In this document: positions 1 through 64,000 of the stretch, piece after piece | How positions within the stretch are numbered: position 1 is the stretch's first letter | How the letters are laid out: every line of letters starts with the position of its first letter | NCBI GenBank assembly: GCA_947561395.2 | Contig: OX387185.1 | Span: forward strand, 32,158,213-32,222,212 | DNA: 64,000 bases | Direction of reading: 5' to 3' | Source: Buxus sempervirens | Taxonomy: Eukaryota; Streptophyta; Magnoliopsida; Buxales; Buxaceae | Notes under the pieces: generated by a model | The model's database searches: none | Told to the model about the DNA's origin: nothing | What the model saw: the letters and a program-made list of their open reading frames with translations, nothing else | Position numbers and translations under genes: made by a program

Positions 1-531
1 GGGCATGTGCTTCATTCCTCTTATGGTGTGGTGCTAACATGTTTCACGTTCACACCACAGCGTAATAAGGGGACAAAACAAGGGTGCCTTCCTGGGCGGC
101 GGCGGGGGCAAAAATAAAAAATAATCTTGTCCTAAGTTGCTTGGCTTTGAAGGATGTTGAAGATCTGAGCCGTTCAATCGTGGATGATCGGGGCCAGTGG
201 GATTGACTGTCTCTCAAAGGCTCAGATGCATGTGGGTCTGGGGTGGGTTTCCTAACCAAATGGGAAGGCTTCCCATTTTGTGGCCGTGCTGGGCCCATGT
301 ACTAGGGGTAACTCAAAATTGAAAAAGAAAGTGGGGTGTTGCTACCCCCCTCATGGTCTCTTAATGTTTAAAAATTTTTTTATTTAGTTTTTACCCTAGC
401 ATTCAACAGAAAGCATGCTACTTCATCAATGCACGTATGCATGATTGTTTTTGGGTAAAAAAGGAGGGATCCCGCCTAGGGCATAGCTTGTATAGTGATG
501 GCAAGATTGGTTTACCCTTGCTTTCCTTGGC
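1..531. other. Old host DNA flanking the nest; no gene seen
   Basis: I see no coding exon, RNA gene or mobile-element terminus here. The longest open frame (about 82 codons on the minus strand) has no recognisable motif. This DNA is the left flank of the solo LTR starting at 537. The duplicated target ATAAG lies at 532-536 and again at 6440-6444, so the ancestral sequence continues at 6445. Confidence 0.6.
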
Positions 532-3160
532 ATAAGTGTAGCACCCCGAAACCAAGTCCACCCGGGTAGGGTTCATACTGGCTCCCGAGCGCTAGTTTAG
601 GGCCCAAAGCACGGTGAGATACCTTAAGAAATTAACCAAGACAATCATAATATAATCCTAAATTAATAGAAAAACTACTATATAACGGCTGTAATAACAA
701 GGTTTTGTGATGACTCTAGCACCTGATAATCACAGTTGTATATATAGGCATTATAATTCAACATCAAATACAACTAAACAAAATCAACTATGCATCTATC
801 TCCCTCTCTATATATACAATATGTACAATATCCAAAAATAAAATATACAACTATCCAAATATTGCCTTCTCTAGCTCTAGTCGGGATAATAGTAATCTTC
901 CGGCCTATATTCTGGATCACCCGTCTCACCAACAGGATCTGAAAACAAAACTGATAAAAACAAAACTCACATGAGACTAATATCCCAGTAAGTAGCACAA
1001 TGCATGACATAACCGGTTTATGCAATTTTAGATAATAAAGTAACATGCTACATATCATACGATCAAATTCTATCAAAATCATTTGAAGAACAGTTCACGT
1101 ATAACAATACAATTTCAGTAATAAAGTGTCTGTGCAGGATTTGTGGATTAGCGTGTCTGTAAATCGGGTTAACCACCCTTAGCCGGTTTGCCACATCACT
1201 ACTCGAGGTTGAAGCCACGAACTATCATCACACGAATGGAGCACCCACGCATGGGCTGGCACGCTGCAGCTCATCTATCCCACAAGAAGGCCTCATCGAT
1301 CCTACATGGTGGTACGCAATTGGCCCGGGGTGTTAACTTGACAAGCCATCACTAAAGCACGATCTAGATTGACTGTGGATCCACAACCCTCTATGCTGCC
1401 TAGACTTGTATAAACTCTTAAATAACCATTCAAATCTTTTACTAACCAAAACCCATAAGAAACCATCTGCCCAAAGTACAAACCATAACCAAGTGAACCT
1501 CATTGTTCACTTAACATTAAATCCCCTAGCCCATACTGACTTTCGGGATGCCATAGGCTCATAGCCCTTTTCAACTTAGTAAGAAGCCTCAACTTCGATT
1601 TCCAATCATATAACCCAAACGTTTCACCAAACCAAATCATTAACGAACAAGGGTAAAGAATATTTTTATAAACCAATAGACAAGTGAGCGCCAAGTATTA
1701 ATATTTAAACACTATCAAAAACTGTTTTATAATCTTGTAACCTTACTTTTTAAAGGACACATAAATTTTCAAACCCAAAAGTATACCACAATTAGTTTGC
1801 AGTTACCGTTTACTCTGCAAATCTGGTTTTAACTTGTTAATTAAATGCTAAACCCAATCTAATCTATAACTAATGGATATTTATGCTATATATCATTGGA
1901 AAGATCTATCGGTCTAGTTCATAACGCAACAAACGGTGCATAATTTAAAGTTTCCTACAGGGAGTTATAGCCATTTTACTACAGGTGGTTACAACCTGCC
2001 GCGAAACCCAATGGTCGTGAACCATCAATTTTTCTCAATTTTTATTGTAATATCCTAAGTTCCAATTGATCCTAAATCACTTCCATTCAAATAAAAACAC
2101 CCTAAATTAAATTTTAGACTACTAATTTAAATTTTAGACTACTAATATAAATTTTAACTCAAAGATTCCAAGTCCTCGCAAGCCACTGAAATCTTTACAA
2201 TTTTAAAACCATATAACAGAATAGTTTGGCTTTTAACTTCAAACTGTTCCTATGCAAACCTGAAAATTTCCTAATTCTTAGCTTTCTAATAATATAAAAT
2301 ACTACCTCAGAAAGGGCTACCTAGAATAACTAAAAGTCACCTGTAATAAGAGGCTTTGCAAGAAGACTACCTATAATACGGCTACCTAAGTAAAGTGCAC
2401 CCATCCCAGGAAGGGAAAGAGGCTACTAACCACCAAAGTCGTAGCTACCAAGAGTTTAAGCTTCCAAAGAAATCAGCTGTGAAAGCATGGTGTTTTATCA
2501 AATTCCTAAGCAATTACAAGAATTGATTTGTTGCTTTCCATTGCCCTAAAATCAATTGCAGATTTGATTCATCAATATTTGAATTCATGCGTTATTGTTG
2601 AAAATTAAAATCTATTAGCGGATCCCCCATGGAGCAAACAAAGAAACAATAGAAAAATGTTAAAATCCAGCAGAGGTAATTCAATTGAATCAAATTACAA
2701 CTAAATCCCATATAAAACCCAATTCCCTAATAGTCAGTGAATTAACGAAACATCAACAAAGAGAACCGCCATGTCCATGGCAAAGAATAAAATCAAATCA
2801 TCGATTTCAGTTTAGAACCTAAAATCAAACTCTAAACCTAAACTCTCATGCCAAATCAGAACCTAAAATTAGTATTTTTCTCATGCCAAATCAGAATTTT
2901 CAGCGACTGATTTCTTAATCAGGATAACACCATACGCTCAGCGACTGGTATGTTTGATTTCTCAGACCAAACGACCCCTTTTAAAACTTCACTTCAACGC
3001 AAGAAAATGCATCCCAACTAATATGCGATTTGTTAAAGATGATAGAACAAAAAGGAAAACAGAAATTTAATGAAAGAAAATCGGATTGAACAAATTTTAA
3101 AGGGTGCTACTTACCAGAATCGCAAGATCCACGCCCAAAACCCTCTTTTCCTCTTCTTCC

Positions 3161-3219
3161 CTTCTTCTTCTTCTTCTTATTCTTCTTCTTCTTCTTCTTC
3201 TTCTTCTTCTTCTTCTTCT
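3161..3219. repeat. (CTT)n / (GAA)n microsatellite
   Basis: Nearly uninterrupted CTT triplets with one TAT interruption lie inside the outer solo LTR. A shorter CTT-rich stretch follows at about 3303-3345. Serine-rich and lysine-rich open frames across it are translations of the microsatellite, not genes. Confidence 0.9.
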
Positions 3220-3562
3220 CCTTTCCTCTTCTATGCATTTTCCCCCTCTCGCTTCTAACCCTCACAAACGACCATGATAGAAGAACAAGAACCCTCATTT
3301 CCTCTTCTTCACTTCTTCTTCTTCTCCCCCTCTTCTCCTTCTCCTAGCTCTTCTCTGCGATTTTTCCCCCTTTCTTCTAACCCCCAACGAATGCCCTAGA
3401 TGAAAGAACCTACGGGTCCTTTCATCTCATCTAATTTTCTTTTATTTTCATTAAACAAATGAATCGATTCAATAAAATGAACCGATTCCATTAAACCACT
3501 AACCAACCCACTCAAATCAATGAGCTTAACTGAATTTTAATCCTGTCTTTATTCTTACTTAA

Positions 3563-6387
3563 TGTAATGCCCCGAACCCGGGTCAGTGCAAAACCGACAC
3601 CCAACCCAAACCCGGTTCGCTACTGTAACAACCCAAGTCTGGTTCAACAACCAAACCCGAGGTGTTACCACGAAGCTGGGGTAAGATACAAACTAAGATT
3701 CAAAATAAATTTTAAAGTTAGTTAATTACATCAGAGTTCTGGTGGGAGATAAAACAATTCTTTATTCAATTTAATCAAATCAGTTTACAATAAAATTTGT
3801 TTAATCAAAATGTGGACAATAATATCAATTACAATTCTACCCATCAAATAAACCCCATCTTCACGATCTCTCCAAGCAAACCTTAAAAATATGTGAAAAC
3901 GGAGTGAGATTTACATCTCAGCAAGTAGCAGGTGCATGCAAGTAAAACAGTCTAAATTAAGCAAATAGTCATGAGGTCTACAATTAATCCACGATAAGGC
4001 GATAAATCCAAGTTATCAATGACAATTCCAAGTAAAGCGATAAAACATGTATTCATACGTAAAATACCAGCAAAGATGATATCGATAAATAAAACTGACG
4101 AATAGTGATAAAACACGCGTCGCTGCAGGACTCACAAAGATGATAAGTTTTTGAGATGACACTCAAACAAATGCTATACCACCGTACGACTGATAGAAAT
4201 GCTACTAAGACACTCAAACCCGTGAAGATCACTTTAGATAAGAGTCGTAATCATTGACTTATTGCGCACGAACTTAGTAGAGTTGGTATGTATCGCCAGC
4301 ATGCAGCACTGAAATCAATACATAGAGATGGCCGCTTATCAAAATGTACAGGAATCACTAGCGAGGCTTGAAATGACCCTACAGACACAGGACCCCCCAA
4401 TGCAAACTAACTTGCAAAGGAAGCGTGCTCGCACAAGGAGTAACTCAACCCAAATGAAATACTACTTGCTAACCAGCCAAAACTATAGATCCATAACCAG
4501 CTAAGCCCATGACACAAAACACGATAAAACCAACATACCACAATCCAATCCATACCAAAACTTTCACTTCCAAGAGATCACCATGCTTCAATCCTTATAA
4601 TCCCAAGATAAGCCTTTGTAGGATGACATATGCAATTTCTTAAAACTCATGAAATATAGGTTCAATGAAAATCAAAGTTTATACAATTCCAGTAACCATT
4701 ATTCACATTTTGAGCATAAATAAAAGTGATTCAAGTCTTGCTTGGAGTTTTCCTTATTAATCCCCTTATTATAATCCAAGTTTCCTTATTAATACCTAGG
4801 ATAGCATCTACTTCAATTTTCTGTATTTTTAATTTCCAGCATATTCTACAGACCTAAAATATAGTTTAGAAGGTAATTTTAATTCATGAATACAAGCTAG
4901 TATTATTCCTATTGTTGTTACCTTCAATTTAGTACTTTTCATACTCTAAACTATCCTTAGAACTTCCAATTACTTGGTTATTTACAAAATGTAATTTTAT
5001 AAATTTCTATACCTCAATTAGGTCCTTATAAAGTTGATAGAATGATTATCTTACTGGAAAAATTACTGGGTATTTAATCGTATTACAAGAATCCCAAAAT
5101 TCCTTAAATTCTGTATAAAGTGCCTACCTCTGCTGTCTAGGCGGTCCTGGGTAGTCCTAGGTGCTAGTTCAAATTTCAGTTAAAATTTCTAAATTTTCCA
5201 ATTTTATATTTTCTAGGCTCTTGCTATAAGTTTAATCAGTCTAAATTAATTTATTAACATTCTAAATCATACCTAAAGCCCTCTAGATTAATTAGTGTCA
5301 ATTAAATACCATCCTATGAATGTTTACATGTTCAAAACAAGATTTCTCTGTAACTTTAGCAAATCCTTCAAGAATAAAAAACTCTACATCATAAACCATT
5401 TGATTCCATGTAAATCCAGTTCCAACTAATCCATTCAAACCATATTAAATCACAGAAAACGAAACCATGCAATTTCCTCTAGTTTTCAAGGGTTACTACT
5501 TGCCTCATGCACTAAATCCTTCTTCTCCTTGGAGTTTCTAATTCTAGACCTAACTTCTGCTCACAAACGCACCAACCTAGAGTCCTGCAATTCAAATCTC
5601 CACCGTTCACATTGTAGATCTATCAGTCATGAGCAAAACCTCCAAATTTGAAGTCGATCCACCGTCCGGATTTTCCCCAATCATTATTTGATGGAGACTG
5701 GTTGGACATCTCCAGCAACCTTCTTCTTCCTTTCTCTCCCTCTTTTCTCTCATTATAAAACCCACGAAAATTCTCTCTTGTCTCACCTTACTCTCCTAAT
5801 TATACTTGGCTTTAGAAGTCCTAAACCAACCCTAATAGGCTCTTTTAATTGGGTTAACCCAAAGGTGGTCTAATTAGAGTCTAACTCCTAATTAATTCCT
5901 ACTTTTTCTCCACCTTCTATTTTTCTACTAAAACAATACTAATTAAATCTCTTATCATTTAAACTCCTCCTTACAACCTAATTTCGTGCATAATAACTAC
6001 TTACCTCCTAAATATCATCTAAAACCCTATTAAGTTACTTTTTCTCCAAATTAAAACCCAAATTTACCTAATTACCCTTTTTCCTCTTTTATGCTCTAAT
6101 TATCACTATTGTATTTCTAACTTGACATAAAAATTATTTCCTTATATTTTCTTACCCTAATTATTATATATTGATTTATTTCATAAATTGCATTTTTCTG
6201 AAATTACCAAAGTACCCTTTTTACCCTTTTAGGCTAATTTCCTCAAAATTCCTTCTTTATTTACAACTTATTACTTATTTGAATTACTTATCCTCGAAAT
6301 CTTCACTTTTTATTTGTAACTAGGACTTGAACTCATATTTTCGTTTACTTATTATTTATTTATTATGTGAAAATTCGAGGTTTTACA
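3563..6387 (-). mobile_element. Solo LTR, Tekay/Del-like, nested in the 537-6439 LTR
   Basis: It begins TGTAATGCCCCGAACCC and ends CGAGGTTTTACA on the plus strand. Its first ~100 bp closely resemble the LTRs of the 6793-16299 element (GGTTCGCTACTGTAACAACC and a following AACCAAACCCGAGGTGTTA). The TSD CTTAA is at 3558-3562 and 6388-6392, proving insertion into the outer LTR. Length is 2825 bp, with no internal region. At 4137-4440 it shares recognisable blocks with the 6793 LTR, but with much more divergence, so it is an older or different subfamily. Confidence 0.88.
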
Positions 6388-6444
6388 CTTAATATACTAA
6401 TTCTTAATTAAAATTTTCTTAAAATTCCAGGGTCTTACAATAAG

Positions 6445-6792
6445 CCAGAGGTGCATTGGACTAGTACAACCCAGAGAGGGTTTTCACCTCCACCTTCCCA
6501 GGCAATACCAAGGGCGAGCGGGGTTACTCATCCACATTGTTTCAGTTTCCACAAGTTGGGATGGCTACTAAAGTAACCAACTAATGGCTATGAAATGCAT
6601 GTTAATGCAACATTCAGGACGGCTAATCTGCGCATTCTCCCTCGTGCGCATCACCTCACACAAATTTTATGTACGAAAGGTAAATGGCATTCATAGTGCA
6701 AACAATATATATAGAAAAATAAAGCATTCATGGTGTCATATGCTCACATGCTTGTGTGTGCGCATGTTATGTATACAAATAACCAAAATAAA
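6445..6792. other. Host remnant between two insertions
   Basis: About 350 bp of pre-existing DNA separate the solo LTR from the complete chromovirus. It continues after the chromovirus at 16305, as shown by the TSD ATAAA at 6788-6792 and 16300-16304. It contains alternating TG/CA-rich sequence, has no convincing coding exon, and is probably an old repeat. Confidence 0.55.
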
Positions 6793-9148
6793 TGTAACGC
6801 CCCGAACCGGGGTCAGTGCAACCGGCACCCGACCCGAACCCGGTTCGCTACTGTAACAACCCGAATTTAGTTCAACAACCAAATCCGAGGTGTTACTGGC
6901 CCATATCAATTACAACATCAATAACATACCAGACCAAAGAAGTAAATCCAATCCATATATTAAACTATCAGAGTGCGGAAACAAGTATGTGCGGAAGTGT
7001 AGATCAAAATCCTCAAACAAGCATAAAGCTTGACCATCAGTCAGTAATATCAAAGTCTGGTAGAATGAACTGGTTACTAACTCTCTCTTGTCTCTCTCAT
7101 ACATCAAATCCAATAAATGATAATAACCAATTAAAAATGCTAAGTCTATAACATCAATCCACCTCAGACAAGGTCTGGATAATAATAATCCTCCGGCGAA
7201 TACTCGGCTATCTCTCCCTGGAAGTCTAAGAGATCCCCCTCTCGCGTATCAGCTGAAAAAAAATGAAATAGAAGTTGGGTGAGATACGAATATCTCAGTA
7301 GGTAACACATGCATGATTAAACAGTTAATATAAGCAAAGTAGCATTTCATGCACGATTAAGCAATATCGATAAATCAGGCTCTCATAATCATTTATACCA
7401 TTCATGAACACAAAACAGTTTGATAACAGTTTTAGAAATGATTTTCAGCAAGTTTTAATATAAGAACTCAATAGCCAAATCAATAGCATAATCCAGGTAT
7501 TGCCAGGATGTACTAAGCAGTCACATCCAACCAATATCCCAATCACATGCATCCCGCACGTGCACAATAGTAATCATATCAAGTGTTATGTTTTCAGTGT
7601 CATTGTAGGACTCACAAAGTTAGATAAACCTTTTGAGATGATTCTCAACCAATTGCTATACCACCGTGCGACTTAGGAGCAATGCTACTAATGATACTCA
7701 AGCCCCATGCAGCGCAGCTTAGACAAGAGCCGTAGTCACCGACTTATTGCACACGTACCCATCAAAGTTGGCATGTACCACCAGCATGCAGCACCAGAAT
7801 CAATACATGGAGGTGGTTGCTTATCCACATGTACAGGGAATCACCAGCGGCTCACCGGGGTGTCCCTCCAGACATAAGACCTTCCCAAACAAACTAACTT
7901 GCAAAGGAAGCGCATCGCATATAGGAGTAACTCAACCCAAATGACATATCCCTCAGCTATCTAGCTACGACTATGGATCCATAACCAGCTATGCCCACTA
8001 GACTCCAAAATTCCCTAAAGTACCATATTTCTATAAGGGTTGGCGCCTAGCGGCATATAATGGTTATATCTGTACATTCACTTCATTATTCCGTCATTCG
8101 GATTCTGAATTCTCTTTATAATGTCTTATGATTTATAATATCATTTAGAAGTGTTTAGATAATCAAATGGCAGTTAGGCTTTTCCAAAAATCACATTTCT
8201 TATATACCTTCAAAACTTGGCAACTAATGTCCTAAATATCTCCCTAATTTGTTTTTCTGTAAAACAGGGATTTAGGTAGTTTATTTTGGTCTTAAAGTAC
8301 CTTAATTAATCATTAAAATTGTCTAAAAATGGTTTAGAATTGATTTAGGTTCGAAATTATGAAAAATTGGAAATTCTGCTGAGAGCGCCTGGGATCGCTC
8401 AGGATCGCTCCGGGCGGTCATCAGTCGGCGGTAGTGCAATTTCGAGCGCCAACGGTCCGTCGTCCCGCGGTCCACGGCGTCCTCAAAACTTTAACCAGGG
8501 CCTAAGATCGCCGATGAGCGCCTCGTACAGTCGAGGTCGGCGGTCTCACCAAATCGAACAGAAACAGTTCTAAATCACGATTTTTCTCGTCTAAACTCAT
8601 TCTAATGTATTTATAACATGCTTAGCTAACTAAATACAACTTTACATATCATAGAAACATGCGTTTGCCATTAAACAGAGATAAATCCGAATTTAAAACC
8701 AAAACGGTGTCACCTACCTCTTGAACGAAGGTTCCTCTTCCTCACTTCTCTCAACCACGCTTCTCTATCACCCAGCAACACTCTGGAAGATGAAGAACTC
8801 CAAAAACCCAAGCTTTTCTTCTTCCCCTTCTTCTTCTTCTCCTTCGGTCGCTTGTCGCTTGCGGCCGATCAATACGAGCAAGAATACACGCGTATAAATT
8901 TAGGTTATTAAACTAATACTTATACTCACTTATCCCATGTGTCTCACCTATACCAAATTCCATACACATGCCCAATCAGAATACATACCTTGATATCTCA
9001 TGATCGGACGGTCAAATCTGCGTCTAATTCTGGATCTCCGCTAAGTTGATCACCCCCTACAATATTAAAACTTTTCTATCAATCATAACTCTGGGTAATA
9101 TTATTTACTAATTTAATTTATTATTTAAGGGAAATTCGGGGTTTTACA
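6793..9148 (-). repeat. 3' LTR of the Tekay-like chromovirus
   Basis: This 2356-bp LTR is downstream in element orientation. It contains a CpG-dense GC block at about 8375-8550, in contrast to the AT-rich remainder. The block makes a 68-codon plus-strand open frame that recurs in every copy of this LTR (8367-8573, 15518-15724 and 55270-55476). It is repeated because the LTR is repeated, not because it is a gene. Confidence 0.95.
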
Positions 9149-9161
9149 TCCTCCCCTCCTT
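9149..9161 (-). other. Polypurine tract (PPT) of the chromovirus
   Basis: On the minus strand the sequence AAGGAGGGGAGGA sits directly against the TGTAAAACCCC start of the 3' LTR. This is the standard position and composition for the plus-strand primer of a Ty3/gypsy element. Confidence 0.85.
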
Positions 9162-11037
9162 AAAGAAAATTTCGTCCTCGAAATTTACCTTGCGGTTCTG
9201 GAAATAAGTTGGGATACTTCCTCTGCATTTCTGATTCCAATTCCCAAGTAGCTTCCTCAGTCGTGTGATTTTTCCAAAGTACTTTCACAAGTGGTATCAC
9301 TTTAGTACGAAGAACCTGCTCCTTCCTGTCCAAAATCTCAACTGGATACTCCTCGTAAGTCAAGTCCCCTCGCACTACTATCGGCTCATGCTGAATGATA
9401 TGAGTAGGGTCATGCACGTACTTCCTCAACATAGAAACATGGAATACGTCATGAACTCCTTCCAGCTGTGTAGGTAAAGCCAATCTGTATGCTAATGGTC
9501 CCACTGTACCCTTAATCTCAAACGGACCTATATATCTTGGAGCCAATTTGCCTTTCTTTCCAAATCTCTTGATTCCACGAGATGGTGATATCTTCAGAAA
9601 CACCCAATCACCAACTTCAAAATGCAAATCTCTTCTTCTGGTATCTGCATAACTCTTCTGACGACTCTGGGCTGTAAGCATGTTTCGCCTAATCTGATTC
9701 ACCTTCTCAATGCTATCTTGTACAATCTGGGGCCCAATGAGTTGTCTTTCACCAACTTCCACCCAGCACACTGGGGATCTACACGGTCTGCCATAAAGTG
9801 CCTCGAATGGTGCCATCTGAATACTCGCCTGATAGCTGTTATTATAGGCAAACTCCACCAATGGTAGGTTCTGATTCCAACTGCCTCCCCAATCCATAAC
9901 ACAGCATCTCAACATGTCTTCTAAAGTCTTAATGGTACGCTCAGATTGACCATCTGTCTGGGGATGATAACTAGTGCTGAAATTAAGCTTAGTCCCCAAA
10001 GCTGCCTGAAATGCAAGCCAAAAGCGTGCTGTGAATCGTGCATCTCTATCAGACACTATAGAAACTGGCACTCCATGAAGTCTCACTATCTCCTTGACAT
10101 ATAACTCAGCTAAAGACTTCAACGGCTGCGAAGTGCTCATAGGCAAGAAATGTGCGGACTTAGTCAGTCTATCCACTACAACCCAAATAGCATCTTCCTT
10201 CTTTGCTGTCAGTGGTAATCCAGATACAAAATCCATAGTTACATGCTCCCACTTCCACTCTGGAATAGGAAGTGACTGAAGTAAACCAGGTGGTTTCCGA
10301 TGCTCGGCCTTCACTTGCTGGCATATCAAACACTTTGCCACATACTCTGCAATCTCTCTCTTCATTCCTGACCACCAATAGATTTCCTTTAAGTTCTTGT
10401 ACATTTTCGTACTTCCTGGGTGAACTGCATACTTCGATCTATGACCCTCTGTCAATATTTTCTCCTTAATTTCTTCATTAACTGGAACACAAATACAACC
10501 TCTATATCTCAATAGCCCATCTCTATCCGCAAAATCTACAGCTCCCTCCGATCCTCTACTCATCATCTCCCTAGTCTGGATCAACTGTGGGTCAATCAAT
10601 TGTTTCTCCCGAATCAACTGAACCAAATCTGGTTCAATCTGAACACGAGCAACTCGAATTACTCCATCCTGTGGCATGCTAAACTCTCCCTGCCAATCTC
10701 TGACTGAATCAATCAATCTACACCGGCTCATCATGGAAGCTGCTAAAGTAGCTATTTGACCTTCAACTGAACTTTTTCTACTCAAAGCATCCGCCACTAC
10801 ATTTGCCTTACCAGGGTGGTATTGCAAAGTAAACTTGAAATCCTTTAGCAAATCCATCCACCTTCGCTGCCTCATATTCAGGTCTTTCTGTGAAAACAGA
10901 TATCTCAAGCTCTTATGATCAGAAAAGATCTCAAACTCTACTCCATAAAGGTAATGCCTCCATAGCTTCAATGCAAAGACTATGGCTGCAAGCTCCAAAT
11001 CGTGGGTAGGGTAGTTCTTCTCATGCGGCCTCAACAA
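9160..11037 (-). pseudogene. pol 3' part: RNase H, integrase and chromodomain-like C-terminus
   Basis: The open frame covers 625 codons and the 3' part of a chromovirus polyprotein. Residues 1-65 carry the RNase H continuation ([29 protein letters not shown]). An HHCC zinc-binding region lies at about 195-245 ([11 protein letters not shown]...CLICQQVK). The integrase core at about 265-425 has all three acidic residues in view: D in [10 protein letters not shown] in VSDRDARF, E in [10 protein letters not shown]. The C-terminus ends [16 protein letters not shown], the chromodomain-like motif of Tekay/Del-type chromoviruses, thought to guide integration to marked chromatin. The stop is at 9160-9162, next to the PPT. 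The frame is intact but lacks its own start: it is cut off from RT by a frameshift near 11045. Confidence 0.93.
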
Positions 11038-11909
11038 TCTCGAAGCATAGCTATAACTCTACCTTGCTGCATCAGTACACACCCCAAGCCTATCCTAGAA
11101 GCATCACAATACACCGCAAATGCCTCATCCATGGATGGCACAATCAAAACTGGTGCAGTAATCAATCTCTGCTTCAGTTCCTGGAAACTCTGCTCACATT
11201 TCTCATCCCATTGGAATTTCACTGCCTTCTTGGTTAGATTAGACAAGGGTGCAGCTATACGTGAAAATCCAGCGATGAATCTCCTGTAGTAACCTGCCAT
11301 ACCAAGGAAACTCCTGACCTCTGTCACTGTAGTAAGCCTCGGCCATTCTGCCACTGCCTTTACCTTCTCAGGGTCCACAGATATACCCTCTCCTGAGATA
11401 ATATGACCTAAGAAGGAAATTTGCCTTAGCCAAAACTGACATTTACTAAATTTCCCATACAACTTGTGGTCTCTCAAAGTGCACAATACTAACTTCAAAT
11501 GCCCTTCATGTGCTTCTCGGGTCTTAGAATATACTAGGGTGTCATCAATGAACACCACTACAAAACTGTCCAAGTATGCATGAAAAATCCTGTTCATGAG
11601 GTCCATGAAAACAGCTGGGGCATTGGTCAACCTAAAAGGCATAACCAAGAACTCATAATGCCCATAGCGTGTACGAAAAGCTGTCTTCTCTATGTCCTCT
11701 TCTGCTACTCTCACCTGATGATATCCTGACCTCAAGTCTATCTTGGAGAACCAAGATGCTCCTCCTAACTGGTCAAATAGGTCATCAATCCTAGGCAACG
11801 GATACTTGTTCTTCACTGTGACTTCATTCAGTTGCCTATAATCAATACACATCCTCATGCTTCCATCCTTCTTCTGGACAAATAGAACTGGAGCGCCCCA
11901 TGGAGACAT
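11031..11909 (-). pseudogene. pol middle part: reverse transcriptase and start of RNase H
   Basis: About 292 codons encode the palm and fingers of a Ty3/gypsy [22 protein letters not shown] near residues 5-24, [15 protein letters not shown] near 55, the catalytic FIDD box at about 121-124, and [11 protein letters not shown]. The beginning of RNase H follows ([16 protein letters not shown]). It converts RNA to cDNA in the virus-like particle. The frame differs from the upstream protease frame (apparent one-base loss near 12008) and from the downstream RNase H/integrase frame (one-base loss near 11045), so a continuous polyprotein cannot be made from this copy. Confidence 0.93.
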
Positions 11910-11944
11910 ACTGGGTCTAATGAAACCTTTTTCCTGGAGCTCAT

Positions 11945-12808
11945 CTAACTGTTTCTTAAGTTCCTCCTGTTCTGGTTTCGCAAGCCTATAGGGTGGTTTG
12001 AAACTGGAGCCGTACCAGGCATCAACTGTATCCTGAACTCTACTCCTCTAGCAGGTGGTAATCCAGGTAAATCCTCTGGAAACACATCCGCAAACTCCTG
12101 AACAATAGGTACATCGGAGATGACAAGGGTGTCACTCCTAAGCTCCTCGGCTATCACAGATGCTACCAGACCAGTCCGCGACTTCAACCCCTCACATTTG
12201 AAACAATGAGTGGTCTGATCTGGCCCTCTAACTATCACTGTACCCGCATAACAATCCAACGTCACATGGTGTCTACATAGCCAATCCATCCCCAATATCA
12301 CATCAAAACCCCCAATGTCTAAGGCAATTAAATCACCAGACAACTCCAATCTACCCAATCTAATCATACAGTCTCTATATATATGCTCCACTCGAGTAGA
12401 CTCTCCCAAAGGTGTGTGCACAGACAAAGCAGTATCCAATTCAGTGGGTGACAAACCAATCCGTTGTGCACAAGCAGGCGATATAAAAGAATGGGAAGCA
12501 CCAGAATCAAACAGAACACATGCTGATCTACCACAGATGAAGAGAATACCTCCAATCAACTCAGGTGCCTCGGGATCACCCTCAATATCCTCCACACGAT
12601 CGGGCTCACGCTCCTCATGTGCATCCACTGCATATACCCTCGCTGGCTGCTGCTGAGCAGGTACTGTCTGCCTCTGACCTCCTCTCTGAACTGGTCCTCG
12701 GCTCTGGGGCTTCTGCCCAACCGGTGCTCTCTGAGCTGGTTGCTGGAACTGTGGCCTCTGTGGAAAAGCAGGCGCGGTCTCTGGCGATGGTAGTGCCGGT
12801 CGTGGCAC
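11945..12808 (-). pseudogene. Gag C-terminus and aspartic protease of the chromovirus
   Basis: This segment is in the same reading frame as gag (12872-13825) and is separated from it only by one TGA. It has a Q/P-rich linker (residues 1-60), then the pepsin-like retroelement protease with LFDSGASHSFIS near residues 95-110 and VILGMDWLCRHH near 170. The protease cleaves the polyprotein. Near its end the frame slips after MPGTAPVS, at about 12008, and the remaining residues are nonsense. The codons that should lead into RT are in another frame. Confidence 0.9.
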
Positions 12809-12871
12809 AGCTAACGGCTGATAACTAGTAGGAAACCGACAATCCGTGATCCTGTGACCCGGCCTACCACA

Positions 12872-13825
12872 TCAGTAGCAGGTGCCTGGCACTGCAACAC
12901 ACGGTCCAGGTACATGGTATCTGCCGCAACTGGCACATGCCTTCGGAACTGCTCTATACTGTCCTCCTGCAGGCTCTGCCCTAGTCCAGTCTTTGGGTCT
13001 CTTGTTCCCACTAAGGAAACCTCTCTGATCTGCCGGCCTCATAGACGGCCTAGCTCTGCTCTGGCTCGCTCTAGCCTCCAAGTCACTCTCAGCTGTAGTG
13101 GCTCTACGCATCACGTCCTTCAGTTCGGTGCACAAGAGTACTGTCAGCATACTCCTAATCTCAGGCTTTAGACCCCGCTCAAAATGTGAAGTCAACCTCC
13201 TCTCATCCTGTGTCATATGAGGTGCAAATCGGGACAACGCTGCAAATCTAGCCTCGTACTGAGCCACTGTCTGACCTCCCTGAGTAATCTCCATAAATTC
13301 CCGCTCCTTCTTGAGCCGGACTTCCTCAGAAAAATACTGGTCATAGAAGACCTCTCGGAATCTATCCCAAGTCATGTACGTAGCCTGTGGATCCTGCCTC
13401 TTCCTGGCTGTCCACCAGTGCACTGCCTCTCCCTCAAACAAGAATGCTGCCAAACGCACTCTCCGGTCCATAGGGCATCCCATAGCCTCAAAAATCCACT
13501 CGACTCGCATCAGCCATCTCTCAGCCTCCATAGGATCTGGTCGTCCACTGAAGATAGGTGGATCCAATTTCCTGAATTGCTCAAGATCCTTGGCCGTATG
13601 TATGGTCTGCTCATGTATAGGCTCCTCTCCGTGACCATTGCCACCATTCCCGCTATTGCCATGCTGGCTCAGTCTCTCCTCTCTCTCCTTGGCAAGAAGC
13701 TCTGCCAATGTGCCAACAACAGTCCATATATCACCCCCTGGAGGTGGTGGAGGTAGTGGAACATCCTGCTGCTCCTCCTCAATAGGATCAACTCTAGCAC
13801 GTCTTCCCCTACCAGCCATCTGCAA
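12872..13825 (-). pseudogene. gag of the Tekay-like chromovirus, ending at a premature TGA in the zinc knuckle
   Basis: This is a retrotransposon Gag: a short basic N-terminus (MAGRGRRARVDP, from the likely start at 13819), a Pro-rich stretch, then the capsid-like Retrotrans_gag region with WWTARKRQDP and FSGRPDPMEAERW between residues 90 and 240. The C-terminus enters a CCHC-like cysteine/histidine region. At 12872-12874 a TGA interrupts a second CX2C...GHX4C knuckle, and the same frame continues open into the protease ORF. The ATG lies only about 105 bp from the PBS. A single C-to-T or G-to-A change would explain the stop. Confidence 0.92.
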
Positions 13826-13923
13826 AATACAATTTCACTTGTTAGAATCCAATAATTCTAGGGGTTCTATCTAGCGTACTCACAATCCCATTCCCCTAAA
13901 GCTGGCTAATCTAAGGTTAGGAC

Positions 13924-13939
13924 CATTGCTTTGATACCA
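13924..13939 (-). other. Primer binding site, initiator tRNA-Met type
   Basis: On the minus strand TGGTATCAAAGCAATGG begins four bases inside the 5' LTR end. It matches the usual plant iMet primer-binding site (TGGTATCAGAGC) with one difference. This is the expected primer for Tekay/Del-like and many other plant elements. Confidence 0.85.
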
Positions 13940-13943
13940 TCTC

Positions 13944-16299
13944 TGTAACGCCCCGAACCGGGGTCAGTGCAACCGGCACCCGACCCGAACCCGGTTCGCT
14001 ACTGTAACAACCCGAATTTAGTTCAACAACCAAATCCGAGGTGTTACTGGCCCATATCAATTACAACATCAATAACATACCAGACCAAAGAAGTAAATCC
14101 AATCCATATATTAAACTATCAGAGTGCGGAAACAAGTATGTGCGGAAGTGTAGATCAAAATCCTCAAATAAGCATAAAGCTTGACCATCAGTTAGTAATA
14201 TCAAAGTCTGGTAGAATGAACTGGTTACTAACTCTCTCTTGTCTCTCTCATACATCAAATCCAATAAATGATAATAACCAATTAAAAATGCTAAGTCTAT
14301 AACATCAATCCACCTCAGACAAGGTCTGGATAATAATAATCCTCCGGCGAATACTTGGCTATCTCTCCCTGGAAGTCTAAGAGATCCCCCTCTCGCGTAT
14401 CAGCTGAAAAAAAATGAAATAGAAGTTGGGTGAGATACGAATATCTCAGTAGGTAACACATGCATGATTAAACAGTTAATATAAGCAAAGTAGCATTTCA
14501 TGCACGATTAAGCAATATCGATAAATCAGGCTCTCATAATCATTTATACCATTCATGAACACAAAACAGTTTGATAACAGTTCTAGAAATGATTTTCAGC
14601 AAGTTTTAATATAAGAACTCAATAGCCAAATCAATAGCATAATCCAGGTATTGCCAGGATGTACTAAGCAGTCACATCCAACCAATATCCCAATCACATG
14701 CATCCCGCACGTGCACAATAGTAATCATATCAAGTGTTATGTTTTCAGTGTCATTGTAGGACTCACAAAGTTAGATAAACCTTTTGAGATGATTCTCAAC
14801 CAATTGCTATACCACCGTGCGACTTAGGAGCAATGCTACTAATGATACTCAAGCCCCATGCAGCGCAGCTTAGACAAGAGCCGTAGTCACCGACTTATTG
14901 CACACGTACCCATCAAAGTTGGCATGTACCACCAGCATGCAGCACCAGAATCAATACATGGAGGTGGTTGCTTATCCACATGTACAGGGAATCACCAGCG
15001 GCTCACCGGGGTGTCCCTCCAGACATAAGACCTTCCCAAACAAACTAACTTGCAAAGGAAGCGCATCGCATATAGGAGTAACTCAACCCAAATGACATAT
15101 CCCTCAGCTATCTAGCTACGACTATGGATCCATAACCAGCTATGCCCACTAGACTCCAAAATTCCCTAAAGTACCATATTTCTATAAGGGTTGGCGCCTA
15201 GCGGCATATAATGGTTATATCTGTACATTCACTTCATTATTCCGTCATTCGGATTCTGAATTCTCTTTATAATGTCTTATGATTTATAATATCATTTAGA
15301 AGTGTTTAGATAATCAAATGGTAGTTAGGCTTTTCCAAAAATCACATTTCTTATATACCTTCAAAACTTGGCAACTAATGTCCTAAATATCTCCCTAATT
15401 TGTTTTTCTGTAAAACAGGGATTTAGGTAGTTTATTTTGGTCTTAAAGTACCTTAATTAATCATTAAAATTGTCTAAAAATGGTTTAGAATTGATTTAGG
15501 TTCGAAATTATGAAAAATTGGAAATTCTGCTGAGAGCGCCTGGGATCGCTCAGGATCGCTCCGGGCGGTCATCAGTCGGCGGTAGTGCAATTTCGAGCGC
15601 CCACGGTCCGTCGTCCCGCGGTCCACGGCGTCCTCAAAACTTTAACCAGCGCCTAAGATCGCCGATGAGCGCCTCGTACAGTCGAGGTCGGCGGTCTCAC
15701 CAAATCGAACAGAAACAGTTCTAAATCACGATTTTTCTCGTCTAAACTCATTCTAATGTATTTATAACATGCTTAGCTAACTAAATACAACTTTACATAT
15801 CATAGAAACATGCGTTTGCGATTAAACAGAAATAAATCCGAATTTAAAACCAAAACGGTGTCACCTACCTCTTGAACGAAGGTTCCTCTTCCTCACTTCT
15901 CTCAACCACGCTTCTCTATCACCCAGCAACACTCTGGAAGATGAAGAACTCCAAAAACCCAAGCTTTTCTTCTTCCCCTTCTTCTTCTTCTCCTTCGGTC
16001 GCTTGTCGCTTGCAGCCGATGAATACGAGCGAGAATACACGCGTATAAATTTAGGTTATTAAACTAATACTTATACTCACTTATCCCATGTGTCTCACCT
16101 ATACCAAATTCCATACACATGCCCAATCAGAATACATACCTTGATATCTCATGATCGGACGGTCAGATCTGCGTCTAATTCTGGATCTCCGCTAAGTTGA
16201 TCACCCCCTACAATATTAAAATGTTTCTATCAATCATAACTCTGGGTAATATTATTTACTAATTTAATTTATTATTTAAGGGAAATTCGGGGTTTTACA
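13944..16299 (-). repeat. 5' LTR of the Tekay-like chromovirus
   Basis: The LTR is 2356 bp, the same length as its partner at 6793-9148. Visible differences are single substitutions, several of them clustered in the CpG-rich block and at about 16015-16035. It provides the promoter for the minus-strand element. The right flank ATAAA at 16300-16304 is the TSD. Confidence 0.95.
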
Positions 16300-16304
16300 A
16301 TAAA

Positions 16305-16675
16305 CAACATCCACTGTGTTTTATGTGCATGTGTACGCATGCGTGTTATGCATGTGCATGTGCTATGTGCTTGTGTGCACATGGGGGCCCACTAGCAGGT
16401 GTGGGCCTGGTTTCCATGCTCATGTGCATGCATGTGTGCTATGCATGTATGGGTGTGGATGTGTATGTGTGCATATGTGTCATGCGTGTGTGCATGCGTA
16501 CATGCCTAAAGTGAGTCAACTTGGTCCAATTCAAATCCGACCGGGTTGGGTCAGTCCCCAGTGGAGTCGCTAAGCTGTGCACGCATCCCTTTGGGTGTAT
16601 CACTTTTTTTGACTTGTTTTGGTTTTGTTCGGGTTTTTTTTTTTTTTTTTTTTTTTGAGATGTGGGGTTCGCTTA
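16305..16675. repeat. Host remnant with TG/CA-rich low-complexity tract
   Basis: This continues the host DNA of 6445-6792. Positions 16316-16505 are dominated by TGTG/CATG repeats. A run of about 23 T follows at about 16634-16656. Open frames rich in Cys, Met and Val are translations of the repeat. The host resumes at 49571, because GCTTA at 16671-16675 is duplicated at 49566-49570. The rejoined text around GGAGTCGCCACT resembles LTR ends of old Tat/Ogre-like elements, but I could not delimit one. Confidence 0.6.
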
Positions 16676-18539
16676 AGTAAAATCTTGAATTTTAATAAGA
16701 AATTGAAATTCTGATTATAATAAGTTAAGTGATAATGTTGCAGGAAATGTATAATGACAAGGAAAAATTGAGGTTTCAGATTTACAAAAGTTGGAAATAA
16801 GAGGTAATTAGTTGGTAAATTTTCTTAGCTAAATTTTAGTTGATTTGGTGATGTGGCAAACATGTAAAACTAGTGGTTTTAAAAAGTGTTCATGCAGGTA
16901 GTAATGGTGGTGTGGCGTTGCAACAGATCAGGACTATTTGAAACACTTGAGTTGGGCGGCAACTATATATAGCTGCCAATTTTCTATTAGAAGGTTTAGT
17001 TGCTGGATCGAGAACTCTAGAGCATCTGAGAAGGAAGGGAGAGAGATCTAGGGTTTGTAGGAGAAGAAGGAGAGTAGAAGAAAGGATTGGAGGAGCAATT
17101 CGTCAAATCTGAAGATCAGCCTCAAAGAGAGAGAATTCGGTTGCTGATTTGTGATCGGAGTGGCAGAATTTCCTGGTTCCAGAGAGAAATCAGGTTAGTT
17201 GCATTGTAATCTATATTTTCGTTAGAATTAAGAGATAATAGAGTTAGGAATCAGATTTGGAAGAAGTGTTAGTGTTTTAAATGATTTACTGCAGAAACTG
17301 CGTAAGGTGATCAGGTGACCCATTGTTTGAGCTAAGTTCTGAAATTCAGAAAAGGATTGTGTTCAAATTCTACTTTAGAGGTAAGTAGCAACCTTAAAAC
17401 CTTGATTTGCTGCTTTGATTTCGTCTGATTTAAACTTGATCGTGATTTAGAAGGAAAAGCTCTGTTTCATATGTATATTGATGAATAATTTTGTAAATCC
17501 CCGAATTTTTTATTAATGAATTTGGAATTTATTTTAGTAATATTAATTATTATTAGTGGTGTAAATATCAGGAAATGCAAAGCAAGGTTGTTTTGAGAAT
17601 TTTCGGAGATTAATTGAAGAGAGATATTATTTAAGGTAAGTGGATGTATAATTATAGTCTAAATATATTCATGATATTATGATTAAATTAATTAAATTTA
17701 ATCTATGGTGCTAGTGTAAACATCTTGGTAGGGTGGCAAGTAACCGATCATGTGTTTAAAGAGGTTGAATAGGTAGGAAAGTAGGTGGGCAAGCATGCGG
17801 CGGATCATGAACGGTTAAATGGTTCGAGCACCAACGACCAACCTATAAATAGGTTGCGGCTTGTCTGAGAATTGTTTTGGCCAAATTGAACTGAAGGAGC
17901 TCACTGTATCAGAGGTTGAATCAGATCGTTTGAGGAGAGAAGGAGCAGAATTTTGGAATTGTTGATTCTGAATTGGAGGTTGCAGGAGACTTGATCGGAG
18001 ATAACTGGAGGTTGTCAGTGAATTATGCGACTGAACTGCTATGAAGAACTCATCTAGATTAGTGGCAGATTAGAGAATTCACTGGTGAGTGTGAATTCAA
18101 TCTCAATTTCGTGATTAGATATGTGAGAAATTAGAGTTGGATCAGATCTAATCAGATCCGGTAAAATCTGTCGAAAACAGCGAATAATCGAAGTGGATTT
18201 TGGAGATTCAAAGTTCTGAGATTTATGCATCCGAGATTTTATTGGTTGAAGCATTCCTGAAGTAAGTAGCACTCATTTTTTTGGATTTGCAAATGTATTT
18301 TGGAAATTAATCATTGCATATTCTGTTTGGAAATGAATCTTAACGACTGCATGTATATATGCGCAATTCTCTGAATTTCTGGAATGATCGATGTTCAATT
18401 TAAATCCGATTATGGTTGATCATGTCTCTAGAAGATTGAAGAGGAGAATTAAAGTGTTGTTAGTATCAAATTCTAGTTCAGAGATGTCAAAATTTGAAGT
18501 TGTAGAGAGGTGTTGACAGTCGGAGCTCTGAGCGTGAGT

Positions 18540-18672
18540 GGTCGCTCAGGTAGTTGCTTACGCGACTGTGTAAATTTCATGAAGTTGCCCAGGTGACCAA
18601 GGTAGGTCATCTAGGCGACCAGCCAAATTGTGAAGGTCGCCCAGGCAACCAGGTTAGGTCGCCTAGGCGACC
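18540..18672. repeat. GC-rich block of 16-nt palindromes in the solo LTR
   Basis: Four related 16-nt dyads start at 18583, 18605, 18635 and 18657. The last, GGTCGCCTAGGCGACC, is a perfect palindrome. Spacing is 22, 30 and 22 bp, so a pair of dyads repeats every 52 bp. A looser copy starts at 18540. The block is GC-rich in an AT-rich LTR. Its role is unknown; clustered protein-binding sites or hairpins are possible. Confidence 0.7.
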
Positions 18673-19335
18673 AGCTTGTTTATTCTTAGCCTTGTGCAGC
18701 TAATATCATGGAGTTAAAATTTTCAGATTCTAACCCCTAAAGCTCATTCCATGAGATCTAAATAATTGTTAGAAATACTCTGTAGAAATCCCTAGCCGAA
18801 TATTGCATACAAGTATAATTGTAGAGAAATTTAAGTGATTATGAGGTGAATGACAATGGATGAGATGAATAATCTAGGAGCTGTTTTCTGATTTTGTACT
18901 TAACCGAATTCTTCTATTCTAGTTTTGGTTTCCGTGTGGTGTGTTTAACTTTTGAAAACCACAAAATTGAATATTAGTGTGTTTTGGGTCTGAGTTTGCC
19001 TATTTTAGAAAATTGGAACTGATTTGAATAAAAGTGATTTAATGGGTGAGTTGATATGCTTATTTTTCTGTTCTTGGGAAATTATATTGAGGAAGTATTT
19101 TAAGAGCTCCATGATGGAGTGAACTGGTCCTGAGTGACCCATGATATCTACTCAGAGTATGTTGGAATATATGTGATGGATTACATGTTGGATTGCACCT
19201 CGGTTTGGTTGCAATGGTTTTGTGTCGCTTGCTAGTTTAGCTTGTCTTGGATCCATGACTAAGCTTAGAAATGTGATATGTTGACTTTATTGCTGTAATT
19301 GCATGGCCATGAGTGTTGCCACAACCGATGTAGAG

Positions 19336-19696
19336 CAACCCGAAACCCAGAGCAGGCTAGGTTGTCAATGCCAAAACCCGGAGTAGGCCGGCATTGGGTG
19401 ACGAAACCCTGAGTAGGTCGTCATTTCAGAGTGTCGGGACTATGTATTAGACCGGACTATGTACATGGAGGTGTGGATGTCGCTCTAGCATGCTAAATTA
19501 CCAAATTTAAGTGAACTACATGACATTGGCCTATATGTTTTATTGGTATTTGTATTTCCACCACCAGTGTAGAGTAGCACCGAAATTATGAGTAGTTTGG
19601 TGTTGCCAATGCCGAAACCCGGAGTAGACCGGCATTGGATGACGAAACTTGGAGTAGGTCGTCATTTCAATATCCAAACCTTGAGTGGCAGGATAT
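19336..19696. repeat. Array of hairpins with variable stems and a constant loop
   Basis: At least seven inverted repeats share the loop core AAACCcgGAGTAGG but have different, self-complementary stems. They are CAACC/GGTTG (19336-19364), CAATGCC/GGCATTG (19366-19396), TGACGA/TCGTCA (19399-19423), CACC/GGTG (19578-19602), CCAATGCC/GGCATTGG (19606-19638), ATGACGA/TCGTCAT (19639-19665) and ATATCC/GGATAT (19670-19696). The first three and the next three correspond, so a cassette was duplicated. Stems changed while staying paired. Confidence 0.75.
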
Positions 19697-20133
19697 ACAA
19701 TGGAGGAGTGGACTTGATCATGATGTGGCTTTATCGATGTTGACGCTTGTTTTGATTTGAGTTCTATCTTCTGTGTTGTTTTGGAAATTTGGTTTCATCG
19801 ACACGTGGTTACGTGGTTATATTGGGTTTCATGATTATTCGCGTGATTTCATATTAATGCTATGGATTTGACTTATATTATGGATTACATGAGTTATATT
19901 ATATTTGATTGCTGAATTATTGTGGGATTATTCAGATTAATCTCGTTATCGCTACTGTTACATGTTTTATATTCGATCCATGTTTTATAACTATGAAAAA
20001 TGTATTTTGAGTATGCATGTGCTACTTACTGGGTGTAGACACCCAAATTGCACTATCAAAATGATCAATAATCACCAAAAATCATTATCTCCTTGAAGGC
20101 CAGCACAGAATTTGAGAAAATGAGTTTTTTCCT

Positions 20134-20277
20134 TGTATTCGGCAACTCAGGCCGGATACAAGTGTCCTTCTTTGTATCTGATGGAATATACCGGATACAA
20201 GCTGACCTCAGTGTATCCGGCATCATAGACCGAATACATTAAGGCGCTCGTGTATCTGGCCTGATATGTCGGATACA
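20134..20277 (+). promoter_or_regulatory. Four palindromes at 39-bp spacing in the 5' LTR U3
   Basis: Copies of a 27-nt dyad, approximately TGTATCCGG-N9-CCGGATACA, start at 20134, 20173, 20212 and 20251, exactly 39 bp apart. The left half-sites have point changes here (TATTCGG, TATCTGA, TATCTGG). The array ends about 165 bp upstream of the TATA box at 20445. Clustered, helically phased dyads upstream of a promoter suggest binding sites for a dimeric protein. That is inference from layout. Confidence 0.8.
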
Positions 20278-20444
20278 CAAGTTTTGCTCAAAATTAGGGT
20301 TTTCCGAGAGCTTTTCACTTTTACCATCATATCCCTCATTAAATGAGTGGAAATCTCGGAAATGACCTTAGGGTTAAGGTTGGTGGGCTATAGACATTAT
20401 GTTGTGTCTACCATTCTCACCAACCCCTAACCCTAGCCTTTGCC

Positions 20445-20452
20445 TATAAATA
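20445..20452 (+). promoter_or_regulatory. TATA box of the 5' LTR
   Basis: TATAAATA lies in a CC-flanked context (GCCTATAAATAGGAGG). It is conserved at 40560-40567 in the 3' LTR and, on the minus strand, at 48955-48962 in the related solo LTR. It is the likely start of genomic transcripts. Confidence 0.75.
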
Positions 20453-22381
20453 GGAGGATCCTCCTTAAGCAAATGGCCATTAACTCTTGCCTTGAATTCT
20501 TGCCAAGAATCTCTGCCAAGAAGAGCTCCGAGTGAAGAGGGAAACCGCTGCGGAAGTGCTTCCAGAACCCAGGTAAGCCTCAAACTTTTCTTTTATTTTC
20601 TGTTTTTACATTTCTAGATCTAGATCTCTTCTTCTACCTTTCTGTAGAATAAGGCCTTTTTGTGTGTATGAAAATCCTTTCCCGGCTCAAAGTATCTCAA
20701 GACTCCCCCTAGCCATAAAACGTGAAGGCGGGATCTAGGAGAAACGAGACTGGGGATTGACCCTAGCACTAGAACCTATTTAGAATAAAGCCTTTTGAAT
20801 CTTTGAAGCCCGTTTCATATTCAAAGTACCCCAAGATTATCTTGAAGAACCGTGTTTAACGGGGAGAGAGAACTAAGGGAAACGACAATAGAACGGAACC
20901 CTAGGTTGTTTTTAGAAGCCTATTTTGAATGAATATGAATGCATGATATGTTGTTATATTGTTCTTGAATGATTTCCATTTACACATACATTGCACCCGT
21001 TTTGGCGGAATAGGCTCATATTTCGAGTTTATTGCATTTATTGTGATAAATCTGAAATAAATGGCCTCAATCAATTCTAGAATGTTTTGAAATGATTTTT
21101 AAAGGTTTTGTATTCATCTTGCACGAATTGCACACACGTTGTCACAGTTTTGAATTGTTTTTCTCCAAAAAGGGCTTAACTTGACAGAAACTGTACCCCG
21201 ACTTCAGACACTCATAACTTCATCGTCCAGATGAATTTTGGAGTGATTCTAGAACCATGGGAAAGGTGAGGCTGTCTAGTTTATGTTCACCAAATTTCAT
21301 TAATTTCTATCTAGCGGATTGTTCACACCTCTCTGTCGAAGTTGGTTGGACAGTTCAGGTTTAAATACGGAACTTTTCACCTCGACTGAGCACCATGTGT
21401 TCGTTTTAAATCCGATTCGAGTGATTTTTGTTTCTGGGAACTCCTTTATGAGTCTATTTTCAAATCCAGTTGGTTTCATAATTTTTTTGACTCCATTTGT
21501 ATTATTGGTAACAGATTTACTCAGAACTGCTCAATGGCACTTTTCTGGGTAAATCTGTGATCTTCGGGGCCTGTTCGAGAGACCACCCAAGGCACATCCG
21601 AATGAATTTTTGTATGAGACTAGTTTTATTTGAAATATGGCCATACAGACTTCAATCACACCAAATTTCATGGATTTTAATGTAGCGGATGTTTCTGGGT
21701 GATTTTCCAAACTTGCCTACTTGCTACTTTTAATTTTCTCCAACAGCAACTTTAAAGGAGCATAACTCCTAGGATTTCAACCAGATTTAATTGAAATTTT
21801 GCATGAGTCTCTTATTTTCCATGATCTTTCAAATGGATTTGGTTTGATTCAATTTAAAATTGATTTTGAATGATTTCAAGACAAATGGCATTATTTTTCA
21901 CCGAATTTTCCGGATTTAACTCAACTTGGTTTTGTGCAACTTTTACTTTGGATTTCCATTTTTGTTGATATTCTAGAAATGATATTGACATAAAAGAGGA
22001 TCTGAAATTCATTTGGATCTTCATGTGGAGATATCATATATTTGGCCTTTTTCAAGGTTTTTGATAATTTTTAGATAGCTTTCTTATTTCTTTTTTTGCA
22101 TGAACAAACACTTGGCAACCACCTTGTGTGGATGAATGGGGGTGCCTAACACATTCCCCCGTTCATAATCTAATCCCCTTACCCATCTCTGGATTTGATT
22201 TTCAAGTAGGGTTATTTTTACCCTAGAATTTGTCTTTTAGCTATTTTTGCTTATCTTTAATCTTTTGGTGTCCATTCTCACCTCAAAATTCTGAATGGTG
22301 GCGACTCTCCCACATTTTGCGTTGAGCCCGTGTGTTGACGGAGGGGAAATCATCCCGGTGATTTTTCCCATGTCTCACAAC

Positions 22382-22400
22382 TGGCGACTCTGCTGGGGAC
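22382..22400 (+). other. Primer binding site of the Tat-lineage element
   Basis: TGGCGACTCTGCTGGGGAC starts two bases after the LTR end. It begins with the TGG complementary to a tRNA CCA tail. Tat/Ogre elements often use tRNA-Arg. I cannot verify the tRNA identity from this window. Confidence 0.75.
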
Positions 22401-23911
22401 TTGTGGATTTAAGCCATTTTGTGTATATTCATGCTTTTTCTTTACTTTTGAATGCTTGCTATTTTGCTTACTTTATTTGTGCATATTATTGTGTTTCAAA
22501 TCAGATTGGGATGCTTTTGAAATTTATATGGATCAAGACATGTATGTGTTGCTTGATGTTGTCTAAAGGTTGATTTAAGAGAAGCCTATCTTGAAGCATG
22601 ATTTTGATGCATTTGATGATAACATGCTCTAATTTGAATTTTTAATGCCATGGGTTGAACATGAGAATTAGGAGCATGAGATCTAGGAGTTCAGAATTTT
22701 TGGGGTATTCAAACATGATTCCCATGAACAAGGCTTTCTTGTGCTTAATGTTTTTTATGCCATGCCTTTGATTTGGGGTATAGGGGGACTTGATTTGAGC
22801 ATGAAAGCAATGAGCAAAAATCTGGAAATTCAGTAGCTATTTTGGAACTTTTCAAGCATGTTCTCCCTAATTAAAACATCTATTGTATCATATTGTTAGT
22901 TGCTGAATTTTAGGCTTCAATTTGAGTAGGAACAATGCATGTTGAGCACAAAAAATGAAGAAAAAAATCTGGAAATTTTAGTGTATATGTTGGGAGATTT
23001 CAAGCATGTTTTACCTAATTGAAACACTTTTTGGACCATGTCAAGTAGTTGCTGAATTTTTAGGCTTCAATTTGGGTAGAAATGGTACACTTTGAGCATG
23101 AAAAAGAGCACGAAAATCTGGAATTTTAGGGAATGCTTTTGGGTTTCAAGCATGCTTCCATGGTTTAATTGTTGTTTGCACAAATAACATGTTTGTATAC
23201 TACTTTTTTGGGCATGTAATACTTGTGTGCATATTTAGTGGCTTTGGTTCTCTTGCTTGCTTGTATTTAGCTTCATTATATTGTCATATGTGCCTTGGCT
23301 TGAAATTGTATGCATGGCTACGAAAAATAGTGGTAAGGGGCTGGGACGTTGTGAATGTTACCTCAAATTTTAAATGCACTTGAGCACTTTAAACTATTTT
23401 CACAGCCTACCCATTACCTATAGGAAGTTGAACCCCGAATGTGTGTAGCTTGGCGCACCGAGGTCGTGACTTCGGAAAGCGAAAGTGAAAACATTTACCT
23501 TAGAATTTGAGTCAATGATGTAATGACAATGGGATCTGTGATTCGATTCCGGGCATCACTAGACTTGAGTTCTAAGTTGCCAATTAAGCCAAAACCCAAA
23601 AACCATACGCTTGAAGGTGGAGAAACACGTTTTCAGCTAAAAGTACACAATTACGTTTGGGGAATTGGGTGTAAATGTGGGAAGGCCGTTTGCATGTTTT
23701 ACAGGCCAAGGTATACTATGAATACCATATTGAAGGTAATACAAGGTGGCAAGGTAAAGCCATGTTCTTTTTATGAATTTGTGAATATTGCAAGAATGAT
23801 GTCCAAGCCCAATTTGGGGCAAGTTTTAGAGGCCAAGTTAAGGTGAACATCAAGTGGGAATGAAAATAACCTAATCTGGTAAAAAAATGAGTCAAAAAGG
23901 GCCATTTCGGC

Positions 23912-24053
23912 ATTAACCGGCAACTCAGGCCGGTTAAGAACAACTCTATTCGTATCTGGCATATAATACCAGTTACAAAGGTTTATGCGTGTATCCGGTC
24001 ATTGTTGCCGGATACAATAAGACATGGCTTTATCCGGTACTTAATGCTGGATA
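23912..24053 (+). promoter_or_regulatory. Internal copy of the 39-bp palindrome array, before gag
   Basis: Four dyads start at 23912, 23951, 23990 and 24029, again exactly 39 bp apart. The first is TTAACCGG...CCGGTTAA and keeps the CAACTCAGG loop of the first LTR unit. The others have (T)GTATC-type arms. The array therefore looks like a duplicate of the U3 array with drifted arms that still pair. Confidence 0.78.
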
Positions 24054-24344
24054 CATGCAGAAAATGTGTAAATTGGCTTTTTCAGCCCGAATTTCCAGAA
24101 TAAAATGCCTAAACACTGTGGATAATCCTTAGGCACCCCAAAGAGAATATAAAAATGTTTCAAAAATATATATATATTCTTTTAGGATTAAACCTAATTT
24201 TGAAACTCAAAGAGCAAGCTAAGGTGTCATATTTTTTGATATCAATTCAATTCAAACATGTGTCAATCAAGCTTTTGAACTAGAAAACTGAGAAGATTCA
24301 GTAAGTTTCAAAAAAAATAAATAAATAAATAAAGAAAAAAAACC

Positions 24345-24823
24345 CTTGGTTGGTTATTTTTATCAACCAAATCAAAAAATTGTGGGACCTCTGGAAGCCC
24401 TAAAATATTCCATGAAACCCTTGGTTGGTTATTTTTATCAACAAAATCAAAAAATTGTGGGACCTCTGGAAGCCTTAAAATATTCCATGAAACCTTTGGT
24501 TGGTTATTTTTATCAACCAAATCAAAAAATTGTGGGACCTCTAGAAGCCCTAAAATATTCCATGAAACCCTTGGTTGGTTATTTTTATCAACCAAATCAA
24601 AAAATTGTGGGACCTCTGGAAACCCTAAAATATTCCATGAAACCCTTGGTTGGTTATTTTTATCAACCAAATCAAAAAATTGTGGGACCTCTGGAAGCCC
24701 TAAAATATTCCAAGAAACCTTTGGTTGGTTATTTTTATCAATCAAATCAAAACATTTGTGATACACTTAGAAGCCCTAGAGTATTCCAAGAAACCTTTGG
24801 TTGGTTATTTTTATCAATCAAAT
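24345..24823 (+). repeat. 75-bp tandem repeat, about 6.4 copies
   Basis: Units begin at the TTGGTTGGTTATTTTTATCA motif near 24345, 24420, 24495, 24570, 24645, 24720 and 24795. Most contain TTGGTTG...CAACCAA, an inverted repeat with an 11-nt loop. The last two units are more diverged. Because 75 is divisible by 3 the array is open on both strands, giving periodic 25-residue proteins that I do not regard as genes. Confidence 0.93.
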
Positions 24824-24825
24824 AA

Positions 24826-24900
24826 AACAAAAACAAAAAAAAAACCAAAAAAAACCAAAAAAAAAAAACGAAAAAAAAACAATAAATAAAAAAAATAAAT
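24826..24900. repeat. A-rich low-complexity tract
   Basis: Runs of A broken by CC, G and AAT lie directly after the 75-bp repeats and before the gag frame. No other feature is visible. Confidence 0.85.
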
Positions 24901-24959
24901 CCGGACTTGTGTTCACCCAACCTACTTGTCTACATATATAAGGGTATGACCCAAGTTAA

Positions 24960-26510
24960 ATGGAATCTGACGTGTCTCTTTACATCCTTATCCAGGTACA
25001 CTTATTTGCAACCATTGCTCCCGTGACCAAATCCAAAGCCAGAGCCATGAACACTGAAGAGAACCAAGCCCAAGCTACTGTCCCCGCTCAAGACTTTGCT
25101 CAGCTGATGGAGCAAGTGGCTGGTCTGGCCAAGATGCTGGGGGACTTACTGGCGGCTCAGGCCCAACAGGCCCACGCCCAAAACCAGGCCTCTACCTCCC
25201 ATCAAGCACCACCACCTCAGGCCTATATTCCGCCTTCGGCTCAACCCATGCCTGAGCCCGTTTCTGAACCGGTCCCTGAAGCCATTCTGATAAGGGAAAA
25301 TACAGCAGAATCCGAGAAAGAACTGGAGAAGGAAAAGGCTAGGGAAGAAACTGAAAGGAAAATGCTGCTCAGGATAGAAAGGATCCAGGAAGAGTTGAAG
25401 GAGGTAAAAGGGGGAAACAGCTACGGGGGTACCACTTTTGATGATCTCTGCATGTACCTTGACGTATGTCTACCGGCCAAATTCAAGTGCCCGAACTTTG
25501 AAAAATTCGACGGCACAGGCTGCCCTATGAGTCACTTGAAACTATACTGTGGGGCCCTATGCCAATTTGGCCGGGATGACGGCATACTAATCCAACTCTT
25601 CCAGAGGAGTTTGACCGGGTCAGATCTTAGGTGGTTCGCCATTCAGGAGGTGGAAGGCTTGGCCGACGCCTTTTTGGACCAGTACAAGTTTAACTCGGAG
25701 ATCGTACCGGACCAGTACGACATGATGAGAATGAGCAAAGGGAAAGATGAGCCTGTACGACGGTACGCCAAGAGGTGGAGAGAGGCCGCCTCCCAGGTCA
25801 GGCTGCCTATGCAGGAACCGGAAATGATCTCAACATTCATGGGAACATTGGGGCAGCCTTTCTACAACCATTTGGTGGGGCAAATCACCACCAACTTTGC
25901 AGCCCTGGTGCAGGTGGCGGACCAGATCGAGGAAGGGGTCAGGTCAGGAAGGCTCATAGATTACTCCACTCTAACTGGGCAATCTGATTCCTCTGCCTCC
26001 ATGGCACAAAAGAAGGGAACGGGGTTCAAAAAGACCGGGGCCCGGAAAGAAGGAGAAGTAAATCTGGTCCAGGCTCCTCCCGCCAAGAAGCCGCTTCATG
26101 TGAACATCTCGGCACCTCAACAGGCCCAACAGTCGTACCAGACCCCGTTGAATGTCAACTTCTCCCCCTCCGTGCCAGCAAACCCAAGGAGGGCTTTTTC
26201 CAAGGAAGAGAGGGAGGCCTGGTTGGCAACAAGAAGGAACCGAGTCTTTACTCCCCTGCTTGTATCTCTTTCCCAACTACTGCCAACACTGCTAAAAGGG
26301 GAATATGTGACTCTGAAGGAGCCCAGCCCGAATGCCACAAAGGGAAGGAACTTTGATCCGGCAGTCACCTGTGACTTCCACATGGGTGCTCCAGGACACT
26401 CCACAGACACTTGTTGGGTTTTGAAGCATGCGGTCCAGGACCTATTGGACCAGAAGGCATTAGTGTTCAACACTGCTACACCCGCCCAGTCGGGGAATGA
26501 TATTGGGTAG
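24960..26510 (+). pseudogene. gag of the Tat-lineage element
   Basis: This is a 516-codon frame. The likely native start is the internal ATG at 25047 (MNTEENQAQ), since earlier residues look like leader. It has a Gln/Ala-rich N-terminus and a charged coiled-coil-like segment (ESEKELEKEKAREETERKM). The capsid-like Retrotrans_gag region follows (FEKFDGTGCPMSHLKLYC, LDQYKFNSE, FMGTLGQPFYNHLVG) at about residues 170-340. The C-terminal metal-binding motif CDFHMGAPGHSTDTCW (CX2HX6HX4C-like) is typical of Tat-lineage Gag. The frame ends at a TAG (26508-26510). The same frame reopens downstream with a second TAG at about 26678, so both stops are probably mutations within one gag-pro frame. Confidence 0.9.
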
Positions 26511-26714
26511 AACCCTCTACCTTACCACAATGGGGCAGGCCCATCCAACTTTATCACTGCCATATCCACCATAAGAAAGGCCTTTGACTCATCTCAGCTC
26601 ATAGCTCTCGTAGGGACCACGGTCAAGGTCCATTTTTTCCAAGAAAAAGAAGAAGAGGAGATCCATATGGTCTCCTAGAAAAACAACCATGCTGCTGAGG
26701 ACATCAGTTCCTCT

Positions 26715-28031
26715 TTGAACCGGGTCTCCTCTCTCATGGCCCAAATAAACACTGCAAGGCCTCCATCGGTCTTCAATTGCAGTCCACCCACTTGTTCACC
26801 ATCCAAGCCATCAAAGGCTTCACTAGTCATCAACCTTGACCCCACCACTGCTTCCATCACTTCTTCTGTCCCCATAAAATCCAAGCTCCAGCCCTTGATT
26901 GTAAATGTTCAGCCATCCTGCAATATCCCTAAACCGGCCCATAAATCCCGGTCCAAACTCCAGCCGTTGGTGGTTAATGTCCCAAAACTAGCCTATTCTG
27001 AGGCCGCTGTACCATGGAATTATAGCGAGGGAATCACGGCTACGGTTCCAGTGGTCAGGAACCAGAACCAAGAGGAGGTGAACCTTATGACAAGGTCGGG
27101 GAGATGTGCAGGGGTTGAAGAGAAAGAAAAAGAAACAGAGGTGGAGAGAGAGAGAAAAGAGACAGAGGAAAAAAGAAAAATGAAGGGAAAAGCCAAAGTG
27201 GGAGAAGACACCCCCCAGGGTGCAGAGAATGAGGCAGCAGACCTCATAAAAATAATTAAGAAAAGTGAATTCAATCTTGTGGATCAGCTGAACAAGGTCC
27301 CGGCCCAGATTTCAGTACTGGGCCTTTTGCTGAATTCTGAAAAGCATAGGGATGCATTGTTAAGGGTGCTACAGAGTGCACATGTGTCCCAAACCATTGA
27401 TCCAGACCAACTTGGCAAAATGGTTGGTCAAATCTTGTCACATAATGTGATAAGTTTCTCAGAGGGTGAGATTAGCCCAGGTGGGTGTTATCATGTTGAC
27501 CCTTTGCACATCACAGTGCTCTGCAAGGGCAGTATGATCGCACGGGTTTTAATTGACAACGGGTCGGCGTTAAACATCTGTCCGTTAATCACTTTTACCA
27601 AGCTTGGTCTGGATCAGTCAAAGATCAAACAAAATGGGAGGATAGTGAGGGCTTTTGATAGCTCCAAGACCCACTCCCTAGGGGAGATTGAACTGCCGGT
27701 CACAATTGGGCCGAATATCTTCAACATCACATTTGAAGTGATGGATATACCCGCAGCTTTCAATCTGCTCCTAGGGAGGCCATGGATACATTCGGCTAGG
27801 GCAATACCATCCACGCTCCGTCAGAGGGTGAAATACATAAGAGGGCAAAGGGTGATAACAATCCTAGCCGAAAACTTGGTGCCTCCCATCGTGTCACCTG
27901 ATGTACCCTTAATAAATGTGGAATTGACTATTGACAAGATTGCATTCCACTCATTTCAATTTGAGGCGGTAAATTTCATACCTGGGGGGTGTGAGAAAAA
28001 AAAAGAAAAGGAACAACTGCAGAGAAAATGA
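26715..28031 (+). pseudogene. Gag-protease linker and aspartic protease (Tat-lineage)
   Basis: This 438-codon segment is in frame with gag. The N-terminal half is Ser/Pro-rich with a KEKETEVERERKETEEKRKM-like charged stretch. Residues about 275-370 are the protease: active-site RVLIDNGSALNICP near 27538 and NLLLGRPWIHSA near 27770. DNGSA in place of DSGAS or DTG is usual in this lineage. The frame is lost after a poly-A/G run near 28000, consistent with slippage. Confidence 0.87.
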
Positions 28032-28721
28032 TAAAGAAAGTGATGGAGAAATACCACTTTCACCCGGGGAAAGGCCTGGGAATCAATTTACAGGGAATGG
28101 TGGAGCCAATCTCGGCCAATAAACTGATCCCTAAAGTAGGGTTGGGCTTCAAGCCCAGAGGGTAGAGAAGGCAGAAACATGAAGAAGGAGAGACAAGAAG
28201 CAAAGGAAAAGTCCCTCACTTAAGGGAAAATTTCCCTAAACCCTCCATTACAATCCAACTGTCTCCTCCTATGGACCAGTCCAAGCCTCCTTACCGCAAC
28301 ATCAATCCATACCAAAGAACCTCTGTTTCGGCCTTGCAACCGTACAACCCATCTCCTATGCTTGGGACAGTGGATGGGCCTGGGCCACAGGCAGGGCAGC
28401 AGACAGACTTCTCTGAAGATGTTGGGGCTTTCTTCGCCATGACTGAAGGCGAAAAAACTGGTAGTGACAATGAGCTACCATTCATTGACTGGGCCGCAAT
28501 GAAAATCCCAGATGAGGTCATATTTGGACTGGGCCCCATAGCAGAAAAGGGCAGTACCCACTCGGTGATGATGGCATCGGATTCCGGGCTTGAGCAGCGG
28601 GCTTGCACAATTTCCCCCGCTCCCAAAAAACTTTTTTAAATAATTGGGAGGAAACTCCCTTTACCTTTGAAGCAGCGTTTGTGTGGCAAACTGACGCGGC
28701 TTCCAAAAAAAAACTCAAATA
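28032..28721 (+). pseudogene. Degenerate protease-RT spacer of Tat pol
   Basis: The segment just after 28029 reads ...PGKGLGINLQG...KVGLGFKPRG, a glycine-patch-like stretch seen between protease and RT in Tat elements, closed by a TAG near 28162. A 122-codon frame (28271-28639) with acidic and Gly/Pro-rich composition (FSEDVGAFFAMTEGE) is in another frame and continues the spacer. Several frame changes separate it from RT. Confidence 0.65.
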
Positions 28722-30689
28722 GTGGATTGCCATTTCCCTGAAGGTCCTAATGAGCCTTCGTCTTCAGGGGAATTATGTTTAGAAGGCTCACAAAAAAACC
28801 AAAAAGATTTTTCTATTTTTTCTAGAAAACTTAATTTTTTCAAAAAGGTCCAAACCACTTATGAACCATATAATCAAACCGAATTGGACCAGGTTGAATA
28901 TGACTTCGACTTTGAGCTCGACTTTGACCTCATGGGGATCGAAGAAGAGACCGAGGTCGAAGAAGAAGACGTTCCAAAAGAAATTGAATATCAATTGGAA
29001 CATCATGAAAAAGGGGTCCAACCTAATATTGAGGAGACCATATCCATAAATCTTGGGACCGAAGATGACCCAAAAATAGTAAAAATCGGTGCATGCTTGT
29101 CTGATGTGCAGCAAAATGAAATGACACGATTTTTGGCAGATTACAAGGATGTGTTTGCTTGGTCATATCCGGACATGCCGGGGTTGGACACTGACATGGT
29201 GGTGCACAAATTGCCAATTTTGCCAGGGGTTAAGCCAATCAAGCAGAAGCTGAGAAGATTGAAACCTGAATGGACTCTAAAGGTCAAGGACGAAGTGGTC
29301 AAGCAATTCCAGGCAGGGTTTCTGGCAGTCTCTATGTATCCTGAGTGGCTTGCAAACATAGTGCCGGTACCAAAGAAGTACGGGAAAGTCAGAATGTGTG
29401 TGGACTACAGAGATATGAATAAGGCAAGCCCAAAGGACGATTTTCCGCTCCCACACATCGACATTCTGGTCGATAATACTGCGGCACATAGCCTATTCTA
29501 TTTCATGGATGGTTTCTCGGGATATAATCAAATCAAGATGGCTAAGGAAGATCAAGAGAAAACAGCGTTCATCCCACCTTGGGGCACATTCCACTATACA
29601 GTCATGCCATTTGGGCTTAAAAACGCTTGGGCAACATATCAGCAGGCCATGACTGCACTATTCCATGACATGATCCATAAGGAGATGGAGGTCTACGTGG
29701 ACGATATGATTGCCAAATCATACAAAGAAGAGGACCACTTGATCAATCTGAAGAAAGTGTTTGATCGACTCAGAAAGTACAGTTTATGGCTTAACCTGGC
29801 TAAATGCGTCTTTGGGGCTACATCAGGGAAGTTACTGGGGTTTATAGTGAGCAGAAGAGGAATTGAAATTGACCCGGCTAAAGCCAAGGCCATTATTGAA
29901 ATGCCATCACCCAGAACAGAGAAGGAGGTTAGGGGCTTTCTTGGAAGAATTCAATATATAAGCCGGTTCATAGCACAACTCACTGCTATCTGTGAACCAA
30001 TTTTAAAACTTCTGAGGAAGGATAACCCAACGGTCTGGAATGAGGACTGCCAGCAGGCTTTTGATACAATAAAGAAATATTTGCTTAATCCACCTGTGCT
30101 AGTGCCACCAACTCCAGGAAGACCATTGATCCTATACTTGTCAGTGTTGGAAACATCGATGGGATGTGTCTTGGGGCAGCACGATGAGACTGGAAGAAAA
30201 GAAAGGGCCATTTACTATCTGAGTAAAAAATTCACAGAATATGAAGCCAAGTACTCACCGTTGGAAAAGACTTGCTGTGCTCTAGTGTGGGCAACTCAGA
30301 GGCTAAGGCATTACTTCCTTAGTCACTCCACACTATTGATATCCCGGATGGACCCTTTGAAGTATTTATTTGAGAAACCAACACTAATTGGCAGAACGGC
30401 AAAGTGGCAGCTACTACTATCCGAGTTTGACCTCACGTACATCACTCAGAAGGCGATTAAGGGTCAAGCCATAGCTGATCACCTGGCTGCACATCCTTTG
30501 CCAGAATACCAACCGTTGAAGACCAACTTTCCTGATGAGGCAATTCTATTTACTGAAGAAGAGGAAAGTGAAAGTTCTTGGCAGATGTTCTTCGATGGGG
30601 CTGCCAACATGAATGGAAATGGAATTGGGGCAGTTTTGGTCAAGCCAGATGGGTCCCACATCCCGATTGCAGTGAAGCTAAGATTCTAG
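28722..30689 (+). pseudogene. Reverse transcriptase, RNase H and start of archaeal-type RNase H
   Basis: This is a 655-codon frame. After an acidic N-terminus, RT spans about residues 140-420: WLANIVPVPKKYGKVRMCVD, FMDGFSGYNQIKMA, MPFGLKNAWATYQ and the catalytic YVDDM at 29694-29708. RNase H (about 475-600) shows KYSPLEKTCCALVWATQRLR. A second, archaeal-type RNase H begins at SSWQMFFDGAANMNGNGIGA (about 630), the hallmark of the Tat lineage. The frame is cut by a TAG at 30687-30689 inside that domain. Confidence 0.93.
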
Positions 30690-31435
30690 TGCACCAATAA
30701 TATTGCAGAGTATGAAGCATGTATAATTGGGTTGCAAGCCGCCATAGATCACGAAGTGGAGAACTTGACGTATACGGAGATTTGAGTCTTATCATCTTCC
30801 AAACAACTGGTGAATGGAAAACCAAGGATCACAAATTGATCCCCTATCACCAGTATTTGGAAGAAATAAGCACAAATTTTACTCGAATTTCCTTTAATTA
30901 TATGCCAAGGGCCAAGAATCAGTTCGCGGACGCTCTAGCAACATTGGCTTCCATGGTCAGTATGCCAGAAGGGGTAGACATCAAACCACTGGAAATTGAG
31001 GTCAGGGATGAACCGGCTTATTGTCTCGTTCTAGAGGGAGCACCCGAAGAAGAAGCACCATGGTTTCAAGATATCAAAAATTTCTTGAACAATCGGAGTT
31101 TGCCAGAAAATGCCACTTCTACTGAGAAAAGGACAATACAGAGATTGGCTGGTCAGTTCCTGCTAAGCCGTGGACACTTGTACAAGAGGTCGCATAATGA
31201 TATTCTGCTTAGATGTGTTGCTAAGGCTGAGTCAAAAAGGCTGATCGAGACTGTACATGGAGGAGTTTGTGGACCCCATATGAATGGACACATGCTGGCG
31301 AAGAAAATCCTAAGGTTAGGATATTACTGGTTGACCATGGAGCATGATTGCTATATACATGTCAGGAGGTGTCACCAATGTCAGATATATGCAGATAATA
31401 AGCATGCACCCCCAAGTGAATTGCACACAACATGA
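30690..31435 (+). pseudogene. Rest of archaeal-type RNase H and integrase zinc region
   Basis: After the TAG the same frame reads NNIAEYEACIIGLQAAIDHE. A shift near 30785 moves the rest into the frame open from 30719 to 31435, with YMPRAKNQFADALATLASM (end of RNase H). The integrase N-terminal HHCC motif then appears (HGGVCGPHMNGHM...CHQCQ, about 31256-31385). The frame ends at TGA near 31433 with the integrase core following. Confidence 0.88.
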
Positions 31436-32310
31436 CATCACCATGGCCCTTCTCCATGTGGGGCATAGACGTCATTGGCATGATTTCACCTAAGGCATCG
31501 AACGGACACAGATTCATCCTGGTGGCAATTGATTATTTCACTAAGTGGGTAGAAGCAGCCTCATATGCAAATATCACAAGCAACCATGTTATTAAAGTTT
31601 TGAAGCACAACATTATTTGTCGCTATGGACTGCCAAGTGCCATAGTATTAGACAACGCTTCAAATATTAAGAACAAGGACATGAAGAAGATGTGTGAGTA
31701 GTTTCAGATTACCCATCACAAGTCCGCTCCGTACAGGCCAAAGATGAATGGGGCAGTGGAAATGGCAAATAAGAATATAAAGAAAATCATTCAGAAGATG
31801 GTAGTGAGCTACAAGGATTGGCATGAAATGCTGCCACTTGCTCTACATGCCTACAGAACCTCGATCCGTACTTCAACTGGGGCAACCCCGTATTCACTGG
31901 TCTATGGAATGGAAGCAGTCTTGCCAGTGGAGGTAGAAATCCCATCACTCAGAGTTCTCATGGAGGCTGAATTAGAAGAAGCTGAATGGATACAGTCAAG
32001 AAGTGATCAACTCAACCTAATAGAAGAGAAGCGATTGAAAGCGCTATGTCATGGCCAATTATACTAGAGGAGAATGGCCCGGGCCTACAATAAGAAAGTG
32101 AAGCCCAGAACTTTCCAGGAAGGAAACTTAGTTCTAAAGAAAATTCTACCATTTTTGGAAAATCCTCGTGGTAAGTTCAAACCCAATTGGGAAGGGCCGT
32201 ATGTTATCAAGAAGGTCCTGTCAGGGGGTGCACTCATCTTAACAGAAATGGATGGGTCAGATTTTCTTGAGCCCATTAACTCTGATGCAGTAAAAAGGTA
32301 TTTTCCTTGA
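31432..32310 (+). pseudogene. Integrase core and C-terminus (Tat-lineage)
   Basis: Three stretches of one frame (31432-31701, 31744-32067, 32074-32310) are separated by TAG at 31699-31701 and TAG at 32065-32067. Catalytic residues are visible: D in MWGIDVIGM, D in AIVLDNASN, E in NGAVEMANKN. The C-terminus (FQEGNLVLKK...KPNWEGPYVIKKVL) is the usual DNA-binding tail and there is no chromodomain. The frame stops at 32310. The VLDNASN string replaces the common SDNGTQ/N type and may be a decayed site. Confidence 0.9.
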
Positions 32311-33295
32311 TTGAACATTACTAGGAAATGATCCAAGGCCATCCTTCTTTATTTCCCTCAAATTCTAATCCCTAGTCTAGCCAAGTTGAGCCGGTTCGTT
32401 TCTTTGATAAACCTAAACCGGATTTACAGTCTTATACTAAGGCAAAACAAATTGAGGCAAAGCCAATTGGGGCAAAATCAAGCAAAAAGGAAAAAATAAC
32501 AAAAAAAAAAAAGCAAGGAAAAATGGCAAATGAAAGCCAAGTGTAAAAAGAGATGCAAAGAATGCAATTTGGGGAAATGGGGTTAAATTCATCGTGACTG
32601 TAAGTCTGGTCGACCTATTTCCACATTTGAAAATTTTTGAGCCTTTAATACCTCTTCTTTCATAAACTGAGCCTAGCCTTTGTTTCGTCCTATTTCTAAG
32701 CCCTCGGTGATTTTAGTATGTTCATTCAAATTTCAGAGTGAAATTGGTGATGACGGAATGCATAAGCCGGCCCTAGTGAAAACCGTAACTGGCGCTAGGG
32801 GCAATATTGGCAAAGAAAAAAAGAAAAAAAAGAAAGAAAAATCAAAGGTTGAGTTGATCATGGATTCGAGCTTGAAAAGAAATCAGCACAAGTACTGAGA
32901 CTAAGTAGATTGGGTAATACAGTCAATTCTGGAAGAAAAGGAATTTGGGGATGATTCTAAAGGTCCTAAGATGGACGGTTTTGATCCCTCATTATTACTT
33001 GTACTACCCTCTTCATTATTTAACCTGGTTTTAATTCATTTAATTATGGGTGATTAAGTGCATGGACCAAATTTCAAAAAAATAAAAAATAAAAAAATAA
33101 AAAAAGAAAAACTATGCTTTGGCCAATGATAAGAAATCAAATACTTTTCATAAAACCTTTGTTTTTACAAGCATCTGAGCATTCTGAGGCCAATAATATA
33201 AAAAATTTATTTTTGAATTAAATACTTTGGCTTTCCACTATTGGAGTTCAATTTCGTACAAGAGTATGAAAGAAAAAAATGTGCAGAAAATAAAG
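32311..33295. other. Spacer between pol and the antisense genes
   Basis: About 1 kb of AT-rich DNA with A-rich runs (32490-32515, 33075-33110) and no convincing coding exon. It separates the 3' ends of the plus-strand pol and the minus-strand PMD gene, so convergent transcription would end here. Confidence 0.6.
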
Positions 33296-34974
33296 CTAGT
33301 CTCTGTCTCCTAGCCGCTCCTCAAGCTCCCGAATCCGAGCTGCCTGAGCTGCAATAACTTCAGAAGCCCCCTCTGCATCGGGATCACTCAAGAAGGAAAT
33401 GACCTCATCTAAAAGAGTCTGCCTAATCCTCATGCTCCTAAGGCTGGCTAAAGCATCTTGGTGCTTCTGCCTCAAGGCTCGGACTTCAAGACAGCGAGCC
33501 TGCCTATGCGCCTTAAGTTGCTTCTCCATAGCCAGACGGCGGGATACCTGCTCTGCAAGATGCCTCTCCATGTCAAGGCCCCGTATCCTAAGCTCCTGGG
33601 CCTCTCGTACCCATATCTGCTGAAGTCGCTTGTGAAAAGCTCTCTCAGACTCCAGAATGTCCTCATAAGTAGGAGCCAAAACTGCAAGAGGACCTTCAGG
33701 TACTGAGGCCTGACTCTGTATCCGCTCCCTGATCCAGAAAAGGTAGTCCTTCACATGGGACTCTGAGAAGACTGGGCCCCGCATGAAGCGAACATAAGAC
33801 CACTCCCTCATCAACCAAGCATTCAGCTTCATGGTGGCTGGTGAAAGAGGCCCAAGGTGGTCCTCATATCCACTTGGGATTATAATCCCCTGGGTTGCTC
33901 TGAACTGACGAAGAACCCGCAAAGGAAGGTAAAGCACCGCGTGTCTCAAGCCAGCCAAAACCAAAAAGTTGCGGTCTTGGAAGCTGATCACCATCTCTGC
34001 ATTGGGCTGATAGGTACCAGGCCACCTCACCTGATCATCCTGGAATGTAGCCAAGAAAGTAAACCAACCCCGTTTACCCCCTGGAATGTCAGGACACCCC
34101 CGGTTGCTCATCAAAATGGGAACTTTCAAGCTTGGGAAGAAGTGCCGATTTATTTCCTCAATCTGACTCAGATGGTCAAGTAGCCAGAGCTGCAAGGGAG
34201 GAGACATATTTCAGTGTATTGCAAAAGAAAAAAAAATGCAAAAAAAAAAAGTGCAAAAAAATTTACCTGCAGGACAGGGGCACATGATAAGAAGCGTTTT
34301 GATTTCCTGTTGTAGCAGTCAGTCAAGGCCTGATACATCTCTGCCAAAATCATAGGAGCCAATCTCTCCCACTCCCTAACCTGGCATACCACTGAGATCA
34401 AGGCCAAGTCTACCTCATCATCATCTTGGGGGAAAAGTAGCTGGTTGACCAATATCAGGATCAAGGCATTGAACCTGGCTTCCTTGTTCTCCCCCCTTAA
34501 GAGCTTCTCAGTCAGAAAGGACTTAGACAGAGTCAAAAGGGTGTCAGAATCCCCTAAATCCTTCTTCCCTATGCCTAGGAAAGTAGAAGCCTCCTTCTTG
34601 TAGCTGGGCCTGAGGGGTGGATTCACTACCTTCTCATCAAATCTCAAGCCTATGATGGTTTCCACCTCCTCAATGGTCGGGGTCATCTCATGGTTCCCAA
34701 AACGGAAAAGGCTAAGGTCGGGTACCCAATGGCCAATCATGGCTTCAATAATCTCCCATTTGAAGGGAACCTTCGGGATAAGCAGAAGGTGGCCTAGATG
34801 GTTGGAATCCCATCTCCTCTCCTCATCCAGGGTCATAGAATTAACCCACCTACTATAAAAAGAGTCCATGGGATTGTACCTAGTAAGATTAGGTGGTTTT
34901 GATCTAAAAGGGTGTTTTGCAGGGGAGGCTTTGTGGACAGACAATGGCAAGGCAGAAGATGATCCGGATTCCAT
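33296..34974 (-). CDS. Antisense two-exon gene with plant mobile domain (PMD), apparently intact
   Basis: Exon 1 is 34974-34267 and exon 2 is 34189-33296. The 77-bp intron has GT (34266-34265) and CTCCCTTGCAG, and joins the exons in phase 0 (VLQ to LWLLDHL). The spliced frame is open for about 533 residues from ATG at 34974; an upstream in-frame ATG at 35067 is less likely because a TATA-like box lies at 35087-35094. The N-terminal half shows the PMD core (HWVPDLSLFRFGNHEMTPT followed by IEEVETIIGLRFD), and the second half continues it (LWLLDHLSQIEE). Residues 430-533 are predicted coiled coil rich in Arg, Gln and Leu. PMD is known from MAIN/MAIL1 and from transposons. The function of this copy is unknown. 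It is antisense to gag-pol and head-to-tail with the second PMD gene at 35446-38182. Confidence 0.82.
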
Positions 34975-35086
34975 TGGAGATGATGGGAGCAAGCCAGAAA
35001 TCAATGGGAGGAAGAAAAAGGCGAAAAAGGGGTTTTCTAAACTCAAAAACTCGTAAAAAATGCGCAAATCCCGAGGCTGGTTGCAT

Positions 35087-35094
35087 TTATAGCA
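35087..35094 (-). promoter_or_regulatory. TATA-like box of the intact PMD gene
   Basis: On the minus strand CTATAAATG lies about 115 bp upstream of the ATG at 34974 and 10 bp downstream of the palindrome array. The spacing fits a short 5' UTR. Confidence 0.6.
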
Positions 35095-35102
35095 TGTTTT
35101 AA

Positions 35103-35246
35103 TGTATCCGGTATATCAGATCGGATACAAGTACATTTATTCATATCCGGTGAACAATACCGGATACAAAGAGTTTTAAATGTATCCGGTATAACATACC
35201 GGATACAAAGAGAACTCAATGTATTCGGTCTGACATACCAGATACA
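35103..35246 (-). promoter_or_regulatory. 39-bp palindrome array upstream of the intact PMD gene
   Basis: Four dyads start (plus coordinates) at 35103, 35142, 35181 and 35220, exactly 39 bp apart. The third, TGTATCCGGTATAACATACCGGATACA-like, is almost perfect. This is the same repeat and the same spacing as in the LTR U3. It sits immediately upstream of the TATA-like box of the gene at 33296-34974 and downstream of the stop of the gene at 35446-38182. Confidence 0.82.
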
Positions 35247-35445
35247 AAGAAAAATTGCAAAAAAAAGAGGAAAGGGAGAAAAATCCGAAATTTTTACCTG
35301 TTTTACCTGTATACAAGTCATAATTACATGAAATTGAAAAGAAAAGAGAGCTAGATAAGAGAAAATGAATAAAAATTTCTTTTCATATATATAAATTGTG
35401 TTTGTACAAGGGATAAGGAAAAACAGAAATCCTAATCTACTACTC

Positions 35446-38182
35446 CTATGCAGGATCTCCTCGGCATCCTCTGCCCCGTCCTCCTCTGCGACCTCTGCCT
35501 CGAGGTGATCGACGCCTAGAGTACGCCAGAATACGCTCGGCAGCATGGCAAGGAAGCCTACCCACAACTGACTGAATCTGATACTCCAAACAATAATCAT
35601 CGAGGTCTGGGGGCGGATCAGAAGCAGAATCAGAAGAGGCCTCTGGCTCAGCAGCAATCGGCTCAACTGGGCCCTCAGCCACAGCAGCCTCTACTCCCAC
35701 AGATCCGGAAGGCCCAGCAGCAGTAGAAGAGGAACCGGGAATAGAAGTATCTGGGTCAACAGAAAGGGTCAGAAGTAGAAATATCAAGATAAACCAAAAA
35801 GGGAAAATTAAAGACAAACTTACCAGGAATATCTACAGTGGGAACTGGGGGATCCGGCTCAACCAGATCGGCAACAGGGATGTCCTCCGGCTCAGGTATC
35901 ACCACTGGAGATGAAGGACCCACAGGATCCTCAGGAGCCGCCACTGGAGATGGATCGGGAACAATAGATGGAGCATCCTCAGCAGCCCGAACTGGAGAAA
36001 GATTAGGAGCTGGGGGAGCTGGCTCGTAGGCAGCATACTGATCTGGAATGGGACCATGCAAAAGTCAAAACAGGCATATCAGACTAGCGGAAACATGGAA
36101 ATGGAAAAGATGAAATTACAAGAAAACCAGATACTTGTCTAGCCTGGAGCTCAGCAACCAGAGCCTCTAGCTCTCTGATCCTAGCATCCCGCTGGGTCAC
36201 AGCCGCGTCATGCTCTGCGATCATATCCTCGATCGCGGCCCGCTGGCTATGAAACCGATCCCGAATGAGATTTAGCTCATGTACCTGCCAATAAGAACAT
36301 AATTAGAGTCAGAAATGCAGAATTGAAGAAAAATGGGATGGAAGAAGAGAATCACAAAACTCACCGTATCATCATGGATCCGGACATAGATCCCGCCAAT
36401 CTCAGTCACTCCGGCATGAGTGGGTTGATCCATCAAGCACCCAATGGATACTCTCTGGATCCACACGTCGTAATCCCCAGCTACTGTGAGCCCCTCCGCA
36501 TCCTGGAAATCAACATCAAAACCCGGCAGGAGCCTGTCGGGACCCACAGGAGGAGGAGGAACGGGGATACGAAGTGCTCCGGTGTGCTGATAGTACAGGC
36601 ACTCTCCCAAGTACGTCACCCTACCAAGCCTCCCAAGGAAGCACTGGTAGGGTTGACGTCGCCGATCTCTATCAAAGGCATCCTGTATTGCCATCTCATG
36701 GGCCACTCTGACATCCACGTCGTCAAAGCGGGACAGGATGAGCTGCAAAGAAGAAAAATGGTCAGATACAGTCAAGATGCAGAAAAAGAAATAAAAGGAA
36801 AAATGAGAAAGGATTTACATCGGATCGGCGGGCGCGGTCCAAGTGCACCCGAGCAGTGCGAGGCTGACTCCTATCAGCATCTCGGACCTGGGCCGACCAC
36901 CGCAGAGCCACAGGGAACTCCGCGACCTCAGGTACCGGGGATGGGCGGAAGAAAGTCATATAGGTGTACATAAACACCTGGCAAAAGAAAAATCAGTCAG
37001 AAATAAAGGAAGATAAAGCCCAAGGAATTAAACAAGACAACTTAATACCTGTAGGATCTGCCAGAAGAACCGGCAGCTGACTCCATCACCTCTCGGGGAT
37101 GCCAGGCCTCAAACCGCTCGGCACAACCCGGCTAGGATGGTCCCATAGATGAGTCGACCCCATGCTAGCTGGCGAGTCTGATGAAAATCTCGCAGAGCAT
37201 CCAAGAAAAGCGGGCTGACGCTGGTCGTATCCTCTGGGAAGAAGCAGCTCCCGAGCATCAGTAGGAAAACATGCCGGAAGATAGGTACAAAGGCTGCGTC
37301 CTCCACAGCAACAGTCGCATGTCTCCCCCCGTAATGACGAGCCAGGCTCTCCTACAACCAACTAATGGAGAGATGACCACTCCGCCCATCCCAAGCAGCG
37401 GGAGGCAGGGCCGGATAGCCCAAGAGAAGGCCAATGTCCTCCACGGAAGGCCGGTCCAGAACGATAGTCCGCCCCGTCAAAGGAATACCAGTAATCATCA
37501 CAAAGTCGGGGGGCGGATCCCTAGCTCCACGTCTAGCAGATGGAATGACTGAGTCTCCGGAAAATATCTCTCCATCATGGCGAAGATGAGTGGATGGTCG
37601 GCTCTGAACGAGGGGATGTTGAGAAAATGATCCCAGTGGCACCTCCCAAACTCCCGCCTGAGTGCCGGGGAAAGCAACTGAGCTAAGTCACTAAATCTCC
37701 CCCAACTACCCCGCAGATGGGAAGAATGATATGGAAGCGGCACATCGGCCCGGATACACATAGAGGGGTGGCTATCCAAGCCACTGAGGAGCTCTGTATC
37801 CTGAACAGATGCTCTCAGCTCCGCAGAGACCCCTGACAAAGCTACGGCAGTACCATCCTGAGCCGCGCCCCTGGCTCTGCCTCGGCCTCGGCCTCTGCCA
37901 CGGCCTCCCTCACCCTCAGGGGCCTGATCCTGAACTCTGCCTCGACCTCGGGTAAGAGCAATAACGGGCTAAAATCCAAAAGGAAATGTGAAGGTCTGTG
38001 GGGAAAGAGAATGGAAGGAAGGAAAGAAGAATTTGAAAGCCTACCTCAGCAGAGCTCTCCCTGGAGACATCTAGTGGCTCCAACAGGGTGGCGCTGGAAC
38101 TCGCCTCTGTCCGAGCCCGCGAAGTGGAGGGCTAATCAGCAGGGTCAGCCTCCTCTTTGACTCGGGAACGACTCCTAGCCAT
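35446..38182 (-). pseudogene. Antisense multi-exon PMD gene, decayed
   Basis: Proposed exons are 38182-38045, 37968-37049, 36977-36819, 36742-36365, 36284-36128, 36042-35824 and 35750-35446. All junctions are GT-AG and keep frame; the fifth donor is the least certain. Exon 1 is Arg/Ser-rich. Exon 2 holds an RGRGRGR tract and a PMD (MMERYFPETQSFHL, FVMITGIPLTGR, then FHQTRQLAWGRLIYG). Exon 5 is coiled coil (RIRELEALVAELQ), exon 6 Pro/Glu/Asp-rich, exon 7 ends in an RGRGRRGGRGRG tail. Damage: TAG in exon 1 (38132-38134), a one-base loss near 37511, TAG at 37352-37354 and TGA at 37109-37111. The layout resembles plant MAIL/PP7-long-form-like PMD genes. It is antisense to pol and upstream of the intact PMD gene. 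Confidence 0.75.
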
Positions 38183-39499
38183 CTACACAAGGAAGTGTTT
38201 TATGAATTTCAGAAATTTTGCTTTGCTTTTGGTTTAGGTTGCAGTCCACATTCAATCTTACATGATTTTTTCCAAATTATCGCAAATTATGTCTCGAGGG
38301 TATTTTGTCTATTTTAGTTCAAAGTTTTCTAAAATGATGAGTATTGATATTTGGTGAAATCCTGATTCTAGAACTTTGTGTTCTAAGGACATTTACAAGG
38401 ACTAATATTTGCTAAATTTCCTCAGGATCCCTACAGGAGAGCTGGACAGTGTTGTAAAAGCAAATAAAGTATCGGAATAAAATGTGGAACCCGAGGGGCC
38501 AATCAAGGAAAAGTCTTGGCAGTCGAAGCATCATTTTGGTCAAAGGCATGCTAAAATCAGATCGAGGAAAAATCAATCATAACATGGTATTTGGAAAGTT
38601 TGCACTACCAGTGATTCCAAAACAGTGGAAAGTTATATAACTCAGTGGAAAATGTCGATCCGCCTCAAAGGAATTGCCGGCCAAGAATTAGCAGGGCAAA
38701 TCAAATTACAGAACAACAAGGCATCAATCAGAAATTAAGAGCATCAGGTGACATGCAGAAGAGGAAGAATTGCAGTCCTAAGCATCATACATAAAAATAA
38801 GCATATTCCCACCGCGGAAATTCAGTGGGCAATATATCAGAAGCATAGGATCATGCAACTCAATTCAGTGTTTTCAAGCAATGGACAGGTTTTGGGTAAT
38901 GCAATGGTTTCTGCCATCAATTGGAGTTTATCACAGGAAAAAAAAAATCATGCGATCAACAATTTGAGAGAAAATATCACCAACAGGCAATCAGTCGAAT
39001 TAAAAATCTGGCAAGACAAATTGAGAAACCAGAGCAAACAGTAGTATCAGCAATTCATAAAGAATCAGGAGCATCCGAAATGCAGAATCTGAAAGTCATG
39101 CCATTCGTCCAATGCTCTAAGCATGCAGCAAATCAACACAACAGAAAAAAAGAGAGGGGGAATGATCGGATGCTCACTGATTTGGTCAGATTACAAGGGG
39201 GAGATGATCTTCGGATGAGCTGAGTTAAGTCGCCGGAGCAAACACCCCACGACGAGCTGAGAAAACCACTGAAAATCCAAGGAAATCGAGCTAGGGCTCG
39301 ACCACGGCCAAGAATGGGCGACAATGGAAGTCGCCGGAGTTACAGGCCGTCGCCGGCAGCAATAGAGGGCACTGGAGCTACTGGAGATCGCCGGAGAAGA
39401 AGGAAGAGTCGTCGGGGACGAAGAAGAGAGGAGATGTAGCCGGAGTTAGTAATCGGGGAAGCAAGAAGAGAAGGGGAAAAGTCGTGGTCGCGCGCGACT
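38183..39499 (-). other. Presumed 5' leader or leader intron of the decayed PMD gene
   Basis: I see no PMD or other coding domain. Positions 39225-39460 are GC-rich with repeated GCCGGAG (minus strand CTCCGGC) motifs, as in plant 5' UTRs. Positions 38190-39200 are AT-rich and intron-like. A TATA-like TTTTATAAG (minus strand, 39498-39506) precedes it, so transcription could start near 39470 and splice to the ATG region at 38182. This is inference. Confidence 0.45.
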
Positions 39500-39511
39500 T
39501 ATAAAACCTTG

Positions 39512-39577
39512 TGTATCCGGTGAATCAGGCCGGATACACACGAGCCCTGCCTTATCCGGTATGCTACACCGGATACA
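39512..39577 (-). promoter_or_regulatory. Two-unit 39-bp palindrome array upstream of the decayed PMD gene
   Basis: Dyads start at 39512 (TGTATCCGG...CCGGATACA) and 39551 (TTATCCGG...CCGGATACA), 39 bp apart. They sit next to a minus-strand TATA-like sequence at 39498-39506, repeating the layout before the other PMD gene. Any further units are replaced by the purine tract starting at 39583. Confidence 0.75.
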
Positions 39578-39582
39578 AAAGA

Positions 39583-39742
39583 AAAAACAAAAAAAAAAGA
39601 AAAAAAAAGAGAAAAGAGAAAAAGAAATGAAAAAAGGAAAAAAGAAAAGGAAAAAAAAGGAAAAAAAGGAAAAAAAAAAAGAAAAAGAAAAAAAAGAAAA
39701 GAAGAAAAAAGAAAAAAAAAGAAAAAAAAAGAAAAAAAGAGA
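39583..39742. repeat. Purine-only (A/G) low-complexity tract
   Basis: About 160 bp of almost pure A and G (AAAAAGAAAA-type) lie directly beyond the 39-bp array. Poly-Lys and poly-Phe open frames over it are artefacts. Homopurine tracts can form triplexes and slip during replication. Confidence 0.9.
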
Positions 39743-40133
39743 GCAAAAATGCATTGCAAAGTTAACTATTTTCACAAAAATCCTATTTTTGCCTTAAAAT
39801 CTACCTCACAACGACGAGAGCTCAGTGGAATTTAGGACAACTTTGGGAAATGTGTTGGTCAAAAAGGAGGATATCCACTCAATTTTTAACTTGGTTTAAT
39901 AAAAAAATCAGTTTTCAAAAAATCCTATTTTTGGGCTTAAAATCCACTTCATAGCCACGAGAGCTCAGTGGAATTTAAGAATTCTTGGAGGAATTGCCCC
40001 CTTAAAGTTAGGGCTTTTTGGCAAATCTTCACCTAAAAATTATTATTTTTACAAAATTGAATTGAACCAAGCAAATCAAGGGAGTGCAATTTGGGCTTGT
40101 CTAATCTTTGCAGCTCATTGCTGCGCAACTCCC

Positions 40134-40148
40134 ACAAAGAGGGGCAGT
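40134..40148 (+). other. Polypurine tract of the Tat-lineage element
   Basis: ACAAAGAGGGGCAGT abuts the TGTAGACACC start of the 3' LTR, the expected plus-strand primer site. Confidence 0.8.
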
Positions 40149-42494
40149 TGTAGACACCCCAAATTGCACTGTCAAAATGATCAATAATCACCAAAAATCA
40201 TTATCTCCTTGAAGGCCAGCACAGAATTTGAGAAAATGAGTTTTTTCCTTGTATCCGGCAACTCAGGCCGGATACAAGTGTCCTTCTTTGTATCCGATGG
40301 AATATACCGGATACAAGCTAACCTTAGTGTATCCGGTATCATAGACCGGATACATTAAGGCACTCGTGTATCTGGCCTGATATGTCGGATACACAAGTTT
40401 TGTTCAAAATTAGGGTTTTCCGAGAGCTTTTCACTTTTACCATCATATCCCTCATTAAATGAGTGGAAATCTCGGAAATGACCTTAGGGTTAAGGTTGGT
40501 GGGCTATAGACATTATGTTGTGTCTACCATTCTCACCAACCCTAACCCTAGCCTTTGCCTATAAATAGGAAGCTCCTCCTTAAGCAAATGGTCATTAACT
40601 CTTGCCTTGAATTCTTGCCAAGAATCTCTGTCAAGAAGAGCTCCGAGTGAAGAGGGAAACCGCTGCGGAAGTGCTTCCAGAACCCAGGTAAGCCTCAAAC
40701 TTTTCTTTTATTTTCTGTTTTTACATTTCTAGATCTAGATCTCTTCTTCTAGCTTTCTGTAGAATAAGGCCTTTTTGTGTGTATGAAAATCCTTCCCCGG
40801 CTCAAAGTATCTCAAGACTCCCCCTAGCCGTAAAACGTGAAGGCTGGATCTAGGAGAAACGAGACTGGGGATTGACCCTAGCACTAGAACCTATTTAGAA
40901 TAAAGCCTTTTGAATCTTTGAAGCCCGTTTCATATTCAAAGTACCCCAAGATTATCTTGAAGAACCGTGTTTAACGGGGAGAGAGAACTAAGGGAAACGA
41001 CAATAGAACGGAACCCTAGGATGTTTTTAGAACCCTATTTTGAATGAATATGAATGCATGCTATGTTGTTATATTGTTCTTGAATGATTTCCACTTACAC
41101 ATACATTGCACCTGTTTTGGCAGGATAGGCTCATATTTCGGGTTTATTGCATTTATTGTGATAAATCTGAAATAAATGGCCTCAATCAATTCTGGAATGT
41201 TTTGAAATGATTTTTAAAGGTTTTGTATTCATCTTGCACGAATTACACACACGTTGTCACAGTTTTGAATTGTTTTTCTCCAAAAAGGGCTTAACTTGAC
41301 AGCAACTGTACCCCGACTTCAGATACTGATAACTTCATCGTCCGGATGAATTTTGGAGTGATTCTAGAACCATGGGAAAGGTGAGGCTGTCTAGTTTATG
41401 TCCACAAAATTTCATTAATTTCTATCAAGCGGATTTTTGACACCTCTCTGTCGAAGTTTGTTAGACAATTCAGGTTTAAATACGGAACTTGTCACTTCGA
41501 CTGAGCACCATGTGTTCGTTTTAAATCCGATTCGAGTGAGTTTTGTTTCTGGGAACTCCATTATGAGTCTATTTTCAAATCCAGTTAGTTTCATAATTTT
41601 TTGACTCCATTTGTATTATTGGTAACAGATTTACTCAGAACTGCTCAATGGCACTTTTCTGGGTAAATCTGTGATCTTCGAGGCCTGTTCGGGAGACCAC
41701 CCAAGGCACATCTGAATGAATTTTTGTATGAGGCTAGTTTTATTTGAAATATGGTCATACAGACTTCAATCACACCAAATTTCATGGAGTTTAATTGAGC
41801 GGATATTTCTGGGTGATTTTCCAAACTTGCCTACTTGCTACTTTTAATTTTCTCCAGCAGCAACTTTAAAAGGAGCATAACTCCTAGGATTTCAACCGGA
41901 TTTAATTGAAATTTTGCATGAGTCTCTTATTTACCATGATCTTTCAAATGGATTTGGTTTGATTCAATTTAAAATTGATTTTGAATGATTTCAAGACAAA
42001 TGGCATTACTTTTCACCGAATTTTCCGGATTTAACTCAACTTGGTTTTATGCAACTTTTGCTTTGAATTTCCATTTTTGTTGATATTCCAGAAATGATAT
42101 TGACATAAAAGAGGATCTGAAATTCATTTGGATCTTCATGTGGAGATATCATATATTTGGCCTTTTTCAAGGTTTTTGATAATTTTTAGCAAGCTTTCTT
42201 ATTTCTTTTTTTGCATGAACAAACACTTGGCAACCACCTTGTGTGGATGAATGGGGGTGCCTAACACCTTCCCCCGTTCATAATCTAATCCCCTTACCCA
42301 TCTCTGGATTTGATTTTCAAGTAGGGTTATTTTTACCCTAGAATTTGTCTTTTAGCTATTTTTGCTTATCTTTAATCTTTTGGTGTCCATTCTCACCTCA
42401 AAATTCTGAATGGTGGCGACTCTCCCACATTTTGCGTTGAGCCCGTGTGTTGACGGAGGGGAAATCAGCCCGGTGATTTTTCCCATGTCTCACA
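40149..42494 (+). repeat. 3' LTR of the Tat-lineage element
   Basis: The LTR is 2346 bp, with the same termini and TATA box (40560-40567) as the 5' LTR. In the first 550 bp I count roughly 15 differences from the 5' LTR, and this copy keeps better-paired palindromes. It is followed by TSD CTGGG (42495-42499) and the remaining 255 bp of the interrupted solo LTR. Confidence 0.95.
40250..40393 (+). promoter_or_regulatory. 39-bp palindrome array in the 3' LTR U3
   Basis: Dyads start at 40250, 40289, 40328 and 40367, exactly 39 bp apart. The first pairs GTATCCGGC with GCCGGATAC perfectly. Relative to the 5' LTR, several left half-site changes are absent here, so this copy is probably nearer the ancestral state. 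Confidence 0.82.
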
Positions 42495-43484
42495 CTGGGA
42501 TATTCGTATCTCATTCCATTTTGTTTTCAACTGCTCTTGGAGAGGACGATACAGAAGGGTAGATACTTGGATCATGTGAGTTTCAGATTAGAGATATGTT
42601 ATTCTATATTGAGTTGGGTTTTAGTTGACTCTGATTTTATGGTATATGTTTATTTCATGTTTTCCTTCACTTTGATATAGCAATCTTGTGTGAAAAATTA
42701 ATCTTCATAAATGGGTTATGGTTTTATTACGTAACCAGGATCCGGGGCGTTAAAAATTTGGAAATTGTTGTAGATCTGTTTTAATTAAATCTAAGAGTAT
42801 GTAATTGAGTTATTAAGATGCTATGGAAGGAAATCAAATGGTTTTGGAGGATTGAATTTAGGTCAGAGGTCATGATAATCCAGTTACAGAGCAAAAAATT
42901 TTACGAGTTTATGTTTAACAGAGATTGCTCAACCTGGGTGCCTAGGCATCCAGGTTAAGCGAGGTTAAGCGATGAAATTGATACAGATTTATATGGGCGC
43001 TTAGCACATCACCTATGCAATGTGCCAGGCGACCCAAGTGTTGTTAATTAATATGGTCGCGCAGCCTAGGCGCTTAGGCTAGGCCAAGTGACCGATACAT
43101 AACCACTTTTTTTATTGTTATAGTTTTTAGTAGTTTTATCTATATAAGTATGTTTAATTAAATTTAATAATTAGAAATTAAAGTTGAAGTAAATTAAAAG
43201 ATAGTTCTTTTGGAAGTGATTGAAAGGTTCTCTTTAAATAATAAATTGTGCATATGATACAAGAATAAGTTACTAAAGATATTTAGTTACCAATTTCAAA
43301 ACAAAGTGACTTTATGGACGTTCTTGCAATATCTTTAACCATCATGAGTTGAAACAATGAATTTGGGATTTATAATTAAACTTGAGATTGAGTTTCTGAT
43401 TTCCTTCGTGTACTTGGGGATACCCCATGTACTTGGGATGGAGATGCCTCTGTGTACTCAGGGATGCCCCGTGTACTCAGGATG

Positions 43485-46400
43485 TGTAAAACCCCGAAAT
43501 TTTGGGTATTTTATTTAAAAAAATTAATTAGAAAATCATTTCATTTATATGTTGGTTTTTCAGGTGAGCAATGTCCAAAGGCAATTTGGTAAAATTCTTA
43601 AAAGTTGGATTTATCTAAAACTAAGGTAAGTAAAGTTAGGTTTAAATTTCAAATGTTATATGAGTTATTATTTATTGATTTGGTTAGCTATTATTTTGGT
43701 TAGCTATTATTTTGGGTAGCTATTAGTTGGTTTTTGATATTAGTTGGTGTAGGAAATTTTGTGGTGGAGCACCGGTGGATCATGAGGGAGTTTTTTTGAG
43801 TTTTGGTTGAATGCAAGGCTGTTGGTGTAGGTAATATAGTGGAGGGCACTACACTTGATCAAAATTAGAAGACAAACAGTTTTTTAAACGTATGGTTTTT
43901 TTTGCTGGTCGTAACCTTTGCAAATTAGAGAAGGCAAAACGGATGCAATAACTTCAACGTTAGAGAAGGCAAAAGGGATGCAAATTAGATCTGGGAGTTG
44001 AGGTGAGTGGAGAGGATTGCTGTTGGAGAAGAAAGAAGAAACATTGGTGCTGTTAGAGAGTGGGCGTCCTATTCAGTTAGAGAGTGGAAGTCGTTCAAAA
44101 GAAAAACCTAGATTGTAAACCAGTTCGTGAGGATTTCTGGGCGTGGAAAGCATTGGGTTTCACTGCTGGTTTATGCAAAAGTCGAACTCCAGAAATCAAG
44201 AGGCAAGTAGTTCTTCCAAAACCTTGCATTGTATTGTTAAATTTCGGATTTTCCAGATTTGATGAAACCAAAGAATTTCCAGAAATCTATTCATAGAATA
44301 ATGTTGATCTGAGTTCATCTTTTGTCTAACTAGATAAATTTTCGAATGGGTATATTGAGTTGTTAGTTTGTGTTTTTATCATATGATAATGGTTTGATTG
44401 AATATTGTGGTTCAGTTCTTAAGAGAATAAGTTTACCAGCAGTATTAAGTTAACACCAACTAGATCTAGAAGGGAGCAGTGTTAAGTTAACTGCTGGAAA
44501 AATATTGTGGTTCTGTCCCTGAGCTGGTATCAGAGAGCAATGTTAAGTTAACACCAATGCAGAAGTTTTTAAGAAAATTTACGACTGTTTGGTTGGAGTG
44601 AAGCCTTGTCCAACTTGGAAATTTTATTCTAATGAACCTACAGAAGTGGGCGGCTGATGTTGGGAAGTAAAAATATAAGGTTTCTATTCTTTAAACTTTG
44701 ACTAAATATGGGAGTAAACTGAGTTTAGTATTAGCAAGTAGCATCTTTAAATTGGCAGGTTTTGTATTGTTCTTCTGGTATTTGAACAAGGTAGAATGGA
44801 TCTGAATGAATGAGGTTTACTGTTCATGAAAAATACTTTTATTTTATAGTGTTTTTAGAGGTGGTTTAATTGTGTTTTTGGGCAATTGTTAAGAGGTTAA
44901 AAAGGGTTTGGAAAGGTAGGAATTGGTTGTAGTATTAAAGTGGTTGAGTTAAGGGTAAGGTGCGCCAAGTGATGAAGCATTAGTTATTCAGTTTTGGTGG
45001 TCTAACCTGGCGCCAAGTGCTGATGCACTAGTTACATTTTCAATTCTAACCTGATGCCAAGGGCTGCTGACCTGGTGAGTCAACGCCCAGCACCAATTTA
45101 AGTGTATGGTGCGAATGTTTTGTGTGAAAATGTATAGTTACATTTTCAGTTTCTAAAATATATTCAATTAGCTTTATTTAAGTTCTATTTAGCATCTAGA
45201 GTTTTAGATTTATATGTATATCAGATTACTAATGTGGATTAAGAGTTTTTATTGAGAGTCATGTCATTAAAGGCTTGTTAAACTTTTCTACAGCAAATAT
45301 TGAAGACTTTTATAATCTTATCCTTGTGTCCATTATACTTTATAGCTACATCTGAGTTACTCAGAGATTAAATGGTGAATTCCAGAATTGTTAGTAATTT
45401 ATAGAGACAAAAATTTGACAATAAAAATCTGTGGAGTATTATATATGTTAAAGTCAGTTAGAAGAAGATTTCAAATCTGAATTCTGTGCAAAGAGAATTA
45501 AATAATGGAAGAATACTAGAGCAGCATTTAACTTGTGTTTAGATGGGATGCCAGCATTGATAGTAACCTATAGGAAGTAGTATTGGCAATAAGGCATAAG
45601 TGGTCTTGGTCTTAATTAGTAAAGATAGTAGCAGAAATTGATTTTTTAACTAAGAGGAATGGCCATTTGGGAATGTATGGAACTGATTTAACCTTGCATT
45701 GAACATGAAATTTTTTTTATTACAATCTGAAATGTTTGTGATTATGGATTTCTCCATGTGCTCATTTATTTCCGTTTGATGAAATTATAAGTACTTCCAA
45801 AGGTTGTTCATGGGTTACCATCTTGACAAAAATGTAAGGTATTTTTCACTATATACACTAGCTGTTGTAATATTTTACCGTTGAATGGATTTAGTGGGTG
45901 TTTGAACTAAATTGGTATGGTTGGTTACAAAAGTGACCGAAATTACATTGAGCATGTTTTTAAGTTGATTTGCAAACTATATATATATTTGCCAAAGTAA
46001 TAAGGGTGAGACTTAGTGTGGATCCACAGTCGAGTTGTAATTGAATTTTGTAGATTTTGTCTGGATTTAAGTCTGGAGTTCCTTCGTGCGTTTCCTCCAT
46101 GACGGAGAGGCCTTCCATGAGGGAAGCGTTGCAGCAACTCCGTTTCCACCATGATGGTGAGGTCACTTGAGTAATTCCGCCATGAGGGCGACAATATTGG
46201 ATGTTTGAGCTGTTGCAGTGTTAGACTGGATTGTCTGGAACTCTAGTGCTTAGCCACACAAAATAGACAAACTTCACGAGTCCCAATATATAATGTTTTT
46301 CCGAATATGTAATTGACGATGCATTTACGAGATTAGTCGGATTAACCGAGGTTAATCGTAACTTAAGTGATTATAACTTGTGCATGTTTTAGAACTGTTA

Positions 46401-46775
46401 TAACTGTATTTTTGTGCACGCATTGCTACTTGCTGAGATCATCGTATCTCACTGTTTTGTTTTGTTTTTAGATTTAGGCGAGGACGATACCGTGGGGGTT
46501 GATAATCTGGTGGACTATCCGGAGTATCGTGAGGAGGATTACTTTATTGAGTAGATCTTAGTTGTTGGTTTTACTTACTTTAGTGAGTTTTTATTATGAA
46601 CCTGTATTACTTTTGGTTATGTTGGGAAAATTAGTGAACCTTGATATCATGCATTTGAATCTTTATATTATTTTATTTTCATGTTTTCCCTTACTCTGTT
46701 GATCCTGTGGAATTTTAATTAACCTTCGGGTACGAGTTACGGTTATTTTACGTAACCCAAATCCGGGGCATTACA
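43485..46775 (+). mobile_element. Solo LTR, Tekay-like, nested in the outer solo LTR
   Basis: It starts TGTAAAACCCCGAAATTTTGGG and ends ATCCGGGGCATTACA; TSD GGATG is at 43480-43484 and 46776-46780. Length is 3291 bp with no internal domain. It carries a GC-richer block around 44960-45110 (repeated GCGCCAAGTGNTGATGCA) and, at 46090-46195, short hairpins with an ATGA loop: CTTCC/GGGAAG, CACC/GGTG, CGCC/GGCG. Near 46440-46560 it has the GAGGAGGATTAC segment found at the same place in sister LTRs. Confidence 0.9.
46090..46195. repeat. Hairpin cluster with ATGA loops
   Basis: Consecutive short inverted repeats are CTCC-atgac-GGAG, CTTCC-atga-GGGAAG, CACC-at-gaTGGTG and CGCC-atga-GGGCG, plus GTTGC/GCAAC between them. 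Stems differ and the loop is nearly constant, the same principle as the array at 19336-19696 in another LTR subfamily. Confidence 0.6.
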
Positions 46776-48954
46776 GGATGAGATGATCATATTTGAGTCG
46801 AGTTTGTGCTTACTAGATATTGTATTCGGTTTGTGTTTTCGAGTCTAGTTGGCATAGCCTGATATGGATCCATTTAGGAGCTAGATAATGAGAAGGATTA
46901 TTCTTTGTTAGTTGTAATTCTTTGTTTGCGCACGTGTTTCCATCGTGTACTCAATGAGGCCTTCTCCATACTGGTGGTTTGTGGCTTTCCCTCATTTTAT
47001 CGTGTACTCGGACTATAACTGGTTAGTACTTGCCAACCCTTCACTATACTGGTAGGGTTCTCCCGCAATAAGACGATGATCATGTACTCGACTTCGAACA
47101 TAATCCGGGAGGTGGCATAGTGGACATTGAATTTACTCTAGTTAAAGGTAGTCTTATTTCATAAGTCCTACTAGGACTTAATGTTTTAAATTGAATATTG
47201 CGGATTGTTTCTTCTTGTCGGATTATTGGTTATAATTGTATTAGAATTGAAAACTGGGGATGATTTATTCTGGTTAATCAGATATATATTGTGTTATCGT
47301 TATTGTGATATGTTTTACAACTAAATCATGTTTTAGAACTATAAAACTGCATTTGAGCATGCATGTGCTACTTATTGGGATATTCGTATCTCATTACGTT
47401 TTGTTTTGTTTTCAGATATTGGTGAGAACATTAGTGCACGGGTAGATACTACAGTTGATTACTCGGAGTATAGAGAGGAGGACTACTACGTGGAGCAGTA
47501 GTAGTTTTGTTGATTTTAGACTTTACTGTTTGGACTTTGGTTTGGATATTGTGAATAGTATTGTGAGACATGGGAAAAAATCAATTTCCGTTGACTTCCT
47601 CTATCATCACACGGGATCAAATAAAACAAAGAGTCACCACCATTCAATTTAGGTGTGAATGGACACCAAAATATTAAATAAGCACAAAAGGCAATTTTAG
47701 GGTAAAAATAACCCTCCTAAAAAACAACTAGAGATGGGTAAGGGGATTAGGTTATGAACAGGGGAAGGTGTTAGGCACCCCTATTCATCCACACAAGGTG
47801 GTTGCCAGGTATTGTTCATGTTTTACAAAGAAAGAAGGCTTGCTATAAAATTCATGAAAAATCACAAAAAAGACAAAAAAAGACAAAAATATATGGTTTT
47901 TTCATATGAATAGTCTGATTGATCCAGAACTTTCAAATATGATCATACCATTCCTAGGGTTTCATGATCAAAATAAAATTGAGGTAAAATCAATTTAAAG
48001 TGAAAAATCCAAAAATCTGGCTTCAAGTCAAATTCTAGAAATCTAGAAAAATATGATTTTTATAAAATATTTCAAAATTGAACTTGAATAGTCCAGGACA
48101 TAGGTAGAGTCCAGATTTCACATTAAATCTGAAAATTAAAACCAAAAATACCCACGTTGATGAAAAACACCAAAAGGGGAGAATTTAGACCGTAGGGTCT
48201 TCTCTCAATAATGAAAAACGATTTAAAAACCACATCATGAAACCCTAGAATTTATTTTCAGGCTTTTGGATCCAGATCTACCATATTGATCATGATAAAT
48301 CCAAGATCTTAGCCTAAAACCACAGAAATCACGAAAATAGTGTTGTAGGTGCAAAAGTGGCAAAAATCCAAATTTTATAAAAAAGTGGGGATCTCATGCT
48401 ATAAACATCATGGATTCATATTATTCATTCAGATATATCATGAAAAGCATTAAAACATGATCAAGATATTCAAAGCAGCCACATCTCACAAATTAGAGTA
48501 CATGGGGGTCTACCCTACGGATCCACCTGTTCTCTTTTCCCCTAGCTCTCTCTTCACGTTTTACTGCTAGAGAGGATTCTTGAGGTATTTGGAGATAGGT
48601 TTGGTTACACAAACACAATCAAAGGCTTTATTCTAGAAAAAAGGAGAAAAACAAATATGGGATTCTATTCTAGGGATCCACCTGTTCTCTTTTCCCCTAG
48701 CTCTCTCTTCACGTTTTATAGCTAGAGAGACTCTTGAGGTACTTAGAGACAAGTTTAGGAATACTAGATACAAAAGATGGCCTTATTCTACAGCAATAGA
48801 GATGATCCTATTACATCTAGAATTGAAAACAGAAAATAAAAGGGAAAAGGGACTTACCTGGATTGAGCAAGCAGAGCAGCAGGGGTTCCTCTTCTTCTCT
48901 TGGAGCTCCTTGGACTTCAAATTTTCGTGGCCTTTTGCTTGAGGAAAGGTCCTT

Positions 48955-48962
48955 TATTTATA
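48955..48962 (-). promoter_or_regulatory. TATA box of the Tat-related solo LTR
   Basis: Minus-strand TATAAATA in GCCTATAAATAAAGG aligns with the TATA boxes of the Tat LTRs at 20445 and 40560. The 28-bp array lies about 210-315 bp upstream. Confidence 0.7.
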
Positions 48963-49173
48963 GGCAAACCCAGGGGTATGGTTGGTCCAAGGTTTGGCAA
49001 GATAGAGTTTCAGTTTGAGTTAAACACAAGATCATGCCAATCCTTTATCTACAAGGATAAATGAGATAATTCGAACAGATAAATAAGAGAATTCGCTTAT
49101 CCAAGAGAGATATTTGGGTGCAGATAAGGCTCAAAAATCAAAAAGGTAAAATTCGCACAAAGACCCCTGTGCC

Positions 49174-49274
49174 CCGTATATATATTACGGTCGTGCCCTG
49201 CCCGTATTATTAATACGGGCACGCCGTGACCGTATATCAACTGCAGGTATGACCAGTCCGTAAAAAAAATACGG
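49174..49274 (-). promoter_or_regulatory. Four palindromes at 28-bp spacing (CCGTA...TACGG)
   Basis: Seventeen-nt dyads start at 49174, 49202, 49230 and 49258, exactly 28 bp apart: CCGTATATATATTACGG, CCGTATTATTAATACGG, a degenerate third, and CCGTAAAAAAAATACGG. The array occupies the same U3 position as the 39-bp arrays of the Tat element, but both motif and period differ. Confidence 0.8.
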
Positions 49275-49570
49275 TCATGACCAGTTTGGCCAGATTTTAC
49301 ACTTTTTTGACCTGTTTCAAATCCCAATTAATATTTTCAATTATTTTCTCATTTTTAGTGCAATTTGGGGTGTCTATAAGTATATTGATTTATGGTTTGA
49401 TTTCTTTTGGATTGGTGATTAGGATTAGTAGACTCTTATATTGATGGTTGTATATTTGATCATATTACATTTGTATTTTCCTTTACTCTGGTATAGATCC
49501 TGTGGATTAACTAACATTTCGGAATCGAGTTACGGTTTCATTAAGTAACCCTCCGGGGCATTACAGCTTA

Positions 49571-51164
49571 GCCGGTTTTGGAGTCGCCACTATCTAATTT
49601 TCTCAAAGATGAGAGGTATAGATAGACACCTGTGATAGGTTGGTCTGCTTCCAGAGGTTCTGGCTAAGTGACCCGGTTATGGCATAGGGAAGTTTGTGAA
49701 CACCCCGGGTCACTCTGCATTGCAGGTTCTGTTTATAGATTTTGGTTGGACTATTTTACTCACTTCATATGGTATTCTGTTAAAATGTTTTGGGTTTCTA
49801 CAAGTTAAAGGTTTTGAGCCCTCTAGGACCTGTTATTGAGTCAAGTTTGAATAGGGCCCATCAATAGGCCCAATTTGTTAACAGGGACAAAATGGTCATT
49901 TTCAGATGTAAAGGTTCTCGGAAGTTAACACAGTAGCATTGCAAGAAACCGTACTCATAAAAAATTGTAAGACGAAGACATATAAAGAAACAAAAACACT
50001 GGTGGTAGTTGAAATGGAAGTTTTAGAAAATAAGAGAAAAGGAAAATGAATGAGATTTCTTTTATACCATAAACGTTTAAGAATATCTAAAACACCTTAA
50101 AACTTATTCAAATTCACAAAATGTAACCCTTAGATTTTAACGTACAAAGCTTGCCATATGCTTTTGGTGGGCTCTTGATTTGTACATAAAAGATCCTAAA
50201 AAAATATGGAAACTAATCCTAAGAAGATTTTAGATTACCCACTACTGAAATAATGTGATTCCTTCACTCTTTTTGGAGACATGGAAGCTCTTTGAACTGA
50301 GTATAATCAATCTTGGAATTTTGCACCTTCTGGGGTCGACTGACCTCTCCTACTTTCAACGTCACATTTTTTTGTCTTTTTTTTTTTTTTTTTGGGTTTT
50401 AACTTTGCTTTAAATCATAGATATGGTCAGAACCGAGCAAGCTTGATTTTTAGTTAGGGTTCCAATCCATCGGTTGGTCAATGTTTGTAGTAGAAGATTG
50501 ACTTAAAACCCTTTAGTTATTAACAAGAAGTTGATTTTTTTTCTTTCTAAAAAAACTTAAAACCCTTTTGTTTGAAAATGGTTGAGTTAGGAATTTTTTA
50601 TTCATTTTAAAACAAACGTCAATAATGTTTTGCTTTAACGACGGTGGCATTGTGGGGCCCATGAAGACACTTGGTGTCCTCTCCTCAACGCAATAAAAAT
50701 GGAGTACGAAAGATTTTAGAAAAGGAGATGCGGCTCCCTTTTTTATGGGCTCACTGACACAATATACAAAAAAATTGATTTTGACACAATGTTTGACGGC
50801 TAAGCTACCTATCATTCGGGGTAAAATGGAGATAAAAGGACCGGACATGACTTGCTCCTCCTCTTTTGCAATTAGTTTTAAAAAAGCACATTTTTTTGTC
50901 AATAAGATTTTTCTTTGCATGTTTTTAGCAATTGCTTGGAAAATGTACTCTTTTTAATAATTTTCCCATAATAAAAAACACTTAAAATTTCCAATGTGGG
51001 ATTGGATAAAACACAAATTTAAGTCACAATTTTGAGGCTTATCAAAACTCAAAATACAACATACTTTTGTTATCAAACCAAAAACAAAAAGTTGAGGAAA
51101 AAGAAAAGAAAAAAAAAGAGGAAATGAGTTACAAATGCTTAATTCTTGATCACTTGCAGTTAAG
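49571..51164. other. Right flank of the nest and 3' flank of the permease gene
   Basis: Positions 49571-49870 continue the old host DNA (GGAGTCGCCACTATC...) and may be a decayed Tat/Ogre-like remnant. From 49900 to 51164 I see AT-rich non-coding DNA with a T-run at about 50378-50395. A 135-codon minus-strand frame at 50513-50920 has no recognisable domain and poor composition, and I do not call it. The permease 3' UTR presumably lies just below 51165. Confidence 0.5.
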
Positions 51165-52340
51165 TCAATTAGTTTCTTCTGGTGTTTGCTTCTGCTCATT
51201 CTCTTCCCTGTAAATTCCGTAGAAGTAAAAAGCGAAACCAGCGAGGCAAAGAACCAAAGACATGATTTTTTCTATTGCGAACGTCTCATGGAAGGCAAGC
51301 AGTGCTGCAAACTCCACCACAGGTAGCATCAAAGCACTAAAAATTCCAGAAAACAAAGCCGAACTGCTGAAGACGAGCCCAAACGTACCCAGCGTCACCG
51401 CTGGCCAAGCTAGTGCGCCCGAAACCAGTATAATATAGTACATCGTCCGTCCTAACGCAAAATCGCTTGCTTCTTCCGGTATCGCCTGAAATATATATCA
51501 AAGACAAACTTATAATCAAGTTGAAAATCTTGATTTTTTCTTTCTTTTAGACACAAGGAGTAACTAATTAAAGATCTTAATGACCTGAAAATCCTTGTTT
51601 ATGAGCATCCCAACAGTAGCAAAGATGGTGGAGGCAAAACCGTTACCAACGATAAACTGCAAAACCACAGAGTAACTGATGGGCTCCTTGGTCTTGGCAT
51701 AAGCATATTCAGTCCATGGCAACATAAAACCAGATAACGCAGAGGTAAGGAGTGCCATGAAGAATCCTGCCAAGTAATTATGATCAGAGGAGGAACCAAG
51801 AACTAGTTTTTCTTTTCCACTCTTGTTGCCTATCCCCAGAAGGGCTGCACCAACAGTCATCAACACAACCGCAGTAATGGTAAAAGCGGTGAACTTCTGT
51901 CTCAACATGCACCTAGCGAACAATGCAGTGAAAACCAGGTTGGTGGCCATGACCAGTGTGGCGGTTGAAACCGAGAGGAACAGCAAGGAATAGGAGTACG
52001 CAAGGCCAATTATTCCTGAAAAGAGGCCGATTGCGAGACTGAACGACATTAACTTGGTGGAAGCTAAGGTGTTGCGATTACGCAGGTATATGATGGCGAT
52101 GGGAATGAGCAGTACCGGGAAGCCAACGCTTTGTATCCAAGTGCACAGCCATTGACGACTACCTCCGTGCAGGTAGTAAAGCCTGGTGAGAAGTGGCGCA
52201 GCCACGTTTCCAATTACGCAAAGGGTACAGTTTAGGATGATGATTCCCCATTTGTAAAGAGGGGAAGCTCTTGAATCCTCGTGGGTGAGTTTGTTCTTGG
52301 CGGGAAGGAGTGCTTCCTGATCAACTCTGCAATCGTTCAT
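51165..52340 (-). CDS. Purine permease (PUP family), two exons
   Basis: Exon 1 is 52340-51585 (252 codons) and exon 2 is 51485-51165. The intron is 99 bp, with GT at 51584-51583 and TTTCAG ending at 51486, phase 0. The product is about 358 residues, normal for plant PUP transporters of the drug/metabolite transporter superfamily, which move purines, cytokinins and some alkaloids across membranes by proton symport. The family signature is visible: LLTRLYYLHGGSRQWL near 50-65, WIQSVGFPVLLIP, AYSYSLLFLSVSTATLV near 120, NLVFTALFA, and exon 2 with ALFSGIFSALMLPVVEFAAL and FYFYGIY. About ten hydrophobic segments can be counted. The start at 52340 gives a typical short polar N-terminus. The frame is uninterrupted. 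The exact substrate and subgroup cannot be told. Confidence 0.93.
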
Positions 52341-53430
52341 GGTCGCTCTCCTTTCCTCTCTGAAATTTTGAAGTTTGAATTGCCCTTCTGCGTTCCGCGT
52401 CTTCGGGAGAGGGGTATCTCAAATTTTTTTTTTTTTTTGGTCATTTTAATGGTCATGAAATTTTTTTTCCAAAAATACCCTCAAAAACTTTCAAAACCTT
52501 CTCTCATTTTGTTTCATATTCATGAGGTTTGCAAGTCTTTTTAGGGCATTTTCAAAATAAAAAAAAAATCTTTTTAATAGTAAAGTGATATTGATTTTAA
52601 ATTATTTTAAAATTGTATGACTAATTTTCAATTACTAAGGATTAGACGACTCAATCTAAATTATTTTTAAATATATCCGCAAAAGCAAATTCCCTTCTGC
52701 TAAAAAGCGTACGATGAGTCGTGGATCAATCAAATCAAACGGTTTAAAAAAATTATTAGCTTCCCCTGATCGTCTGCCTGTTTGATATTTTCCAATGGCA
52801 GCCAACGTGATGCACGTGCCTTTCTAAGTCCAGTGAGGCATGCACATCCAAAAATTATTAGTTTACACATCCATAGCATTGAATAGATTGAATTACTTAA
52901 AGTAAGGTTTAAAAAAATTTAGTTCACACTAAATATTCTTTATATAAAAGGAAATTAGAAAGTATGATTAATTTGCATTAAGTCTCCATTTGTATTTATG
53001 TAAAATATCTTTGTTTGAAAAGTATTTTTAATTACGACGGAAAATGTTTTCAAGAGAATCAAATTTTTTCAAGTATTTGGACGAACATTGGAAAATAGAC
53101 TTGAAAATGAGAATTTTTCATTTTTTTATGTTTGGAACAAATGAAAATAATCAAAGAAAATGATCTAAAACTTGCTATAACCTGTTAGTTCAAAAAATTT
53201 GGACCAATTACAAAAATATTTTAAAAAAATCTACATAAATAATTTAAAAAGCACAAAATAAAAAATTCTAAATAATAATGGGAAAATGATGAAAAAGGGC
53301 CACTTTTCGTCAATAATTATAAAAACAATCAATCATAGTTGTGAATTACAAAAAAAATGTCATTTTTTAGAAATAATTAAATTACAGGATTACTTTTAAA
53401 AAATAATGAAATTAGAGAATCACTTTACTT
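52341..53430. other. 5' flank of the permease gene; no other gene seen
   Basis: AT-rich DNA with a T-run at about 52422-52438 (A-run on the gene strand). I could not identify a convincing TATA box at a fixed distance. No domain-bearing frame is present. Confidence 0.5.
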
Positions 53431-53530
53431 GGGACACAAGGGCATTGCATGTGGGATACAAGCTTTTTTACGTGGGATACAAAACGCATATTACATGGGA
53501 TGCAAGTGAATTCTATGTGGGATACGAGCA
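53431..53530. repeat. Five GTGGGATACAAG-like motifs at about 22-bp spacing
   Basis: Variants of (T/C)GTGGGATACAAG have their GGGA core at 53431, 53453, 53474, 53497 and 53519 (spacing 22, 21, 23, 22). The linkers are unrelated and AT-rich, so this is not an ordinary tandem repeat. Function unknown. Confidence 0.65.
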
Positions 53531-53690
53531 TATCATATATACGTGAATATAAGCGTGTTTTACCTACAATAAAGTGATACTATTTTTTAACTTTTTTTTA
53601 AAATGACCTTGCAGGTTAATTACGCTTGAAAAGTGATCATTTTTTTGGGTAAAATGAGACCTTTATGGACTGTTTTTATAAATACAGGCC

Positions 53691-53847
53691 AATAAGTGAT
53701 CCTTTTTCATAATTTTTCTAATAATAATTAACACCATTGGCAACCAAGTAAAATAAAACCATAGTCACAATAAGTGATCCTTTTTCATAATTTTTCTAAT
53801 AATAATTAACACCATTTGCAGCCAAGTAAAATAAAACCACAGTCACA
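53691..53847. repeat. 78-bp direct tandem duplication
   Basis: A segment starting AATAAGTGATCCTTTTTCAT at 53691 recurs at 53769 with a few substitutions (for example CATTGGCAACC versus CATTTGCAGCC). It is a local duplication in AT-rich non-coding DNA. Confidence 0.85.
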
Positions 53848-53960
53848 ATTACTGACAAATAACAATTTCAAATGTCTACATGAATTATTATAATCTAAAG
53901 TATTAACTACAACTTGTAAGTACTAAAAAAATCTAACAACTAATACTTCCTTCATATTAT

Positions 53961-54131
53961 TTCTTTCTTTCTTTTTCTTTCTTTGTTTTTTTTTGTATGA
54001 ATCGGGGACCTTGAGGTGGGGGGACCAACACATAGCCGAGACTCACACATGCTTGGGGTGAGGGTGGGACTTGAACCCAAGACCTGGCTATTACCAGCAC
54101 AGGTCTTTACCACCAAGCCAGGTGGCACCCT
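53961..54131 (-). mobile_element. tRNA-derived SINE
   Basis: On the minus strand the head reads GAGGGTGCCACCTGGCTTGGTGG. Box A (TGGCTTGGTGG) and box B (GGTTCAAGTCC) are about 35 bp apart, the RNA polymerase III promoter of a tRNA-like head. The body is followed by an A/G-rich tail (ACAAAGAAAGAAAAAG-type). The flanks carry an imperfect 11-bp target duplication: CTTCATATTAT at 53950-53960 and CTTCATATCAT at 54132-54142. Length is about 170 bp. The tRNA-like head lacks a complete cloverleaf, so it is not a tRNA gene. Confidence 0.82.
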
Positions 54132-54412
54132 CTTCATATCATATCATTTGGATCAAATTTCTGCAACCAATATTTACGAAGCTTATCATTCTTGGCCAAA
54201 AATGCTTATGCAATGTCTTTGTGTTGCACGAACTAATCAAAAGCTGATGGAAGAATTGTATCCTCAAAGCCTTCAATCTTCATTATTTTTTCATATGACA
54301 CATTTGTAATATGATTGCCAAATAGCCCAGTAATTGTTGCTGAAACTTTCCGATTTGCATTGCCATTACTTCAATTTTTTCTTCAATGCCTTCAAAAGAA
54401 CGCCTTTGCTTT

Positions 54413-54580
54413 CACTACAAAATATAAGGGTTTTAGTTGCGAACCAAGACCGCCGCTAAAACTCAAATTTTGTCGCTAAAACCACAACCCAACAACGCCT
54501 GTCCGCCGTTGATTGGTCTGTCGCTGAATCTTTCAGCGGCAGATATAACGACGGTTGTAACCGTCGCTAAAGCCCATATT
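54413..54580. mobile_element. One end of a CACTA-type DNA transposon
   Basis: CACTACAAAATATAAGGGTT at 54413 matches the CACTACAA-type terminus of CACTA elements. It is followed by subterminal motifs typical of that superfamily: (C/G)TCGCTAAA or CCGCTAAAA near 54451, 54471 and 54570, and TCGCTGAATCTTTCAGCGGC, an imperfect palindrome, near 54520. I did not find the partner end (...TAGTG) or a transposase in the window. The other end is probably lost, since the truncated LTR starts at about 55168. Confidence 0.6.
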
Positions 54581-55167
54581 TTTTTAAAACCCAAAATTGG
54601 CCCTACATTCACCCCATTTCTTTTAATTTTTTCAAAACCTCCCCTATGTACCCGTACCCCACCCCCTACGTACCCGTACCCATACACCCCCCCTTCTCTC
54701 TCCTCTCTTCACAGCCCCCCAAATTAGTACCCCCACACCTGTACCACCCCAACCTGCCCACCCCCTCTCTTCTCTCTCCTCTCTTTGCAGCCCCCAAATC
54801 AAACCGAATTAAGCTAAATAAAAATTAAAAAAATTAAATTTGAAAATTAAAAAAAAAAGTTAATTTGAAACATGCACTTTCCATTACAAACCTATCTCAT
54901 GACATTTGATGGTTCAAAATTCATCTACAAACCTTATCGGAAAGAACAGAAAAAAAAAAAAAAAAAAAAAACCTGTTCACAACCATGATTTGACGCTTTG
55001 AAATCCATCTCCAAACCTTCAAGCTCCACTGCAAAAACAGTCTTCTTCATCCAAACCTTCCAACATAGAGATTAAATTAAGAGCAAGATGAGAAGTTATA
55101 ATTAAAACAAGGAAACCATTGGCAACTAAGAGTGATCCAACCACAGATAACAGGTATTCAGTAAATG
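54581..55167. other. CT-rich and A-rich non-coding stretch
   Basis: Positions 54600-54800 are C/T-rich (CCCACCCCC, CTCTCTCCTCTC repeats) and 54949-54970 is an A-run. No coding domain. This could be the body of the CACTA fragment, which often carries such filler. Confidence 0.45.
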
Positions 55168-57052
55168 TTTAATCGCAAACGCATGTTTCTATGATATGTA
55201 ATGTTGTATTTAGTTAGCTAAGCATGTTAGAAATACATTAGAATGAGTTTAGACGAGAAAAATCACGATTTAGAACTGTTTCTGCTCGATTTGGTGAGAC
55301 CGCCGACCTCGACTGTGCGAGGCGCTCATCGGCGATCTTAGGCGCTGGTTAAAGTTTTGAGGACGCCGTGGACCGCGGGACGACGGACCGTGGGCGCTCG
55401 AAATTGCACTACCGCCGACTGATGACCGCCCGGAGCGATCCTGAGCGATCCCAGGCGCTCTCAGCAGAATTTCCAATTTTTCATAATTTCGAACCTAATT
55501 CAATTCTAAATTATTTTTAGACAATTTTAATGATTAATTAAGGTACTTTAAGACCAAAATAAACTACCTAAATCCCTGTTTTACAGAAAAACAAATTAGG
55601 GAGATATTTAGGACATTAGTTGCCAAGTTTTGAAGGTATATGAGAAATGTGATTTTGGAAAAGCCTAACTACCATTTGATTATCTAAACACTTCTAAATG
55701 ATATTATAAATCATAAGACATTATAAAGAGAATTCAGAATCCGAATGACGGAATAATGAAGTGAATGTACAGATATAACCATTATATGCCGCTAGGCACC
55801 AACCCTTATAGAAATATGATACTTTAGGGAATTTTGGAGTCTAGTGGGCATAGCTAGTTATGGATCCATAGTCGTAGCTAGATAGCTGAGGGATATGTCA
55901 TTTGGGTTGAGTTACTCCTATATGCGACGCGCTTCCTTTGCAAGTTAGTTTGTCTGGGAAGGTCCTATGTCTGGAGGGACACCCCGGTGAGCCGCTGGTG
56001 ATTCCCTGTACATGTGGATAAGCAACCACCTCCATGTATTGATTCTGGTGCTGCATGCTGGTGGTACATGCCAACTTTGATGGGTACGTGTGCAATAAGT
56101 CGGTGACTACGGCTCTTGTCTAAGCTGCGCTGCATGGGGCTTGAGTATCATTAGTAGCATCGCTCCTAAGTCGCACGGTGGTATAGCAATTGGTTGAGAA
56201 TCATCTCAAAAGGTTTATCTTACTTTGTGAGTCCTACAATGACACTGAAAACATAACACTTGATATGATTACTATTGTGCACGTGCGAGATGCATGTGAT
56301 TGGGATATTGGTTGGATGTGACTGCTTAGTACATCCTGGCAATGCTTGGATTATGCTATTGATTTGGCTATTGAGATCTTATATTAAAACTTGCTGAAAA
56401 TCATTTCTAGAACTGTTATCAAACTGTTTTGTGTTCATGAATGGTATAAATGATTATGCGAGCCTGATTTATCGATGTTGCTTAATCGTGCATGAAATGT
56501 TATTTTGCTTATATTAACTGTTTATTCATGCATGTGTTACCTACTGAGATATTCGTATCTCACCCTACTCCTATTCCATTTTTTTCAGCTGATACGCGAG
56601 AGGGGGATCTCTTAGACTTCCAGGGAGAGATAGCCGAGTATTCGCCGGAGGATTATTATTATCCAGATCTTGTTTGAGGTGGATTGATGTTATAGACTTA
56701 GCATTTTTAATTGGTTTATTATCATTTATTTGGATTTGATGTATGAGAAAGATAAGAGAGAGTTAGTAACCAGTTCATTTTACCAGACTTTGATACTAAT
56801 GATTGATGGTCAAGCTTTATGCTTAGTTGAGGATTTTGATCTACACTTCCGCACATACTTGTTTCCGCACTCTGATAGTTTAATATATGGATTGGATTTA
56901 CTTTCTTTGGTCTGGTATGTTATTGATGTTGTAATTGATATGGGCCAGTAACACCTTGGATTTGGTTGTTGAACTAAATTCGGGTTGTTACAATAGCGAA
57001 CCGGGTTCGGTTCGGGTGCCGGTTTGCACTGACCCGGGTTCGGGGCGTTACA
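55168..57052 (+). mobile_element. 5'-truncated Tekay-like LTR, same family as 6793-16299, opposite orientation
   Basis: From about 55168 the sequence is the near-identical reverse complement of the LTRs at 6793-9148 and 13944-16299, ending at the exact LTR terminus GGGGCGTTACA at 57052. About 450 bp of the 5' end (the TGTAAAACCCC side) are missing. The GC block and its 68-codon frame are retained at 55270-55476. The next base starts copia gag sequence. The simplest history is a solo LTR inserted in a copia element, after which the left side, with the missing copia start and the left TSD, was deleted. Confidence 0.85.
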
Positions 57053-60000
57053 TCAAGCAAGTGCGTCTCCAAACTCTTCGTGGCGAGTTGGAGAGCATGA
57101 AGATGAAGGAGTCGGAAATTGTATCTGACTACATCACGCGTGTACAAGCCGTGGTGAACCAACTCATTCGTAATGGCGAAGCATTAACCGATGCGCGAGT
57201 TGTGGAGAAGATTTTGAGATCATTAACCGACAATTTTGAGAATGTTGTGTGCGCGATAGAAGAGTCAAAGGACCTTGCGACACTCACAGTCGACGAGCTT
57301 GCCGATTCTCTTGAGGCACACGAACAACGTAAGAAGAAAAAGAAGGAGGAGACACTCGTGCAAGCACTTCAAACCAAGGCGTCAATCAAAGACGAAAAGG
57401 TACTCTATTCTCAAAATTTTCAAGGTAGAGGGCGTGGCCGTGGAAATGGTCGCGGTGGTCAAGGCAACAGTTATGAAGAGTACTATAAGGAGAAGGGACA
57501 GTCGAACCAACCAAATTGGCGTAGAAGAGGACGCGGTCGAGGAAGAGGCGGCCGGTCGAACTATTCCAACATCGAGTGCTACAAGTGTTACAAGTATGGT
57601 CACTACGCGAAGGATTGCATCTCTGACAAATGTTATAATTGTGGTAAAGTGGGGCATTTTGCAAAAGATTGTCGAGCCGATAAAAAGGTAGAAGAAACAA
57701 CCAACCTAGCCTTGGAAGACGAAGAGAATGAAGGTTTTCTCTTGATGGCTCAAAATGAAGTCAACATCAATAATGACACTCTGTGGTACCTCGACTCAGG
57801 GGCAAGCAACCATATGTGCAGTCACGAGTATCTATTCAAAGAGATGCAAAAGATTGAAGATGGTCGTGTGTCGTTTGGAGATGCATCAAAGGTGGAGGTC
57901 AAAGGCCGAGGTAAGGTTTGTTGCTTACAAAAGGATGGCTTGATAGGGTCAATCCAAGTTGTCTATTACGTACCAGACCTCAAGACCAACATTTTGAGTT
58001 TGGGGCAACTCACGGAGAAAGGTTACTCGATACTTTTAAAAGACCAGGCACTATACTTGAAGGACAAGCAAGGGCGTCTAGTTGCTCGAGTCGAGATGGG
58101 AAGAAATCGGATGTACAAACTGAATTTGAGAAGCGTGCGAGAAAAATGTTTGCGAGTCAACGTAGAAGACAAGGTGTCGCTGTGGCATCTCCGTTTTGGT
58201 CACCTACATCATGGTGGTCTAAAAAAGTTAGCAAAGAAGAACATGGTGCACGGGCTGCCGGACATGGACTATGAGGGAAAATTTTGTGAAGAATGTGTGC
58301 TTGGCAAGCAAGCGAGAACCTCGTTTCAAAAGAAGACAGAATATCAAGCTAAACATACTCTCGAGTTGATTCATACCGACATATGTGGACCAATCACCCC
58401 CGAATCTTTCAGCGGTAAAAGGTACTTCATTTCCTTTATCGATGATTTCTCACGAAAAACTTGGGTTTATTTTTTGAAAGAAAAATCCGAGGCATTCGAG
58501 GTGTTCAAAAAATTCAAAGTGATGGTGGAGAAGGCAACTGGTAGACACATCAAAGCCGTACGATCCGATAGAGGTGGCGAGTATACTTCTACGGCTTTCA
58601 TGGAGTATTGCGAGGAGCAAGGCATAAGGAGATTTCTAACCGCACCATACTCTCCTCAACAAAACGGTGTGGCCCAGAGGAAGAACCGGACTATTCTCGA
58701 CATGGTTCGATCAATGCTCAAGAGCAAGAGGATGCCAAAGGAATTCTGGGCAGAAGCCGTGCAATGTGCCATCTATGTACAAAATCGATGTCCACATATG
58801 AAGTTAGATGATCAAACACCACAAGAGGCATGGAGCGGACAAAAACCAACAGTTTCTCATCTCAAAGTGTTCGGTAGTGTGGCTTATGCACACGTACCGG
58901 ATCAAAGAAGAATGAAGCTCGAAGACAAAAGCAAAAGGTATATTTTTATTGGGTATGATGAGAAGACAAAAGGGTACAAGCTACTCGACCTGATAAGCAA
59001 GAAGGTGATGGTTAGTCGTGATGTGCGAGTAAACGAAGCAAGCGAGTGGGACTGGAACAATTCGACGGAGGTTATCATTGAAGTTGGAGAATCATCAGTC
59101 GTTGCACCAACAAGCATACCAACAAACTCTGAAACTACTGATAATGAAGATGAACCACGACAACCCAAAATGCGAAGTTTGCAAGATTTGTATGATTTGA
59201 CAAATGAGGTGCACCTTGTATGTCTTTTGGCAGATGCTGAAAATATCAGCTTTGAAGAGGCAGTGCGAGACAAGAAGTGGCAAACTGCCATGAACGAGGA
59301 GATTAAGGCGATTGACCGCAACAACACATGGGAGCTAGCAGAATTGCCGAAAGGAAGTCAGCCTATTGGTGTGAGATGGGTGTTCAAGAAAAAGATGAAT
59401 GCTCAAGGCGAGATAGAACGGTACAAGGCGCGACTTGTTGCGAAGGGATACAAGCAAAAGGCCGGAATCGACTATGACGAGGTATTTGCTCCTGTTGCAA
59501 GAATGGAGACAATCCGATTACTCATTTCACAAGCTGCTCAATTCAAATGGCCGATATTTCAAATTGATGTCAAGTCGGAATTCTTGAATGGTGTGCTCGA
59601 AGAAGATGTCTACATCGAACAACCACCCGGGTACATGAAAGTCGGAGAAGAGAATAAGGTGCTAAAATTGAAGAAGGCGCTTTACGGGTTGAAGCAAGCA
59701 CCGCGGGCATGGAATACACGTATCGATTCATATTTCAAGGAGAACAGGTTCAAGCAATGTCCCTACGAGCATGCCCTTTACGCAAAGAAGAATGGAGGTA
59801 ACGTGTTATTTGTTGCTCTTTATGTCGATGATCTTATTTTTATGGGTAACAATGATGAGATGATAGAAGAGTTTAAGAGCACAATGACACGGGAATTTGA
59901 GATGACAAATTTGGGCTTGATGAAGTTTTTTCTTGGTTTGGAGGTTAGACAAGTAGAGACGGGTATTTTTATATCACAGGAGACATATGCAAAAGAGATT

Positions 60001-60774
60001 TTGAAGAAGTATAAGATGGCAGATTGCAACCCGGTATCAACACCAATGGAACCAGGTGCAAAACTCTCGAAGTTCGATGGAGGAGAACGTGTCGATGTGA
60101 GTAAATACCGGAGTTTGATAGGAAGCCTTTGCTATCTCACATGCACAAGGCCGGATCTTTCATTAAGTGTCGGCATTGTAAGTCGGTTCATGGAGGAGCC
60201 GGTTTATTCACACTGGAAGGCGTTGAAGCGAATCCTACGGTACATCCAAGGAACGGTGTCACTCGGGTTGTTCTACTCAAAAGCAAAAGATTATAAGTTG
60301 GTTGGCTACTCCGACAGAGATTGGTGCGGAGACATAGACGATCGGAAAAGCACCTCGGGATATGTGTTCTTTATGGGAGATACTGCGTTTACTTGGCTTT
60401 CAAAGAAGCAACCGATCGTGACGCTCTCGACGTATGAAGCTGAATATGTGGCAGCATCTTGGTGTGTATGTCATGCGATATGGCTTAGAAATTTTTTGAG
60501 CAAGATGGAGCTAAAGCAACTAGGTGCAACCGTGATTCAAGTTGACAACAAATCAGCAATTGAGTTGGCAAAGAACCCAGTGAACCATGAAAGAAGCAAA
60601 CACATCGACGTTCGTTTTCACTTTATCTGAGATCGTGTGAAGGAAGGAAGTGTGGAATTGGTGCATGTGGCAAGTCAGGATCAAGCTGCGGATATCTTCA
60701 CAAAACCGCTACCGAAAGTACTTCTCGACAAATGCAAGAAGATGATTGGCATGACGGATGGTAGAAGCATTTAA
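57053..60774 (+). pseudogene. Ty1/copia gag-pol, 5'-truncated, Tork/TNT1-like
   Basis: The frame is open from the upstream LTR (ATG at 56935) to TGA at 60628-60630, and the same frame continues to TAA at 60772-60774. Counted from 56935: truncated Gag (about 40-160), two CCHC knuckles (CYKCYKYGHYAKDC, CYNCGKVGHFAKDC, about 215-247), protease (WYLDSGASNHMC, about 283), integrase zinc region (LWHLRFGHLHHGG), integrase core (about 475-620), RT (YVDD at about 963-966) and RNase H (TLSTYEAEYVAAS). The Gag N-terminus, roughly the first 100 residues, is absent. In the integrase DDE triad the glutamate of NGVAxR is glutamine (CAG at 58675-58677). The TGA near the end replaces an Arg codon before the final 47 residues. 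Confidence 0.93.
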
Positions 60775-60775
60775 G

Positions 60776-61048
60776 TTTACGGGGGAGTTTTGTTGAATAA
60801 ACATTAAATGTTATCTTTAGTGGGTTTTAAATTTAGAAGTTAATTGGAAAAATGAAAGGTCAAGAGTTTTTTGTAATTGAAAGGCCAAGGGGTGTTACAG
60901 GAGATAGTCGGTTTTTATAGAATTTATTGTTTTTCAGTTTTCTTTTGAGTAGTGCCTAGTGTCTATATAAAGGCCTTGTTGATTTCTTCTGTAATATAAC
61001 TCAGAGTTAAATATAGTTAAAGTGGATTTATTTGAGTTGTCAAAAACA
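60776..61048 (+). repeat. PPT and 3' LTR of the copia element
   Basis: A purine tract ACGGGGGAG (60779-60787) precedes TGTTGAATAAACA at 60791, the probable LTR start. A TATA box TATATAAAGG is at 60964-60973. The end is uncertain: AAACA at 61044-61048 gives TGTT...AACA terminal repeats and a 258-bp LTR. Without the lost 5' LTR I cannot confirm it. Confidence 0.6.
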
Positions 61049-61140
61049 ACTGTTGTCAATCCAATATAAAGAACCATGTTTAGGAGAAGTTTGCTTGTGA
61101 AAGCATGAACAGGTTAATCAGATCTAGAAAACAAAAGTAC

Positions 61141-61697
61141 CTGAAAGACCTCTTGTGTCACGAACAGTGTTGCTTGATGCATCTTGGGGAATCTTTACCT
61201 TTTGAAAAGAAAGAATAATATCAAGAAAAGGAAACATAATAACCACTTTGGTTTTTTCATACTAATTAGAACAAAGATTTTAATGCCTAGAGTCTCAGCA
61301 GAACTGAAGGAAAAAAAGAAATAAGAGGCTCCACAGGAGCCATCCTTAAATTATAAATACCTCAACCGAGAGCGTCTTCTCTTTATAACTTATTTTAATG
61401 TGTCCGCTTATTCCTTTCTTCCTCAAATGTCCATTAAATCTAATTGAAAAGAATGCTTATATAAGAACATGTTGGCATCAACTTTTGGCAAAGAACGGCT
61501 TATAACCAGTATTGGGAAATATATATTGACATATAAAAGTAAATGAAAATCACAGTGAATAGAATACATTCCAAAATGTAAAGGGCACTTCATAATAGGA
61601 AAAAAAATAATACATACTGCCAAGTTAACTGACGTTTCAGGAGGACAGCATTCCTTTCAAACTTATTCAAACGCAAGTCAAGGGCTCTTTTACATGC
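61141..61697 (-). pseudogene. Three-exon fragment of SMC6
   Basis: Exons are 61697-61618, 61439-61361 and 61198-61141. All introns are GT-AG and the spliced frame is continuous, with phase 2 then phase 0. It encodes LNKFERNAVLLKRQLTWQ, FNGHLRKKGISGHIKI...TLSVE, and VKIPQDASSNTVRDTRGLSG. This is the C-terminal region of plant SMC6 (subunit of the SMC5/6 DNA-repair complex) just before the ABC signature motif, which begins LSGGE. The next exon, with the rest of the signature and Walker B, should lie below 61141 but is not found before the copia LTR or beyond it. I also see no upstream exons up to 64000. It is a genomic, intron-containing gene fragment rather than a retrocopy; a real gene cut by insertion or deletion is the alternative. 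Confidence 0.8.
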
Positions 61698-61699
61698 CT

Positions 61700-64000
61700 A
61701 TAATATGTAAAAGCATATTTCATTATTCTACATGATGAGGAAGGTGGATAGGAACATATCATTGGTTAAAAGTAAAATAAAAATAAACCTTATAAACTTG
61801 AGGTGGAAAAGAAAAACACAAAACAGTTGATGCCATGAAGATGGTTAAATTCCAGTATTGTACTGGTAAATATATGACATGACATAAAGGTCAACCTTTT
61901 TATAGGTCCAGCTAAACTTTATACACCTACATCCTCCCAAAACTCATGACCCAAAATAGCCCCTTGATATAGCCTGCTTCTCACAGGTTCCAATACTTGC
62001 GCAAGAAAAGGAGAAGAACGAAACTCTTAAAAAGTGACAGTCAATACCATAATATACACTTTCTATCTACAAACCTGTACTTAAAAGGGAAGGTTTTTTG
62101 GTTTTCGTCCGACTTATTGAACTGACCAAATTGCCCTTCCTCCCCATGTATTCACGGAATTAGCAATACCCTTCCAGATCTCTTCTTCCCCAAGTTATCA
62201 CAGCAACACCCTCTCCTTCGCCCATTGGCCGTTGCTTCTAGGGTTCTAGGATTCTGCTTCTAGGGTTCGCCCATTGTTCCAGAAAAGGATTTTGTTCGGC
62301 AGTTGGCAGCGATCTGCAAGAAGCAAGCTGTGACTATTGGGGAGGGCATCGACATTGGCAGAGGTAGTAGTTGCAAGCAATCCCATCTTTTGTGAGGAGA
62401 TTGGAATCAGGCGTTTCATTACCTTGGCTTGCTGTCCAAGCTTCTATAGAACTCTGCGATTCTTTTCCCTTGCATTCTGTTTCGTTTGAAAGAAGAAACA
62501 CTACTGATTCTCATCTCTCTTCCCCTTCTGCCTTCAACTGGTAAGGGTTTTGGTTAGGTTTCTCCGAGGTCTTTTTATGTTTATTGATTATTTTTCCAAC
62601 TGGTAAGGGTTTTACTTTTTCTACGAGCTCTCTTCCCCTTCTGCCTTCAACTGGTAAGGTTTCTCTCTGTTTCATTTCAAAATAGGGAACATGATTCTCC
62701 TACCTCCTTTTGCCTTTGAATTTGAAAGGTTCTCCTAAGATTTGGGTATGAGTAACCACAAATCGAGAACAATGAAACAACAATCCAAAAGGGAGCAAAA
62801 GCCAGCGGTTTCGTCTGCCTTTTAAATGTACGGTATTATCACTCTCTTCTACGCAAATGCCGCCCTCATTTTTATCCATGTTCACCAAGTTGCTGATTTT
62901 CCTCAAAGCTCCTACCTTACAAGGTTTTTCTGTGAATCGTCTGGTCAGCCTCTGTGCATGAGGCGGATTTAGGGTTCTCTCTTAATGCTAGGGATGGTGA
63001 TGGCTTCCGATCAATCCCAAATTCTTGCGTACATTAGCGACGAACAAAGATTGAAGAACATGATATCCAGTTTCAGATTTGTTTTTTTGGGCCGATAAAA
63101 GGTATAGTTCCAAATTTTTTTTTCCTTTCTTTGTTATACTTTGATTTGCTGTCATGGTCTCCATTGTGCATTGGATGCACAATTTCTACAATTTCGTACT
63201 GGAAACCTATTTGTTTCATTCTGTAGTTTCCAATTCCTTCTTATTCTTTTTTCCTCCCAATTTGTTGGTTAATTTCCTGTGTGCAGTTATTACACTCAAC
63301 GAATTGGTGTGAACAATAAATGTGTAGCGGAAGCTTAAATTGAAGCTTTACCTTCCAAGAAGAGAAATGATTTTCAAGATATATTTTACTGATTCGTTTA
63401 TTTGCATTAAGACTATTTCTGTTCATCATCTCTTACTCATAGGTTCTACAATTTTGCGTTGCAAAGCTTTAAAAGTAGAAGTAAAAACAACTCCGTTGTG
63501 AGTAAAAATGCATATTGAACGAGTTGCATTGTTGATTTTACTGTTTCCTTTCTTGAGGAAGTTTCAACTTTCGCATGCTCATGTTATCACTGTTTTAGGT
63601 TGAGGTTTTCACTCATATGTTTATAATTTTTATCTTAACAGGTTGGATTCTTCATTTGAGAATGTTGATGAATTGTTACGTTTAACATTGACCACTTTGT
63701 TTTATTTCCATTTCATTTTTCAGTTGGACAGTTTCACTAATTGTCTAACCAAAAGTGGCTTATATTATTTTTCTCTTCTTTTTCTTCGTTACTATTTATA
63801 CATCTCTGGTCTGATGGGATAGCCTGTGAATCAACTGTTAGAACATTATTATATGAATGCTAGAAACACCAGAACTCAATATCAGGTGTGTTGTTTACCT
63901 ATGGAGATTTTTGTTCTTCATTTGTGTCTATTATATCTTTTATGAATAAATTATTCAGGGATGTACAATATTTAGGCTTCCACCAATGCTTGTTACGACA
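61700..64000. other. AT-rich tail without a recognisable gene
   Basis: Positions 62180-62320 have repeated GGGTTCTAGG/CTAGGGTTC and CT-rich sequence like a plant 5' UTR on the plus strand. Positions 62514-62660 carry a near-exact repeat of CTCTTCCCCTTCTGCC plus TTCAACTGGTAAGG, with a partial third copy at 62596. Open frames are short (under 70 codons) with no domain. An unknown transcript starting near 62200 is possible but not supported by a coding exon. Confidence 0.4.
62514..62660 (+). repeat. Short direct repeats ending in splice-donor-like CTGGTAAGG
   Basis: CTCTTCCCCTTCTGCCTTCA followed by ACTGGTAAGG occurs at about 62517-62545 and again at about 62629-62659. A partial copy (CCAACTGGTAAGGGTTTT) is at about 62596-62613. 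Each has a GTAAGG donor-like site. Confidence 0.7.

Follow-up and report, generated by a model that had tools for sequence, protein, structure and literature searches.

Phased palindrome arrays at the LTRs and antisense-gene promoter of an Ogre-like retrotransposon in Buxus sempervirens: a candidate shared regulon

The layout described here has its closest published precedent, by analogy, in the palindrome arrays of the Sireviruses, a closer parallel than the motifs targeted by the VANC anti-silencing proteins of VANDAL (Mutator-like) transposons. According to the excerpted account of these Ty1/copia elements (PMC2829016), their RM boxes are clustered, CpG-rich palindromes that vary in sequence between elements, are placed upstream both of the TATA box in the LTR and, where env is present, of env itself, and carry a CGG-CCG core in 12 of the 13 elements listed; the motif is called Sirevirus-specific. 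VANDAL elements are DNA transposons in which short motifs are repeated in non-coding parts, differ among related elements and are bound by an element-encoded protein (excerpts of PMC5735166 and PMC10398659); the main texts of these papers do not term the VANC21 and VANC6 motifs palindromes.

Two further systems bear on the genes of the element. In excerpts of PMC11963269 and PMC7264820, the antisense ORF of Grande has a promoter upstream of it and a proposed regulatory role, and the antisense genes of Retand encode a TRP28 domain; these excerpts do not mention an array common to gene and LTR. The PMD proteins MAIN and MAIL1 of Arabidopsis are host proteins connected with transposon silencing and, by way of the DOWN motif of promoters (at MORC1, CATGCAGTTT), with gene expression, direct binding of the motif being unproven there (excerpts of PMC7156037 and PMC9899485). 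A PMD also occurs in the extra open frame of 57% of elements of the Ogre lineage (Ty3/gypsy, Tat clade), which is recognized by an extra RNase H lying between the usual one and integrase (PMC6317226).

The element and its arrays

The window, a 64,000-nucleotide stretch of contig OX387185.1, contains the following features.

20034-42494, plus strand: Ogre-like Ty3/gypsy LTR retrotransposon, CTGGG duplication flanking both ends
20134-20277: 5' LTR array, four dyads at 39 bp (20134, 20173, 20212, 20251)
20445-20451, plus strand: LTR TATA box, TATAWAW
23912-24055: leader (pre-gag) array, four dyads at 39 bp (23912, 23951, 23990, 24029)
24960-26510, plus strand: open frame, gag by position, without Pfam match
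28695-31435, plus strand: pol frames, with reverse transcriptase, RNase H, second RNase H-like and integrase zinc-binding domains (Pfam)
33296-34974, minus strand: PMD1 antisense gene, exons 34974-34267 and 34189-33296, predicted 77-nt intron, 533 aa, open
35085-35091, minus strand: PMD1 TATA box, 12 bp from the array
35103-35246: PMD1 promoter array, four dyads at 39 bp (35103, 35142, 35181, 35220)
37109-37968, minus strand: section of the decayed antisense gene PMD2 (PMD-like), split between frames and containing a stop
39512-39577: PMD2-side array, two dyads at 39 bp (39512, 39551)
40250-40393: 3' LTR array, four dyads at 39 bp (40250, 40289, 40328, 40367)
40560-40566, plus strand: 3' LTR TATA box, TATAWAW
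47562-49378, minus strand: solo LTR of a related family, AGTAT flanking both sides
49174-49274: solo-LTR array, CCGTA-N7-TACGG at 49174, 49202, 49230 and 49258, 28-bp phase

Two Ogre traits are present: RVT_1 and RNase H in 28695-30689 are followed by RVT_3 and then Integrase_H2C2 in 30716-31435, and the extra frame at 34171-35115 has a PMD (Pfam, E 2.8e-12). With RVT_1, and with integrase after the reverse transcriptase, the element lies outside the Ty1/copia Sireviruses; a neighbour at 56935 gives RVT_2, as Ty1/copia would. The primer site TGGCGACTCTGCTGGGGA, immediately 3' of the 5' LTR, may be the complement of tRNA-Arg, which would be a further Ogre trait. The LTRs (20034-22379 and 40149-42494) differ by 65 substitutions in 2344 aligned sites and 4 gap events. 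Exon 1 of PMD1 matches PMD (9.3e-12) and DUF7745 (3.6e-19) and exon 2 matches nothing in Pfam; the PMD matches of PMD2 are weak (E 0.008 and 0.0054, both below Pfam's cut-off). Pfam scans of the element found no VANC-like domain.

All 18 dyads reported by the sequence-only reading were recovered where it placed them, each of 27 nt and in 39-bp steps, and the exact core it gave, GTATCCGG...CCGGATAC, is limited to some of the units. Scored against TGTATCCGG-N9-CCGGATACA, the units reach 12 to 18 of 18; in 20 dinucleotide shuffles of the window, scores of at least 14 occurred at 0.15 sites per window and scores of at least 15 never. The pre-gag unit at 23912 (12/18) is not significant by score alone, 7.8 such sites being expected per window at 12 or above, and the first two units of its array show symmetric arm changes. 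A motif-free scan for phased dyads found both LTR arrays, the 35103 array, a 75-bp tandem repeat and the array at 49174, and did not recover the pre-gag and 39512 arrays in the window; 40 block shuffles gave no phased-dyad cluster. The spacer has A at position 7 in 13 of 14 window units, but a common array polarity at both kinds of promoter is not claimed, the 3' LTR and PMD1 blocks fitting nearly as well one way round as the other (35 versus 32 of 72 positions).

The arrays had been described as standing at five promoter-like places. This holds for the LTRs, where TATAWAW boxes lie downstream of the arrays, and for PMD1, with a minus-strand TATA whose 5' end is at 35091. The leader and PMD2 arrays have, as judged from sequence, no convincing promoter beside them in the window: the former lies 0.9-1.05 kb upstream of the gag ATG with the nearest downstream TATAWAW 93 bp off (density, 0.56 per kb and strand), and the minus-strand TATA of the 39512 array is imperfect (TTTATAAG). 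The idea that the phase would place units on one helical face is not supported: with 10.5 bp to a turn, each 39-bp step covers 3.7 turns, so that successive units do not share a face.

The features reported for Sireviruses recur in part. Palindromes with a CGG-CCG core lie upstream of the LTR TATA box, except in a switched subfamily (CGA-TCG, see below), and copies precede an extra gene, at 35103-35246. The clusters are CpG-rich by observed/expected ratios (1.06 in the LTR array versus 0.50 in the rest of the LTR; 1.03-1.44 in the other arrays, with 0.97 in one 500-bp flank of the PMD2 array), a measure other than the CpG-island program of that paper. What sets the present family apart, beyond its superfamily, is the 39-bp phase, an antisense PMD gene whose TATA box lies 12 bp from an array, and the concerted switching of half-sites within single elements; the excerpted Sirevirus account (PMC2829016) mentions neither a fixed phase nor antisense genes. 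The repeated unit, TGTATCCGG-N9-CCGGATACA, is not the DOWN motif, whose MORC1 example CATGCAGTTT shows no resemblance to the dyad.

Copies in the genome

The host genome (676 Mb) contains 20,484 exact dyads, versus none for the pattern read backwards. Arrays occur at all five places in 5/5 sister elements; these had been selected for a visible internal array, and the PMD1 array was therefore partly a criterion. Four units are present at 55 of 60 sampled PMD1 promoters, and a minus-strand TATA lies 12 bp from the array in 56 of the 60. The phase had been said never to slip: the step is 39 bp in 167 of 170 cases at PMD1 promoters and 38 bp in the other 3, and one LTR pair on C1 has a 77-bp step instead of 78. 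Two outcomes that the sequence-only reading had named as fatal to it, relatives without antisense arrays and loss of the phase in most copies, were thus looked for in these samples and did not appear.

Among the sampled copies, spacers and linkers diverge by 28-31% while array length stays constant; the upstream flank has 44 gap cells and a further 31 inserted letters, the linkers have 4 gap cells, and the arms and spacers have 0. The arms diverge by 9.9%, the 5' UTR flank by 5.2% and the upstream flank by 12.7%. As far as these alignments go, the fast parts are the spacers and linkers, and the arms show no slowing relative to the 5' UTR flank and not much relative to the upstream flank. An early reading put arm evolution at 0.13 times that of the spacers; it was toned down, since spacers and linkers outpace the flanks, and a column permutation test on the arms was not relied on, being circular (arms were defined by conservation). 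Constraint at the window locus was also rejected: since insertion, 3/72 arm sites changed versus 58/2200 LTR sites outside the array, and therefore the window copy was not protected. The spacer of unit 4 is found either way round, suggesting that it has been exchanged or flipped.

The arrays might instead work as RNA, as packaging hairpins in the genomic RNA or as sources of small RNAs. Folding z-scores lie between -11 and -12 for the arrays of the LTR and PMD1 and near -5.5 for that of the leader, and excess small RNAs lie on maize Sirevirus palindrome clusters (excerpts of PMC10760457 and PMC5311732). The two strands fold about equally well, however, and plus-strand mismatches are 9 of G-U type versus 8 of A-C type, so that the lack of strand bias led us to reject a hairpin as the sole reason for the arrays. 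The conserved distance to the antisense TATA likewise argues against a role as RNA, which we regard as very unlikely.

The related solo LTR shares 78% identity with the element's LTR in the final 340 bp, and 72% near LTR position 490-716. Its array, in which the right arm of unit 49230 has decayed, occupies the same LTR position as the 39-bp arrays with a different motif, and its CpG observed/expected ratio is 1.78 versus 0.24 in the remainder. In 200 kb of C1, one LTR of family-2 type was found, and no array at 6/8 exact arms. Farther afield, searches of IMG/VR with dyad, dyad-pair, PMD1, pol and primer-site patterns gave only isolated single dyads or unrelated matches; GTDB genomes searched by pol and primer site gave no relatives, nor did plasmids searched by pol, apart from one distant Wolbachia-plasmid reverse transcriptase.

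The half-site switch and the putative reader of the arrays

In two elements TGTATCCGG has become TGTATCCGA on both arms, in 27/28 and 16/16 arms of the arrays examined (5' LTR, leader, PMD1 and PMD2 in the first; 3' LTR and PMD1 in the second). Their arms read CGA...TCG, and the CGG-CCG core is gone from nearly all of those examined. Elements with states between unswitched and switched half-sites exist, and all switched copies may descend from a single lineage. Among 15 elements, chosen partly by PMD1 state and after the exclusion of five LTR pieces whose array was not readable, LTR state follows PMD1 state with rho 0.86, uncorrected for descent; left and right arm states are associated with an odds ratio of 7.7 (228 units, likewise uncorrected).

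A purely mutational origin can be imagined, in which methylated-C decay in CCGG, with template switching between palindromic units to spread variants, would act without any reader. All 9 arm changes within CCGG are transitions (14 independent window units), the switch affects the outer C/G, which is a CHG site, and the fast spacers and two-way unit-4 spacer fit such a process. Against it, the outer base was lost from 43/44 pooled arms of the switched elements and the inner CG from only 4/44 (3 arms in the first element, 1 in the second), whereas in the 440 arms of the remaining 58 promoters the two are about equally frequent, the outer base having changed 62 times and the inner CG 53 times. 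Furthermore, spacers of different arrays in a switched element still differ (on average 4.3/9 alike), and therefore units were not copied whole; unit number, 39-bp step and TATA distance are also kept in most copies. We consider this explanation unlikely.

The arrays are probably double-stranded DNA sites for one dimeric, sequence-specific factor and form one regulon. The half-sites change together at the LTR and the PMD1 promoter, which suggests that one protein reads all arrays, a single reader being inferred as the explanation of the concerted change. Such a factor would put the LTR promoter of the genomic RNA and the antisense PMD genes under joint control. The shared regulon of the earlier reading is thereby strengthened by the sister elements, the sampled PMD1 promoters and the co-changing half-sites.

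The reader might be a host transcription factor for CGG...CCG dyads, whose activation the element borrows for every one of its promoters; this reading is a variant of the same regulon, and its likelihood overlaps with that given above. LOB-domain factors may be candidates; one literature search that combined all terms found nothing. The Sirevirus palindromes upstream of LTR TATA and env fit a host factor, as does the resemblance of the Citrus Sirevirus consensus AATCCGGCTWRCCGGATT to the half-site here (excerpts of PMC2829016). The main motif contains CGG-N9-CCG, and the solo-LTR array read between units gives TACGG-N11-CCGTA, a reading that hinges on the register chosen. The switched subfamily, which lacks the CGG-CCG core in nearly all arms examined, shares a nucleus with unswitched copies, which tells against a host reader; we find it doubtful.

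We lean, tentatively, towards a reader encoded by the element, an option we rate as possible and ahead of the host factor. PMD1 heads the candidates, since its own promoter carries an array; it would activate or de-silence the element that encodes it, its own gene included, as VANC does for VANDAL. The VANC analogy drawn from the sequence at the outset appears reasonable, in that related elements carry different repeated motifs (CCGG, CCGA and the 28-bp array) at the same place; there the element's protein binds the motif and strips DNA methylation, and here PMD1 is a candidate, in an LTR retrotransposon. PMD1 had no match in a protein database at E <= 0.001 among 8000 candidates scored, and its exon 1 none among PDB sequences. 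We know of no PMD or similar gene in Sireviruses with comparable arrays, and an element-encoded PMD reader is therefore not needed for such arrays generally.

Implications for giant plant retrotransposons

It is conceivable, if short of probable, that a dyad-binding protein encoded by this family, PMD1 or a partner, reads the arrays of the LTR and of its own antisense promoter, and that symmetric, element-wide switches split off separately regulated subfamilies in a VANC-like manner. To our knowledge, no role has been assigned to the antisense PMD genes that giant plant retrotransposons carry; here such a gene is tied, from sequence alone, to the genomic promoter by a shared and co-changing site. 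The CCGG and CCGA copies in one genome are natural variant pairs for comparing specificity. Palindrome-array promoters, termed Sirevirus-specific (excerpts of PMC2829016), would then exist in a second retroelement superfamily, which, like the first, would tend to put copies ahead of an extra gene.

The element and its dyad arrays

The sequence-only reading placed 18 palindromic dyads in five arrays, and all 18 are present: four in each LTR, four in the leader ahead of gag, four at 35103 and two at 39512. As claimed, each dyad is 27 nt long (two arms around a 9-nt spacer) and neighbours lie 39 bp apart in all five arrays. In 20 shuffles of the window, sites scoring at least 14 of 18 arose at 0.15 per window, and none scored 15. 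The elements concerned, with their neighbours, are as follows.

20034-42494, plus strand: Ogre-like element; LTRs of 2346 bp, CTGGG on either side
6793-16299: second gypsy-type LTR element; LTRs of 2356 bp, 99.4% identity; integrase with SH3 tail
47562-49378, minus strand: solo LTR of a related family, AGTAT on either side
56935-60630: Ty1/copia polyprotein, a single open frame of 1231 aa

The element at 20034-42494 is Ogre-like as judged from its predicted domain order and PMD gene, on criteria given in PMC6317226. Plus-strand coding comprises reverse transcriptase and RNase H, followed by a second RNase H-like domain and an integrase zinc-binding domain; between the two LTRs there are 65 differences over 2344 sites. 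On the minus strand lie PMD1, an open gene of two exons (533 aa) whose first exon matches PMD and DUF7745, and PMD2, which is decayed and PMD-like, its weak matches falling below the Pfam cut-off. The array at 35103 is that of the PMD1 promoter, and the one at 39512 is on the PMD2 side. By eye, both antisense genes encode a coiled-coil-like ARIRELE-type stretch (33296-33420 and 36087-36302, minus strand), compatible with dimerisation, and the PMD2 region encodes arginine-glycine runs.

A motif-blind scan of the window recovered both LTR arrays and the array at 35103, and missed those of the leader and at 39512; 40 block shuffles of the window gave no clusters. The scan also picked up a 75-bp tandem repeat (6.5 copies, 24340-24827, between the leader array and gag) and an extra array at 49174, beyond the range originally claimed. 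The LTRs of the gypsy element at 6793-16299 contain no phased dyads.

Among 14 window units (those of the 5' LTR, a copy of the 3' LTR, being omitted), arm identity is 83-84% within and between arrays, with spacers at 42-46%, linkers between dyads at 31-38% and chance at 26%. At three arm positions the same base change occurs on both arms, against 0.3 expected. The four-unit arrays are akin as blocks (direct-orientation P 0.0003-0.004), the PMD1 array being ambiguous in orientation (35/72 matches direct versus 32/72 inverted). Mismatch types in the window dyads revealed no RNA strand bias. The CpG observed/expected ratio is 1.03-1.44 in arrays versus 0.50 in the remainder of the LTR. Weak dyad symmetry of the entire four-unit array, beyond the arms, was seen at 40250-40393 and 35103-35246 (P 0.005 and 0.012), where unit 1 resembles inverted unit 4; the leader array lacks it (P 0.18). 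Lone dyad-like sites inside the antisense genes (34311-34337 and 37732-37758) score 14 and 15 of 18, above chance, and have no neighbours at 39 bp.

Conservation of number and phase among relatives

The exact dyad occurs 20,484 times in the host genome; read backwards, the pattern does not occur at all. Among the matches listed, five apparently full-length relatives (sisters) were chosen whose LTR arrays are separated by about 20.4-20.7 kb and which showed an internal array. All five have arrays at all five places. The PMD1 array had partly guided this choice and the leader array had done so in a single sister, but the PMD2 array in none; with units scoring below 13/18 excluded, each has four units per LTR, three in the leader, four at PMD1 and two at PMD2. 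Steps are all 39 bp, apart from one 38-bp PMD1 step in two of the five.

A PMD1 protein search of the host genome yielded 5,664 initial candidates. Scoring was confined to the best 150, at 88-100% identity, and 60 promoters were hand-picked from these, a sample biased toward copies near the query. Four units are kept in 55 of the 60, three in two, and two, one and none in one each, so that retention in relatives is borne out here as in the sisters. The phase had been said never to slip; 167 steps are indeed 39 bp, but three are 38 bp. A minus-strand TATAWAW lies 12 bp from the array in 56 promoters, 11 bp in one and 161 bp in one, and is absent from two. Elsewhere, two dyad pairs separated by 9.5 kb (C1:3385845-3395483) both step 77 bp versus 78 expected; they may belong to a short, non-autonomous relative that has slipped by one base. 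In another element the two LTRs disagree in their final step, which measures 39 bp in the 5' copy (L091: 314, 353) but 69 bp in the 3' copy (L090: 1641, 1710), so 30 bp were inserted after integration.

An alignment of 26 PMD1 promoters (20 samples, the five sisters and the window) shows array length kept while linkers drift: linkers differ pairwise by 31.3% with 4 gap cells. Spacers differ by 28.3% and arms by 9.9%, both with 0 gap cells; the upstream flank differs by 12.7% (44 gap cells, 31 inserted letters), the 5' UTR flank by 5.2% (4 and 18) and the TATA box by 1.1%. So the arms change no more slowly than the UTR flank, and it is spacers and linkers that are unusually fast. When the PMD1 arrays of five genomic copies (L073, L080, L082, L083, L132) and the sisters were compared with the window (35220-35246), identical unit-4 arms proved to enclose the spacer in either direction, as tctgatat or reverse-complemented, suggesting that palindrome loops flip or that units exchange sequence.

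The solo LTR carries an array of its own at 49174-49274, four CCGTA-N7-TACGG dyads with a 28-bp period and one decayed right arm. It occupies about 105-205 of the LTR, with TATA at 417 or 418; the first family's array occupies 102-245, with TATA at 412. A second LTR of this family (L060, 82.6% identical) aligns without gaps across the array, its units partly decayed. The two families are therefore alike in array position and unit number and differ in sequence and period.

A coordinated change of half-site

Some copies have the outer base of the half-site changed from CCGG to CCGA, giving GTATCCGA-N9-TCGGATAC. In the element at C10:21.456-21.478 Mb, 27 of 28 arms carry the half-site TGTATCCGA or its mirror (5' LTR, leader, PMD1 and PMD2 arrays; no 3' LTR array was found within the piece fetched), with the inner CG altered in 3 of the 28. 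In that at C10:27.465-27.471 Mb all 16 arms examined (3' LTR and PMD1) are switched and one has an altered inner CG. In the remaining 58 PMD1 promoters, counting the intermediates, 62/440 arms show an altered outer base and 53/440 an altered inner CG. Three intermediate elements have 6, 7 and 5 of 8 arms switched in the LTR and 4, 3 and 3 of 8 at PMD1.

LTR and PMD1 states are correlated (rho 0.86, P 4.6e-5, ignoring descent) in 15 elements with both arrays readable, a non-random set in which some were fetched for a switched PMD1 and others as unswitched controls; L135, L136, L137, L140 and L141, in whose LTR pieces no array was found, were excluded and the LTR piece L092 was not entered. Left and right arm states of PMD1 units are likewise associated (odds ratio 7.7, 228 units, descent ignored). 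The switched copies could all belong to a single lineage. Spacers in different arrays of the first switched element average 4.3/9 alike (4.0 in two unswitched elements); they still differ, so the switch did not spread by whole-unit copying.

A possible reader and known counterparts

One factor touching both half-sites would read the arrays of an element, with a specificity that differs among subfamilies; such a reader would explain number, spacing, symmetry and place as well as the concerted switch. One of the reasons proposed for the spacing had been sites on one helical face, but a step of 39 bp makes 3.7 turns of the helix, which rules out a shared face as the cause. Fixed geometry between adjacent dimers, or nucleosome exclusion, would be possible causes.

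From the sequence comparisons we lean toward a reader encoded by the element, because switched and unswitched arrays share one nucleus and because an array lies at PMD1's own promoter. A host factor stays a strong alternative: Sireviruses, which are Ty1/copia elements, have CGG-CCG palindromes at the two corresponding kinds of site, in the LTRs and ahead of an extra gene (PMC2829016). An element-encoded reader has its parallel in the VANC anti-silencing proteins of VANDAL transposons; repeated motifs that differ among related elements, as in the families described here, are already known there (PMC5735166, PMC10398659). A literature search of titles and abstract beginnings in a largely open-access collection found neither such arrays announced for Ogre elements nor a concerted motif switch announced for a retroelement.
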